From NCBI GenBank assembly GCA_033032865.1, contig JAWHQI010000024.1, positions 186,001 to 250,000 on the forward strand: a stretch of 64,000 bases of DNA, read 5' to 3'. Source of the stretch: Dactylorhiza incarnata. Taxonomy: Eukaryota > Streptophyta > Magnoliopsida > Asparagales > Orchidaceae. Of the stretch, positions 1 through 64,000 are shown piece by piece. A program made the position numbers and the translations under genes. How positions within the stretch are numbered: the stretch's first letter is position 1; every line of letters begins with the position of its first letter. The notes below the pieces were generated by a model. That model did no database searches, was not told the origin of the DNA, and saw nothing but the letters and a program-made list of their open reading frames with translations.

Positions 1-242
1 TACGAGTCGGGATAGAAAATGAAAAAGATTTTTTACTATTCGCCTTTGATTTCTAGCGTTATAAGAAATCAAGTTTTGTAATCTTACATTTCATATTAAT
101 AAAATCATGTCACTATTATATTTCACTTGATTTGTTTTGTTTTACTCTATTTTGATCTCTAAGTTTTTCAAGAAAATCAAAATATAACAAAAGTTTTAAA
201 CCCTTATTCACCCCCCCTAAGGGCGCCTACAGATCCAATACA
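1..242 (+). repeat. 3' end of a copia (SIRE-type) LTR
   Basis: The end of this piece (about 185-242) has the layout seen at the 3' ends of the other copia LTRs here: T-rich sequence, 'tattca', a C-run (seven C), a short 'aagggcgcc' stretch and 'agatccaa' before the terminus. The rest of the element lies left of the window. No primer-binding site follows, so this is a 3' LTR or a solo LTR whose right edge abuts the leader of element G. The terminus is mutated ('ccaataca' instead of 'ccaaca'), so the exact edge is uncertain by a few bases. Confidence 0.6.
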
Positions 243-750
243 ATGGGAAACATCATGCCCCTTCCGCACACAAAGTATAGGTAAGATCGCCCATGGGTGC
301 ACTCTAAATCACATGCACCTGAGGCTTCTTCTGAGCACCCATTGTTTTGTTATATAATGCATGTTGTGCTATGCATTCTAAGAAAGCCTTAATGCATGTC
401 ATGAGTGGCGCACACATGAAATATTATGCATCCCATTACTACATAAGATCACATGTAACATAAAATAAAATCTAATGAACATTCATGTTGTAATTATTAA
501 GTCGCCCATTTCAACTTAACAGTCACATGTTGTTATACCTATGAAAATCCATATACAAACATATATTATGCATCTCATACTACATAATATGCCCCCAATG
601 TACTTTTGTCATGCTTATGAGTGTAGTGTTCATGCTTTATCTAATTAGACATACAGATGACCCTTCAATGTGTGTATGCAATGAAACAAAATTCTAAAAC
701 AGATGGCTGTTCGACTAACCTGTCTAACAACCACCCCAAACCAACTTATC
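243..750 (-). other. leader of minus-strand element G; no gene seen
   Basis: On the minus strand this follows the G primer-binding site and would be its untranslated leader. It is AT-rich, with scattered 'catgca'-like and ATTATGCAT-like repeats, and has no convincing reading frame. Whatever gag and pol G has would lie to the left, beyond the copia LTR at 1-242. Confidence 0.45.
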
Positions 751-760
751 TCTGATACCA
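751..760 (-). other. primer-binding site of element G
   Basis: The minus strand reads TGGTATCAGA two bases after the LTR end. This matches the 3' end complement of initiator methionine tRNA, the usual primer of copia elements and of gypsy chromoviruses. It fixes the LTR at 763-3320 as the 5' LTR of a minus-strand element. Confidence 0.75.
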
Positions 761-2139
761 ACTGTCACAACCCACATTTTCCCTAATATATAAATATATT
801 ATCAGAGCGAGAGAAAATACACGTTGTGATGCTACGCCGTGCAGGGGACAACTGCAGATGCTCAGGCAAAACCTTCTCCTACTCTTTTTCATAAAAGGCT
901 TATGTATTTTCACATGAAGCATAATTTAAGTTTAATGTTTCAGAGACCGTGTCCCTCGGTTCGGTGGATAGCCAGTCCACCAGTAGGAAAATATATACAT
1001 ACACAGCGGAAAACATAAGGTTTGATTCATTTTGTCCTATATGATCATGAAGGACTAATAACCAACTAATGATATGTATGTTTATAAATTTAATATAGGT
1101 AGAAAAGAGCTTTTACGATCTTTAAAGTAGAGTGACATTTGTTTGAAATCATGCTATGAGCAAAGGTGCAGATTTTTATACAAGTAAAATAACTACTATG
1201 CATCCTGACATAAAACCTTTTCAAAGAGCAGTACATCAACAACAGTAAGTAGTAGTAGCAGGAACATCAAGTATAGAGTCTACACTAAAGAAACAAGCTA
1301 TGGGCGTCAACAATCTGACACGAACCCATAGAACTAACAGAAATGCATCTGAGGTAGACTATAAAATCACATATAAATACAACTAACAAAGCCTCACCAA
1401 CGAGAAAAAGAAATCAACTACAGCGGTCTGGAAGAGGCAGCTTGGCTATGTTCTAACTGCTACTGGTCCAAACCTAAGGCATTTAAAAGAAAAGAATGTT
1501 TCAGCACAAAGGCACAAAAGGGCAGCTCAAACAAAGATTAAAGGATTAAGGAGTTAAGGGGGTTACCAACCCAACGAGAGTAGCTATAAATGGACAGCAG
1601 ACAAGTCATAAGTATAATAAGTATGAACAATTTAGTAGCATTGACTATAAAAGCGAGAAATTCTTGCACTAAGTGCGAGATGTATTCATATGTTATTCAT
1701 ATATATACATATATATATATAATAAAAAATATAATAAAATAAAAGAGACTGATAGCTCTAAAAGTAGAATGAATCATTAATATCAGACATAAAACAGTAC
1801 TAAGGTGGGACTCAGCCATTTGCAACCCAACCTACAGTCAACCACAAATTCACCGGATACCATGATTCACCACAGGCACTACGATGGTGGTCATCCATTC
1901 CAACCCAACCAACAGTCCAAATACAACTTATCATAACGAAAAGCAAAACCCATAAAACTCCAGGTGTCAACAACCTTACACGACCAATTCATCGAGACCA
2001 CACATCGAATTCGGTGTGATCACTCGACGAATCGTCTAAATAACTCGACAAAATTGACTAAGCTATTTGACGAACTCGATTACCTTCACTCGACGATGTG
2101 ACTAGACCCCTCGATGAATCTAACTCAACTACTCGACTA

Positions 2140-2545
2140 ATTCTACTTAAAAGATTCGACGAATTCGACTAGACCCCTCGATGAATCTAACTCAACTACT
2201 CGACTAATTCTACTTAAAAAACTCGACGAATTCGACTTAAAAGACTAGACGAATTCGACTTAAAGACTCGACAAATTCGACTTAAAGACTCGACGAATTT
2301 GACTTAAAGACTCGACGATTTCGACTTAAAGACTCAACGAATTCGACTTACAAACTTGACGAATTTGACTTAAAGACTCGACGAATTTGACTTAAAGACT
2401 CGACGAATTTGACTAAAAGACACGACGAATTCGACTTAAAGACTCAACAAATTTAACTTAAAAACTCGACAAATTCAACTTAAAGACTCGACGAATTCGA
2501 CTTAAAGACTCGACGAATTCAACTTAAAGACTCGACGAATTTACT
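2140..2545 (-). repeat. 22-bp tandem array within the LTR of G
   Basis: About 18 tandem, partly degenerate copies of a 22-bp unit built on cttaaagactcgacgaatt plus a short variable end. The conserved core is CTCGACGAATT. Looser CTCGACGA/TCGACTA matches extend left to about 2000. The array lies downstream of the presumed TATA box in transcription order, so it would be transcribed with the LTR. Confidence 0.85.
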
Positions 2546-3012
2546 CAGCTTCTTGACCAAACTCGAAAACTAGAGGTCTAACCTATGGAAGAGTACCACG
2601 CCATACTATTATACCTTAAGGGATGTAAGGAAGAATGGGAAGACACTTAAATAAAAGTGGAGAGTGCACTGCTTGCCTCAAATCATCCAATTTTTGGCCT
2701 CCACGCACTCTGCGTCAAGGATGGGCCGATAGAAGGCCACAAGAAGGAATTTCTGAAACTTTTTAGACGAAAAGGAGGATTATGGCCGCACAACTCCAAA
2801 AATCCACGAAATCAGAAATACTCACCACACATGCGAAGATCTCTGTGAGAGCTTTCCAAATTTATACTCCGACGACAAATCCGTGCACTAGAACTCCCAC
2901 AGCGGCCGACCGAAAGCTCCCGGAAGAACGCCAATTTCTCCCTTTTCTCGCGCGACTAATTTGGTTCAAGTAGGAAGAAGAGGAGAGAAATAAAACCTAA
3001 TCCAAAAGTTGG

Positions 3013-3025
3013 CCTTTTATAAATA
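3013..3025 (-). promoter_or_regulatory. TATA box of the G LTR
   Basis: The minus strand reads TATTTATAAAAGG about 300 bp inside the LTR start, followed by a GC-rich transcribed-looking segment. This is the best core-promoter candidate in this LTR. Confidence 0.5.
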
Positions 3026-3320
3026 AAGGAATAAATAAAAGAAATTATAATAATAGAGAATCTTTAAAAATTCACCGGGCTCTCGAAAATGCTCGCAACG
3101 CAACAAAACTTCACGGACAATCTTTAAATTAATTAACTTAATTTCCTAAAGTCTAAATCTCCATTCCGGTAAGTTTTAATACACGATCAAATTGACCGAA
3201 CAGACGCAATATCGCACGAGTTGAAACGCACCAGATAACTCCGCACAAACGTAACTCCCTTATGACAATATTATGTCATTAATACGATTAAATAATTATC
3301 AAAAATTCAGGGGAGTTACA

Positions 3321-4261
3321 CTAATTACTTTGTTGAATATTGTGATCTTATTAGGGTTGTTATTAGATACTTCCCTAGATTCTAAGTGGTTATTGGATTG
3401 ATTCTCACTAGATCTAATGAACTCTACAGGGTTTTCCCAGGCAGGTTAGCTAGGGATTACTATGCTGGTGGATGGATCTGCTCCTAAACCAAGGTGCTTG
3501 AATCTTGTAGAAAGATTTTGTGTAATATCTTTGAGCTTTTGAATCCTACCATTGAGTGAGTCCTAAAAAGCTTTTGTCTTTGTAAGCTCATCTTTTAAAG
3601 TTGAATTTTCATTAGTTAGCTCAGTTAATTTTATTTCCTTTTGATAAATCTGATTTCTTAAATCATAATTTGCTGAATACAAATCATTTTTCTTAAAGTC
3701 TTCTAATTCTTCCCTAACTATTTTTATTTCTTTTTGAACCTTAAGATAATCATTACAAAATTCCTTTAAATTATTTTTAAATTCTTCTGAAGTAAAATCA
3801 AAGTTATCAAAGAGAAATACCTGATCTTCCTCAGAGGAATCTTCCAAAGCCATTAGGCAGGCTTCTTCTGCAACAGTTTCTTCATCACTTTCAGATGAAG
3901 AGGAGCTTGACTCAGTTTCTAAGTCACTCCAGGTTTCAGCAATGAAACCTTTTCCCTTCTTCTTATCCTTCCTCCTGAAGGACTTCTTATTTCGCCCCTT
4001 TTTATTGTTGCTTCTGTCCCTTTGCTCTTCATGACACTCAGGGGCAATGTGCCCTGGCTTTCTGCAGGCAAAGCAGATTACTTCCTGCTTTGGAGCCTTA
4101 TCAAACCTTGGTTTGCTTGAGCTCCACTCCTTTCTTCTGGAGCCTTCTTTCTTGTCCCATTTTTTGAGTATTCTGGCCAAGAGGTTGAACATTTCTTCTT
4201 CAGAAGTGGAAGGAAGAAGACTGTAGAATTGTTGAATAACTATTGTTTGAATCTTCCTCTA
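3321..4261 (-). pseudogene. gag C-terminal part of copia element H
   Basis: The open part is 4192-3563. It encodes a basic stretch, then a CCHC zinc knuckle (CFACRKPGHIAPEC), then a Lys-rich and Ser/Glu-rich acidic segment and a coiled-coil-like tail. This is the nucleocapsid end of a SIRE-type gag. The frame is open upstream of 4192 almost to 4261 (residues ...SLLPSTSEEEM), so 4192 is not a start. Beyond the stop near 3563, gag-linker-like residues (DSLNGRIQKLKDITQ) continue in the same frame to 3321, where the LTR of G cuts it. The N-terminal capsid half is missing and is not found on the far side of element A. The zinc knuckle would bind the genomic RNA. Confidence 0.75.
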
Positions 4262-4417
4262 TGTTGGGAATATTATCCTCAATATTCCCTTGATTTGAAG
4301 AAGCCTTACTCTTAGTTCTAAGTACAAGTTGTATTTGATAAACCTCATCTCATAATCATGCAGGGTTAGCTTAGTCAAGGTGTGGAGCAAGTTCAGTTGG
4401 TCTGCTGCCAAAACCAC

Positions 4418-4640
4418 TAAGACGAGCTCTCAGTCTCAGCTAAACCGCTGAGACAAGGCCAGGAGCCGTTGAGAAGGAGTCTGGACCAGCTGAGCTGCGG
4501 ATAGACAAAATCCTCTGAGAAAATTGTCTGTCTCAGCAGATCTACTGAGACGGGACAGAAGCAGCAGCTGAGACGGGACAGAAGCAGCCGCTGAGATAGG
4601 AAGCTGTCCTAGCCCATCTGCTGAGATAGATTCAAATAAG
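4418..4640 (+). promoter_or_regulatory. U3 repeat cluster of A (CTGAGAC/CCGCTGAG family)
   Basis: About ten short direct and inverted matches to C(C/A)GCTGAGAC and its complement GTCTCAGC lie in about 220 bp, for example cagctaaaccgctgagaca. The cluster ends about 110 bp before the TATA box. The same family of motifs occurs at 59020-59200 in the 3' LTR and at 55370-55500, just before the accessory ORF3 of A. Their position suggests an enhancer or protein-binding array. The binder is unknown. Confidence 0.75.
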
Positions 4641-4749
4641 CAGATGGGATTTTCTTTTGGCGCAACAAGCTGTAAAGTGGAAAGGATGTTCCAATCACTC
4701 CCATGCTGTGTCAGGAGGACATCTGATAGCCATTGAAAGTAAAGGGCAA

Positions 4750-4757
4750 TATAAAAG
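4750..4757 (+). promoter_or_regulatory. TATA box of the A 5' LTR
   Basis: TATAAAAG in the middle of the LTR, downstream of the U3 repeat cluster. The same sequence is present in the 3' LTR near 59316. Transcription would start about 30 bp downstream. Confidence 0.7.
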
Positions 4758-5527
4758 CAACAATTAGAGCTTTGAAGAACCTCTCTCCAACACTCACAAA
4801 AGAACAAGTTTACTGTTCCATTGACGGCAGCCAAAAAAATCTTCTAATCCTGTTACCTAAAGCTGCAAGGAGAGAATAGATAGCTCATCTTGATCAACTC
4901 AAGACAGAGCAAGTTGATCTTCACTCTTTCCCTGAAGATAAGGATCAGAAGAATCAAAGTTGAGGCCTTTGAGCTCATCCCAGATTCAAGACTGCTACTG
5001 CAGTTGTTCAGCAACCGAAGATTAAGTGTACTTTATCTTCTTTTGTTAATCATATTTTGATATTACTGTAGGAACTTAACAGTTCTGAGTTGTAGATTAA
5101 AATTGCCTGAGTGTAGGGCTGTCTAGCCTGAGAAGTAGAGCTGTGTGTTCAGCTTGAATGCAAGATCATTGGTTGATCTGAGGTAGGGTTGTTAAGCCTG
5201 AGGTAGAGCTATTTAGCCTGAGTTAAGGTTTGAGAAAACCTAAGATATCCTGAGGGATCTGTGTTGTAAGCTCTTGGAGCTGAGTTTGGAGGTGTTGGCC
5301 TTATCTAACTCCGTGTTAGAAAGGTGAAGGGGGAAAGAGGACTACTCAAGACACCCTGTCTTGAGGAACCTCGATAAATCTTGGTGTGTTTTTTGTATGC
5401 TTGATACTTAACTAACTTAAAATCAGAAAATAGTTAATTTATAGCCTAAAGAAAAAGAAACCTATTCACCCCCCCCCCCCCCCCCCCCTCTAGGTGACTA
5501 AGACTACTTCCTAAACAAACTATCAAG

Positions 5528-5539
5528 TGGTATCAGAGA
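5528..5539 (+). other. primer-binding site of element A
   Basis: TGGTATCAGAGA starts two bases after the LTR end and is complementary to the 3' end of initiator methionine tRNA. The last base differs from the consensus TGGTATCAGAGC. Confidence 0.85.
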
Positions 5540-5605
5540 GAGGTTCGTCAAGAAAGACATAACTATCTGACCAGATCCTACAAAGGAATAGTCTTATCTG
5601 CATCA

Positions 5606-6669
5606 ATGGCCTCCACTGGAATGCAGAAGGAGATGGGCTCCAGGAAGTTGCCCATATGCAACAAAGCAAATTTTGGCATATGGAAGCAGAGGGTTAGACT
5701 GTTTATGGAAGCATCTGACCCTAGAATCTACATTACTGTTAAGGAAGGTCCCTTCACTTTCCAAATTGTCTCCACAATAGATCCAACCAGAAGAGTGGCC
5801 AAGCCATTTAATGAATTAACCAAGGATGAACTTACTTTGTTCACTATGGACAAAAGAGCCCAGAACATCATAGTTAATGTTATTGATGACTCCACATTTC
5901 AGACCATGGTGAACTGCAATACTGCCAAGGAAATGTGGGATAATTTAGTAGTATATGTGGAAGGGACAGCTGAGGTGAGAGATGATAGAAAATCCCTACT
6001 AAATCAAGAATATGAAGCTTTCAGGCAGCAGGGCCAAGAAAGCATCTCAATCTGTTATGAAAGGTTCTTTAGGATAGTCAATGAACTAAGAACCTATGAG
6101 AGAGTACTCACTGATTATGAGCTAAATGACAAGTTCCTTAGATCTCTAACTAGAGACTGGGACACACCATTAGGGAGGTGGACAAACTAGGTGAAACTCC
6201 CACTCACACACTATTTGGGAAGCTGCTCTCTTATGAGATGTAGTTATCTGTTAGAAAGGAAGAGGACGCCTCCTCAAGGGCTCGCACAAGGGAGAGAGTT
6301 GTTGCTCTCAAAGCTGACAGCTCCAAGAAGAGCAAAGCTAGGATGCTGTCTCATCCAAAGAGGACACCTGACAGTGAAAACTCGGAGACATCCTCCACAG
6401 AATGCTCCTCATCTGATGAGGAATTTGTTGCATTCTCAAGGCAATTCAAGAAGATGAGGAGGAGGAAGCAGTGGAAGAACAAACCCTCCTCCTCCTCACA
6501 CTCCAAGAAGAACCACAGCAGATCAGAAAGGCAGCACCCCAAGGGTGACAGGTATGAACCTAAATCTAGTAAACAAGTTTCAAATAACATAATTTGCTAC
6601 TACTGCAGCAAGCTTGGACATGTCATTGTTGACTGTCCAGTCAAAAGGAAAGAAAAAGGTGATAAGAAG
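5606..6669 (+). pseudogene. gag: gag of element A, first segment
   Basis: The ATG at 5606 lies 66 bp after the primer-binding site. Residues 1-190 form the copia capsid (UBN2-like) domain, recognisable by the FGIWKQRVRLFMEASDPR and TAKEMWDNLVVYVEGT motifs. A stop at 6188-6190 and frameshifts break the frame. The following part (about 6343-6669) is Ser/Lys-rich and carries a CCHC zinc knuckle, CYYCSKLGHVIVDC, at 6595-6636. The gene is then split by F and resumes at 17753. Gag would package the RNA into virus-like particles. The protein closely resembles B gag at 28414-26015. Confidence 0.88.
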
Positions 6670-6984
6670 TGTAAGACCCCATTTTTTTTCAAACATCCGG
6701 GTCTTAGGCCCAGAATCGCCGTTTTGCGGTGACACCCTTGCTCGGGAAGGTTGCCACTACAAAACGTCGATGCTGCCAGCCAAATCAATCGCAAAGAAGC
6801 AAAGAATAAGAAAACTAAAGAGAAAGCCAAGTCCAAATCACATAGAAAAGTAATACATCCACAAAGAGATGTCCACATAAATATAACTGAAATAAAGGAA
6901 GAGATAACAAGGGCTCATGCCCGATACATCAAGCCTCACTACAAATTCACTCGCGGAAGCAAAATAACTAGAACTAATGACCAC

Positions 6985-9900
6985 TCACGGATCCTGTCAT
7001 CGGTGCTCCCGTGCTAGACTGCCCCACCTCCATCTGCACCGGCCTCTGGTGCTGCTCCGTCGCCGCGGTCTCCTAAAATGATAAGGTCCACCAACCGTTA
7101 GTCAAAAAGACTAAGCCAATCCCCCACCCCTCCCCCGGTGACTCCTAGGCACCGAGCGGGAAGGATGAAGCAGAGGACAAACAAGGGGTAATAGCAAAAG
7201 CAGAGGACAGGGTATATTCTACAGGAAGAGTTCTACCACTACTCAAGTATATATACATAAATGAAACAGTTAATAAGCATAGCAAGAGCAGGTAAAGAGT
7301 AAGTAAAGTGCAGTAAGTAAAGTCAATAGTAATAGAAAAGTAACCATTGGTTTATAGGAATGCCCACACAAACCTATAGACCAAGGGGTCGTTTAGCAAG
7401 GCCTATCGTATAAGAAGTCCCATAACCGACTTATACGATAGGGGTAAAGGTTGAAATGCAATGTTTATGCTATGACATGCAAGGTACGTAGTTATGTTAT
7501 GTTCACACAAGTGCAACTCACACACTATGACTTTATGCGCACAGACCTTTAGTTCCCCCTTTTTGGAGCTAGCAAGACTCCCAGGATACTCCCGTAGTGG
7601 CAAACGGAAGTGGTTGGTTGGGCCTCGCCCACCTCTAGGTTGGTATATGCACTACCTAACCTAGACCTATCATACGCCTCAACGCAAAACCGCGGAGCAT
7701 CTGCGTACTCTTACTGGCTGGACCACCAGACTTTTAGGGCTAAGTGCAAATTCCACACTTGTCGAGCCCGAGTATCAACGTCGGTGAAACGACCGTCGAC
7801 ACTAAGGACCCACCACCTTGTGCACATGCAACATGTTCTACCATCTATCTAAAAACTCCAAACATAGACCACCTGGGCTTAACTTGCCCAACCAAGAACC
7901 AAACTGAGCCACAAACTCTCCGGATCAACAATCCGCACCAACCACCACCGAGCCTACAACTCAGGGTACCAAACCAACCAAAACTCCCGTGACAACGGAG
8001 TGTGAGTGAATGGGTTATTTTTTAGTCTTGAGTATCTTCTATACTCCTACGACTTCTGGTTAATCTTGGACTTCCAGAGGGTTACCCTGTAAGGGGCTCG
8101 CTACGGTACTAGGAACTGTGATGGGTTGACACCCCAAAGTTCCCTTTCTCAAGATACTTACTGTTATTGGTGTCTACCCTTAAGAACTCCCCCTACTGTT
8201 TCACTTGAGTTAGACCTAAGTGTTTTAAGACACACCAAGGGAAAGACGATCTTTCGTCAATCCCCAGGACAACCTTACTCTTAACCCACCAAGTACACTT
8301 TCCTCACATACACTTCCTTGGGTGGACTCAGAACTATCTAATCAACCCATATGCACCACCTGCACACCATTTCCACCTAGTAGGTCACTAAAAATCTAAG
8401 TTTCACAGTTTTACTATACGCAGGCCAAACTAACTATATGAAGTTCACAACTAGAGGTACTCCAAATATTCATCCAAATGACCCAAGGTATTTACTGGAG
8501 GTCTATCATGATGTTATAAGACTAATTCTAGAGAATCTTATTTTTCCCTAATTAATTAATATTTATTTTAATTTCTCCAAACATCTGCCAAGTATGAAAA
8601 TGAACATGAAGTGTAAGTAAATCTTATGATATGGCTCTCCAAAAATTATGATAAATCTATGGTGACTAAATAACATCAGAAACAGCATATCATATTTTTA
8701 CAGTAAGAAATTCTCCTCTAATTTAATTATTTATCATCTATCAAAAATCATAGTTTTATGAAGGAACCACCAAAAAGATCAACACTACAATTATGGGAAA
8801 ATTACCAAACTCTTGTATTCACCAGAAAAGGCTACTGACTAAGTTTCAGGAGTTAAGGAAATCATTTTCTCACTAAAATAAATAAATTAAGAAAACTTCA
8901 AATTAAATGAACTGTGAAGTAGCCTACTGATTTAAGTCTTCAAAAATTATATAAAACTTTACAGAGCTTCCTAATGTTCAGATAGGTCTTATCACCAATT
9001 TGCACAATTTAAACAAGAGTTTTGGACCCTCAAATATTTTCCTTAAGTTTAAATCAAAACAAGTGCCTTGTGAAAGAAGTACTGATTAAATCATTTAATA
9101 AAATTCACAAAAATTATCAGAGGTCTAAAACATGATTATAAGGGCACCACCAAAGTTTCATCATCATCCAAGACATTTTAAGCATGTAAATGTGTCTTAT
9201 AAGAAGTTTCCCTAAAGGGGTTATGTCCTAATTCAAAGGGAATATTGACTCCTAAAATTCTTATAAAATTACCCAGTGCCTATTTACACCCTATGAATCT
9301 ATCCACCAATTTTCATAACCATCAAGGGACTTTTGACCACATGGCCTTCACAAGGTCCTAAATGCACACCTAGGAATAGAACTAGTGTTCTAGGGCTTAA
9401 CCACCTCCACACCACCCCATATCATTCATGGAGGTTTCTTACGTGATTCTAAACCAGTTACCAAGGTTTCATTTCATGGTGATGAGTTTTGACCACCATA
9501 CCCCAAGGTAAACACCATACCCTAACTTTGACCCTATTTGCCCTAACTTGGGTTTACAAAATACTCAAAGAAAATAGTCCCAATTAGGCTGATAATTTTA
9601 CCAAGGTCATACAGTAACCCTAAGGAGCACCCACCAAATTTGGAGGCCATTGGAGGTCATCTAACCCACAAATTAATTATTAGATGATTTATGAAATTAT
9701 TTCAAAAACCTTAGAAAAAGGTTCTCCTAAAAATCCCATCTTTGGACATGATGTGTGTGTAGGTATAAGTAGACTATGTTTCAAATCTCAAGTCTATATC
9801 ATTTCCCAATCAAAAGTTATTCAAGAAATGGTGGCTGTCCTACACTAGGGACCAGCCCCACCAAAATGGACCTACATGGAGCTACAGCACTCCTTTTGGG

Positions 9901-10050
9901 GTGAAATCAATTTAAAAATAAAGTAGACTCCAAGGGCTACAACTTTGGTGTTGACCACTTTTTCTATAAAGGGGCCTAAGTATTTTTAATAATTAGATTT
10001 AGGTACAGCAAAATAAGTGACAGAAATTGCATAAACATTTATTTATACAA
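6985..10050. other. non-coding interior of F
   Basis: About 3 kb without a supportable gene. 7005-8000 is GC-moderate with Pro-rich accidental frames. 8400-10000 is AT-rich with loosely repeated phrases. Nothing here matches a retroelement domain or a structural RNA that I can recognise. Confidence 0.6.
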
Positions 10051-10054
10051 CTGT

Positions 10055-10475
10055 TTCTGCATTCGACGAAAATTAAAAATCGCTCGACTAAAGCAGAAAA
10101 ACTCTGCGTTCGATGATCTTAACTGCGCTCGACGAAGGTAGAACAACTCTACGTTCGACGAAATATTCGTTCGACGAATTATTTCCTGCGGTCGACTAAG
10201 TTGACATCTAACTGTGTTCGACTAAGATAACGTATAACAGCGCTCGACGAACGCTGAACACATCAGCGTTCGACGAAATATTCGCTCGACTAAATCAGAG
10301 CATAACGGCGCTCGACTAATACAGAGTTAAATAGCGCTCGACGAAAACCTTTCGTTCGACTAAATTTTAATATTCAGCGCTCGACTAAATTCTATTATAA
10401 CAGCGCTCGACTAAAGCTGAACACCTCCTGTTCGACGAATTATTCGTTCGACGAATTTCTTGCAGCGCTCGACGA
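10055..10475 (-). repeat. dispersed TCGAC(G/T)AA array in F
   Basis: About 19 copies of (G/T)(C/T)TCGAC(G/T)AA occur in 420 bp at irregular spacing. Several are paired as cgttcgacgaaatattcg. Unlike the 22-bp array in G the spacing is not regular, but the core TCGACGAA is the same. The array ends at a GC-rich block and is a strong CpG-methylation target. Confidence 0.85.
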
Positions 10476-10676
10476 AATAAATGATATAACCGTAAACAAT
10501 AATAAACAGATCTGACCGTTCTCCGTCATCGTCCCCAATCGTTGGATGGCTCGCGACAGCCCGTCCTGGACCTCTTTGCGGGGTGATTTCCCGGCCACCC
10601 ACGCCTCTTTCCGGCCGGCCAATGCCACCACCACCTCCGTTGAGGTGGTGGCCGGTGATAGGGGTGGTTGGCCGGC

Positions 10677-12072
10677 TGATGCGCAAATCCTGCACACCGC
10701 TATAGGCGGTAGCAAGACTGCGATCCGAACGGCAGTGAACCGGTCGCTGTCAAGTAATAATACGAGGAAGTAAATCCCCAAGTATCGAATCTCTCAAGGA
10801 ACACAGTAAGGTGGAGTTTACTATTGAGGCAGGACTTGAGATTGAAGTCCTTTAGTCGGATGGAACGCGAAGGGGGGTTGTTTGGGTTATGGAAAATAAA
10901 AGTAACAAAATTAAACTACTCCTATGCAGGCCTTGAGCGCACTGCTTCGCTAGGCGGGATGGAGACTACGTAGGCCTTGAACACACTACTTCGAAAGGGC
11001 GGATGGACGAGTAGGCTAGCGGATGGAATGGTTCGCACCGGCGGAGTCGTGGTGGATTACACGGGCCATTAGCACCGCTTAGCTTGGCGGATGGAAGAGT
11101 AGGCTCACGGAATGAAATCGATAAAATGAATGACAATAGCGCACCTCATACACATGAATAAATCAAAAGGAATTTCATAAAGATGAAATAAAAGTTACAG
11201 ATCTAGATTTATCATGTTCTTCATCCGCAAAATAGAGAGTTTAGCATACAAACATCATTTCGAAAGAATAAAGAGTAAGAGATTCGACCGACTCCGAATC
11301 CTTGTTGGGATTCACGGTTGGAATCGCTGGGTTGTCAATCCGCGTCCAAGCTCGGTCCTCAACTGCGTCCGGGGTAAAGGAGGGCTGTCACTTCCTCCCA
11401 ATGGCCCGTCTTCTTCGTGTCACGACCCGGCGATGTCCAATGCTCTTCAAACCTTCCTTAATGATGAAATTAAGCTCCAATCTCTTCCTTGAAGTTCCTA
11501 GATGAATAGAGGAGGCTTAGAACGAAAAAAAGCAAAAAACGGCGCTCAAAAAGACCTAGAAACGAAGAAGTTGCGGTTGTTTTCGCGGAGCAGCTATTTA
11601 TAGACAGGTGCAGGTTTTCAATGTGCACGCTCAGTGGCGCACGACCAGTGGTCGTGCGCACTATGGCCAGTGGTCATGCGATAAGCCAGTCAGGCCACTT
11701 TTTAGGTTGGAATTAATGCACGATCACTAGCGCACGACCAGTGGTCGTGCGCACTATGTCCAGTGGTCGTGCGCAGTGTTCCTGTGCAGTTTTTGCGCCC
11801 CAGAACACTCGCACAACCCCCGTATCAACATGAAAGATCATCGGGCCACTGAAATGGGCATTCCACACATTCTCAAATATAGAAATTAAATTGCAACATA
11901 AAGCATGAGTAAGATAGACATGAAAATACACCGAAACGGGCATAAAAGTGCACTTAGCTTGGAATAACAGGTAGAGAACAAATATGAGTGATTATGGATC
12001 TAAAATGTAGTGCATTGACTCAAATACCGGCCCAGATGAGTCCATAAATGTGTATATAAATGGGACTCATCA
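10677..12072 (-). repeat. 3' LTR of element E
   Basis: 1,396 bp. The minus strand starts TGATGAGTCC at 12072 and ends GCGCATCA at 10677. It is preceded (plus side) by the polypurine tract. It holds the GTGGTCGTGCGC repeats at about 11630-11785 and differs from the other LTR at only scattered bases. Confidence 0.92.
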
Positions 12073-12085
12073 CACCCCCAGACTT
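12073..12085 (-). other. polypurine tract of E
   Basis: The minus strand reads AAGTCTGGGGGTG directly before the LTR start. This is the expected plus-strand primer position. D has AGTCTGTGGGTG at the same place. Confidence 0.8.
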
Positions 12086-14168
12086 ACCTGTTTGCGCGTC
12101 CCGAGCAAACATATTCGGCGGAGTAGGAAAAGCATAGCTAACCAAAAAAATTGCAAACATGGAATAGAATGCGAAGTTTCCTACTAGTGTGCATAGAAGT
12201 TCATTAGAAGAAGTTTTTACATATGCTAGCTACTTTATAAAATTGTAAATGCGTAAAAAGGAATTTATTTTTACTCAAAAATGGAATGTTGGTGAATCTC
12301 GTGGTCTCGCGTAGTACGAAAGTAAGCTAGACGCGCAGGTGAATGTTACCCAAGACCGGAACTCGGAATTATCTCCGTTGAAATCCATCAACGTCGAGAA
12401 CCATATGCTCGCCCGGTCACACTCTCTCCACGGCACTAGTGAACTCACAAGACGAATCGATAGGACTTTAGGTATACATGAGGCTTGGGTTACGGTTTGG
12501 AATGCAAAGATAAACGTGAAGGCTAATCGCAACCCAAATGAGCACACAAAAGTGCTAAATCATAGCAGCCCCAATAATACACGTGTAACACACCCCCAGA
12601 CATGACTTTGAAACCGGGTGTGCACACGGCCTACAACAATCAATACCAAAATATGCTTCAATTAAAGCGCTAGGGATAAATATATATATTTTTTTTTCTT
12701 TTTCTTTTTCTTTTTCTTTTCTTTTTATCCCCAAATTAATTAGCACAATTCTCAGCACAAAGACATTTTTTTTTAAAACTTCCACATCAACACTGAAGTT
12801 ACGCATCACCGCACCGCATTGAAAAATTACAATTCATAAATGCTCTTAGCTTAATTTTTGGTTGCGATAATAGGATTAGCTTTTAGGCCTTGGTGAAGTA
12901 TGGTGGGGCTGAATCAAAAGATCGGGTAGGCACAAAATAGGCTAGCAACGGTTAGTGTATAGGAGTGGTAGAACAAAGCTCAAGCTTGCCAAATAGATGG
13001 CCTATGTCACGCTCAACTTGCAAGTCATTCGCACCCATGCTTCGAGAGTCGCTTGGGGCAAGTTCTTAACCCCCGAGAAAGGTAATCCTTCCTCCCGACT
13101 CGAGCAACACGAACCTCACATTCGCCTACACACAATACCACGCTACCGCAAGATTCAACCACATTCACCATTTTGAGTAAAATAAATTAAAATCTACGCA
13201 AATCTACAAATTATAAATTAGAAGCATAAACAAAAACTAATTCTACTCAAATCCTTATGCAAACACGAGTTTTCAACTAGAGCACTACAAGAGTCAACAT
13301 TCCACTCCATCTTGCAATTATTTTGGCTAATACAGCACTTCCTACATCACATCCAAGAATTGAATATACAGAAGCATACAAACAAGCGAGTGCGCGCTAA
13401 AGTGGGTGCAGTGGTGTACAGTGAAGATGAACAATACTAAATAACTGAAATTAAAATACTTCTAGTATGCAAATGAGATGTGCACGTGCAGTGGGTAACA
13501 TATAACGGCTCTCCCTCAGACTTAATCTAAACAATACAACATAATGATATGACAGTGAAAATCAAAATCGAAAGCTAGGGAAGAAGTTACCCAATGCTCA
13601 GCAAGTGAGCATACCAGAAGGTGCGTGGAAATCTGAAGCAAACCCGCCATTCAGAATTTGCAATGAGTACCTGCAGGGGTGAGCTCCACAAAAACAAAAG
13701 AAAAAGACAAACTAAAATAAACTACAGCTAACTAAACATGATTAGAAGAAAAATAAAAATGCAGGAAAAGTAAGATAACTACTGGGGTTATTGTCCTCCC
13801 AGCACGACTTATTCAAATTGAAAACAGTTCTAGCTAATGGGTCTATGAAAAGAGAAGTGCACAGGTGACTATTCTAATATGCGTGTCGGTAGTGGGTACC
13901 GATACGGCAACAGAACAGTCACGCCTCTACCCGAATATAAATAATACCTGCTCGTCACAGGTAGAGGGAATAAAAAATAAGAAGAGGAGGAATCCTCACT
14001 CAACTCACCAAAAATATCCTTGCCCAGCAAGGTATCATCTCCATGGAGGCAGCAGGAGGAGAAGGAAATGAGTGGAGCTTCCTCTAGGGAGGGGGGATCA
14101 ACCTCCTCACATATGAGGATACACTCATCATTGACTTGAGCAACATGCTCCAAGTCCTCCTGGGGTAC
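12086..14168 (-). other. 3' non-coding region of E, similar to that of D
   Basis: No domain-bearing frame. Several blocks match the 3' region of D in order, including the phrase aacttgccccaagcgactct (minus strand, near 13055), an internal AAGTCTG(A/G)GGGAGAG purine tract (near 13510) and GTCTGGGGGTG (near 12593). Conservation without an ORF suggests cis-acting RNA sequence. Confidence 0.65.
12686..12727. repeat. CTTTTT microsatellite
   Basis: A T-run followed by about six CTTTT(T) units inside the 3' region of E. Confidence 0.85.
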
Positions 14169-14957
14169 CTATAAAGATTCAACCTGCACAGGCTCGGGTG
14201 AAGAAGGGGGGTCAAGAAATAAAAGAGAAGAAGGACAAAAATAATCAGAAATCGGGGGAGTGGTCCCGGTCTCACTCCCAACAGGATCCAAGGATAGATC
14301 GCTATCATCATCGTAAGTATCATGGCGAGGGGAACCCAAGAACTCAAGGGCCTCAGTGGTGGTTTGGACCTCCTCGTCCCATGAAGAAGTGCAAACCTCC
14401 TCATCAGAGAGAGTATCCTCCTCAACCCACTTTGGAGCATCCTCCAAATCCGAAGCATCACCCCACTCCATTACTTTGATAGGATCATAAAGAATGTGTG
14501 TAGAAAAATCTTGCAAAAGAACTGGAGGAACACAAAGATTTGGCTCCTCCGCAAAAAGATCTGCTGACGCCTCCCCGATGGAAAGAATACTTTCCTCATC
14601 ATACTCAGGTGCATCTAGGAGCTCCCATTCCTCTCCTTGTTGGCTAACAGATGAGTGATCATCATCACTGGGAGTGAAGCCATACACAGGGAGTGAGGAG
14701 TCCATGCACGAGATAAGCTCAGGGGTAGAGGGCACAATTGCCTCCATGGGCACAGAATGAGCGATAGGGACACTATTGTCATGAGTGGAGGAGCAGCGGT
14801 CAGGATTGAAAAGACTAGGACAGTCCTTCAATTCATGACCCTCTCCTCGACACAACAAGCAAACAATGTTCCTACACTGCCTAGCATTCAACTCATTCAT
14901 TTGGTCCATATAATAAACCATGTCATTAAAGCTAGGTGAAATATCCCATGACGACAT
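14169..14957 (-). CDS. zinc-knuckle acidic protein of element E
   Basis: 262 codons from the ATG at 14957-14955; a TTG two codons upstream is not needed as a start. Near the N terminus (about residues 30-50) is a CCHC knuckle, CLLCRGEGHELKDC, the RNA-binding motif of retroelement nucleocapsid. The remaining 200 residues are acidic and rich in Ser, Asp, Glu and Pro, with no recognised domain. The frame is intact, the only uninterrupted long frame in any element here. It replaces gag-pol in an element that must borrow protease, RT and integrase from an Athila such as D. It could be a reduced gag or a captured CCHC protein. The function is unknown. Confidence 0.65.
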   Translation of the reverse strand: MSSWDISPSFNDMVYYMDQMNELNARQCRNIVCLLCRGEGHELKDCPSLFNPDRCSSTHDNSVPIAHSVPMEAIVPSTPELISCMDSSLPVYGFTPSDDDHSSVSQQGEEWELLDAPEYDEESILSIGEASADLFAEEPNLCVPPVLLQDFSTHILYDPIKVMEWGDASDLEDAPKWVEEDTLSDEEVCTSSWDEEVQTTTEALEFLGSPRHDTYDDDSDLSLDPVGSETGTTPPISDYFCPSSLLFLDPPSSPEPVQVESL

Positions 14958-15195
14958 TTTCAATAATTAAAGCAGATAAAATGAAGCTGAAATTCTTTGC
15001 AAGGAAATTTACACAAACTAATAAAACTCCTTAGATTAAACTTGCCTAAAAAAAAAATTAAAACAGGAAAAGGGAAATAGTAAAATTAATAAACGCAAAA
15101 ATTAAATAGAAAACAAACAAAATGACAAGAGGACTATACACAATGGAAGAACTTCTAACTCTTGTCTCCCCCTACAGCAACTCACACGTCTGTGT

Positions 15196-15213
15196 TCCCC
15201 GGCAACGGCGCCA
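15196..15213 (-). other. primer-binding site of E (tRNA-Asp type)
   Basis: The minus strand reads TGGCGCCGTTGCCGGGGA a few bases after the LTR end, complementary to the 3' end of tRNA-Asp. The same 18-mer is present in D. Confidence 0.92.
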
Positions 15214-15219
15214 AAAACT

Positions 15220-16615
15220 TGAGGCGCAAATCCTGCACACCGTTATAGGCGGTAGCGAGACTGCGATCCGAACGACAGTGAACCGGTCGTTGTCAAGTAA
15301 TAATACGAGGAAGTAAATCCCCAAGAATCGAATCTCTCAAGGAACACAGTAAGGTGGAGTTTACTATTGAGGCAGGACTTGAGATTGAAGTCCTTTAGTC
15401 GGATGGAACGCGAAGGGGGGTTGTTTGGGTTATGGAAAATAAAAGTAACAAAATTAAACTACTCATATGCAGGCCTTGAGCGCACTGCTTCGCTAGGCAG
15501 GATGGAGACTACGTAGGCCTTGAACACACTACTTCGAAAGGGCGGATGGACGAGTAGGCTAGCGGATGGAATGGTTCGCACCGGCGGAGTCGTGGTGGAT
15601 TACACTGGCCGTTAGCACCGCTTAGCTTGGCGGATGGAAGAGTAGGCTCACGGAATGAAATCGATAAAATGAATGACAATAGCACACCTCATACACATGA
15701 ATAAATCAAAAGGAATTTCATAAAGATGAAATAAAAGTTACAGATCTAGATTTATCATGTTCTTCATCCGCAAAATAGAGAGTTTAGCATACAAACATCA
15801 TTTCGAAAGAATAAAGAGTAAGAGATTCGACCGACTCCGAAGCCTTGCTGGGATTCACGGTTGGAATCGCTGGGTTGTCAATCCGCGCCCAAGCTCGGTC
15901 CTCAACTGCGTCCGGGGTAAAGGAGGGCTGTCACTTCCTCCCAATGGCCCGTCTTCTTCGTGTCACGACCCGGCGATGTCTAATGCTCTTCAAACCTTCC
16001 TTGATGATGAAAGTAAGATCCAATCTCTTCCTTGAAGTTCCTAGATGAATAGAGGAGGCTTAGAACGAAAAAACGCAAAAAACGGCGCTCAAAAAGACCT
16101 AGAAACGAAGAAGTTGCGGTTGTTTTCGCGGAGCAGCTATTTATAGACAGGTGCAGGTTTTCAATGCGCACGATCAGTGGCGCACGACCAGTGGTCGTGC
16201 GCACTATGGCCAGTGGTCGTGCGATAAGCCAGTCAGGCCACTTTTTAGGTTGGAATTAATGCACGATCACTAGCGCACAACCAGTGGTCGTGCGCACTAT
16301 GTCCAGTGGTCGTGCGCAGTGTTCCTATGCAGTTTTTGCGCCCCGGAACACTCGCACAACCCCCGTATCAACATGAAAGATCATCGGGCCACTGAAATGG
16401 GCATTCCACACATTCTCAAATATAGAAATTAAATTGCAACATAAAGCATGAGTAATATAGACATGAAAATACACCGAAACGGGCCTAAAAGTGCACTTAG
16501 CTTGGAATAACAGGTAGAGAACAAATATGAGTGATTGTGGATCTAAAATGTAGTGCATTGACTCAAATACCGGCCCAGATGAGTCCATAAATGTGTATAT
16601 AAATAGGACTCATCA
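15220..16615 (-). repeat. 5' LTR of element E
   Basis: 1,396 bp. The minus strand starts TGATGAGTCC at 16615 and ends GCGCCTCA. U3 carries a GGTCGTGCGC cluster at about 16165-16320, then a TATA box (minus strand TATAAATA at 16138-16145), then a GC-rich R/U5. Confidence 0.92.
16138..16320 (-). promoter_or_regulatory. U3 repeat cluster and TATA box of E
   Basis: Four to five copies of CCAGTGGTCGTGCGC and its inverted partner GCGCACGACCAGTGG lie just upstream of TATAAATA in transcription order. The perfect inverted core GCGCACGACCAGTGGTCGTG could fold or bind a dimer. D carries a related GGTCGTGCG cluster at the same LTR position. Confidence 0.75.
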
Positions 16616-17747
16616 CCGGCCGGAGGTGGTCGGATCTTGTTTTAGAGGAAGGAAAAAGGGGTACGTATCGCACCCTTTCGGAAGAACAATCCGAGCCCTA
16701 TTGTGCACGGATCAAGCCCCGAAATATGAAGAGATCTAGCACTAAGGGAGGAGAAGAGGATCGGACCTGAGTGGGAGCTTGGTTGCGTGAATTCTGGCGA
16801 GTCGCCATTGATGGTGCTGGAGCTTTCGGTGCCATGCCGATCTAGGATTTCTCTGCACGAAACTCACTAGAAAAATGGGGGATCTCTTCCTCTCTGAGCA
16901 CTGAAGGAAATGGGAGGGGTTTCAATCGGCTAGGATGGCTTTATTTCTAAAAGCCATTGATGGCCATTAAGCTAAATTTCGGTTACTCTAAAAATTCCCT
17001 TAATCAGCCCCTTGGCCATGGAAAACTCCAGAAAATCATTGGTAACTGAAGGGGGAGATGAATGCACATCAATTGGGGAGGGATTTGAAGGATCAATTAC
17101 ATTTAATCCCATGAAAGCTCTCTTTCTCTCTCTCCGATTTGAGAGAAACCTCCCTTTTCTCTCTCCTACACAGCAATTACAGAAATTAAGTGGTACTATC
17201 CAAAAATCAGCATGCCCACTAGATGATGGATCACTCAATTGGGCCTAACCCAAATGGATTGGGTCCAATTTGGGCAAACTAGTTTATTTTGAGGTAATTT
17301 GACCTAAATTAGGCTTAAGGGTAAATTGGTCAAATTGCAAGTCTCGTGATGGGGCTTTTTGGTCCACTAGGTTCCTAGAAGCCCTATTAGGGAAGGGGTA
17401 AGGTCAATTTGGCATGGTGGAGGCTAATTGACCCTAATTGAGTTAGTTTGACCAATTTAGGGTCAAAGTTGACTTTGGTCTAATTGGCCTCTTAATTTGA
17501 CTCCAAAGGGTCCTTGGTGCTCCATGAGAACCCCTAATGGGTTAGGAATGCTATGGTGGGGTCAAGGTTTAAGGTGGGGCCCTAAACACAATCCTAGGCT
17601 TGATATCTGAAAATTGCTATTTGCAGACAACTTGGGTTTTCTTCTTCTCTCCTAAGTTCACAGTCCCTTGGGCTCTCCCTATGGTTTTGTCATGACCTAG
17701 TCATGACTAAACCAACTTAGGGGTCTAGTTGTTTGAGGGATGTTACA

Positions 17748-17924
17748 AGAAGTCTCATCACCAGAAGGATAGGAAGGTGGAAAAATCCTTTCTAGCAAAG
17801 AAAGGAAGAAGCTGGAGTGAATTTGAATCCTCAACTTCAGATTCAGAGTATGAAGAAGAAGCCATCATTGGGCTATTTGCAGCTGAACAAGATGATAATT
17901 TTCCCTACTACCAAGATAGGAATC
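17748..17924 (+). pseudogene. gag: gag of element A, second segment
   Basis: Continues the post-knuckle part of A gag after insert F. It contains a basic stretch with VEKSFLAKKGRSWSEFES, then an acidic segment. 17748-17752 is the F target duplication and 17920-17924 (gaatc) that of B. The corresponding part of B gag reads EKSLIAKKGKVTLSDS. Confidence 0.85.
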
Positions 17925-19457
17925 TAAAAGACTTTAATAAAGGGTAGCTAATCACCTAGAGGGAGGGTGAATAGGTTATTTTAAAAAACTATTGCAATTC
18001 TTGATTATAACCATAATAAAATTGATCAGAGCTTTCAAGAATAAGAACACACACAGAAAAGATACACAGATTTTTATAGTGGTTGCCCTTATCTTGGGTA
18101 ATCCACTTTCCCCCTTCTCCCCTTCTAGCAGTGTGCTAGATAGGGTTTATAGCTCCTCCAGATCTCAGACCACAAACAGGTCTTACAGCTCAGATCACAA
18201 CAGATCTTACAGTCTCAGATCTCACAGATCTTACAAACTTAGATCTCACAGATCCTACCTCAGCCTTTATAACTAGGCCTACAGCTCAGAATCACCCCTG
18301 AATCCTACAACTCAGATCACACCTGATCTTACAACTCAGATCCTTGACAGATCCTACACTTAGATCTGACAACTCAGATCCTACAGGAATTTATAAAGAG
18401 AATAACAAATACTTAGACTCAGATTCTTCAGATTGTTGAGTCTTCTTGAATTTCCTGAATGATCAGATAGAAAACTTCAATAGAACAACAACAGCAGATG
18501 ATCTTCTTGATTCGACAGGTTGTGATGGTTGTTCTTCTTCTTAGGAAGACAGATTCTTCCTTCTTGATCTTCTACTTTCAGAAAGATGTATCAGCACCAG
18601 ATTGCTGAATGAAATCTTCAAGTCAGATTGGTTCTGAAAGAGAAGATGACTTCTTCAGATTCTTTCTCAGACTTTCCCTCAAAGTGATGGAGAAGATAAT
18701 GGCTTTGGAAAGATAGGAACAATCAACTTAACTTCATAACCCATAGGTCATGCCTTCTATTTATAGCCCGCCATCTGCAACGTCTGTTACGCTCCTCCAC
18801 GTCAGCATGACGTTAAGTTTTCAACGGTCTTCAATGTCTTCTGAAGAAATAAAGGCTTAGCTAGTTATAGAAGATATTCCTCAGTTTAAAGTATTTGTAG
18901 AAGAAGCGTTGATCACTGAGCATCTCTGTCGACGCTTTTTCCATTAGGCATCGAGCGATATGTAGACACTCGACGCTTACTCCTTAGACTGAAGCTCTCG
19001 ACTCCTCCTTCTTAGGCGTTGAGCAATCATCAGTTAGTCGACGCTTTTTATCTGTAGAAGTCGAGCAACATACAGGGGCTCGACGCTTCTTAACTAAACC
19101 TTCACAGCTCGACTCTTCTTGTTTGCGCTGAGCTGACTGAAGTTTAGTCGACACTTCTCTTTCCATGGCGTCGAGTGATATAACTTGGCTCGACGCTTCC
19201 TAACTTGGTCTCAGAACTTCAGCGGCGACCTTTTCTATTTGAGCAGTAGACATGAGTCAATGCTTCTGGGTCACAGGCGTCGAGCGATGTATGATGTCTC
19301 GACGCTTGTGAACTTGGATGGATTCCATGAGCATTTTGCCTGACCTGATCTCCTGCATATTGATTCTAGAGAGTATATCAAATACATTCTGAGATATATC
19401 TTTGACTTAGGAGTGGACTTCTCCAAATCTAAGACATTGTGAGCAATGATCCCAACA
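17925..19457 (-). repeat. 3' LTR of element B
   Basis: Minus-strand LTR from TGTTGGGATCATTG at 19457 to CTTTTA at 17925 (last C of the usual CA mutated). U3 has the TCGACGC cluster at 18905-19310, and the TATA box is at 18758-18765. Downstream lies a region rich in 'cagatctcagatc'-like repeats (18140-18390). Confidence 0.93.
18140..18390 (-). repeat. CAGATC-rich short repeats in the B LTR
   Basis: Dense, irregular repeats of 'cagatct(c/t)aca' units lie in the transcribed part of the LTR. The same block is at 28715-28960 in the other LTR. The function is unknown. Confidence 0.75.
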
Positions 19458-19468
19458 ATCTCCCCCTA
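19458..19468 (-). other. polypurine tract of B
   Basis: The minus strand reads ATAGGGGGAGAT directly before the 3' LTR, in the position expected for the plus-strand primer. Confidence 0.8.
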
Positions 19469-19701
19469 TTTGAAGAAGTCATAATCTCAGTCAATGATAT
19501 ATCTCTCTTTTCAAAGATAATCAATGTTTTCTAATTTTTATACAGGTAATCAAAATAAAGAGTATAATGCGTTATAAAATTAGATTACCAAAACATTCTA
19601 TCCATAGAAATTATCTCAGACATGATTTCTCACATAAGCACAAAAACATAAGCAATTCAGAATAAGACATGTCATGAAGAGAGAAAGAATCACATCTCAG
19701 G

Positions 19702-19704
<3 letters not shown>

Positions 19705-19732
<28 letters not shown>
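19705..19732. repeat. TA microsatellite
   Basis: About 14 TA units between ORF3 and the 3' LTR of B. Confidence 0.9.
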
Positions 19733-19737
<5 letters not shown>

Positions 19738-19830
19738 CATGAAAAATAATTAGCATTGGGAACTCAACAAGATTGTTCAAAAATATATCAATTACATTCT
19801 TCTGAAAATACTTAGTAACAATTAAAATTT

Positions 19831-22373
19831 CTAAAGCTGCTCAGGATCCTTAAATTCAATTCCTCTTTTGGCACTTTTGGAAAGTGCTTCAGCAACTTCC
19901 TTTTTTCTCTTGAAATAACCAAATGGTTTTGGAAAGTATCTGATTGGCTCCATATCACCAACCTGAATCTTCCCAGCCATTTTGTCAGCCTTGAATTTGA
20001 TCTTCAGTTCCTCTTGATCCCTATGCTTTAATCATTCAGCTTCAGAATACCACTTTCCTCTTTCCTCTGGGTTACCTTCCACAGCTTCCCAAGCTGACAG
20101 AATCAATTCTCTGGAAAAGGGAGACCAATGTTCAAAATCAACCCTTGATTGAACCTCTTCTCTGAACTTTCTTTTACTTGATTCAACTTGCTCACTAGTA
20201 AAGTGCTCTCTTTTGTTCTTATCTTCAGGACTATACATTTTAGCAATTTGCTTTTGAACCTGAGTAAGAGAAGCTGGCCTTGTCTCAGAAACTTGATCAT
20301 TCTCATAGTCTATGGGAGGATATCCAAGAATTTCTCTTATAGAGTTGGAGGTCCACACAGCATGTTCAGAACTAGCTTGAATCATTGACCTCTCCCCCTT
20401 TAGGACTTCTTCGACAATATGATCTCTTATCACATTCTTCTGAAATCTGACTTGTCCTTCCAAGTGATTAATTCCACTCTCAATGATTTTCTTTACCTTA
20501 AAGAGATGATCATCTATGGTGTCTGTATGCAATTTTGCTTGATCTTTCAGAACTGTGGAGCTCTCATCAATTTTATCCAGAATATCAGTATTCTGCTGTT
20601 GCAGTCTAGCTTCAATCTTATTTGTACCTGTGCAACCTGTTCCTTATACAGAACTTGCATGTTATTACTTAGTATTCCTTGGTTTGTCTGAACATCATCC
20701 ACTGTCTTTGTAATTCTAGCTTGTGACTCTTTAAGAACCTTTGATGTTTCTTTGATTACATCAAGTTGTTCAGTTGTATAATCTACTGAAGCACCAGCTC
20801 TCTTAAAGAACTTTACCATCTCCTTTCTCAATGCAGATATCTGATGATTGACTTCAAATCTAACCAATTTCAACTGGAAATCTACGTCATTTTTCATTTT
20901 TGTATTATTCTCCTTAATATATTGTTCTAATAATCTTCTTTGATTATTTAGCAACACCTCCAGTTGAGGTAGAATAGGACTAAGATCCACATTGATTTCC
21001 TTTTCCATTTCACCACCTCTACTGCTTTCTTCTCTCATGAAAGAGTCATTTCTTTGGCTCATATGGGAGCTAGAGGATTCTACCTTGATTACCTTTTCAA
21101 TAGGTTCCTTTGTTGCTTCAGGCTCTCCTTCTACATCCATAGCATCAGCTACAGAATTTACTTTAGCAGGGATCTCAGCCTGAGACTCCCCCTCAAAAGG
21201 TGCATTGTCTTCAGATGGAATTCCATCTTGAGGCTCCCCCTCAATCTCTGCATTGATCAGATCAATTTTTTCCTGAGCAGGGATCTCATCCTGAGCCTCC
21301 CCCTCAACTACTGCTTTGCTCATTTCAGAACTATTCAGAGCAGGAATCTCATCTTGAGCCTCTCTCTCATTTTGAAAAATCTCTTCAAGTCTAACAGGGG
21401 ATGCATAATGACTTCCTCTTTCTTCTTCTCCTTTCTCACTCTCATTCTTTTCTTTCTCATTCTCATCCTTTGGAGTGTCAGGAGAACTGTCCCTTTGATT
21501 GTTCCCCTCTTCTTCTTCAGAAGATGTAAGGTTTGGATCATGAATTGGAGAAGATCTAGTTTTTCTATTGGAAGAAGATGAGCTTGATGAACTTGAAGAA
21601 ACCTTCTTCTTCTTTTGCTTCTTGGCTTTCTTTTGCTTGGGAGAAAGATCTGCTGGTTGAAAATTTGATAAGACTCTGTCCCATCTCTCTATCATTCTAA
21701 TATCCATTTTCTTCATGTGGTTTATCTTGGATCCAAGTTTGTTATTCAAGAAATCAGGAATGACTTTTACTAAATACAAAGATAGTATCCTACCCATGTT
21801 GGGTACTTGGATACATTCAATTATCCTGTCAAATATCACTCTCCCCCAATCTGTTCTCAAAGAATGAATAATCCTTGTTAGTAAAATAAACATTTTTCTG
21901 GATATTTTATCATGAGATCCAGTCTTACACAACAGCCCCTTTCCTATCACGTCTGATAGCAATTTTCCTTTTGAGTTCATTCCTTTTCTAAGAATACTTC
22001 CTGTGATTTCTCGAGATGTTTCAATTCCGCACCAGATTTGTGCTAATTTAATCTGTTCTGAGGTCACTTCTTCTTCTTCACTTCTCTTTAACCTAGGCAG
22101 TTCTAGTGCCTTAGCGAGTCTGGATGGAGTGATCTTAATCTTCTTACCATTCACACTGGTCTTAAGCTTTGAATTGACGGAGTCTATTACTATATTGGAT
22201 TAAAGTTCTAATACCTCTCTTTTCCAGATAAGGGATGATTCAGATAGTACGAATTCTAATCCAGCCTTGTAGATTAGCTCAATGGTTGATTTGATTTCTT
22301 CTGGAGCAGATTGGAATCCATTTCGAACAAGCTCGCTTCCTTCATAAAGATAATCGCTGCTTTTGGGACGCAT
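19831..22373 (-). pseudogene. accessory ORF3 (env-position) of element B
   Basis: The ATG at 22373 lies about 110 bp after a TATA box and 425 bp after pol. The start MRPKSSDYLYEGSELVRNGF matches the start of A ORF3. A folded N-terminal domain (about residues 1-220, with GKLLSDVIGKGLLCKTGSHD and NMGRILSLYL) resembles the plant-transposon accessory domain often found in such elements. A Ser/Glu-rich linker with 'AQDEIPA' repeats, then long coiled-coil-like helices, then a basic end follow. One in-frame TAA near 22203, a frameshift near 20545 and a stop at 20032 break about 847 codons. No signal peptide or clear membrane segment is seen, so calling it an envelope protein is not supported. Confidence 0.75.
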
Positions 22374-22478
22374 TGTTGTTGATGATCGAAGAGAGAAGGA
22401 ATTGATTGAGAGATTTTCTAGGGCAGCTAATTTCGAACTGAGAGAACTAGGGCATATGCACTAACGAAGTGTCTTCCC

Positions 22479-22745
22479 TATTTATAGAAGTTCTAATTCA
22501 AGAAGATGAATAGCCGCGCGCCGAACTTGTTTGACAAGATTGATCTAATGGTTCAAATTGACCCTGTCGAGACGGCCTAGCTATGTTTGCACAAGCGTTG
22601 AGATAGCTCGACGCCATTTATCTTCCGTCGATGCCAGGTATCTTCTCGACGCCAGATATCGTCTCGATGCCAGGTATCTTCTCTCGACGCCAGGTGGTTT
22701 CTGTCGACGCTAGGTATCTTCTTTCGACGCCAGGTATCTTCTCCA
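22479..22745 (-). promoter_or_regulatory. internal promoter-like module before B ORF3
   Basis: On the minus strand, 53 bp after the pol stop, come about seven TCGACGCCAGGTATCTTC-like units (22745-22560). They are followed by TATAAATA (22486-22479) and, about 106 bp later, the ORF3 start codon. The TCGACGC core is the same motif that fills U3 of B's own LTR. The arrangement suggests that ORF3 has its own transcript rather than being made by read-through or splicing of the full-length RNA. Confidence 0.65.
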
Positions 22746-22797
22746 CTTACTTTTTAGGACACAAACATTACTTTCATTTATTTAATCCAATACAACT

Positions 22798-25700
22798 TTA
22801 ATCCATTTTTAGCATACCTAATTCAATTTTAAAGTTATTGAATTTTGTTTCATCCAAGGGTTTAGTAAATATGTCAGCAACTTGTTTATCAGTGGGGACA
22901 TATTCAATTGAAATATCGCCATTTTCTACATGTTCTCTAATGAAATGGTATCTTATTTCTATGTGCTTAGTTCTGCTATGTGATACAGGATTATTAGCTA
23001 TAGCAATAGCACTAGTTGAATCACAAAATAGAGGAGATTTACTTAGCTGAACTTTATAGTCTTGGAGTTGGTGTTGAATCCATAGTAGCTGAGCACAGCA
23101 GTTTCCAGCTGAGATGTACTCAGATTCTGCTGTAGAAATAGCCATACTGGTATGCTTCCTGCTACTCCAAGATATTAATCTTTTGCCAAGAAATTGGCAT
23201 GTACCTGATGTACTTTTTCTGTCCTCTTTACATCCTGCAAAATCAGCATCTGAAAAGCCAATTAGTTCAAAGTCATTACTTCTAGGATACCAAAGGCCAA
23301 GATTAATAGTGCCCTTCAGATATCTCAGGATTCTTTTGACAGCAGTGTAGTGAGATTCTTTAGGGTTCACTTGATATCTAGCACACACACATGTTGAGAA
23401 CATAATGTCTGGCCTGCTAGCAGTTAGGTAGAGAAATGAGCCAATGATGCCTCTATACAAGGTTTCATCAATGGGTTTCCCTTTTTCATCCTTGTCCAGT
23501 GACATATTTGCTGCCATTGGTGTTTTCATGACAGTGGAATTTTCCATTCCAAACTTCTTGATAATCTCCTTTGTGTACTTGGTCTGAGAAATGAAAATTC
23601 CTTCATCAGACTGTTTCACTTGGAGACGTAAAAAGTATTTAAGCTCACCCATGCTGCTCATTTCAAATTTCCCTTGCATAAGGTTTGCAAACCTTTTGCA
23701 AAGGTTATTATCAGTAGAGCCAAAAATTATATCATCTACATATATTTGTACTAAAATAATGTGACCTTTAACTATCCTAAGAAACAATGTCTTGTCTATC
23801 TTTCCTCTTGAGAATTTGTTCTCAATAAGAAATCTAGATAATGTCTCATACCAGGCTCTAGGTGCCTGTTTTAGACCATACAATGCTTTTAATAATAGAT
23901 AGACATGATTTGGATGAGTAGAGTCAATAAAACCTGGGGGTTGTTCAACATATACTTCCTCCAATATTGTTCCATTAAGGAATGCTGACTTTACATCCAT
24001 TTAATAGACTATAAATCCAGTGTGTGCTGCAAAAGCCAGGAATAATCTGATTGCGTCCAATCTTGCTACAGGAGCAAACACTTGATCAAAATCTATGCCT
24101 TCCTCCTGTCTATATCCTTGGGCAACCAACCTAGCTTTGTTTTTGATGATCACACCATTTTCATCCAGCTTATTCCTGAATACCCATTTGGTCCCTATGA
24201 CTTTGTGTTTTTCTGGTCTTGGAACCAATATCCAGACTTTGCACCTTTCAAATTGATTTAGCTCTTCTTGCATAGCTGATATCCATGAAGTGTACTTATT
24301 GGCTTCATCGAACCTCTTAGGTTCTATTTTGGATAGAAAGCTGTGATGCAAAGCCTCATGTATTGAGTTTCCTCTTCTGGTTTGCACACCATCATTTGAA
24401 TTTCCTATGATCTATTCTTTTGGATGATCCTTCATATGTTTGGTTGCATTCCTCCACCTTTCATTTTCCCTTTGTGATTCTGGTGCATTTGTTTGAGTAG
24501 GTTCTTCTAGAGGTTCTGGATGAGGTGGTTCTTCAACAGCAATAGGTTCTTCATAATTGTCTTCTGCTAGAGATTCATCCTCTCTCGTTACAGTTATAGT
24601 CTCATTAGATTCTCCATTATCCTCATTGTGCTGTTCATTGATATTCATCTCCTTCAATTTCTGTGTAGAACCTGCACAACTAGATAAACTTCCCAGATCC
24701 TTATAAATAAGGCTGGTTTCATCAAATACAACATGTATAAATTCTTCTATCCTATTAGACTTTTTGTTGAAAATTCTATAGGCTCTACTTTGAGAGCTAT
24801 ACCCAACAAAAATTGCCTCATGTGCTTTTTCAGCAAATTTAGTGAGATGGTGCTTTCCATTATTTAATACAAAGCATTTACTACCAAATATTTTGAAATA
24901 GGCTAAAGTGGGTTTTCTACCTTTCAACAACTCATATGGGGTCTTATCCAGTCTTTTGTTTATAAGAGCCCTATTCTGCACATGGCATGTTGTGTTTACA
25001 GCTTCAGCCCAGAAGTACTCAGGAAGAGAAGAATCACTCAGCATACTCCTGTTAGCTTCAATAAGGGTTCTATTTCTTCTCTCAGCAACCCCATTTTGTT
25101 GGGGAGTTCTAGGAGATGAGAACTCTTGAGAAATGCCTAGATTCTCACAGAATTTGGTCATTGCACCTGACTGAAATTCAGTCCCATGATCACTTCTAAT
25201 TTTGGCTACAGAATTTCCTATTTCATTGGTGATTTGCCTAACAAAACTGGTAAATATTTCTAAAGTGTCTGACTTATGTTTAAGGAAGAATACCCAAGTG
25301 TATCTGGAATAATCATCAACTATTACAAAGGTGTATGACTTTCCTCCTAAGCTATGGATTGACATTGGTCCAAATAGATCCATGTGAAGTAGGTATAGAC
25401 ATCTAAAGGAATCCTTCTCACCAATTGGTTTGAAGGAAGGCTTGGCCTGCTTACCCATTTGACAAGCATGGCAAGGACCCTCCTGCACACACTTCCACTT
25501 AGGCCCAGCTCTCACTAGATCTTTTGAAATAAGTTTATTTATAGTCTTATAGTTTATGTGAGCTAACCTTTTATGTCATAGAACACTACTAGAAACTTTA
25601 TTTTCTGCTACTAAGCATATGGAATTAACTTGATCTGAACATTTAAAGTTTAGACAGTAAATGTTGCCACTCCTAGTGCCTGAGAGAATTATCTCATTCT

Positions 25701-25995
25701 CTTTCTTAATCAGGCACTCATCCTTGTGAAATGAAATATCATACCCAATATCACACAATTGACTTATGCTGATGAGATTGTGTTGCAATCCATCAACATG
25801 AGCAACTTTGGTGATGGTGACAATTCCATTTGTGATATTACCATAACCTTTAGTTTTACCTTTTTCAGACCCTCCAAAGATAACATTTGGTCCATTCCTC
25901 ACAGGAGTGTAATCATTCAGCAGACTTTTTGTTCCTGTCATGTGCATAGAGCACCCACTATCCAAGTACCAGATAGGAAGTTGATTGGTCTTTGG
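22798..25995 (-). pseudogene. pol: pol of element B
   Basis: One continuous frame with three nonsense codons. The protease has WYLDSGCSMHMTG (catalytic DSG). The integrase has an HKRLAH...CHAC zinc region, VIVDDYSR, RSDHGTEF and TPQQNGVAERRNRT (D, D, E). RT begins near 24387 and carries [11 protein letters not shown] (catalytic DD). RNase H shows [27 protein letters not shown] and a conserved KHIEIRYHFIRE end; the stop is at 22798. The nonsense codons look like W to TGA (near 25573), Q to TAG (24412) and Q to TAA (24001), all transitions typical of methyl-cytosine decay. Confidence 0.93.
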
Positions 25996-26014
25996 ACAAC
26001 CCTACAAAAAGAAA

Positions 26015-28414
26015 TTACCTTTTCTTAGGAGCCCACACCAAGTTGGGTCCTAGAACCTTGTTATTATGAGCTGGAACATTCAGTTGTTGAATAATCCTTG
26101 GTGCTGTGAGAGTTGCCATGGGTCTGAGTACTGGTCTCCCAGAGTTGAATCTTGGAACAGTTGGATTGAACCAACAGTCAAGAGCAAAATGTTCAACCCT
26201 TCCACAGCACCAGCATTCATATCTGTTATATCTCCTTGGAGGTCTTCTTACTTCTTTATATTGACTCATATTTTGCTTAATTGCCTTTTTCAAAGGAGCT
26301 ATGTAGGTTGTTTTAGTAACTTTTACTTGTTCTGTTTTCTTAACAGCAGTTGTTTTTACTTCAGGTCTTAGTTCCTTTCTTTTGGATTTTGTGTTTGCTT
26401 TAAATATAAAGGAGTCATGATGGGTTAATACTTGTTCTTTGCATAGTGATTTGGCATTATTGTTACTTGGTTGAATTGAAACATCTTTGCTATTAGAACA
26501 TTCACCCTTATAAAACTTATGCACACCTTTTTTATCATGATTATTTGTGATAGGCATGGCTTTGTTGAATTTTAAAGGTTGCATAGGTGCCTTGTCATTA
26601 CTTTTAGGGTTAATATCTGCATTCCTATCATATCCTATGCCATATCTGTATTGTGCAGAAAATGTGTCTATTATAGGAAGAATAGTTTGTGGTTTTGAGA
26701 ACTTTGCTACAAGTTTTCTTTCTGCTAGGAGTTTTGCTTCAAGTTCTTTTATTAACATCTCCTTAGTGCATAAAGTTTGTATGTGAATAATAGACATGAC
26801 TTTTAGTTTGCTAAGTTCTTTGCTTGTCTGATTCAGCCTCTCAGCTGTCTCAGAGTTTTGAGAATCAGTTTGCTTTAAATCAGATATTTCATTTTGTAAT
26901 CTTTTATTATGCCTTTTGCTCTTCTTAAGTGCTTTAAGAAGTAATTGATATTTCTCAATAATTTCATCTACATGAAGTTTAGATTGTGAGTCATTTTCAT
27001 CAGGAGAAAATGAATCTATTTCAGGCTCAGAATCAGAATCAGATAGAGGGGTTTTATCAAGTACCTTTATATCAGTAGTTGTCTCCTGATCTTCTTGATC
27101 ACTCAATGCCATGAGTCCTGCATTTTCTTCCTCATTCTCTTCACTATCAGGTCTTGATTGTGGGGCTCTTATCATAGATCTATGATTTAGACTATCTTCA
27201 TTTTCATTGGCAGCCATTAGAGCTATGAGTGCCTCCTCACTATCTGAGTCTGATGACTGAGATTAACTGTCACTAAGAGTGACTTTGCCCTTCTTGGCTA
27301 TTAGACTCTTCTCATGTCTCTTGTCAGATTTGTGTCTCCTTTCATCAGATTTCTTGTTGTTCTTTCTCTTTGAAGGACAATCAGCAATCATGTGTCCTGA
27401 TTTCCTGCAACCAAAACACACAATTTCTTCTGAATTAATTTTATTGTGTTTAGAGTTATACCTGTCCTTCTTGGAGTCTTGTTTGAATCCCTCTGAAGAA
27501 TTTGAGTGCTTCTTAGATCTGGATAACTGAGAGGGTCTAGTTTTCCAGTGTTGTTTTCTTCTCAACATTCTTTTTAGCTGTTTGGTAAAGAGTGCCAATT
27601 CACCATCTGATATTTCAGAATCAGAATTACTGGTTTCTGATTCTTCTGATTCAGATGGAATCATGGGGGATAATGACATTCTTTCTTTGCTTTTCTTGGA
27701 GCTTTATGCTTTCAGAGCAATAGGATTTTCCCTGTTGTGTCCTTCCTCGGCTTTTCTGGTATTCAGATGAAGTTCATGGGACAAGAGTTTCCCATATAAA
27801 TTCTGTGGTTGAATGTTTCCCAGATTTCCCATTTCTCTGATTGCACAGATCTTGATATCCCATTCTTTGTTCAGTGATCTTAAGAATTTATCATTCAGCT
27901 CATAATCTGTGAAAGTTCTTCCATAAGTTTTTAGACCATTTACAATTTTGAAGAATTTTTCATAGCAGACTGCTATTGAATCTTTCTTGTCTTGTCTGAA
28001 GGCTTCATATTGTTGATTTAGAAGTGACTTCCTGTCATCTCTGACTTCTTCAGTCCCTTCCATATAGACAATGAGAGATTCCCACATTTCTTTGGCAGTT
28101 TTGCAATGGACTAAGTTTTGGAAAGTTGAATCCTCAATAGCACTAACAATGATGTTCTGGGCTCTCTTATCCATGGAGGCCAGAATCACTTCATCTTTGG
28201 TCATCTCTGAATAGGTTTTAGGAGTCTTTATACTTCCATCTGTAAATGAAACTTTCATAGGAACAAAAGGTCCCTCTAGAACAGTTATGTAAATCCTAGG
28301 ATCAGATGCTTCCATGAAAAGTCTGACCCTTTCTTTCCAAATCCCAAAATTTTCTTTTCTGCAAATTGGAAGCTTCATAGATGTGAATTCTTTGCTTCCT
28401 TCTGTATTAGCCAT
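26015..28414 (-). pseudogene. gag: gag of element B
   Basis: The ATG is at 28414 (an upstream GTG is not needed). One frame with two in-frame TAA codons (about 27704 and 27263). Residues 1-235 are the copia capsid domain (FGIWKERVRLFMEASDPR, TAKEMWESLIVYMEGT). The first CCHC knuckle, CFGCRKSGHMIADC, is at 27418-27377. An acidic and coiled-coil region follows, then a second Cys/His motif, CWCCGRVEHFALDCW, and the end WAPKKR. Protease follows in the +1 frame after about 20 bases that end in a T-rich tract and AG. Confidence 0.92.
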
Positions 28415-28480
28415 CACGACTTCAGAAATCTACCCATAGAAGATCTTGTTCAGGCTGTTAAACCTTTTCTTGAACAACCT

Positions 28481-28493
28481 CCCTCTGATACCA
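28481..28493 (-). other. primer-binding site of B
   Basis: The minus strand reads TGGTATCAGAGGG two bases after the 5' LTR end, matching initiator methionine tRNA. Confidence 0.88.
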
Positions 28494-28495
28494 CT

Positions 28496-30030
28496 TGAAA
28501 GACTTTAATTAAGGGTAGCTAATCACCTAGAGGGGGGGGGTGAATAGGTTATTTTAAAAAACTATTGCAGTTCTTGATTATAACCAAAATAAAACTGATC
28601 AGAGCTTTCAAGAATAAGAACACACACAGAAAAGACACACATATTTTTATAGTGGTTCCCCTTATCTTGGGTAATCCACTTTCCCCCTTCTCCCCTTCTA
28701 GCAGTGTGATAGATAGGGTTTATAGCTCCTCCAGATCTCAGACCACAAACAGGTCTTACAGCTCAGATCACAACAGATCTTACAGTCTCAGATCTCACAG
28801 ATCTTACAAACTCAGATCTCACAGATCCTACCTCAGCCTTTATAACTAGGCCTACAGCTCAGATTCACCCCTGAATCCTACAACTCAGATCACACTTGAT
28901 CTTACAACTCAGATCCTTGACAGATCCTACACTCAGATCTGACAACTCAGATCCTACAGGAATTTATAAAGAGAATAACAAATACTTAGACTCAGATTCT
29001 TCTGATTGTTGAGTCTTCTTGAACTGCCTGAATGATCAGACAGAAAACTTCAATAGAACAGCAGCAGCAGATGATCTTCTTGATTCGACAGGCTGTGATG
29101 GTTGTTCTTCTTCTTAGGAAGACAGATTCTTCCTTCTTGATCTTCTACTTTCAGAAAGATGTATCAGCACCAGATTGCTGAATGAAATCTTCAAGTCAGA
29201 TTGGTTCTGAAAGAGAAGATGACTTCTTCAGATTCTTTCTCAGACTTTCCCTCAAAGTGATGGAGACGATAATGGCTATGGAAAGATAGGAACAATCAAC
29301 GTAACTTCATAACCCATAGGTCATGTCTTCTATTTATAGCCCGCCATCTGCAACGTCTGTTACGCTCCTCCACGTCAGCATGACGTTAAGTCTTCAATGA
29401 TCTTCAATGTCTTCTGAAGAAATAAAGGCTTAGCTAGCTGTAGAAGATATTCCTCAGTTTAAATTATTTGTAGAAGAAGCGTTGATCACTGAGCATCTCT
29501 GTCGACGCTTTTTCCATTAGGCGTCGAGCGATATGTAGACACTCGACGCTTACTCCTTAGACTGTAGCTCTCGACTCCTCCTTCTTAGGCATTGAGCAAT
29601 CATCAGTTAGTCGACGCTTTTTATCTGTAGAAGTCGAGCAACATATAGGGGCTCGACGCTTCTTAACTAATCCTTCATATCTCGACTCTTCTTCTTTGCG
29701 CTGAGCTGACTGAAGTTTAGTCGACACTTCTCTTTCCATGGCGTCGAGTGATATAACGTGGCTCGACGCTTCCTAACTTGGTCTCAGAACTTCAGCGGCG
29801 GCCTTGTCTATTTGAGCAGTAGACATGAGTCAACGCTTCTGGGTCACAGGCGTCGAGCGATGTATGATGTCTCGACACTTGTGAACTTGGATGGATTCCA
29901 TGAGCATTTTGCCTGACCTGATCTCCTGCACATTGATTCTAGAGAGTATATCAAATACATTCTGAGATATATCTTTGACTTAGGAGTAGACTTCTCCAAA
30001 TCTAAGACATTATGAGCAATGATCCAAACA
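28496..30030 (-). repeat. 5' LTR of element B
   Basis: 1,535 bp, minus strand from TGTTTGGATCATTG at 30030 to AGTCTTTCA at 28496. Same layout as the 3' LTR: TCGACGC cluster, TATA box, CAGATC-rich transcribed part, and a C-run of nine before the end. Confidence 0.93.
29331..29890 (-). promoter_or_regulatory. U3 repeat cluster and TATA box of B
   Basis: From about 29890 to 29480 (minus strand) there are more than a dozen GCGTCGA/TCGACGC units, mostly in inverted pairs such as aagcgtcgag...ctcgacgc. About 140 bp later comes TATAAATA (29338-29331). The same core motif is repeated before ORF3. Confidence 0.8.
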
Positions 30031-30035
30031 GAATC

Positions 30036-30713
30036 AGGGCCCCTCTATCACATTCAGACAGTGATATAGAGGAGGATCATGAGGACAATGTCAGATTTGG
30101 ACGCATGGCCCTTAATGATGAGGAAGCAAGTCGGAATAACTCTGCAGTGGACATGTATTGATTCATCCCATCTCTTCTTCTAATTATGAGATAGGCCCAG
30201 ATACTGAAGTCCCTTCATCAATTGATGGAAGTGATTCAGAATTTGAGGAGGATGTCAATCAATTGATTGACAGATATGGTGCTCTCTTGGAAGCTCTGAA
30301 AAAGAGCAAAAAGCTAGCCAAGAGGCAAGCCCAAGAGATTGCTTCCCTTAAGATGGAAAAGAAAAAATGCACTGAGTCACCCACCATGATAGCTCAAATA
30401 TGTAGAGAAATCAGCCATCTAAAGGGGATAATAATTGTTCATTTGAGCACCATATCCCAAAAGAACAAGGTCAAATACCTTGAGGTGAAGCTTCTAAAAG
30501 AGAAGAGCCCGGTGGCTCAATTCTCCATGCCCAAATCTGTACTTCCCATTATTGACACCTTCTCCTCTCAAACCAATAGGAGAGGACTATGATTCAATAA
30601 AATGGAAGTAGGAGAAGGGAGTGGAAAAAAGACCAAGGGTAAGGCAAAGCCTTAAACCACCTTTCAAAATGTGTTACTTCCTTCCAACAGGTATGACCAT
30701 GAAAGCATGTATG
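30036..30713 (+). pseudogene. gag: gag of element A, third segment
   Basis: Resumes A gag after B. An acidic stretch is followed by an open part (about 30158-30592) with a heptad-rich, coiled-coil-like region (LIDRYGALLEALKKSKKLAK) and the conserved SVLPIIDTFSSQ phrase, matching ILPIIDTFSAQ in B. Frameshifts lie before 30158 and a stop at 30590. The last five bases (gtatg) are the C target duplication. Confidence 0.85.
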
Positions 30714-31837
30714 TGTTGGAGCATGCGTTCCGCACTCGTCCGGTTTGGGAATAACAAATCCTGAATGTATTTGATCTTATATTTGATTAATTTTGTGCAG
30801 GGATAACAGATATTTTATGTACTAAGATTTTGCTGAGCAGATCAATGAAGAAAATGAAACTCGCAGTATCGCTAGCGTTAACTCTATCGCCAGGCGATAG
30901 CGTCAACGGTTGCTGCTGACGTCAGCCATGTTCCACACGTTGTCGCGCTCGAAGCCACGTTACAGCACTATCGCGGGGCGATATCGCTATCGCCAAGCGA
31001 CAGCACACGATCAGCAACGTTCCGCGCGACAGCCCACATTGTCCAGCCACGTTTCAGCGATACCGCGGGGTGATATCTATATCGCCGCACGATAGCTGGC
31101 AGTTGTGAAAAGTTCTATAAAAAGGCCACGAATTTCAGAGTTTTGAATATGTTGAAAGAGCCTTGATTCCCAGAGCAGATTCCAGACGAACTTCCTTGGT
31201 CCAGTACATTTTTAAGAGCGAAGGAGATTCGACCGTACTTTCGAGATTGAAGATCTTCCCATTGGTCGACCATCATCTTCAGAGCTCTTCTTGAGGGATT
31301 TTTAGTTTCATATATTGTATTTACATTTTTCCATTTCATAAATTGTAATTGGTTTGGGAAAATCATCGTCGTGTGTGCGGTGTCTAAGTCCGTGTGAGGC
31401 TTAGGGAAAATCATCACCTTGTGTGTGGTGTTAGATCCTTGTGTGGTCTAGGGTAAATCATCGTCTTATGTGCGGTGTCAAGTCCTTGTGTGGCTTGGGA
31501 GAAAATTGCCGCAGTGTGTGCTGCGTCTAGATCAAGATTTGATATAGGGGGAGGCTTGTGTCTGTATCTGGGAGATATAGGTTATAGCCAACCGGTCCTT
31601 AGGAGAAGGACTGGTGAAAAGAGACAAGAGATTTTATTAATTGTAAGCCTTTGATTCCAAGCTTTATTGGAATCATTTCTACTCATTATCTTTGATGAAA
31701 TAAAATCTTGTTTTTAAATTCAATTATTTGTCTCTATATTCATATATTGTTTCGTTCTTTACAAAAATTATCAAAGGTTTAAATTGCCCTTATTCACCCC
31801 CCCCCCCCCCCCTCTAAGTGCGCCACAAGATCCAACA
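30714..31837 (+). repeat. 5' LTR of element C
   Basis: TGTTGGAGCATGCG...GATCCAACA. U3 holds the palindrome cluster and a TATA box. R/U5 has short 'gggaaaatcatcg(t/c)cgtgtgtg' repeats (31355-31520) and a run of 16 C before the end. Confidence 0.95.
30865..31123 (+). promoter_or_regulatory. U3 palindrome cluster and TATA box of C
   Basis: About eight half-sites or full sites of CTATCGCC(N)GGCGATAG, for example ctatcgccaggcgatag at 30889-30905, lie between 30865 and 31095. TATAAAAA follows at 31116-31123. The same motifs recur at 33519-33555, 37277-37312, 38505-38540 and 38932-38970 in the same element. Confidence 0.8.
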
Positions 31838-31839
31838 AG

Positions 31840-31851
31840 TGGTATCAGAGC
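31840..31851 (+). other. primer-binding site of C
   Basis: TGGTATCAGAGC, a perfect match to the initiator methionine tRNA 3' end, two bases after the LTR. Confidence 0.95.
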
Positions 31852-31887
31852 AGGTTAATTCCTTATAAGGTTTAACCACCTGGAATT

Positions 31888-33819
31888 ATGGCGCACCATG
31901 GTCATGCATTTTCCGAGGGGCAAGGAATAACTAGACCACCATTATTTACGGGTTCCGATTATAATTATTGGAAAACTAGGATGAGGTGTTTTTTAATATC
32001 ATTAGATATTGAAGTATGTAATATGGTTGAAACAAATTATACTCATCCTACTTTTACAATTGGTGATATTGTCATGGAGAAACCCAAAGATAAATGGGAT
32101 GACCAGGACAAATTAAAATGCAAAAATAATGCAAAAGCAATGAACGCATTATTTTGTGCTCTTGATAAAACTGAATTTAATAGAACCTGCGCATGTCAAA
32201 CTGCATATGAAATTTGGAATTTATTGGAAATTACTCATGAAGGTACCTCGCAGGTGAAGGACTCAAAGCTTTTCCAATTGGAGTCAGAATTCGCAAAGTT
32301 CAGGATGGAGGTAGATGAGGATGTGGATACCATGTACACAAGATTCACTAAGATAGTAAATGACTCAAAAGCTTTAGGAAAAAATTTCTCAAATGGTGAT
32401 TTGGTAAGAAAACTTCTTAGATCTCTCCCCCCTAAATTCAATCCCAAAGTGACGGCTATTTCTGAATCTCATGATCTTAAAGCTCTTAATATTGAAAGCC
32501 TGATTGGGAACTTGAAAACTCATAAAGTTGAATTGAAAATTCAACAACAAGAGTATATGGAGCCAAAGAAGAAGGGATTGGCTCTAAGATCTAATAAGGA
32601 GGAAAGTAGTGATTCTGAGGAGGAAGAAGAAGATGAGGAAAGTTTATTTGTTAGAAAGTTTAGAAAATTTATGAAAAATCCAGAGAGTAGGAATTCATTT
32701 ATGAAGTATTTTAAGAAGGAGACGTTTAGGAAGAAAAAAGGAAAGGTAGACGATGAGGAGGAAGAGAGACCGCCACCGGAGTGCTATCACTGCAAGAAGT
32801 TAGGACACATCCGAAGCAAGTGTCCAAAGTATTTAAAAGAACTTAAAGAAAAGAAGCACAAAGGGACGAAGAAGGTGCTGAAGGCGGAAACATGGGATGA
32901 TACTACTTCTGAGGATGCAAGCAGTTCAAGCTCAAGTAAAGAAGAGGAGGCCAACATGTGCTTAATGGGAAAGAGCATCATATCTGATGATGAATGCAGT
33001 GTCCAAAGTGACACTGAGGTAACTCCTCCAACCTACGATGAATTATTTTCTGAATTTTTAAAGACTTGCAAATTTTTTGAAATGAGTTTAAAAGATAATG
33101 ATCTTCTTAAATCTGAAAATGAAATTTTGCTTAAAGAAAACAAAAAATTGTTAAATGAAATTAAGACTATTGGAAAAAGAGAAATTTCTTGCCAAGGGTG
33201 TGATCACTTTTTGGGAAGAATTAAAGAACTTGAAGAATCTCTTTCCAAATCTCATTCTACAATAAAAATTCTTACCAAAAAGAATGAGATTTTAGAGAGA
33301 GATCTGAAATCTTCAATTTCCAAAGTCCATGAGGGAAAGAAATCTTTTGAACGTAGATGTGTAAATCTAGTATCCGAGAATACATAAATGAGAAACCAGA
33401 TTCATGACTTAACGCTAGCCATGAAAAAATTTGGAATGGGCCGAAGATCACTTGATATGATCTTAGGATACCAATGTCATGGATCTGGAAGGTTTGGACT
33501 CGGATACACGTCAGGAAGCTATCGCCCGGCGATAACCACTGTCGCCGGCGACAGCGAAAAGTCCAGAAATTCTGTTTTTAAAAATTCTGAAGTTAGTAAA
33601 TTGTCTAATACTGCATCCTCATCCAGTAAAAGTCCAGAAAAGTTATACTCTTCTCAATACATTACATGTGCCAAATGCAATAGATTTGGTCACACTACGG
33701 ACTCTTGCTGGAGGAAAGGAAAAAGTAAAATTAAACAAATCTGGGTGCCTAAGGCTTCTTCTTATACTATGGGTGGAACCACTTGGGTAACCAGATCTTT
33801 ACTCACCTCTTCTTTCTAG
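31888..33819 (+). pseudogene. gag: gag of element C
   Basis: The ATG is at 31888. One frame, broken by a TAA at 33385 and a TAG at 33817. The capsid domain covers about residues 1-230 (YNYWKTRMRCFLIS, TAYEIWNLLEITHEGT). A Glu-rich stretch is followed by a knuckle, CYHCKKLGHIRSKC (32782-32823), then a Ser/Glu region and a long coiled coil, and a second knuckle, CAKCNRFGHTTDSC (33667-33708). Between the coiled coil and the second knuckle the frame reads through two copies of the element's palindrome (33519-33555). Pol follows in the same frame. Confidence 0.92.
33519..33555 (+). repeat. palindromic motif pair inside C gag
   Basis: ctatcgcccggcgat and actgtcgccggcgacagcg lie within coding sequence and encode a short variable linker (SYRPAITTVAGDSEKS). 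They match the motifs in U3 and around the antisense gene of the same element. Confidence 0.8.
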
Positions 33820-36800
33820 GTGTGTTGGCAGGCTAAGGACAAAGAAGACGTGTGGTACTTGGACTCGGGTTGTTCAAAGCACATGACGGGCAATAAAGAG
33901 AAGTTTCATAGCCTGGAGATGAAAAAAGGAGGAGTTGTCACATTCGGAGATAATGGAAAAGAAAAAATCATCGGCATCGGAGTTGTGGGTAACAAAAATT
34001 TTTCAATTTCAAATGTTTTATTTGTAGAAGGATTAATGCATAATTTGATTTCTATTAGTCAATTATGTGATAAGGGTTTAGATGTTTTATTTGAATCTTC
34101 TACAAATTTGTGCAAAATTATTAATTCTAAAACAAATGAAATTATTTTTACCGCACCTAGATGTCATAATGTATATATGATTAAATTTCTTGATTTTTCA
34201 AATTCTTCTTTAAAATGTTTTTTATCAAAAAATGATGAATTAGAATTATGGCATAGGCGACTTGGACATACTAGTGCCAAGTTAATTACAAAACTTTCAA
34301 AAAATAAATTAATTAAAGGTTTACCATTGTTAAATGGAAATTTATCTTATTCATTATGTGTGCCTTGCCAAAAAGGAAAATTTTCAAAATCATCTTTCAA
34401 AAGTAAAAATATTATTTCTACCACTAGGCCACTTCAATTAATTCATATGGATTTATTTGGGCCAATTGGAATTTCTAGCTTAGGAGGTAGAAAATATACA
34501 TTTGTATTGATTAATGATTATTCTCGTTTTTGTTGGACTTTATTTCTAACCTCAAAATCCGATGCATTTTCAGAATTTTCAAAATTATGTTTGCGTATTC
34601 AAAATGAATTTGAGTTAAAAATTAAACGCATGCGATCGGATCATGGAGGAGAATTTGAAAATGAAAAGTTTATTTCTTTTTGTACGGAGTTAGGAATTAA
34701 ACAAGAATTTTCCGCTCCACGCACACCACAGCAAAATGGTGTAGTGGAAAGGAAAAATAGAACTCTTCAAGAGTTAGCCCATACGATGCTATCTGAGTTT
34801 AAATTACCAAAATCTTTTTGGGCTGAAGCGGTTAGTACGGCATGTTATGTAATTAATAGAGTAATGCTTCGCCCTATTTTAAAATTACTCCTTATGAATT
34901 AATTTTTAGTAAAAAACCAAATGTTTCTTATTTCAAAGTTTTTGGTTGTAAATGTTTTATTTTGAATTCTAAAGATTCCTTAGGAAAATTTGATGAAAAA
35001 TGTGATGAAGGTATTTTTATTGGCTATTCTTCAACTAGTAAAGCTTATAGGATTTTTAATAAAAGAACAAAAATAATTGAAGAATCTATTCATGTTAGGT
35101 TTGATGAGTTTGTTTCATGTGTAGAAAAGAAAATTGCAGGAAAAGAAGATGAACCCCTTCTTTTGGTGGAGAATGATGATGAAGAACTTGGAGAAAATGA
35201 AGAAGAAAATGAAGAAGAAAGAGAAGGAGAAAGAGAAGAAGATAGAGAAGAAGAAAGAGAAGAATATGTGCCTCCAAGTGAATTGAGATTTTCAAAGGAT
35301 CATCCAAAGGAGCTTATCATTGGAGATCCGCAAAAAGGGGTTAGTACTCGTTCATCGTTACATGTTTTATTTTCAAACCTTTGCTTTGTCTCGAAAATAG
35401 AACCAAAAGATGTTTCCACCGCTTTAAATGATGAATTTTGGTTTTTAGCTATGAATGGCGAACTTAATCAATTTGAACGTAATAAGGTTTGGAATCTTGT
35501 AGAATGACCCAAAAATTGTCCTGTAGTTGGAGTTAAGTGGATTTTTAAAAATAAATTGGATAATGAATCTAGAATTGTTAGAAATAAAGCCAGATTAGTT
35601 GCAAAAGGTTATGCACAAATTGATGGGGTAGATTTTGATGAAACTTTTGCACCCGTAGCAAGATTAGAAGCGGTTAGGATATTTCTTGCATTTGCTTGTT
35701 TTAAAAGATTTAAATTATATCAAATGGATGTCAAAACCACATTTTTAAACGGGTATATAAAAGAAGAGGTTTATGTAGAACAACCCCCTGGCTTTATAAA
35801 TGAGAAATATCCAAATTATGTTTATAAATTAGATAAAGCGCTTTATGGATTAAAACAAGCGCCTCGTGCTTGGTATGATCGATTAACTCAATATTTGTTA
35901 AAGCACGATTATAAAATAGGAAGTGCCGATTCTACACTCTTCATTAAGCAATTTGATCATGATTTAATTATTTTGCAAATTTATGTTGATGATATTATTT
36001 TTGGGGCCACTAATGAAGAGTTGTGTAATGAAGTAGTTCAAATTATGAAAAATGAATTTGAAATGAGCATGGTAGGAGAACTTTCATATTTTCTAGGTTT
36101 TCAAATTACACAAAAACATGATGGTATTTTTATATGTCAATCCAAATATATTCATGATATGTTAAAAAGATTTGGATTTGAAAATCTTAAGCATGCAAAC
36201 ACTCCTATGAGTGCTTCACTAAAATTAGGAAAAGATGAAAGTGGAGTTTCAATTGACCAAACCCTTTATAGGAGTATAATAGGATCTTTATTATATTTAA
36301 CCGCATCAAGACCTGACATTATGTTTGTCGTTTGTTTATGTGCTAGATTTCAGGCTAATCCTAAAGAGTCACATTTAAAAGCGGTGAAACACATCTTTAG
36401 ATATCTTATAGGAACATCTAAATTAGGATTATGGTATCCTCATAATGATTCCTTTATTCTACATGGTTTTTCTTATTCAGATTATGCGGGATGTTCTTTA
36501 GATAGGAAAAGCACTAGTGGCACGCGTCATTTTATCGGCCCTTCACTTATTTATTGGTCGAGTAGGAAACAGAATTCTGTTGCCCTCTCTACTACCGAGG
36601 CCGAATATATTGCACTAGGTAGTTGTTGTGCCCAAGCTCTTTGGATGTCACAAACATTAGAAGACTTTGGCATGCAACAAAGTAGTGTAGAATTAAAGTG
36701 TGATAATAAAAGTGCTATAGACTTAACTAATAATCCCGTATTACATTCTAGATCTAAGCATATATATGTCCGACATCATTTTATAAGGGATCATATTAAG

Positions 36801-36911
36801 AAGGGTAATGTAAAAATCAACTTCATAAGAACGGATTCACAATTAGCGGATATTTTTACAAAACCACTTAATGATTCACGCTTTTCTATGTTAAGATTAG
36901 AACTTGGAATC
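33820..36911 (+). pseudogene. pol: pol of element C
   Basis: Protease with VWYLDSGCSKHMTG; integrase with an HRRLGH...CVPC zinc region, NDYSRFCW, RSDHGGEF and TPQQNGVVERKNRT; RT with [11 protein letters not shown]; RNase H with [16 protein letters not shown] and [14 protein letters not shown] frameshift near 34866 and a TGA at 35505 (probably CGA to TGA) disrupt it. The last codons (LELGI) are cut by a hairpin insertion at 36912. Between integrase and RT is a Glu-rich run (about 35150-35260) of low complexity. Confidence 0.93.
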
Positions 36912-37058
36912 TGTAACAGCCCTAGCCCGAACCACTACAGGGCTTCACCGGGACCCTTCAGGAACTGTTAGACGTCCTGGACAATGGTGGCCAGGCGTCT
37001 AACAGTTCCTGAAGGGTCCAGGTGAAGCCCTGTAGTGGTTCGGGCCAGGGCTGTTACA
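36912..37058 (+). mobile_element. 147-bp hairpin insertion in C
   Basis: Two arms of about 69 bp are inverted repeats of each other with about three differences, separated by a loop of about 8 bp. It starts TGTAACAGCCC, ends GGGCTGTTACA, and is flanked by gaatc at 36907-36911 and 37059-37063. It lies at the last codons of pol. The TG...CA ends and 5-bp duplication are LTR-like, while the full-length inverted structure is foldback-like. I do not recognise the family. Confidence 0.85.
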
Positions 37059-37448
37059 GAATCTTAGAAATATAAATCTTAAAAAAAAATTTGTAATTAT
37101 TTCTAGAAATTGCATGTATTTAATTCTTATGTATTATCAAAAATTATTAAATTATTTACTCTTATAATATGTAATTAAACAAACTATCACAAAACAAAGT
37201 CAAATTATCATCAAAATTCTCTCCAAATGCATATGATAAAACCAGAACAGAAAAACAGATCAAAGATAGAGTTTTCACTATCGCTGGGCGACAGTGATGT
37301 CGCCGGGCGATATCTCATACTTCTTCAAAGCATAAATACTATTATATCCACAGCACTAAATCTATCACTCATCCAGATTTTCTTCAGAAGCAGCAATATC
37401 ATCACTAGAGATCGGTGTAGGTTCTCTAGCTCTTCGGGTTCGCCTTAT

Positions 37449-38441
37449 TTAATGACGTGGAGGATCCCATTCTCTCTCTTCTTCCGGCGTTGGTTTTAGC
37501 TTCATCCCCTTTACTAGAAACTTCATAAATTTTTTGATACCCGAATTACTTCGCTTTTGTTCTTCTTTAATCTCCTCAACCGAATCACTTAGATCTTCTA
37601 TTCTTTCACGTAAAGACCCTCCTCTTCGGAGTGGTTGTCTTGAAGAAGATGCTACTCTAGGAGAAGGAACTCTAGCTGGTTCTGTGATAGTATGTATAGC
37701 CGGGATACAATCGTCAATGTAGATTTCTTGGTCTATCCATCGATATTTATTATATATGAGCCTTTGAATAACACTTCCTAATGGAAGTGTATTCAATTTC
37801 CTCCTAAGAGGATGCTTCATCTTATACGTATATCGTATAATGGATAAGACAAAATCAGCCACATCGAACCTCACTTTCTCTAATATATAGTAAGTCACCA
37901 AGCTCAATTGAGCCGTGATCTTCCTTGTATCTCCGGTCTTTAACATAACGGTATTCCTTAATATCTCTTGCACGATAAAAGCATCGCGACTAAGTGATGT
38001 GATATCTTGAATCAAACCACTATTATCCTTCCCATGAAGCCTTTGATTCAAACATGTCCAATCCCGATCTTTTCGGAAAATTTCCACGATATCAATCCTA
38101 TTGTCTTCACAAGTTGCAAGACCATATTCATTTCTGAGATCTTCATGGGTGATCTCTATTTCCCCTCCTTGAATTTTAGACTTTATGCCTCCATTCAAAC
38201 CCGTATTTTTTTAGTCTTCTAAGTTATTATAAAATTCTCTAACAAACCACGAGGCGAACATATCCGGTATAATGAGGGACATTATATCTACCTCAACCAA
38301 ACACTCATATATATGTGTTGGCACAGATCCATCCAAACATTTTGGAACACCGATTGATGCATTCTCAATACCAGAATATGATTGGAACGAGGAGTGAGGG
38401 TTGTTGCTGGTAGATTTCCTGGCACGAGATGATGATGCCAT
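37449..38441 (-). pseudogene. antisense accessory ORF of element C
   Basis: The ATG is at 38441-38439 and the stop at 37449, on the strand opposite to gag-pol. One in-frame TAA (38211-38213) splits 331 codons; the frame is otherwise open. The layout (WFVREFYNNLE near the start, then an EITHEDLRNEYGL segment, a helical region around ITAQLSLVTYYILEK, a GSVIQRLI segment and a basic Glu/Lys-rich end) resembles the accessory proteins found in many plant transposable elements and is reminiscent of the N-terminal domain of ORF3 in A and B. No signal peptide is seen. A TATA box and a 5'UTR intron lie upstream. The function is unknown. Confidence 0.7.
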
Positions 38442-38444
38442 TTC

Positions 38445-38817
38445 CTATTATGAAATAAGAAAAACTTTCAGAAATCTAAAATTAAAAATTTCGGAATTGT
38501 TCACTACCGCCGGCGACAGTACTGTCGTCGGGCGATATATCCAAATCAATTCTTATGCTACTCATATCTAAAATTAGAAATTTATAGATATACCCTTAGA
38601 TTTTGTTTATAATCACTAAAATTGCATAAACATTGTAAATCTACAACAAAAAAATCAACATTAGTGATTATTTTTCATTAAAAAAAAAATTTAGATCTAA
38701 AATGTATGATCAAAATGAAAAATTTTTCCTTGGATCTATCTTCTTTCATCATCAAGATTCTAGATCTATTGTTATTTTTGATGAACCATACAAATTTGAA
38801 AGAGATCTAAGGCATAC
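38445..38817 (-). other. predicted 5'UTR intron of the antisense gene of C
   Basis: The minus strand has AAAAG|GTATGCC at 38817 and a T-rich tract ending in CATAATAG|GAA at 38445. That gives a 373-nt intron ending three bases before the ATG. An antisense intron is not removed from the genomic RNA, so it can persist through retrotransposition. It contains one copy of the palindromic motif (38505-38540). Confidence 0.6.
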
Positions 38818-38914
38818 CTTTTGGAGTTTTTAGGGTTTTCGGAGAAGGAAGATGAACTCCAGCAGTTTAGGGTCGGTCAAATGAGAATATTGGACTTGCC
38901 TTTCCGATTTTTCG

Positions 38915-38970
38915 CTTTTTATATAAAAAACCACTATCGCCGCGCGTTATCACTGTCGCCGGGCGATATC
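38915..38970 (-). promoter_or_regulatory. promoter-like module of the antisense gene of C
   Basis: In minus-strand order: two palindromic motifs (gatatcgcccggcgacagtg and a GCGATAGTGG half-site), then TATATAAAAA at 38925-38916. The mRNA would start near 38885, leaving a first exon of about 70 bases before the predicted donor. The motif is the one found in U3 of C. Confidence 0.6.
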
Positions 38971-39169
38971 TATTTTCCTTCATTTTTCAAATCAACTTCT
39001 GAGCTGTCTTTTTACAAACATGTTTCTAGTATTACAGTAGTAATTTTGAATAGTTATCATGGTACCATAGCTAGTACATGTGATTCTTCATTTATGAGTC
39101 CTTTCAACATTGTTCTTAATTTCTCTTGCTTAAGATATCTATTTATATTTGTGATGACTAGAAATTGAG

Positions 39170-40331
39170 TAAAATTGTTCTGCATGCCTCTAAGTATAAG
39201 AAATTTTTTATCTATGACAATGAGCAATCACAAACACTTACTTTGCAATTACATGTTAATAAAATTTATTTTATACATACATCATGATTGCTCGAACATA
39301 ACAAAATACATTTCATAAATGTTGCCTTCAACTTTGCTACTTTGCACTTATTCAAATTATACCATTTTTTTACATGCAAGTGAATTCGGAAATCCTTTAC
39401 ATACATAAATATTCAAAAAAAAAATTCAAATGCAAAACATATATTTTGCCAAAAATTCTGAAAGAAAAATTAAAAAATTGAAAAGGATCCTCCACCAAGC
39501 ACTACTTAGCCTCCTGATAAGTCTTAATGAGCATTGTGAGGTTAAGCACCTTGGAAAGAATTGTAAAGTGTCTTGTTATGCAGAAACAAAATGGTCCTTT
39601 TATATACTTGCAAAGTTTCGGTAAGTTTATAAGTTTGGCTTTATGTATATTTATGTTATGTTTAACAATTCCATGTTCATGTATATTTTAAATATATTCA
39701 TATGTATTCTTTTTCAAAGTATCACTACTACACTTCATTGTTATTTATAAAATTTCTTCTTATGAGAATTGGACCAGAAATAGTTTATCTTTTTTTCTTT
39801 CATCTGTCTTATTGATTTATATATCTTAGCTTGACTATTTTCAATGTTCAAATTATACTCATACATTAGCTTTTTCCACATGTCACAACTTCTTCCATGA
39901 TTATATTCCAAATTTCATTGTACTCCTACTCCATGTTTATCATTGTTGATATTCTACTCCTCTTGTTTTCAAAATTCTTTTACCAATTTATAACTCTCTC
40001 ACTTCTTTACGCTTCTGCATTTGCTACTCAATTCAAATAATCTATTTTATATTCCATACCCCACCTTCTTTTGATAATATCAAAGGGGGAGAAGATAATA
40101 AGAAATCACTTAAATTACTTAATTAATACAGGGACCATACATGTAGGAGGAGTTTATATGTCGGGGAGTTTATATGAGAGAATATTTTTAGAAGGAGCTA
40201 ATATTAAGGGGGAGATCATATTAAGGGGGAGATCATGGAGATCATATGTTCACACTTGTAGACACATAATATACTTTTCAATATCTCTATAGAATTTATT
40301 TGATTTCTTTTTATAAGGATTTGTTATTATC
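39170..40331. other. AT-rich non-coding spacer of C
   Basis: Very AT-rich, with no supportable gene. It ends in purine-rich blocks (about 40085-40225, repeated 'aagggggagat') that look like degenerate polypurine tracts before the real one. Confidence 0.65.
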
Positions 40332-40343
40332 AAAAGGGGAGAT
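40332..40343 (+). other. polypurine tract of C
   Basis: AAAAGGGGAGAT directly before the 3' LTR. Confidence 0.85.
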
Positions 40344-41465
40344 TGTTGGAGCATGCGTTCCGCACTCGTCCGGTTTGAGAATAACAAATCCTGAATGTAT
40401 TTGATCCTATATTTGATTAGTTGTGTGCAGGGATAGCAGATATTTTATGTACTAATATTTGGCTGAGCAGATCAATGAAGAAAATGAAACTCGCAGTATC
40501 GCTGGCGTTAACTCTATCGCCAGGCGATAGCGTCAACGGTTACTGCTGACGTCAGCCATGTTCCACACGTTGCCACGCTCGAAGCCACGTTATAGCACTA
40601 TCGCGGGGCGATATCGCTATCACCAAGCGACAGCACACGATCAGCCACGTTCCGCGCGACAGCCCACGTTGTCCAGCCACGTTTCAGCGATACCGCGGGG
40701 CGATATCGATATCGTCGCGCGATAGCTGGCAGTTGTGAAAAGTTCTATAAAAAGGCCACGAATTTCAGAGTTTTGAATATGTTGAAAGAGCCTTGATTCC
40801 CAGAGCAGATTCTAGACGAACTTCCTTGGTCCAGTACATTTTCATGAGCGAAGGAGATTCGACCATACTTTCGAGATTGAAGATCTTCTCATTGGTCGAC
40901 CATCATCTTCAGAGCTCTTCTTGAGGGAGTTTTAGTTTCATATATTGTATTTACATTTTTCCATTTCATAAATTGTAATTGGTTTGGGAAAATCATCGTC
41001 GTGTGTGCAGTGTGTAAGTCCGTGTGAGGCTTAGGGAAAATCATCACCTTGTGTGTGGTGTTAGATCCTTGTGTGGTCTAGGGTAAATCATCGTCTTGTG
41101 TGCAGTATCAAGTCCTTGTGTGGCTTGGGAGAAAATCGCCGCCGTGTGTGCTGCGTCTAGATCAAGATTTGATTTAGGGGGAGGCTTGTGTCTATATCTG
41201 GGAGATATAGGTTATAGCCAACCGGTCCTTAGGAGAAGGACCGGTGAAAAGAGACAAGAGATTTTATTAATTGTAAGCCTTTGATTCCAAGCTTTATTGG
41301 AATCATTTCTACTCATTATCTTTGATGAAATAAAATCTTGTTTTTAAATTCAATTATTTGTCTCTATATTCATATATTGTTTCGTTCTTTACAAAAATTA
41401 TCAAAGGTTTAAATTGCCCGTATTCACCCCCCCCCCCCCCTCTAAGTGCGCCACAAGATCCAACA
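40344..41465 (+). repeat. 3' LTR of element C
   Basis: 1,122 bp, nearly identical to 30714-31837, with 14 C instead of 16 in the homopolymer run. TSD gtatg follows. Confidence 0.95.
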
Positions 41466-41470
41466 GTATG

Positions 41471-42093
41471 GTCACTGGAAGAATGGAAGTTCCTATGGGA
41501 AGGAGAATACTCCTTCCCATAGTGGAAGAAAGGGCATGGGCTTGAGTGCTATGAAGGCTCCCCATGAGGAAATTCAAATGGCCCAACCTGGACCATTTGT
41601 ATTTGGTACTTCAGTCCCTTCATTCAAGAATAAGAAAGCAAGTTCTTTTAAATTTATTTCAGCTAAGAACATGACTGCTGTCAAATCAGTAGACAGGTCT
41701 AGTTGCTCAGTGTCTAATGCCATCAAATCTTGCCTTGCCCAAAAGCCAAAGCAAGCTGATGCCATTAAGACAAAGACCACTAAGACTGTCCACAGATTGA
41801 CTTTCAGCGAGATCCTTGCTGAAATAAATAAGAAAAATGTTGTTGTCTCCCCTCCTGAACATAAGCACAGTAATGTATTCCCCTCAAGAAATGTTCAGAA
41901 GAGGAGATACAATATTCATGAATGTTGGTGTTGTGGTAAAGTGGGATACTTTTCCATAGACTGTTGGCACAATCCCAATGTGCCATGTGCAAAGAAGAGT
42001 CTTCCTGCAAAGGGTGCAGCTAGTGTGAGGTCATTTCATCATGCTAACAAGAACCTAGGACCCAAAGCTGTTTGGGCTCCTAAGGGTAACTAA
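41471..42093 (+). pseudogene. gag: gag of element A, fourth segment
   Basis: Follows insert C. It contains a basic/Gly region and the second Cys/His motif, CWCCGKVGYFSIDCW, then LGPKAVWAPKGN and a stop at 42091. It matches the end of B gag (LGPNLVWAPKKR). The bases between this stop and protease end in a pyrimidine-rich tract plus CAG. Confidence 0.88.
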
Positions 42094-42101
42094 ACTCCTT
42101 C

Positions 42102-44662
42102 TTGCAGGATAGTTCAAGTACCAGCCTCAACCAAATATGGTACTTGGACAGTGGGTGCTCAAGGAACATGACAGGAACCAGAAATCTTCTACAGGACTAC
42201 AAAGCTGTGAAGAATGGACCTAAAGTTATCTTTTGTGGATCTGAAAGGGGAATCACCAAAGGATATGGTATGATCTCCAATGGCTTAGTTGCAATCACAA
42301 GGGTAGTTTATGTTGAAGGATTGCAACACAGCCTAGTAAGCATAAGTCAACTATGTGGCTTAGGCTATGTCAATGAATTCCACAATGACAAGTGCTTGAT
42401 CAAAAGTCTAATGACTTAGAGACCATTCTCTCAGGCACTAGGAGTGGGAATGTTTATTGCTTAGATTTTATATGCAGTAATTCTATTTCATTTGTTTGTC
42501 TTATGGCTAATGAAAATGAGTCTCTTTGTGTTCAATGGCACAAGAGACTTGCTCACATTAACTACAAGATAATGTATAGACTATTCTCTAAAAACCTTGT
42601 TAGAAATAATCCAAATTTAATATGTATTAAAAGTGGTCCATGTCATGCTTGTTAAATGGGCAAGCAAACAAGGACCACCTTTAAAAGTATTGGCTCCAAA
42701 GACACTGAAAGATGTCTATATCTATTGCATATGGACTCGTTTGGTCCTTTGCCAATTCAGAGCCTAGGTGGGAAGTTGTATACTTTGGTGATTCATGCAA
42801 AATATACATGGGTATTCTTCCTTAAGAAGAAGTCAGATACCTTGAATGTCTTTATAAATCATGTCAAAGCAATTCAGAATGATTTACAATGTGTTGTGGT
42901 CAGGACTAGGACTGAGCATGGCACATAATTTCAATCTGAAGCCATGACAAGATTTTGTCAAGAATTTGGTATCACCCAAGAGTTTTCCTCTCCAAGGACT
43001 CCACAACAAAATGGTGTGGCTGAGAGGAGGAATAGGACCTTGATAGAAGCTGGTAGAACATTGCTTAGTGACTCCTCACTCCCAGAATATCTCTGGGCTG
43101 AGGCAGCCAATATTGCATGTTATGTTCTAAATAGAGCTTCCATTAATAAGGTCCATGGAATAACCCCCTATGAGATTTTGAAAGGCAAACAACCTACAAT
43201 TTCATATTTTAGAATATTTGGCTCCAAATGCTACATTTTAAATAATGGAAAATATCAACTAACAAAGTTTGCAGAGAAATGCAATGTGGGCATTCTTGTT
43301 GGTTATAGCTCCCACAGTAGAGCATATATCGTTTATAATAAGAAAACTCAGGTTATTGAAGAGTCTATGCATGTAGTATTTGATGAGACCAGCCTAATAT
43401 ATTAGGGCTGGTCTAGTTCTTTTGTTTTGACAGGAAATGAGAAAGGAATGGATGAAATGTCTGTAAAAGACATACCCAGTTGCAGCAAAGCATATACAGA
43501 TGCTGCAATTACTGAAGAGGAAGAGATCCAGGGAGCTGATGTCACCGCTGAACCAGTGGGAGCAGTACAGCAAGCTCAGGATAGATTGCCTCCAGTTGTA
43601 AGACATCTCAGGGATCATCTAAGAGAACAAATCATTGGAGATCGGAACCAAGGTGTATTGACCAGAAGCAGGGCCCATAATGAAGCCCTATTCTTGAGCT
43701 TCCTATCACAAATGGAGCCCAAGAAATTTGAAGAAGCCAACCAAGACACCTTTTGGATTCAAGCAATGCAAGAAGAACTCCTTCAATTCAAAAGATGCAA
43801 GGTTTGGAAGTTGGTGCCAAAACCTCAAGGACACAATATAATTTGCACCAAATGGATTTACAGGAACAAATTGGATGAAAATGGAGTAATCATCAAGAAC
43901 AAGGCCAGATTGGTAGTCAAGGGCTACAGACAAGAAGAGGGAATAGACTTTGATCAAACCTTTGCCCCTGTTGCAAGGTTAGAAGCAATTAGGCTATTCC
44001 TTGCCTATGCTGCCCACAGAGGGTTCAAAGTGTATCAAACAGATGTCAAGTCAGCCTTCCTCAATGGCAACTTGAAGGAAGAGGTATATGTTGAACAACC
44101 TTTAGGTTTTGTACATCCCACCCTCTATAATCATGTATATTTACTTAGGAAAGCTCTTTATGGTCTTAAGCAAGCTCGCATGGCTTGGTATGAGATATTG
44201 TCTAGCTTTCTCATCAAGAACAAATTCTTGAGGGGAAAGATAGATAGTACATTGTTTCTTAGGGAAACAAGGGGCAAGTGTCTCCTAGTCCAAATATATG
44301 TTGATGACATAATATTTGGGTCTACTGATGACAACATTTGCAAAAGGTTTGCCAACCTCATGCAGGGGGAGCTTGAGATGAGCAGTATGGGAGAGCTCAA
44401 GTACTTTCTAGGCCTCCAAGTGAAACAGTCTGATAAGGGAATCTTCATCTCTCAGAACAAGTACACTGGGGAGCTTATAAAGAAATTTGGGATGGAATTA
44501 GCCTCCACCATGAAAACACCCATGGGGTCCAACATTTCCCTGGACAAGGATGAGAAGGGCAAGGCCTTTGATGAATCCATGTACAGGTGCATCATTGGAT
44601 CCCTATTGTATTTAACTGCTAGTAGACCAGATATTATATATGGTATATGTGTATGTGCTAGG
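42102..44662 (+). pseudogene. pol: pol of element A, 5' part (protease, integrase, RT)
   Basis: Protease IWYLDSGCSRNMTG; integrase with HKRLAH...CHAC, a damaged first catalytic region (near 42790, missing the VDDYSR motif), RTRTEHGT and TPQQNGVAERRNRT; RT with [18 protein letters not shown] and [11 protein letters not shown]. Stops lie at 42417, 42653, 42926 and 43403, with a frame change near 42400. The frame is open to 44662 (CVCAR), where D is inserted. 44658-44662 (ctagg) is the duplicated target. Confidence 0.92.
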
Positions 44663-46230
44663 TGATGAGTCACATTTATATACGCTTTTATGGACTCATC
44701 CGGGCTAGTTTTCACTCTTGTGCATGTCTTTTTCGAGCTATTATTGCTTATATTTCTCTTATGCACATTTGCGCGCACTTACATGTTTTGTGCTCTATTT
44801 AGGCCCGTTTTGGTGTGCGTTTGCGCTCCATGTTGTTGGGGGTTAGCACATGGTGCTCCCCAATCCTTTTTCTATGATTGATTGGTGTTGGAAGTGTATT
44901 CCCAGTTGGATTGCTATTCTTGCAGGTGGTTGGATCATCCCATTTTGCCCAGAAATCATGATTGTTTATATCGCACGGTCGTGCATTTCCTTGACACACA
45001 GATGGTCGTGGTCGTGCGCCTTCTTCTGGGTAGCAAAACGGTGATTTGACTTTGTACGTGCGTTTTTACGCACGGGCATTTGCCCGTGCGCGAAAGAAAC
45101 ACACGATCGCCTGTTTCGCCTGGTTTTTAGCCAACCTGGATTTGGTCGTGCATTTTTACGCACAGGCGGCTTCGACCGTGCGTGAGTAAAATGCACCGGT
45201 GCTGCTGCTTCTTCCTCAAGGCAGTATCTTTTTGTTAAATAACGTACGGGCAACGCACGGTCGTGCGTTCGACCGTGCGTGACTTAATTTCTGTTGTTTT
45301 AGTATTTAAAGCAGGAAATCTGCTGAGTGGAAGGAGACCCGCGGGAAAAACTCCAGAGGCCCCCCATTTTCGCACATTTTCGCCGCTCCACCACCGCTTG
45401 ACCTAGGAGAAGCTCCGGCAACCGTTTCCTTGCAAAACTTCCGCCAAAGCTTCCTCCTTGGCCTCCTCCATCATCGATGAGCTCAAGAACGCCATAGACG
45501 GAAAGTCTCCGCTGCATTCAAGGTGTCCAACAAGAGTTAGCTCGAGCTAGACCACGAAGAAGACGGGTAAAGTAGAGGAAGGTGACAGCTCCTCCGGACC
45601 CCGGACGCAACTGAAGACCGAGCACGGACGAGGCTTGACAACCCTACGATTCCGTCCGAGAATCTTCATCAAAGTCTTCGAGCTTCAATTTTCTCTTTCC
45701 CCTTGCGCATTGCTTCAGAGTTTTCCTTGTATGTGTGTTAATTTGGATGATGTTCATAAACACTGTGTTTTAGTTAATATGATTTCATGCTTTTGAGATC
45801 TGTTGTGGTTTATGTGAACTGAGGAGTGCCCTAGTCCGCCATCCGCTCCACCGCTCTGTAGCGCGCTGCACTAGAAATTGCTAGTTGCGTGTTCCGCGAC
45901 AAGGTGCATACAACCCTCATTCTGCTGGTTACAAAACATCCATCTGCTAACCTTCTCGTCCACCGGCTCACCGAAGCACGGCCTCACGGCCTGCATTCCA
46001 TCCCGACAAGCGAAGCGGAGCTCTAGGCCCGCATTTTCTTTCATCGTTGCTAATCTAGGAAAACCAAAAATCAAAACCCCCTTTTTCTATTAATTACATA
46101 AGAATCAATATAAGTAATTCCCTAACAAGAATTCATATAACCCAACTTGCAGCCCTCTGAGAACGATATTCAGGGAGTCTCTCCCAATTTTATTACTTGA
46201 ACGATCGGTGCACTTGCCGTAATCGCATCA
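44663..46230 (+). repeat. 5' LTR of element D
   Basis: TGATGAGTCACATTTATA...AATCGCATCA. U3 carries the GGTCGTGCG cluster and a TATTTAAAG box at 45303-45311. The first 60 bp resemble the LTR start of E. Confidence 0.93.
44975..45311 (+). promoter_or_regulatory. U3 repeat cluster and TATA-like box of D
   Basis: About ten copies of GCACGGTCGTGCG or partial forms (cgcacggtcgtgcgttcga, ttacgcac...cgtgcg) lie in 310 bp, many as inverted pairs. TATTTAAAG follows. The 3' LTR has the same cluster at 53300-53635. Confidence 0.75.
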
Positions 46231-46236
46231 AGTTTT

Positions 46237-46254
46237 TGGCGCCGTTGCCGGGGA
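46237..46254 (+). other. primer-binding site of D (tRNA-Asp type)
   Basis: TGGCGCCGTTGCCGGGGA, six bases after the LTR end. It is typical of Athila elements and identical to the site of E. Confidence 0.95.
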
Positions 46255-46382
46255 CTGCAGGCGTGATGAATTTATGTCCGTGAAAAATCGTTGCAAGAGC
46301 TATAATCTCTATTCTCTTTATCTACCTCTGTTGTTTTCCTATTCTGTCGGATACATTCATTTAGCTGCTTGCATTCTTTTAA

Positions 46383-47500
46383 TTGGGCGCTAATCATTGT
46401 CTTGCAAGCAAGTTAATCATGACTTCTATTCAGCAACATATATACCTGGGAAGTTTGAATGATCTCAGGCTTCAGGCGGGAAGGAATGATCATGATTCCG
46501 AGATTCCAACCGACATCATTGAGTATATATCTGAGAATTGCAAGTTCAGTGGGGGTGGACATGAAGACGTGGTACACCACATGCAGGAATTCTTAGAGAT
46601 CTATTACACGTGTATATTCAGCGGAGTCGAGAACGACCAAAAAAAATCCTGGCGTTCTCATTCTCTCTGCACGATAAAGCCAAAAGCTGGTACTGGACCA
46701 TTCGGAAGAGAGAGACGACTTCATGGAGGCAGCTTGAGGAAAGATTCATGTATGACTTTCAACACCATGTACAAGTTTTGGATAAGTACAAGGAACTTAT
46801 CACCTTCGCTCAGGGAAAGGAGGAAACGTTATTTTACGCATGGGAGCATTTTAAATCGCTGCACGGGGAATGTTACCGAGAAGATTTGTCAGAAGACTTC
46901 CTGATTCAGATCTTTTATTTTAGCGTGCAGGAAAGATTCCGACCGGTATTTGATGTAGCAGCTGGAGGCGCTTTGTTTAATAAAGTGGGGAAGGATGCCT
47001 GGAAATAGTCATGAATGTAGCTCAGACTAGTCAGCATTGGAGTCATTCTCTTTTCCCCCCTAGCGCAGCCGAAGTTAACTCTGTAACACTCAATGGAGTA
47101 GTGAAATGTCTGCCGTCATAGCAGACAGAGCAGTTTTTAATTTTTGTGGTCGGTATGCTTCAGACAATGAATGACCAGTCCGCAGCAATTCAGCAGCTTC
47201 ACTCAACCTTAAGGATTCTCGCAGATGTCATTTCCGGTGTTGTGGATCATCCGCTAGAGTCTGTGAACACTATGAGGTTAAGAAGTGGCAGAAGTGTAGA
47301 AATTCATCCACTACTGGAATAACCTGTGAATTCTACGGACAAGCTTAATGCAGAAGCGGCAGAGGAACCGACACCTAACCCAGCTGAGCCGGACCCTGCT
47401 GGTGTTCCACAGCCCTTGAAGAGTATTGTAAAACCCCCATTCCCCCCATTGGTTACGGAATGAGAAGGCTGAGAAGCAACTTCAGAAATTCCTGGAAATG
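46383..47500 (+). pseudogene. gag: gag of element D
   Basis: The N-terminal part starts near 46420. A frameshift near 46610-46640 separates it from the open part to 47008, which has the retrotransposon gag core (FSLHDKAKSWYWTI, WRQLEERFMYDF, AWEHFKSLHGEC, AAGGALFNK). The remainder to 47500 is damaged by several stops. Gag would form the particle shell. Confidence 0.82.
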
Positions 47501-48073
47501 ATGAAGGGAGTGCAAGTTAGTATACCGCTAATTGAGGCCATTTCCCAAATACCGGGTTACTCCAAATTTTTGAAAAACCTGATTTCAAAGAGCAAATTAT
47601 TGGAGGACCTCAAAACCGTTGAGCTCACTAAGGAATGCTCTGCCCTGATCACCGACCATGTTCCGGCAAAGTGCAAGGACCCTGGCAGATTAACTATTCC
47701 TTGCAGAATCGGTCATCACCGATTCAGTCGGGCGCTCTATGATTTGGGAGCCTCAATCAACTTAATGCCGCTTTCCATCTTTCGTGAGCTAGGTGCAGGG
47801 ACTTTAAAGCCTACGCAGATGACACTGCAGCTGGCTGACAGATCGATCAAGAAACCAGCAGGAATGGTGGAAGATCTTACCATAGTGGTTAATGACCTTG
47901 CCTTCCCAGCTGATTTTGTTATCCTCGACATGAAGGCTGATGCAAAGGTACCTATTATCTTAGGGCACCCCTTTCTGGCTACAGCTCGTGCTATCATTAA
48001 AGTGGAGGAAGGGGAGCTCACACTCAGACTGGGACAGGATGCTATATCTTTCAATGTTCATGATTCGCCATAA
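47498..48073 (+). pseudogene. pol: protease region of element D
   Basis: 191 open codons. A gag-pol linker (VSIPLIEAISQIPGYSKFLK) leads to an aspartic protease with ALYDLGASINLMPLSIF; the catalytic core is D-L-G-A-S, as usual in Athila. A second conserved patch, VPIILGHPFLATARAII, follows. The frame ends at 48073 without RT, so the polyprotein is broken. Confidence 0.88.
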
Positions 48074-48333
48074 ATTTTAGAGATCACAGACTACGAACCG
48101 ATGGAACCGGGTGATGAATTTGATGGTCATAGTGATATGGCTCTGGGCGATAGCAAGGCATTATGGCAGCAAGAAGGTTTGAGCAGCGAGGGTGTACATT
48201 CAGACAAGTCTGAAGGGCTTCATATGACTAGAGAGTCACCCATTGTGTCAGCAGATATAAATACCTTGCCAGCCCTCAAACAATTGCCTAATTCTCTAAA
48301 TACATCTTTCTAGGAGAAAATACCACGCACCCG

Positions 48334-49676
48334 GTGATAATTTCTGCAACTCTGTCAGTTGCCAACGAACCTGCGTTGTTAGGTATGATACGAAGATACC
48401 AAAGAGTTTTCGGACGGTCCCTCGCAGATATCAAGGGAATCAGCCTCACTGTCTGCATGTATAAGATTCTTCTTGAAGATCAGTACAAACCTTCGGGTCA
48501 ACCCCAAAGGCGGCTGAACCCGAAGATGTAAGATGTAGTAAAGATGGAGGTAATAAAGCTTTTGGATGCTGGCATTATCTACCCAATCAGCGACAGCAAG
48601 TGGGTCAACCCAGTTCAGGTGGTGCCAAAGAAGGGATGGATCACTATTGTTGCCAATGAGAAGAATGAGTTGTTACCCACCCGAATGATCACCGAGTGGG
48701 GAGTTTGTATTGACTATCGCAAACTAAATGATGCAACGCGCAAGGACAATTTCACACTCCCTTTCATTGATCAGATGCTAGAAAAGTTGGCAGAGCAAGA
48801 CTATTATTATTTTCTGGATGGATACTCATGGTACAATCAAATCCTGATCGACCCTAAAGATCAAGACAAAATGACATTTACCCGCCCTTCAGGAACCTTC
48901 GCATTCAAGAGAATGATGTTTGGACTTTGCAATGCCCATGCGACTTTCCAACAATGCATGCTAGCTATCTTCGCCGACATGGTGGGAGATTTCCTTGAAG
49001 TTTTCATGGATGACTTCACCTTATTTGGCAGCTGCTTTGATTCGTGCCTCGCCAATTTAACCAAGACCTTGAAGCGGTGTGAGGATACCAATCTCATCTT
49101 GAACTGGGAAAAATGTCATTTTATGGTACGCGAGGGAATCGTGCTTGGGCATAAGGTTTCCCGCCAGGGGCTCGAGGTGGACCAAGCAAAGTGAGTGTTA
49201 TCAAGAACCTCCCACAGCCGTCGTCTGTCAAGGGTATCCACAGCTTTTTGGGACACGTGGGATTTTATCGGAGGATCATTAAGGATTTTTCATTCATTTC
49301 AAAACCTCTTTCTCACTTGTTAGTTAAGGATGTCCAATTCAACTTCGATGAAGCGTGCATGCGAGCTTTTGAGACCTTAAAGGGACAACTTGTTTCTGCC
49401 CCGATCTTGGTGGCACTTGATTGGAGTTTGCCATTTGTTATCATGTGCGATGCAAGTGACGTAGCCGTGGGAGCTGTGCTTGGTCAAAGGAGGAATAAAA
49501 TCTTTCACACCATATCTTATGCCAATCGTACTCTCAACAACGCCCAGGCAAATTACACCACCACGGAGAAGGAATTGCTAGCCATGATTTTCGCCTTCGA
49601 GAAATTCCACTCGTACTTGGTGCTATCAAAGGTAATAGTGTACACGGACCATGCCGCACTTAGGCACCTATTTTAG
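48334..49676 (+). pseudogene. pol: reverse transcriptase and RNase H of element D
   Basis: Three frames cover gypsy RT (WVNPVQVVPKK, CIDYRKLNDATRKD, FMDDFTLFG with the catalytic DD) and RNase H (CDASDVAVGAVLGQ, TEKELLAMIFAFEKF, VYTDHAALRHLF). Breaks are a stop near 48529 and a frame change near 49194. An in-frame stop at 49674 separates it from integrase. FGLCNAHATFQQCM has lost the usual 'P' of NAPATFQ. Confidence 0.92.
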
Positions 49677-49733
49677 AAGAAAGAGGCCAAACCACGTTTA
49701 ATCTGTTGGATTCTCCTTCTACAAGAGTATGGG

Positions 49734-50983
49734 ATGGAAATCAGAGACAAGAAGGGGGTGGAGAATGTAATAGCTGACCACTTATCGCGGTTGGAGCATG
49801 ACAAGTTGGGTGAAACCTCCAACAGCAAAGAGGAGGAAATGATTGATTATTTTCCGGATGAGAAGTTATTCGCAATCACTGCGCATGCCCCAACTACTTC
49901 ATGGTATGCTGATATTGCAAATTATCTTGCGTGTAAAACATTCTCGCCCATTCAATCCCCTCAGCAGAGACGAAAGTTGTCTTCTGACTCAAAATACTAC
50001 TTTTGGGAAGACCCGCGCTTGTTTCGCATATGCAATGATGGGATTATTAGGCGTTGCATCCCAGAGACTGAGTTTCAATCTATTCTGCAACATTGCCATG
50101 ATAGAGAAGTCAGTGGACATTTTGGAGCTAACAGGACAACACGTAAGGTACTGCAATGTGGGTTTTATTGGCCCACGCTCTTCAGGGATGCTCATGCCCA
50201 CATCTCCAAGTGTAACGAGTGTCAAATAACTGGGAATATTTCTCGGAGAAACGAGATGCCACTTAATAATATATTGGTGTGCGAACCCTACGATGTTTGG
50301 GGAATAGACTTCATGGGTCCTTTCCCAATGTCACATGGTAAGCAATATATCACTATAGCTGTAGATTATGTGTCAAAGTGGGTTGAATCCGATGCCGTTG
50401 CAGCTAATGATGCGCGCACAGTTCTAAACTTCATTAACAAAAATATCTTCTCAAGGTTCAGGGCACCAAGAACTATAATTAGTGATGGAGGTAGCCACTT
50501 CTGTAATAAGCAGTTTGTGCAATTGATGAAGAAATTTGGGGTCAACCACAAGATGTCTCTAGCTTATCACTCGCAAACATGCGGGCAAGTGGAAGTGTCC
50601 AACTGCGGACTCAAAAGAATAATCAAAAATCTATACATTCAAATAGGAAAGAGTGGGCCAAAAAGGTTGACGACGCTTTATGGGCATATCGGACTGCCAA
50701 CAAAACACCCATCGGCATGACACCTTTCCAATTAGTGTATGGGAAAGCTTGCCATCTTCCCATGGAGCTTGAGCACAAGGCACTCTGGTCGACCAAAATG
50801 CTGAACATGGACCTCGAATCCGCAATGGATAAATGTCGCACGCAACAAAATGAGTTAGACGAACTTATGCACTTTGCTTATGAGAATGCACGTATCTATA
50901 AGGAAAAAAAACAAAGCGAATTGAGCCTAGCGACCAAGTACTACTCTATAACTCCCGCCTCCGTCTATTTCCAGGGAAATTGA
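49734..50983 (+). pseudogene. pol: integrase of element D
   Basis: HHCC zinc region ([12 protein letters not shown]...CNECQ), core motifs [19 protein letters not shown] and a damaged Glu region ([13 protein letters not shown], with the catalytic E retained). A frameshift near 50600 leads to the C-terminal part ([35 protein letters not shown]), typical of Athila integrase. Confidence 0.92.
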
Positions 50984-51121
50984 AGTTGCGTTGGAGTGGC
51001 CCTTTGTTGTCACGGGAGTCTCTCCTTTCGGTGCTATTAAGGTAGCTGGGAAGAATGGAGACAGCTTCAAGGTTAAAGGGCATCGTCTAAAGATATATGA
51101 TAGCGGCCCGATCATCGAGGA

Positions 51122-52980
51122 ATGACAAAGTTTAGTTCTTGTAAATCTTGAGCAAGAAATTTTTTTTTTGTTATCCTAATTTGGTTGAATGTTTGTTGTG
51201 AACTTGATTATAGAGTTCGAGAAACTGAAAACAATAAATTGAATGCCAATGTGTGTTTGCATATAGCTGAGCTTTACTATCTCTTGAACTCTATTGCTAC
51301 AATGTTAATACAGGTATTTGGTCCACCTTAAGGACGGTAAACAAAAGGGCTTATGGGAGACGACCCAATTTTGTTGTTTTTGCTTTTGTTTATGCGTGTG
51401 TGTAGATGTGGTTTTGCAGGAAGGGCGACCTCAATGGCGGATACATATTGGCTCCAGTTCCAATTTAACGCTAATCTTCTGGTATACTCATTTCTGAGCA
51501 TGGGGTAACCTCTCCTCCCAATTCTTATTATGAATCTAGCATTATAATCTATGATGATTAGTTTAAGTCTGGGGGAGAGTAGTTGTCGTTACTCACTTGC
51601 ACATGCACATAAGCACAACATACTAGAAGTTACAATATAATTGTTATTTTTCATTCTCATAGCACACCACAACACCCACTAGAGAGCGCACTTAATCATA
51701 GGAGCGTAACGAGTCTAGCTCGTTTCTTTTGTAGGATTGGGAAAATTTTTGTTCTGGCTCAGGGTTGTAAGACGGAGTAAAATGTTGACTCTCGTAGTGC
51801 TCTAGTCGAGTACTCGCATCTTGCATAGATTTGTGTGTAGAATAAATTTGTCTTTATGCTTATAGTTTTGTAATTTTTCTATTTGCGTAATAATTGTTTA
51901 TTCTACTCAAAAGTGGTGAATCTGGTGTGAATCTAACGGTAGCGTAGGAATGTGTGTAGACGGTTGTTAGGTTTATATTGCTCGAGTCGGGAGGAAGAAT
52001 TATCTTTCTCGGTGGCTAAGAACTTGCCCCAAGCGACTCTTGAAGTATTGGTACAAGTTAGTTCAATGCGCGAGCGTGATGTAGGCCATCATTTTGGCCA
52101 GGTTGAGCTTTTGTACCATTCCTAAAGTCTGATCCTCGCTAGCCCCTTTGTGCCTACCCCGTCCTTTGATTCAGCTCCACCTTTATCTCACCAAAGCTTA
52201 AATGTTGATCCTAGTCGCACACCCAAATCTGAGCTTTAGTCTTGTTTTATTTTCATTATTGGGGTGTTGATGTGGTGATTTTTATAGTGGAAATTGTGGG
52301 TGTTGTTATTGAAAAATTTGCTGAAAAGGAAGAGAAAGAATAACAAGAATGAAAAAGAAACAAAAAGTTAATTATGAAAAAGTTAAACTGAAAATTTTGC
52401 AAATGTTTGTGTTGGGAGTAGGCGGTGCACACACCCATGTTGCAAAGTCCAAGTCTGGGGGGTGGTGCACCCACATGTTTATTGTGTTGCGTGGATAGTT
52501 TATTTCTGTGCTAGCTCATTTGGGTTTAGGTGCTTTAAGCCTTCATGTTAATCTTTGTATACCCTACCTTAACCCAAGCCTCATTTATAACCTAAAGTCC
52601 AACTGATTTGCGTGTTGAACCAAACTTTTGTCGTGGAGAGAGTGCGACCGGGTGAGCTTATGGTCACCGACATTGATGGATTTCAATGGAGGTTGTTCCG
52701 AGCACCGATCTTGAGTAATAGTAGCCTCAGTGATTAGTCTACTTTCTTCTTACGCGTTACCGGCTGATTCACCGTGATTCAACTTTTGAGTAGAGATAAT
52801 ATATATGTACGCTCTTAGATTATTACAAAGTGTTTGTATAACTAAAATTTCTTCTACTGCATTTCTATGCGTGCAAGCATGCGACTTCGCATGGTGCTCC
52901 GCTTCTACAATTGTTAAGCCAGCTAATCAAATTTTCCGTCCACATAAGGAATGATTTTCTCGGGACGAGCAAATGGTTAA
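51122..52980 (+). other. long 3' non-coding region of D
   Basis: No env-like frame is left. Blocks are shared with E in order: GTTTAAGTCTGGGGGAGAG near 51560, aacttgccccaagcgactct near 52020, and GTCCAAGTCTGGGGGG near 52445. These GTCTGGGGG tracts look like internal polypurine tracts. Confidence 0.7.
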
Positions 52981-52991
52981 GTCTGTGGGTG
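52981..52991 (+). other. polypurine tract of D
   Basis: GTCTGTGGGTG directly before the 3' LTR, a mutated form of the GTCTGGGGGTG seen in E. Confidence 0.75.
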
Positions 52992-54582
52992 TGATGAGTC
53001 CCATTTATATACGCTTTTATGGACTCACGCGGGCTAGTTTTCACTCTTGTGCACGTCTTTTTCGAGCTATTATTGCTTATATTTCTCTTATGCACATTTG
53101 CGCGCACTTACATGTTTTGTGCTCTATTTAGGCCCATTTTGTTGTGCGTTTGCGATCCATGTTGTTGGGGGTAAGCACGTGGTGCTCCCAAATCCTTTTT
53201 CTATGATTGATTGGTGCTGGAAGTGTATTCCCAGCTGGATTGTTATTCTTGCAGGTGGTTGGATCATCCCATTTTGCCCAAAAATCATGATTGTTTATAT
53301 CGAATGGTCGTGCGTTTCCTTGATGCACGGTCGTGTGTTTCCTTGATGCACAGACGGCTGCGGTCGTGCACCTTCTTCTGGGTAGCAAAATGGTGATCTG
53401 ACTTTTTTCGTGCATTTTTACGCATGGACATTTGCCCGTGCGCGAAAGAAACGCACGATCGCCTGGTTGGCCTGGGTTTTAGCCAACCTGGATTTGGTCG
53501 TGCGTTTTTACGCACGGGCAGCTTCGACCGTGCATGAGTAAAACGAACGGGCACTGCTGCGTCTTCCTCAAGGAAGTATCTTTTTGTTAAATAACACACG
53601 AGCAACACACGGTCGTGCGTTCGACCGTGCGTGACTTAATTTTTGTCGTTTTAGTATTTAAAGCAGGAAATCTACTGAGTGGAAGGAGACCCGCGGGAAA
53701 AACTCCAGAAGCCCGCCATTTCCGCCCATTTTCGCCGCTCCACCACCGCTTGACCTAGGAGAAGCTCCGGCAACCGCTTCCTTGCAAAACTTCTGCCAAA
53801 GCTTCCTCCTTGGCCTCCTCCATCATCGATGATCTCAATAACGCCATAGACGGAAAGTCTCCGCTGCATTCAAGGTGTCCAAAAAGAGTTAGCTCGAGCT
53901 AGACCACGAAGAAGATGGGTAAAGTAGAGGAAGGTGACAGATCCTCCGGACCCTGGACGCAACTGAAGATCGAGCACGGAAGAGGCTTGAGAACCCTACG
54001 ATTCCGGCCGAGAATCTTCAGCAAAGTCTTCGAGCTTCGGTTTTCTCTTTCCCTTTGCGCATTGCTTCAGAGTTTTCCTTGTATGTGTGTTAATCTGGAT
54101 GATGTTCATAAACACTGTGTTTTAGTTAATATGATTTCATGCTTTTGAGATCTGTTGTGGATTATGTGAACTGAGGAGTGCCCTAGTCCGCCATCTGCTC
54201 CACCGTTCTGTAGTGCGCCGCACTAGCAATTGCTAGTTGCGTGTTCCGCGATGAGGTGCCTACGACCCTCATTACGCTGGTTACAAAACATCCATCCGCT
54301 AGCCTTCTCGTCCACCTGCTCACCGAAGCACGGCATCGCGGCCTGTATTCCATCCCGACAAGCGAAGCGGAGCTCTAGGCCCGCATTTTCTTTCATCGTT
54401 GCTAATCTAGGAAAACCAAAAATCAAAACCCCTTTTTTCTATTAATTACATAAGAATCTATATAAGTAATTCCCTAACAAGAATTCATATAACCCAACTT
54501 GCGGTCCTCTGAGAATGATATTCAGGGAGTCTCTCCCAATTTTATTACTTGAACGACCAGTGCACTTGTCGTAATCGCATCA
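52992..54582 (+). repeat. 3' LTR of element D
   Basis: 1,591 bp. Same ends as the 5' LTR. GGTCGTGCG cluster at 53300-53635 and TATTTAAA at 53655-53662. Scattered substitutions and short indels distinguish it from the 5' LTR. Confidence 0.93.
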
Positions 54583-54587
54583 CTAGG

Positions 54588-55165
54588 TACCAGGCTTATC
54601 CTAAGGAATCTCACTACTCAGCTGCAAAGAGGATTTTGAGATACCTTAAAGGCAGCCTACATCTTGGCCTTTGGTATCCTAAGAACAATGATTTTGAACT
54701 AACTGGATTTTCAGATGCATATTTTGCAGGCTGCAAAGAAGGCAGGAAAAGCACAAGTGGCACCTGTCAATTCCTAGGAAGAAGGTTAATATCATGGAGC
54801 AGCAAAAAGCAGACATGTGTGGCTATATCCACTGCTGAGTCTGAATACATTGCTGCAGGAATTTGTTGTGCATAGCTATTGTGGATTCAACACCAGCTAG
54901 AGGACTACAACCTCACGGTAAGTGAGTCTCCTCTTTATTGCGACTCATCCAGTGCCATCTCTATTGCTAAGAATCCTGTCTCACATAGCAGGACCAAGCA
55001 CATAGAGATAAGGTATCACTTTTAAGAGAACATGTTGAATGTAAAGACATCTCCCTTGAATTTGTCCGCACTGACAGTCAAGTTGCTGATATCTTTACAA
55101 AGCCATTGGATGAAGCAAAGTTTAATTCCTTCAAGATTGATCTAGGAATGTTAAATGTAGAATAA
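54588..55165 (+). pseudogene. pol: pol of element A, 3' part (end of RT and RNase H)
   Basis: Continues from 44662 after insert D with YQAYPKESHYSAAKRILRYL. RNase H shows FSDAYFAGCKEGRKSTSGT (the usual DAD is DAY), TAESEYIAAG and SRTKHIEIRYHF. A TAG at 54873 and a small deletion near 55021 break it. It ends LGMLNVE at 55165, matching LGMLKMD in B. Confidence 0.92.
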
Positions 55166-55369
55166 ATGCCAAACATTTTCTTATTTCAATCATCTATGAT
55201 GATATGCTATTGTCATAACTATGCATTTAAAGTATTGTGTTTATGATTCATAATTTTGTCTCATCAACAAACCTATTGACACAGTTAGGACATCACTCAA
55301 GCAGATCTTAAAAGGTCTAATGTTCAGGTAGTTAGATCAGCTTAAACAAAAAGCCTATTTCAGCTAAAC

Positions 55370-55610
55370 CGCTGAGACAGCTGGGAAGCATCTCAGCTGA
55401 ACCACTGAGACTGCTAAAACTGTCCCAGCGGTTGCTTGTGCCCTGTCCCAGCGGTCAAGGTAGTAGTCTCAGCGATTCCACTAAGACGGGCTAGTCTCTT
55501 TAAAATTTGTCTATTTGCACCCCAACTAACCTAATTCCCCTCAAAATTATAAGTTCACTTAACTCTAATTAAAGGGGCTAATCATGAAACAAAATTAGGT
55601 TATATAAATA
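55370..55610 (+). promoter_or_regulatory. internal promoter-like module before A ORF3
   Basis: About eight CCGCTGAGAC/GTCTCAGCGG-type motifs lie at 55373-55490, including cagctaaaccgctgagaca, a 19-base exact match to U3 of the A LTR. TATAAATA follows at 55603-55610, 98 bp before the ORF3 ATG. No splice acceptor is needed to explain ORF3 expression with this layout. Confidence 0.65.
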
Positions 55611-55707
55611 GTCAATCTTAATTAGTGAAAGGTACATGACCCTTCTTTCCTAGCCGCCGAGACGAATCACCTACTCTTCCATCCCAGCGCATTCTTCTGC
55701 CACAGCA

Positions 55708-58428
55708 ATGGCTCCCAAAAGCTCTAAAGATCTTCTTGAAGGATATGAAATATTCAGGAATGGGTTTTCCCATGCTCCTGAAGAAATCAAGGGAGTGTTC
55801 AACTCCTTGAAGACGAAGGCCTGGAATTTCTACTATCTGAACCCTATATCATTCTCAGAACTGAAGTTCTGGAATGGTTTGGTCATGCCAAGTTATCCAC
55901 TTCCAAGTCTTCCCTCAAGTCAAAGATAGGCGAAGATAGAATATAGATAATCCCTACAAAGCTACAAAAAGCCTTAAATCTTCCATCTTGCAGTCCAAGT
56001 GAGGAGGAAGACATCTCAGAGAAAGACAAGAAAAAGGCTCTGAAATGGACTGGGTACAATGATGCCAAAACAGGATCATTGAAAAGGAAATTCTTCAACC
56101 AAAAAGGAAAACTTTTATCAGATATTGTGGGAAAGGCTATCCTTTGCAAACCAGGGTCACATGACACAATCTCACAGTTCATGTTTGATCTCATGACAAG
56201 AATAATACTCAAAAGGAAAACCTCTTGGGGAGAGGTCCTATTTCAAAGAATCAAGGAATGCCTGTTGGCGCCCAACATGGGCAGAATTCTTTCCCTATAC
56301 CTACTCCAAACCTACCCCAACAAGTTTAGCAAATCCAAAGGAGCAAACCTTCACTATCTCAAGAGAATGGACATTAAGACCCTGGACAGGTTCACCAGGG
56401 TGCTTCCGATGAGTCAGCCCACTGTGGCAAAAGAAAAGGAGAAGATAGCATCCAAATTCACCAAGAAAACTAGAATAATTATGTCAAGCTCTGAGTTTGA
56501 CCACTCTGATGAAGATGTCGGTGCTGACATTGGATCACACAGCAAACTTGACAAGGATTCTACAAAGGATGACATGTCAACTGACATTGTCCCTTCACAG
56601 GTGTTGGTCCAAGATATAACTCCTGGTAACTAATACCTTAACTCCACACTCCTCATTTAATTAATTGATCATAGCCAATCAATTAGGTAGTTATTTTTAA
56701 CACTTGCACAATGTGGACAACAGCTCCTCAAAGACTGCTGAGTGCTCCATCTGAGGGGGAGTTACACCAAGAATCATCCTCCTTAGATATACCCAATATC
56801 AATGATAATGATAAAGACAAGGGGCCTTCATCTCTGGATTTACAAGGTATGATTGATAAGCTTATTTTCAATCTTGAAGAAAGAATAAGGCTTAATCAAG
56901 ATAATGAACCAACCCTCTGGTCTTTACCTTCACCAAGACAATCTGAAGCCCCATATGAGGGGGAGCTGCAGCAAGAGCCACAAGTACATAGAGATGATGA
57001 CAAAGATGCTCTCTCTGAGGGGGAGGAGCCAGAAAATGCTGCCGATGCAATAGATGATTCTGATGATGATCAAGTCTATCCAGATCACATTGAAGAAATA
57101 ACTTCCTTTGCTGAGATGGTGGATACTCCAGCTGCAGAATTGCCTGAACCTCCAGTACAACTAGTGCTCCACATTGCCAACCCTCCAAGTCTACCAAGGC
57201 CCCCAGCCCCAATGATCAATGATCAGCAAACCTCCACTTCAACTTCATCAAATGAGAATATTCTCAATGCTATCAACCTGCTGCTACAGTCTCATCTCAC
57301 TTCAATGAAAACTTATGTTGATCAATCAATTACAACAATCAAAGACTATATTGATTAGTCCATCATGAATGTGAAGACTGAAGTCATGACTGAGATCAAG
57401 GAAATCAAGGAGAACACTGGAATTCTAAACAAGTAGATGACCAAATGGTTTGACTGAGCAGAAAAGACAGTAATTTCTCAGAATACAATTCTTAGATCCA
57501 TGGACAAACATCTCAGACTCTCTGAACAAGATATGTCCTATGTCAAAAATTATGTCAGCAAGACTGATGAGGTAATAAAAAATCAACCAATCATCTCCAA
57601 GATTATATCTACTCCACTGCCATGTAGTTGGATGGAGAAGCTGACAGGAACAAGGAAGAGTTGAAAGCAGATATTGCTAATGTTTCCCAATCTATTGCTG
57701 CCTCAGTCACTGCTTCCCACTTAAATTCTGAGGTAGTCAAACTGCAAGAGGTGCTACAAGCTAATATTGAGAATATTTTCCAAACCCTGTCTGGCACAAT
57801 CTATACAGCTAAACAAGATCTACATCAACAAGTATTTGAAGAAGCCAGAAAGGGGGAGGATACAAATGCTATCATAAAGGCTGACTTAACTCTCAAGGTA
57901 CTGCAAGGTACTAGGCTTGCTCTAAATCTTCCTCTCTTAGATGTAAATAGGGAAGAAGATTGGGACTTCCCAAGTCAAGAGGCAATAGCTCAAAATGCAA
58001 ATCTGAAGAAAAAAAGAGAAAAAGAAAAGACATTGTTGGCAGAAGAATTCATGGCCAAGCAAAGGGAGGTGCAACACAGAGATCCAGATTATGAATATTG
58101 GAGTGATGACTCCAAAGAAATCATCTTGAATGCCTGGGTGAGTCATGGACAAGTATGTCAAAATATTGATAAAATTTACCCATCTAAAGAGTGGATAAAA
58201 TACTTGGAGAGAAATACTAAGAGAGATAGAGTATTCAAAGAAAATTTGGTAAAGAAAGACAATCCAACAAGAATGCCTTCAAGATATATTCCAAAGCCAT
58301 ATCTATACTTCAAAAGGCAAGAGAACAAAAGGAAATTAGCTGAAATTGAGGCTCCCAAAGAGAACGGAAAAGAAGTTGTTGATGACACTCCTGAGGGATC
58401 TTCTTCTTCTAAGAAAAGAAAACTCTAA
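55708..58428 (+). pseudogene. accessory ORF3 (env-position) of element A
   Basis: The start MAPKSSKDLLEGYEIFRNGF matches B ORF3. The domain around 56079-56420 (GKLLSDIVGKAILCKPGSHD, NMGRILSLYLL) is shared with B. Then come an acidic Pro/Glu linker with repeated 'EGELQQEPQ'-like phrases, helical coiled-coil-like stretches and the C-terminal PKPYLYFKRQENKRK...SSSSKKRKL, which looks like a nuclear localisation signal. A stop near 55929, breaks near 56634-56710 and stops at 57358 and 57436 interrupt about 907 codons. Sense orientation, after pol. No signal peptide or membrane helix is evident, so a nuclear role fits better than an envelope role (inference). Confidence 0.75.
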
Positions 58429-58848
58429 ATGAATGTATAAATGTCTTATGAATGACTGGATGTAAATTGAACTATAATTTATCTGAAATGTTTTAAAATT
58501 GAACTATGATTCATTACCTTTTCTGCATTGCTAATGAATGGATTGTTAAATTTATTACCTTTTGTCATAAGCTAATATGTGATATAACTTAAATTTTACC
58601 ACTGTGTTAATGATTAAGTTAATCTGTGATGCTCTGTCATACTCATCTTATCATATTACTGAAATATTAAACTTGGTTTGTAACACACATGTCATGTATA
58701 TCATATCTAATATAATATCCCAAATGTCTTGTTAATGATTATATAAGTATGTTATAATGATTATCATGTTGTGAAGTCCATGATAAGTACTTTTATGATA
58801 TGTACTCTAGCATTAAGGCTATTCTGCCCTCTTCAAATATGGGGAGAT
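58429..58848 (+). other. 3' spacer and polypurine tract of A
   Basis: AT-rich spacer without a gene. ATATGGGGAGAT at 58837-58848 is the polypurine tract before the 3' LTR. Confidence 0.75.
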
Positions 58849-60081
58849 TGTTGGGAATATTATCCTCAATATTCCCTTGATTTGAAGAAGCCTTACTCTT
58901 AGTGCTAAGTACAAGTTGTATTTGATAAACCCTATTTCCATCTCATAATTATGCAGGGTTAGCTTAGTCAAGGTGTGGAGCAAGTTCAGTTGGTCTGCTG
59001 CCAAAACTACTGAGCTCTCAGTCTCAGCTGAACCGCTGAGACAGGGCCAGGAGCCGTTGAGAAGCAATCTGGACCAGCTGAGCTGCAGATAGATAAAATC
59101 TATTGAGACAACTGTATGTCTCAGCGGATCCGCTGAGATGGGATAGAAGCAGTCGCTGAGACAGGAAGCTGTCTCAGCCTATCCGCTGAGATAGATTCAA
59201 ATAAGCAGACGGGTTTTTATTTTGGCGCAACAAGCTATAAAGTGGAAAGGATGTTCCAATCACTCCCATGCTGTGTCAGGAGGACATCTGATAGTCGTTG
59301 AAAGTAAAGGGCAATATAAAAGCAACAATTAGGGCTTTGAAGAAGCTCTCTGCAACACTCACAAAAGAACAATTTTACAGTTCCATTGATGGCAGCCAAG
59401 AAAAGCTTCTAATCATGTTACCTAAAGCTGCAAGGAGAGAACAGATAGCTCATTTTGATCAACTCAAGACAGAGCAAGTTGATCCTCACTCTTTCTCTGA
59501 AGATAAGGATCAGAAGAATCAAAGTTGAGGCCTTTGAGCTCATCCCAGATTCAAGACTGCTACTGCAGTTGTTCAGCAACAGAAGATTAAGTGTACTCTA
59601 TCTTCTTTTGCTAATCATACATTGATATTACTGTAGGAACTTAACAGTTATGAGTTGTAGGGCAAAATTGCCTGAGTGTAGGGTTGTCTAGCCTGAGAAG
59701 TAGAGATGTGTGTTCAGCTTAAGTGTAGAATCATTGGTTGATCTAAGGTAGGGCTGTTGAGCCTGATGTAGGGTTGTTTAGCCTGAGGTAAGGTTTGAGA
59801 AAATCTGAGAGATCCTGAGGGATCTGTGTTGTAAGTTTTTGGAGCTGAGTTTGGAGGTGTTGGCCTTATCTAACTCTATGTTAGAAAGGTGAAGGGGGAA
59901 AGAGGACTACTCAAGACACCCTGTCTTGAGGAACCTCTATAAATCTTGGTGTGTTTTTTGGATTCTTGATACTTAACTAACTTAAAAATTAGAAAACAGT
60001 TAATTTATAGCCTAAAGAAAAAGAAACCTATTCCCCCCCCCCCCCCTAGGTGACTAAGACTACTTCCTAAACAAACTATCA
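58849..60081 (+). repeat. 3' LTR of element A
   Basis: 1,233 bp, TGTTGGGAATAT...AACTATCA, with the CGCTGAGAC cluster at 59020-59200, TATAAAAG near 59316 and 15 C in the homopolymer run. It is followed by cttta, a near-match to ctcta left of the 5' LTR. Confidence 0.93.
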
Positions 60082-60852
60082 CTTTATACACTTATTCTTC
60101 TGTCGAATAGAATTCAAATTCATTCCCTTTTCTGTTGTATCCTAATAGGAAAGTCCATGGAATAATTGCATTTTCTTTCTATTTTGATGACCCGTCAAAT
60201 ACTTTTAGAATAACTTCCAGAAATATCTTTATTGACTCTCTGTAGTTCTTCTTTCCATTCTTGGATATAATCGACCCGTTAGAGATCCAAACTATTACAT
60301 GTATAACCTCTGAAACATCTTTAGAAAAGAATAAGGAAGAAAATCTAGTTCTATCTGTATTCGACATAGCGTCGAATAGATTTCCCTTCTTATCGACGCA
60401 CCTATGGGTTCTACTGGAAGCTGCGTCGAAATCCACCTCGGCTTAGAAATGATCTTTACAGTCGGCATTGCGTCTAATAGTTATCGGCGTATCCGTCGAG
60501 ATGAAATCCTGAACTCAGAGCATCTTCCTTCTGCGTCGATTATAAGTCCAAGTTACGTCGACTTCAAATACTGCTTCAACTGACTCTGTCTTCTGCGTCG
60601 AGTAGATCTCGATGTTGCGTCGACATAGACTTCAGTCTGAGTTAATGTTACTTCTATTCGAAGTTACTTTGACTTGCAGTCGAAGCTGCATCGACTTCCA
60701 TTCGACGCTGGTTTAACTCTAATGAAAGTGAGACATCCTAAGACATCTAATGACCAAATTACATTTTCTATACAACATGTGTAATACATCCTAGATAATA
60801 AAATCACTTGTATATAATTTGTAAGATGAATCAAAGGGTGTTTTTCACAACA
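60082..60852 (-). repeat. partial 5' LTR of a minus-strand copia element (probably H)
   Basis: The minus strand starts TGTTGTGAAAAACACCC at 60852 inside a gypsy integrase remnant. From 60720 to 60360 it carries a dozen GCGTCGA/TCGACGC motifs, resembling U3 of B. The LTR is cut by A at 60082. It has the same orientation as the gag fragment at 3321-4261, so both may be parts of one element, but about 1.6 kb between them is missing. Confidence 0.6.
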
Positions 60853-61254
60853 CCCTTATTTTTATGGAATTTGAAGTTGTCGATCCCAAGGTGGTTGCGG
60901 CAAAAGAAGTAAATGAAGAATGGAGGCTCGAGAACGACAAAGCCCTAGAAAAAGCTTTGGATTTGTGGAAGAGCTTCGAGACCTCGCCACAATAAGATAA
61001 GAAGTCAAGTGGAGATGACTAAGTACTTTGACAAGCATGACCGCATTAAACATTTCGAGAAAGGCGATCTGGTCCTACAAAAGGTCGACATCACCGCCAT
61101 ATCGACAACTGTGGGAAAAATCAATCCTAATTGGGAGGGATCGCACGTGATCCTAGAAGCCCTGAGAATATGAGGTTACCGCCTACAAAATCAGGAAGGC
61201 GACACACTCGGAAATACCTGGAGCGGTGATGACATGAAAAGATTCTACTCCTAA
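60853..61254 (+). pseudogene. pol: integrase C-terminal end of a Tat-type gypsy element
   Basis: Broken frames read NEEWRLENDKALEKALDL, a shifted ELRDLATIR, then KYFDKHDRIKHFEKGDLVLQKVD, NPNWEGSHVILEAL and GYRLQNQEGDTLGNTWSGDD, ending KRFYS at 61254. This is the GPY/F-like C-terminal end of Ty3/gypsy integrase of Tat/Ogre type. The rest was displaced by the insertion of the LTR at 60082-60852. Confidence 0.82.
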
Positions 61255-61995
61255 GCCAAAGTCTCAGGGCGCATGCATCGAACATGGGGCTTATAATAAT
61301 ACTCATATATATTTGTGGATATTCAATACAATATGTCATGTATTCTTTAACAAATACTTGTTCTGACTCGATTTTTACATTAAGTGTAAATGAGTCAAGG
61401 AACGCGCGATCACCACAAATGCCTTGGGTCATGAACATCCACCTCTCCATTCGGGACCTCCGATCGAGTAAGGGGTGGTGTCTTGGGTACATTGAGTCCT
61501 CCTAAGACAACGTTGTTGAAACCGATTTCTCGGTCTCTAGTAGAGCTCGGGGCCCTCACCGAAATGAGGGGCAGCTAGCCCTTACTAATCCCTCAGAGAA
61601 GGTAGACCGGAAACTAGGAAGATTGACTAAGACCTTAGTCACAGCGAGGAGGTCCCTCCACTAACCCGGAAGATCGTTGAGTGCTTACCCTCCCAAGCCA
61701 AAGCTGAGACTCAGGCACCTTGGAGAGCTCTAGAAATGCTAACCAAGGAGAGCCTAAGGAGAGGGAGGCTGAAGTGAGATCCTCTCCAAAGGTGCCCTTG
61801 AGGTCCTATTTATAGATTTTCTGATCTGGCCTGCAAATAGCAGGATTCCGCCTTCTGACTTTACTATCCGCACCCCAAATGGGTCTGCTAACAGCCAAAC
61901 TCCATTGTTTGGAGAGGCTAAAAGCAGACCACCAAGGGTGACAGGGTAATTTGACTGATCTCGGTGACTCGGGGAGGAATCTGGCTCGCCCATCC
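61255..61995. other. 3' region after the gypsy pol remnant; LTR edges unresolved
   Basis: No gene. The stretch 61500-62340 is GC-rich and probably LTR-derived, but I could not fix its ends or find a second copy in the window. Confidence 0.5.
61807..61814 (-). promoter_or_regulatory. minus-strand TATA box
   Basis: The minus strand reads TATAAATA, downstream (leftward) of the 38-bp repeats. With the plus-strand TATA at 62371 it forms a divergent pair around the repeat block. Confidence 0.5.
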
Positions 61996-62205
61996 TCTCA
62001 CGACCCATTGGCGAGTTCTTGACTCGCTCGCCTCCTCGCGAGCATTCGGCGGGTTCTTGACTCACTCGCCTCCCCGCGAGCATTCGGCGGGTTCCTGACT
62101 CGCTCGCCTCCTTGCGAGCATTCGGCGGGCCTCTGGCTCGCTCGCCTTCTTGAGAACATTCGGCGGGCCTCTGGCTCGCTCGCGTTCTTGCGAATCAACC
62201 CGGCT
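61996..62205. repeat. 38-bp tandem repeats rich in GCTCGC/GCGAGC
   Basis: About five copies of a 38-bp unit with the cores gactcgctcgcctcc and gcgagcattcggcggg. More isolated GCGAG/CTCGC motifs follow to 62300 and reappear after the spliced frame (63770-63960). Confidence 0.85.
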
Positions 62206-62370
62206 CGCTTCGCTTTTGTTTGCCTATCCTCTAGGTGAATATCGGGGTTGTTCACAATCCCCGCTCTTCGCGAGGCTCTTTAGGCTCGCGAATAACCATC
62301 CAACCCTTGATATTCGCCGGCCCCCTCGGTGACGGGGCGAGAATCTTTCGGTGGGTCCCATGCCCACCAC

Positions 62371-62378
62371 TATAAATA
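62371..62378 (+). promoter_or_regulatory. plus-strand TATA box of the four-exon frame
   Basis: TATAAATA is 81 bp upstream of the ATG at 62452. A start of transcription near 62402 would leave a 50-base 5'UTR. Confidence 0.6.
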
Positions 62379-62451
62379 CCACTCTCCTTGGCCGTCATTC
62401 GAACTCTTCATTTTTCTCTATCTTTTCTTATTTGCCGTGGGCCCCAACGTG

Positions 62452-63610
62452 ATGTCGAAAAAGGACGAGATGTTGGCCCGCCTAAAGGCTTCGCAAGCTG
62501 CCCAGAAGGGGAAGACCGCTATCATCGCCTCCTGGAATTCTCCGCGACGCTCCCCACCTCCTCCTTCCCTAAGGACGGCAAAGGTCGTTCGGCGCGCGGC
62601 TGGTGGGTGAGAGTCTTCCTCTTCTCCGCGCTCTCCGGATGACGGGCGCGCCTCGCAGGTATTGTCGCCAAGCTCGCTTATTTGATGTTCTTCTTTTTCA
62701 TCCTTATTTATCACGTTCGCAGAATGATCCTCCGGACGAGAGCGAATCGGGAAGGCCAAACACGGAGATCCCTCTCTCCTCCACGGGTTGGGGTGGCGTT
62801 CTTCTTGCGGATACGAGGGCCATTGGTCGACAGGACTCGCCTTCGCAACGAGGTGAGCGGCTTACCTCGTTTTCCCTCACGTTCCTTGACTCGCTAAGTC
62901 GTGCTTACTTTTTCATGCAGTGTCCTCTCTCGCGCCCCCGGAAGATCAAGTTTTTCCTCCGGCGAACTCGCCCGTCATGCCGAATCAAACCATCCCAACT
63001 CCCGGATTCGGCTTATCGGGTCAGAGGAGCCCAGGAGTGACGTTGATTGCCGAGTCTGGACCTGGCTCCAGACCCGCGCTCGCCTCCGGTCTGGGTAAGG
63101 CCTTCACCCCTGCCTTTATTGAAGCATTCTGAGGCCAGCCGGGCACCTCCAGCCAGCGGCCCAGTACTCGAATTCCCCCACTAGGTTAGGCTATCGCCAT
63201 TGAGCGTTGTTTTTCACTTTGTCGCTGATTACTACTTCACAGGTGACCCGACGACCCCTCTCTCCGAGTCAGAGTCTGGAGCGCTGGAGATATCTCCACC
63301 CCCCTTGCCGAGCCAGGTTGCTGACTTTCTGGGGGATCCCAGCGATCCGGAGCGAATGAAGAGGCGGGTCACAGAGATATTCCAGAAACATACCGCACTG
63401 CTGAGGGATCTACACGAGCAGAATCGGCTGGACCGGCTCGCCAATGAAGAAAGGTTCGCCGCGATGGAGGACGCGAACGCGCGCGTTCTCGCTGAGATAC
63501 GGCCGACCGATCATGGTGACGCGACCTGCCCCGGGGTGTATATTGCTCATATCGATGATTACATGTGGCTGACGAGCCAGGCGAACCAGTCACTCCGCGA
63601 GTATCACTAG
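62452..63610 (+). pseudogene. four-exon gene, unknown product, one nonsense codon
   Basis: Proposed exons 62452-62658, 62723-62852, 62921-63094 and 63243-63610, with GT-AG introns of 64, 68 and 148 nt. The phases join without a break and give 292 codons. The only fault is TGA at 62608-62610 (codon 53), explained by a CGA to TGA change. Exon 1 starts MSKKDEMLARLKASQAAQ; exon 4 has an acidic Pro-rich part, then a charged helix (MKRRVTEIFQKHTALLRDL, ANEERFAAMEDANARV) likely to form a coiled coil. GC content is well above the surroundings. It could be an accessory gene of the adjacent gypsy element (such genes occur in Tat elements) or a host gene fragment. I do not recognise the family. Confidence 0.55.
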
Positions 63611-64000
63611 CCACGAGTCCCCCCTCGCTCTGGTGTCCGGGGTCGCGGTTGCTGGAAGTGGTTGTGATATTGAGGATCTCCGTATTGCTTTATTGTTTTT
63701 CTTCCCCCCTCCTCTTCAATAGGAGGGGCCGCGAACAATTTTTATGAGTCTGTAATAACAATACTTTGACTCGCTTGCGAGCCTCTTATTTTTCTATTTT
63801 TTATTTCGTTCTTTCACCCTGCTTGGTTCGCTCTTGCGTGAATTACATCTCTTTTACTCGCACTCGCACACCTCCCTTGCTTTTTCCCTTATGATTCATT
63901 ATTTGGTGTTAGCTCGCCAATGGAGAAACGCTTTTGACAGGTTGTCGACTCGCACGGAGCGAATTGGATCCCTGGAGGCGGAAGAGTACCGCGTGAATCC
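63611..64000 (+). other. region after the four-exon frame
   Basis: T-rich, with isolated GCTCGC/GCGAGC motifs and an AATAACAATA stretch (63754) that could serve as a polyadenylation region. No gene is supported up to the window end. Confidence 0.5.

Follow-up and report, generated by a model that had tools for sequence, protein, structure and literature searches.

What does it mean that a retrotransposon repeats one short box in the U3 of its long terminal repeats (LTRs) and again before its accessory gene? The question is raised by three copia elements, A, B and C, in a 64,000-nucleotide stretch of Dactylorhiza incarnata DNA (contig JAWHQI010000024.1, positions 186,001 to 250,000; hereafter the window, with positions counted from its first letter). 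The original prediction held that each element has a private CpG motif in both places, and that the accessory protein may regulate its own element through it. The boxes, their neighborhood and the accessory proteins are considered here in turn.

Identity of the elements

One copy per family was examined, with the LTR pairs of A, B and C called by self-BLAST.

4262-5525, + strand: A 5' LTR; U3 half-site cluster 4428-4626, TATA-like site 4750
58849-60081, + strand: A 3' LTR; U3 half-site cluster 59016-59191, TATA-like sites 59236 and 59315
28498-30030, - strand: B 5' LTR; U3 half-site cluster 29479-29878, TATA-like site 29338
17927-19457, - strand: B 3' LTR; U3 half-site cluster 18906-19305, TATA-like site 18765
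30714-31837, + strand: C 5' LTR; U3 half-site cluster 30867-31086, TATA-like site 31116
40344-41465, + strand: C 3' LTR; U3 half-site cluster 40497-40724, TATA-like site 40746
55160-58848: A linker; AGGGGGAG four times
19458-22796, - strand: B linker; AGGGGGAG five times
36972-40343: C linker; AGGGGGAG three times

By their hallmarks, all three elements belong to the Sireviruses, a group of plant Ty1/copia, and each carries an accessory gene. The polypurine AGGGGGAG is present in all three linkers, as in Sireviruses, with none in element D and one in element E. One more lies outside the linker in A and two in C, and the terminal AGGGGGAG near the 3' LTR is exact in B and has one mismatch in A and C. 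The 5' LTR junction, which in Sireviruses reads CA, A(T or G)TGG and TATCAGAGC, is CA-AGTGG-TATCAGAG in A, B and C, and among them the ninth PBS base (C) is present only in element C. Their LTRs also have the Sirevirus C-rich (poly-C) signal near the 3' end and a mid-LTR TATA, which follows the boxes. The pol is of copia type by RVT_2 in A (E 6e-71), B (E 1.8e-24, from a partial piece) and C (E 4.5e-72).

Boxes in U3 and before the accessory gene

The internal features are as follows.

55358-55473, + strand: A internal box cluster, preceding the accessory ORF
55601-55610, + strand: A internal TATA-like TATATAAATA, between the boxes and the accessory ATG (55708), 127 bp past the closest half-site
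55708-58428, + strand: A accessory (ENV-like) reading frame, in several broken pieces
22608-22730, - strand: B internal box cluster; seven GCGTCGA sites (five exact) on one strand, 18-20 bp apart
22477-22486, - strand: B internal TATA-like TATAAATAGG, between the boxes and the accessory ATG (22373)
19831-22373, - strand: B accessory reading frame, broken; largest piece 20547-22199
38935-38968, - strand: C internal boxes, lying 9-11 bp from TATATAAAAA (38925) and upstream of the accessory ORF, which is antisense
38505-38537, - strand: C second box cluster, between the TATATAAAAA TATA (38925) and the accessory ATG (38441)
37449-38441, - strand: C accessory ORF, antisense to gag-pol; two pieces with an in-frame stop between
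37279-37312, - strand: C third box cluster, 3' of the antisense accessory ORF; 8 and 19 bp spacings as in U3

Each element has its own box in U3 and again ahead of the accessory ORF, and in all three a box lies near a TATA at both places, as originally predicted. With at most one mismatch, half-sites number 11, 10 and 11 in the 5' U3, 3' U3 and internal cluster of A, 14, 15 and 10 in B, and 10, 12 and 6 in C. Exact GCGTCGA occurs 28 times in the window: eight times in each B U3, five times before the B accessory ORF and seven times at 60369-60702, with no occurrence in the rest of B or in A, C, D and E. Exact GGCGATA occurs 18 times, with five and four copies in the C U3s, three before the accessory ORF, one after it, two between gag and pol and three elsewhere. 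At up to one mismatch, CGCTGAGA is found 51 times (eight in each A U3, eight before the A accessory ORF and 27 elsewhere), and its density is 14.6-17.1 per kb in the A U3s and pre-ORF region against no more than 2.5 per kb in any remaining named region.

Motif enrichment was tested, on one copy per family, by counting CG-containing k-mers of an element's own U3 that are also present in its pre-accessory region, against 300 dinucleotide shuffles and, as a second control, against comparison windows (588 for A, 589 for B and 588 for C). The boxes are enriched in all three elements. Shared CG 9-mers number 11 in A (shuffle mean 0.15), 19 in B (0.93) and 6 in C (0.36), counts reached in 0/300 shuffles each and in 0/588, 0/589 and 0/588 comparison windows. 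For CG 8-mers the shuffles again give 0/300 in each element, and the element's count was equaled or exceeded by 1/589 comparison windows in B (at 10001) and 5/588 in C. With all k-mers, A gives 0/300 shuffles and 0/588 windows, B gives 0/300 shuffles with 0/589 (8-mers) and 2/589 (9-mers) windows, and C is weaker (shuffles 4/300 and 10/300, windows 5/588 and 18/588, for 8- and 9-mers). The shuffle and window controls rule out chance composition as the source of the sharing.

The description of the motifs as private and as CpG motifs holds in part. Among A, B and C the boxes are private, since cross-element sharing is not enriched in 24 tests (six pairs in four settings; lowest 61/300). Strict privacy of every motif fails for B, because its core CGTCGA is also clustered outside B, at 2.0-2.6, 10.0-10.5 and 60.3-60.7 kb. 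The cluster next to A (60369-60702) was considered as part of a B-type LTR and rejected as such, as 60082-61000 has no BLAST match to the remaining window (E<=1e-3). The CpG label suits B and C, with 34 and 35-37 CG in U3, and fits A less well (8-9 CG in about 480 bp).

A comparison of the two LTRs within each element gave no clear signal of purifying selection on half-sites. Differences fall at 2/69 half-site positions vs 28/383 other U3 positions in A, 3/98 vs 20/594 in B and 3/67 vs 16/335 in C.

Half-site geometry and distance to TATA

In A, inverted half-site pairs at 13 bp occur twice in the 5' U3, three times in the 3' U3 and twice in the internal cluster (jitter test p = 0.017). In C, both U3 and internal clusters have inverted half-sites at a spacing of 8 bp and same-strand ones at 19 bp (p = 0.0008 for the pre-ORF region and p = 0.001 for the post-ORF cluster). 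No common geometry of U3 and internal cluster was found in B (p = 0.65), where U3 has inverted pairs and the internal cluster mostly direct repeats. The half-site nearest to TATA is 123 bp away in the A LTRs vs 127-129 bp internally, 21-29 bp vs 9-11 bp in C, and 140 bp vs 31 bp in B; the other TATA-like site of the A 3' LTR is 44 bp from its nearest half-site. Because a box lies near a TATA in both promoter regions and the spacing is common to them in A and C, a single regulatory module serving two promoters is favored, and this much of the predicted interpretation is retained.

Relation to published Sirevirus boxes

The layout is not new. Boxes in U3 and before the accessory gene are already known for the Sirevirus group, and the available part of Bousios et al. 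2010 (PMC2829016) includes an argument for an internal ENV promoter. The RM boxes described there are short, high-copy repeats of the upper LTR that differ in sequence between elements; they lie upstream of the LTR TATA, with additional copies upstream of ENV (77/79 linker boxes), and boxed elements are published from both monocots and eudicots. Four of the 13 boxed elements (OPIE-2, PREM-2, Osr8 and Tnd-1) lack ENV, and these have LTR boxes and no linker boxes. The boxes of Osr10, Osr8, Vitis and Inga are near-identical, although these come from distant plants and have low sequence homology. A CGG-CCG core is found in 12/13 published boxes, the exception being Tnd-1 (PMC2829016).

A, B and C resemble these elements in having clustered upper-LTR repeats before the TATA and copies before the ENV or accessory gene. 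Each has at least eight copies in the upper LTR plus pre-ENV copies by half-site counts, which is a looser measure than the whole palindromes in 3' LTR and linker counted in that paper. For dyad symmetry the picture is mixed: inverted pairs at fixed spacing lie in the U3 and internal clusters of A and C, and B has inverted pairs in U3, but the internal copies of B differ from RM boxes in being mainly direct repeats. The published core is nearly missing, with one CGG-N0-7-CCG site in ten regions tested (59125, A 3' U3), and the arrays are therefore called RM-like variants. The accessory ORF of C is antisense, with boxes on both sides, whereas an antisense ENV is not mentioned in the available part of PMC2829016. 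What is new here is this arrangement in C, the half-site geometry that in A and C, though not in B, is common to U3 and internal cluster, the B core in three non-B clusters, and an internal B cluster of direct repeats in which an RNA hairpin signal was not found.

A probable activator array at two promoters

The boxes are probably an upstream activator array at two promoters, read by a dimeric nuclear factor that is more likely supplied by the host than self-encoded. The repeats would be the counterparts of RM boxes in A, B and C. The LTR promoter with its array would drive gag-pol, and the internal promoter with its array would drive the accessory gene. Both transcripts would answer one signal through a dimeric nuclear factor that recognizes the boxes by sequence. 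This factor would more likely be a host transcription factor than the accessory protein, and the families would use different sites. The presence, specificity, placement and geometry of the boxes are observed here, and promoter activity, factor binding and the identity of the factor are inferences. To our knowledge, no plant factor is known for these box sites.

The LTR boxes of the four ENV-less elements and the near-identical boxes across distant plants (PMC2829016, available part) point to a common reader over a private one. The palindrome of maize Copia elements is also the commonest palindrome of maize Helitrons, as expected for a site with a common reader (PMC10760457, available part). 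Against an activator array stand the differing geometry and box-TATA distances in B, the near-absence of the CGG-CCG core, and half-sites that are not clearly protected between LTRs.

The accessory proteins

The original prediction put the accessory protein itself forward as a possible reader. As with the VANC proteins of VANDAL transposons, each would bind its own box in U3 and internal promoter and activate or unsilence its element, with box and protein co-diverging. We consider this unlikely. It is consistent with boxes that differ among A, B and C at a constant placement. VANDAL elements likewise combine family-specific short non-coding repeats with a fast-evolving extra protein (PMC5735166, PMC10398659), and motifs in their non-coding tandem repeats change between related families (PMC5735166; both papers in part). 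The A and B accessory domains are homologous and have diverged more (47% over 190 aa) than the integrase and RT pieces (72-76%). A hydrophobic membrane span of the retroviral envelope type was not found in ten broken pieces (maximum 19-residue hydropathy mean 1.39, on a simple scale), and NLS-like runs are present in two A pieces and two B pieces.

However, VANDAL is a DNA transposon, unlike A, B and C, and VANC carries DUF1985 and DUF287 with demonstrated binding (PMC5735166, PMC10398659, in part). No DNA-binding domain, DUF1985 or DUF287 was matched in the seven accessory pieces scanned at E<=0.1, with three short pieces left out. The accessory ORFs are interrupted in all three elements. The largest B piece (20547-22199) matches Pfam PF20167 (Transposase_32) below threshold and has no homologue at E<=0.001 among 7995 candidates scored, and the AlphaFold model of the B accessory domain is not usable (mean pLDDT 36.6). 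Neither of the two C pieces has an NLS-like run, and homology of the C domain to that of A and B was not established (BLASTP E 0.15; hhalign E 0.034 at probability 1.5%; 20% identity in a separate forced alignment). Viral contigs gave no match to the B RT or to the A and B accessory domain. Two PDB sequence matches (E 0.067 and 0.088), two NCBIfam matches far under cut-off and two Pfam matches (E 0.06-0.07) were taken as chance. The LTR boxes of OPIE-2, PREM-2, Osr8 and Tnd-1 without ENV, the near-identical boxes of unrelated elements (PMC2829016, available part) and the CGTCGA clusters outside B also argue against a self-encoded reader. With no DNA-binding domain detected in the pieces scanned, no usable fold and no homologue in the collections searched, box binding by the accessory protein is not supported.

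In a stronger form, the accessory genes would be self-contained regulatory cassettes equivalent to VANC in a retrotransposon, their proteins binding the box of their own element at a fixed spacing of half-sites. The C cassette, antisense to gag-pol and box-bounded on both sides, could then act as a switch on promoters of the element that encodes it, although its own transcription runs opposite to theirs. We regard this as improbable, something of a long shot.

Grande, RIRE2 and Athila are Ty3/gypsy elements. Grande gene23 is an antisense ORF between pol and the 3' LTR, as in C, and has its own promoter, as is suggested for C (PMC7264820, PMC4093653, in part). The antisense-ORF elements pvRetro13 and Retand are Ty3/gypsy, whereas C is Ty1/copia with Sirevirus hallmarks. 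The additional ORF of sunflower Athila carries Transposase_32, the Pfam family of the sub-threshold B match, and a link between box and protein is not described in the available part of that paper (PMC11728184).

RNA structure and chance retention

The boxes might instead be kept mainly as formers of hairpin RNA or as small-RNA targets, the layout then reflecting a silencing conflict and not activator binding, a reading that is quite unlikely. In maize, the palindromes of Sireviruses form hotspots of small RNAs within a fast-evolving region (PMC5311732, PMC10760457, in part), and predicted RNA structure is strong at the A U3 (z -4.2), the A internal cluster (z -3.4) and the third C cluster (z -3.9). 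However, it is weaker at the B U3 (z -1.2), C U3 (z -1.4) and C pre-ORF region (z -1.7), and no hairpin signal was found in the B internal cluster of mostly direct repeats (z +0.10). RNA hairpins as the sole cause of the boxes are thereby ruled out for that cluster, where a double-stranded DNA reader fits better. Palindromes alone also do not explain the pre-TATA position at both places.

It is very improbable that the boxes are functionless minisatellite-like repeats that template switching or gene conversion carried between LTR and linker, and that chance has retained: CGTCGA repeats elsewhere in the window and half-sites without clear conservation between LTR copies agree with this, but the pre-TATA placement shared by A, B, C and published monocot and eudicot elements (PMC2829016, available part) and the geometry common to U3 and internal clusters in A and C do not.

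Significance

Common to two promoters, the main one and the internal one, and with half-sites at fixed spacing, such a box is a concrete probe for its binding protein. As the three families lie together and differ in their boxes, cross-binding could tell the host-factor model from the self-encoded one. A self-encoded binding protein would imply an anti-silencing system in a retrotransposon. With any other binding protein, Sireviruses would be seen to place gag-pol and the accessory gene under one signal.

Nested organization of the retrotransposons

Plant LTR retrotransposons nested within one another make up the window, in which self-BLAST identified five LTR pairs. Element A is outermost, and B (minus strand), C and D lie between its LTRs, with E also inside that interval. 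A copia-type reverse transcriptase (RVT_2) is found in A, B and C; that of D is of the RVT_1 type, and D therefore belongs to a different superfamily. The LTR pairs of A, B and C differ by 6.4%, 3.1% and 3.2%, respectively, and the higher divergence of A is in keeping with its being the older host. A gag-like ORF (3566-4258, minus strand) with a sub-threshold zinc-knuckle match abuts the 5' LTR of A and is probably part of the element into which A inserted.

Sirevirus hallmarks and RM-like boxes

By the definitions of PMC2829016, the sequences of A, B and C show Sirevirus hallmarks. Their linkers contain four, five and three AGGGGGAG octamers, respectively, and the AGTGG-TATCAGAG junction and C-rich signal are present in each. 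The same source describes repeated palindromic (RM) boxes upstream of the TATA box in the LTRs of 13 Sirevirus elements. Of the 79 copies that it counts in linkers, 77 precede the ENV gene, and its authors make the case for an internal promoter of ENV. The published boxes differ between elements, yet one is common to OPIE-2 and PREM-2, and those of Osr10, Osr8, Vitis and Inga are nearly identical (PMC2829016). A, B and C likewise repeat boxes in U3 and before the accessory (ENV-like) ORF. However, the CGG-CCG core, which all but one of the 13 published boxes contain, has a single occurrence in the ten regions tested here, and the arrays are thus termed RM-like.

Boxes shared between U3 and the accessory promoter

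CG-containing 9-mers common to U3 and the element's own pre-accessory region number 11 in A, 19 in B and 6 in C (shuffle means 0.15, 0.93 and 0.36), counts equalled by 0/300 shuffles and 0/588-589 other windows. Half-site counts agree. C was weakest when all k-mers were used, being matched or beaten by 4 and 10 of the 300 shuffles and by 5 and 18 of the 588 windows. Each family statement is based on a single copy within the window. In A, B and C, a TATA-like box lies between the internal (linker) cluster and the accessory ORF. The original prediction of an own U3 motif repeated before the accessory ORF, beside a second TATA-like box, is thus borne out. Its privacy holds among A, B and C, where all 24 cross-element tests (six pairs, four settings) gave 61/300 shuffles or more, but the B core, CGTCGA, also clusters elsewhere. 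"CpG motif" describes B and C (34-37 CG per U3) better than A, which has the least CpG-rich boxes (8-9).

CGTCGA occurs 55 times in the window, with clusters outside B at 2.0-2.6 kb (11), 10.0-10.5 kb (10) and 60.3-60.7 kb (9). Repeat arrays outside B include:

2000-2608, array of 22-bp period with core CGTCGAG; CpG observed/expected ratio as high as 3.0
10062-10475, dense array of CTCGAC (9, confined to one strand) and TTCGAC (8), immediately left of element E; CpG observed/expected ratio as high as 2.6
60369-60702, seven exact GCGTCGA/TCGACGC half-sites directly past the 3' LTR of A; surrounding DNA has no BLAST match to B or the remaining window
61994-62194, GC-rich short tandem repeats of ~37-38 bp with numerous CpG

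Spacing and folding of the half-sites

Inverted half-sites of A lie 13 bp apart in the 5' U3 (2), 3' U3 (3) and internal cluster (2). In C, U3, the pre-ORF region and the post-ORF cluster all contain half-sites paired in inverted orientation at 8 bp and on the same strand at 19 bp. When sites were moved by up to 10 bp, p was 0.017 for A and 0.0008 and 0.001 for C, uncorrected values for geometries picked post hoc from the U3s. The same test found no geometry common to U3 and the internal cluster of B (p = 0.65); its half-sites are paired in inverted orientation at 22 bp in U3, whereas the internal cluster consists mainly of direct repeats spaced 18-20 bp. Fixed spacing hints at a DNA-binding protein that is dimeric or regularly spaced. 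A further inverted C-type pair (33519-33534), with the 8-bp spacing of C's U3, sits in an open frame (33388-33816) between the gag and pol ORFs of C.

Hairpins do not provide a principle common to the boxes, because RNA folding z-scores vary: -4.2 (U3) and -3.4 (internal) in A, -1.2 and +0.10 in B, and -1.4 (U3), -1.7 (pre-ORF) and -3.9 (third cluster) in C.

Accessory ORFs and their proteins

The accessory ORF of C is antisense to gag-pol and flanked by U3-type boxes, with two clusters on the promoter side and a third beyond the ORF end. Extra ORFs in antisense orientation have been described before (PMC7264820, PMC4093653); a limited literature search turned up none in a Sirevirus, which does not prove novelty. 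By eye, a plausible leader intron (38445-38820, minus strand) lies between C's antisense TATA box and accessory ATG.

The accessory proteins of A and B have matching start regions and a common N-terminal domain (47% over 190 residues); their C-terminal parts match weakly (25%, E 2e-7). No tie of the C protein to either was established. One B piece matches Pfam Transposase_32 below the curated cut-off (E 7e-6), a family also reported in an extra ORF of a sunflower Athila (PMC11728184). Two pieces of A and two of B, but neither piece of C, carry simple NLS-like runs. None of ten accessory pieces has a membrane-span-like stretch.

Possible readers of the boxes

The layout resembles that of VANDAL transposons, whose anti-silencing protein VANC binds short motifs, different from family to family, in tandem repeats of non-coding DNA (PMC5735166). 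By analogy, each accessory protein would bind its own box in U3 and the internal promoter, activating or unsilencing the element, and box and protein would co-diverge. A and B are indeed more diverged in their accessory proteins, which match at 47%, than in pol, which matches at 72-76%. This reading nevertheless seems unlikely: a scan of seven accessory pieces detected neither a VANC nor a DNA-binding domain, and the B core is also clustered outside B. Moreover, PMC2829016 describes four elements with boxes but without ENV, and distant elements with boxes in common, and the maize Copia palindrome is the most frequent one in Helitrons as well (PMC10760457).

Of the explanations of the box layout in A, B and C, a module shared by two promoters has the most support. 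Since PMC2829016 already reports this layout, the finding is a rediscovery, and what A, B and C confirm is a known layout with variant boxes.
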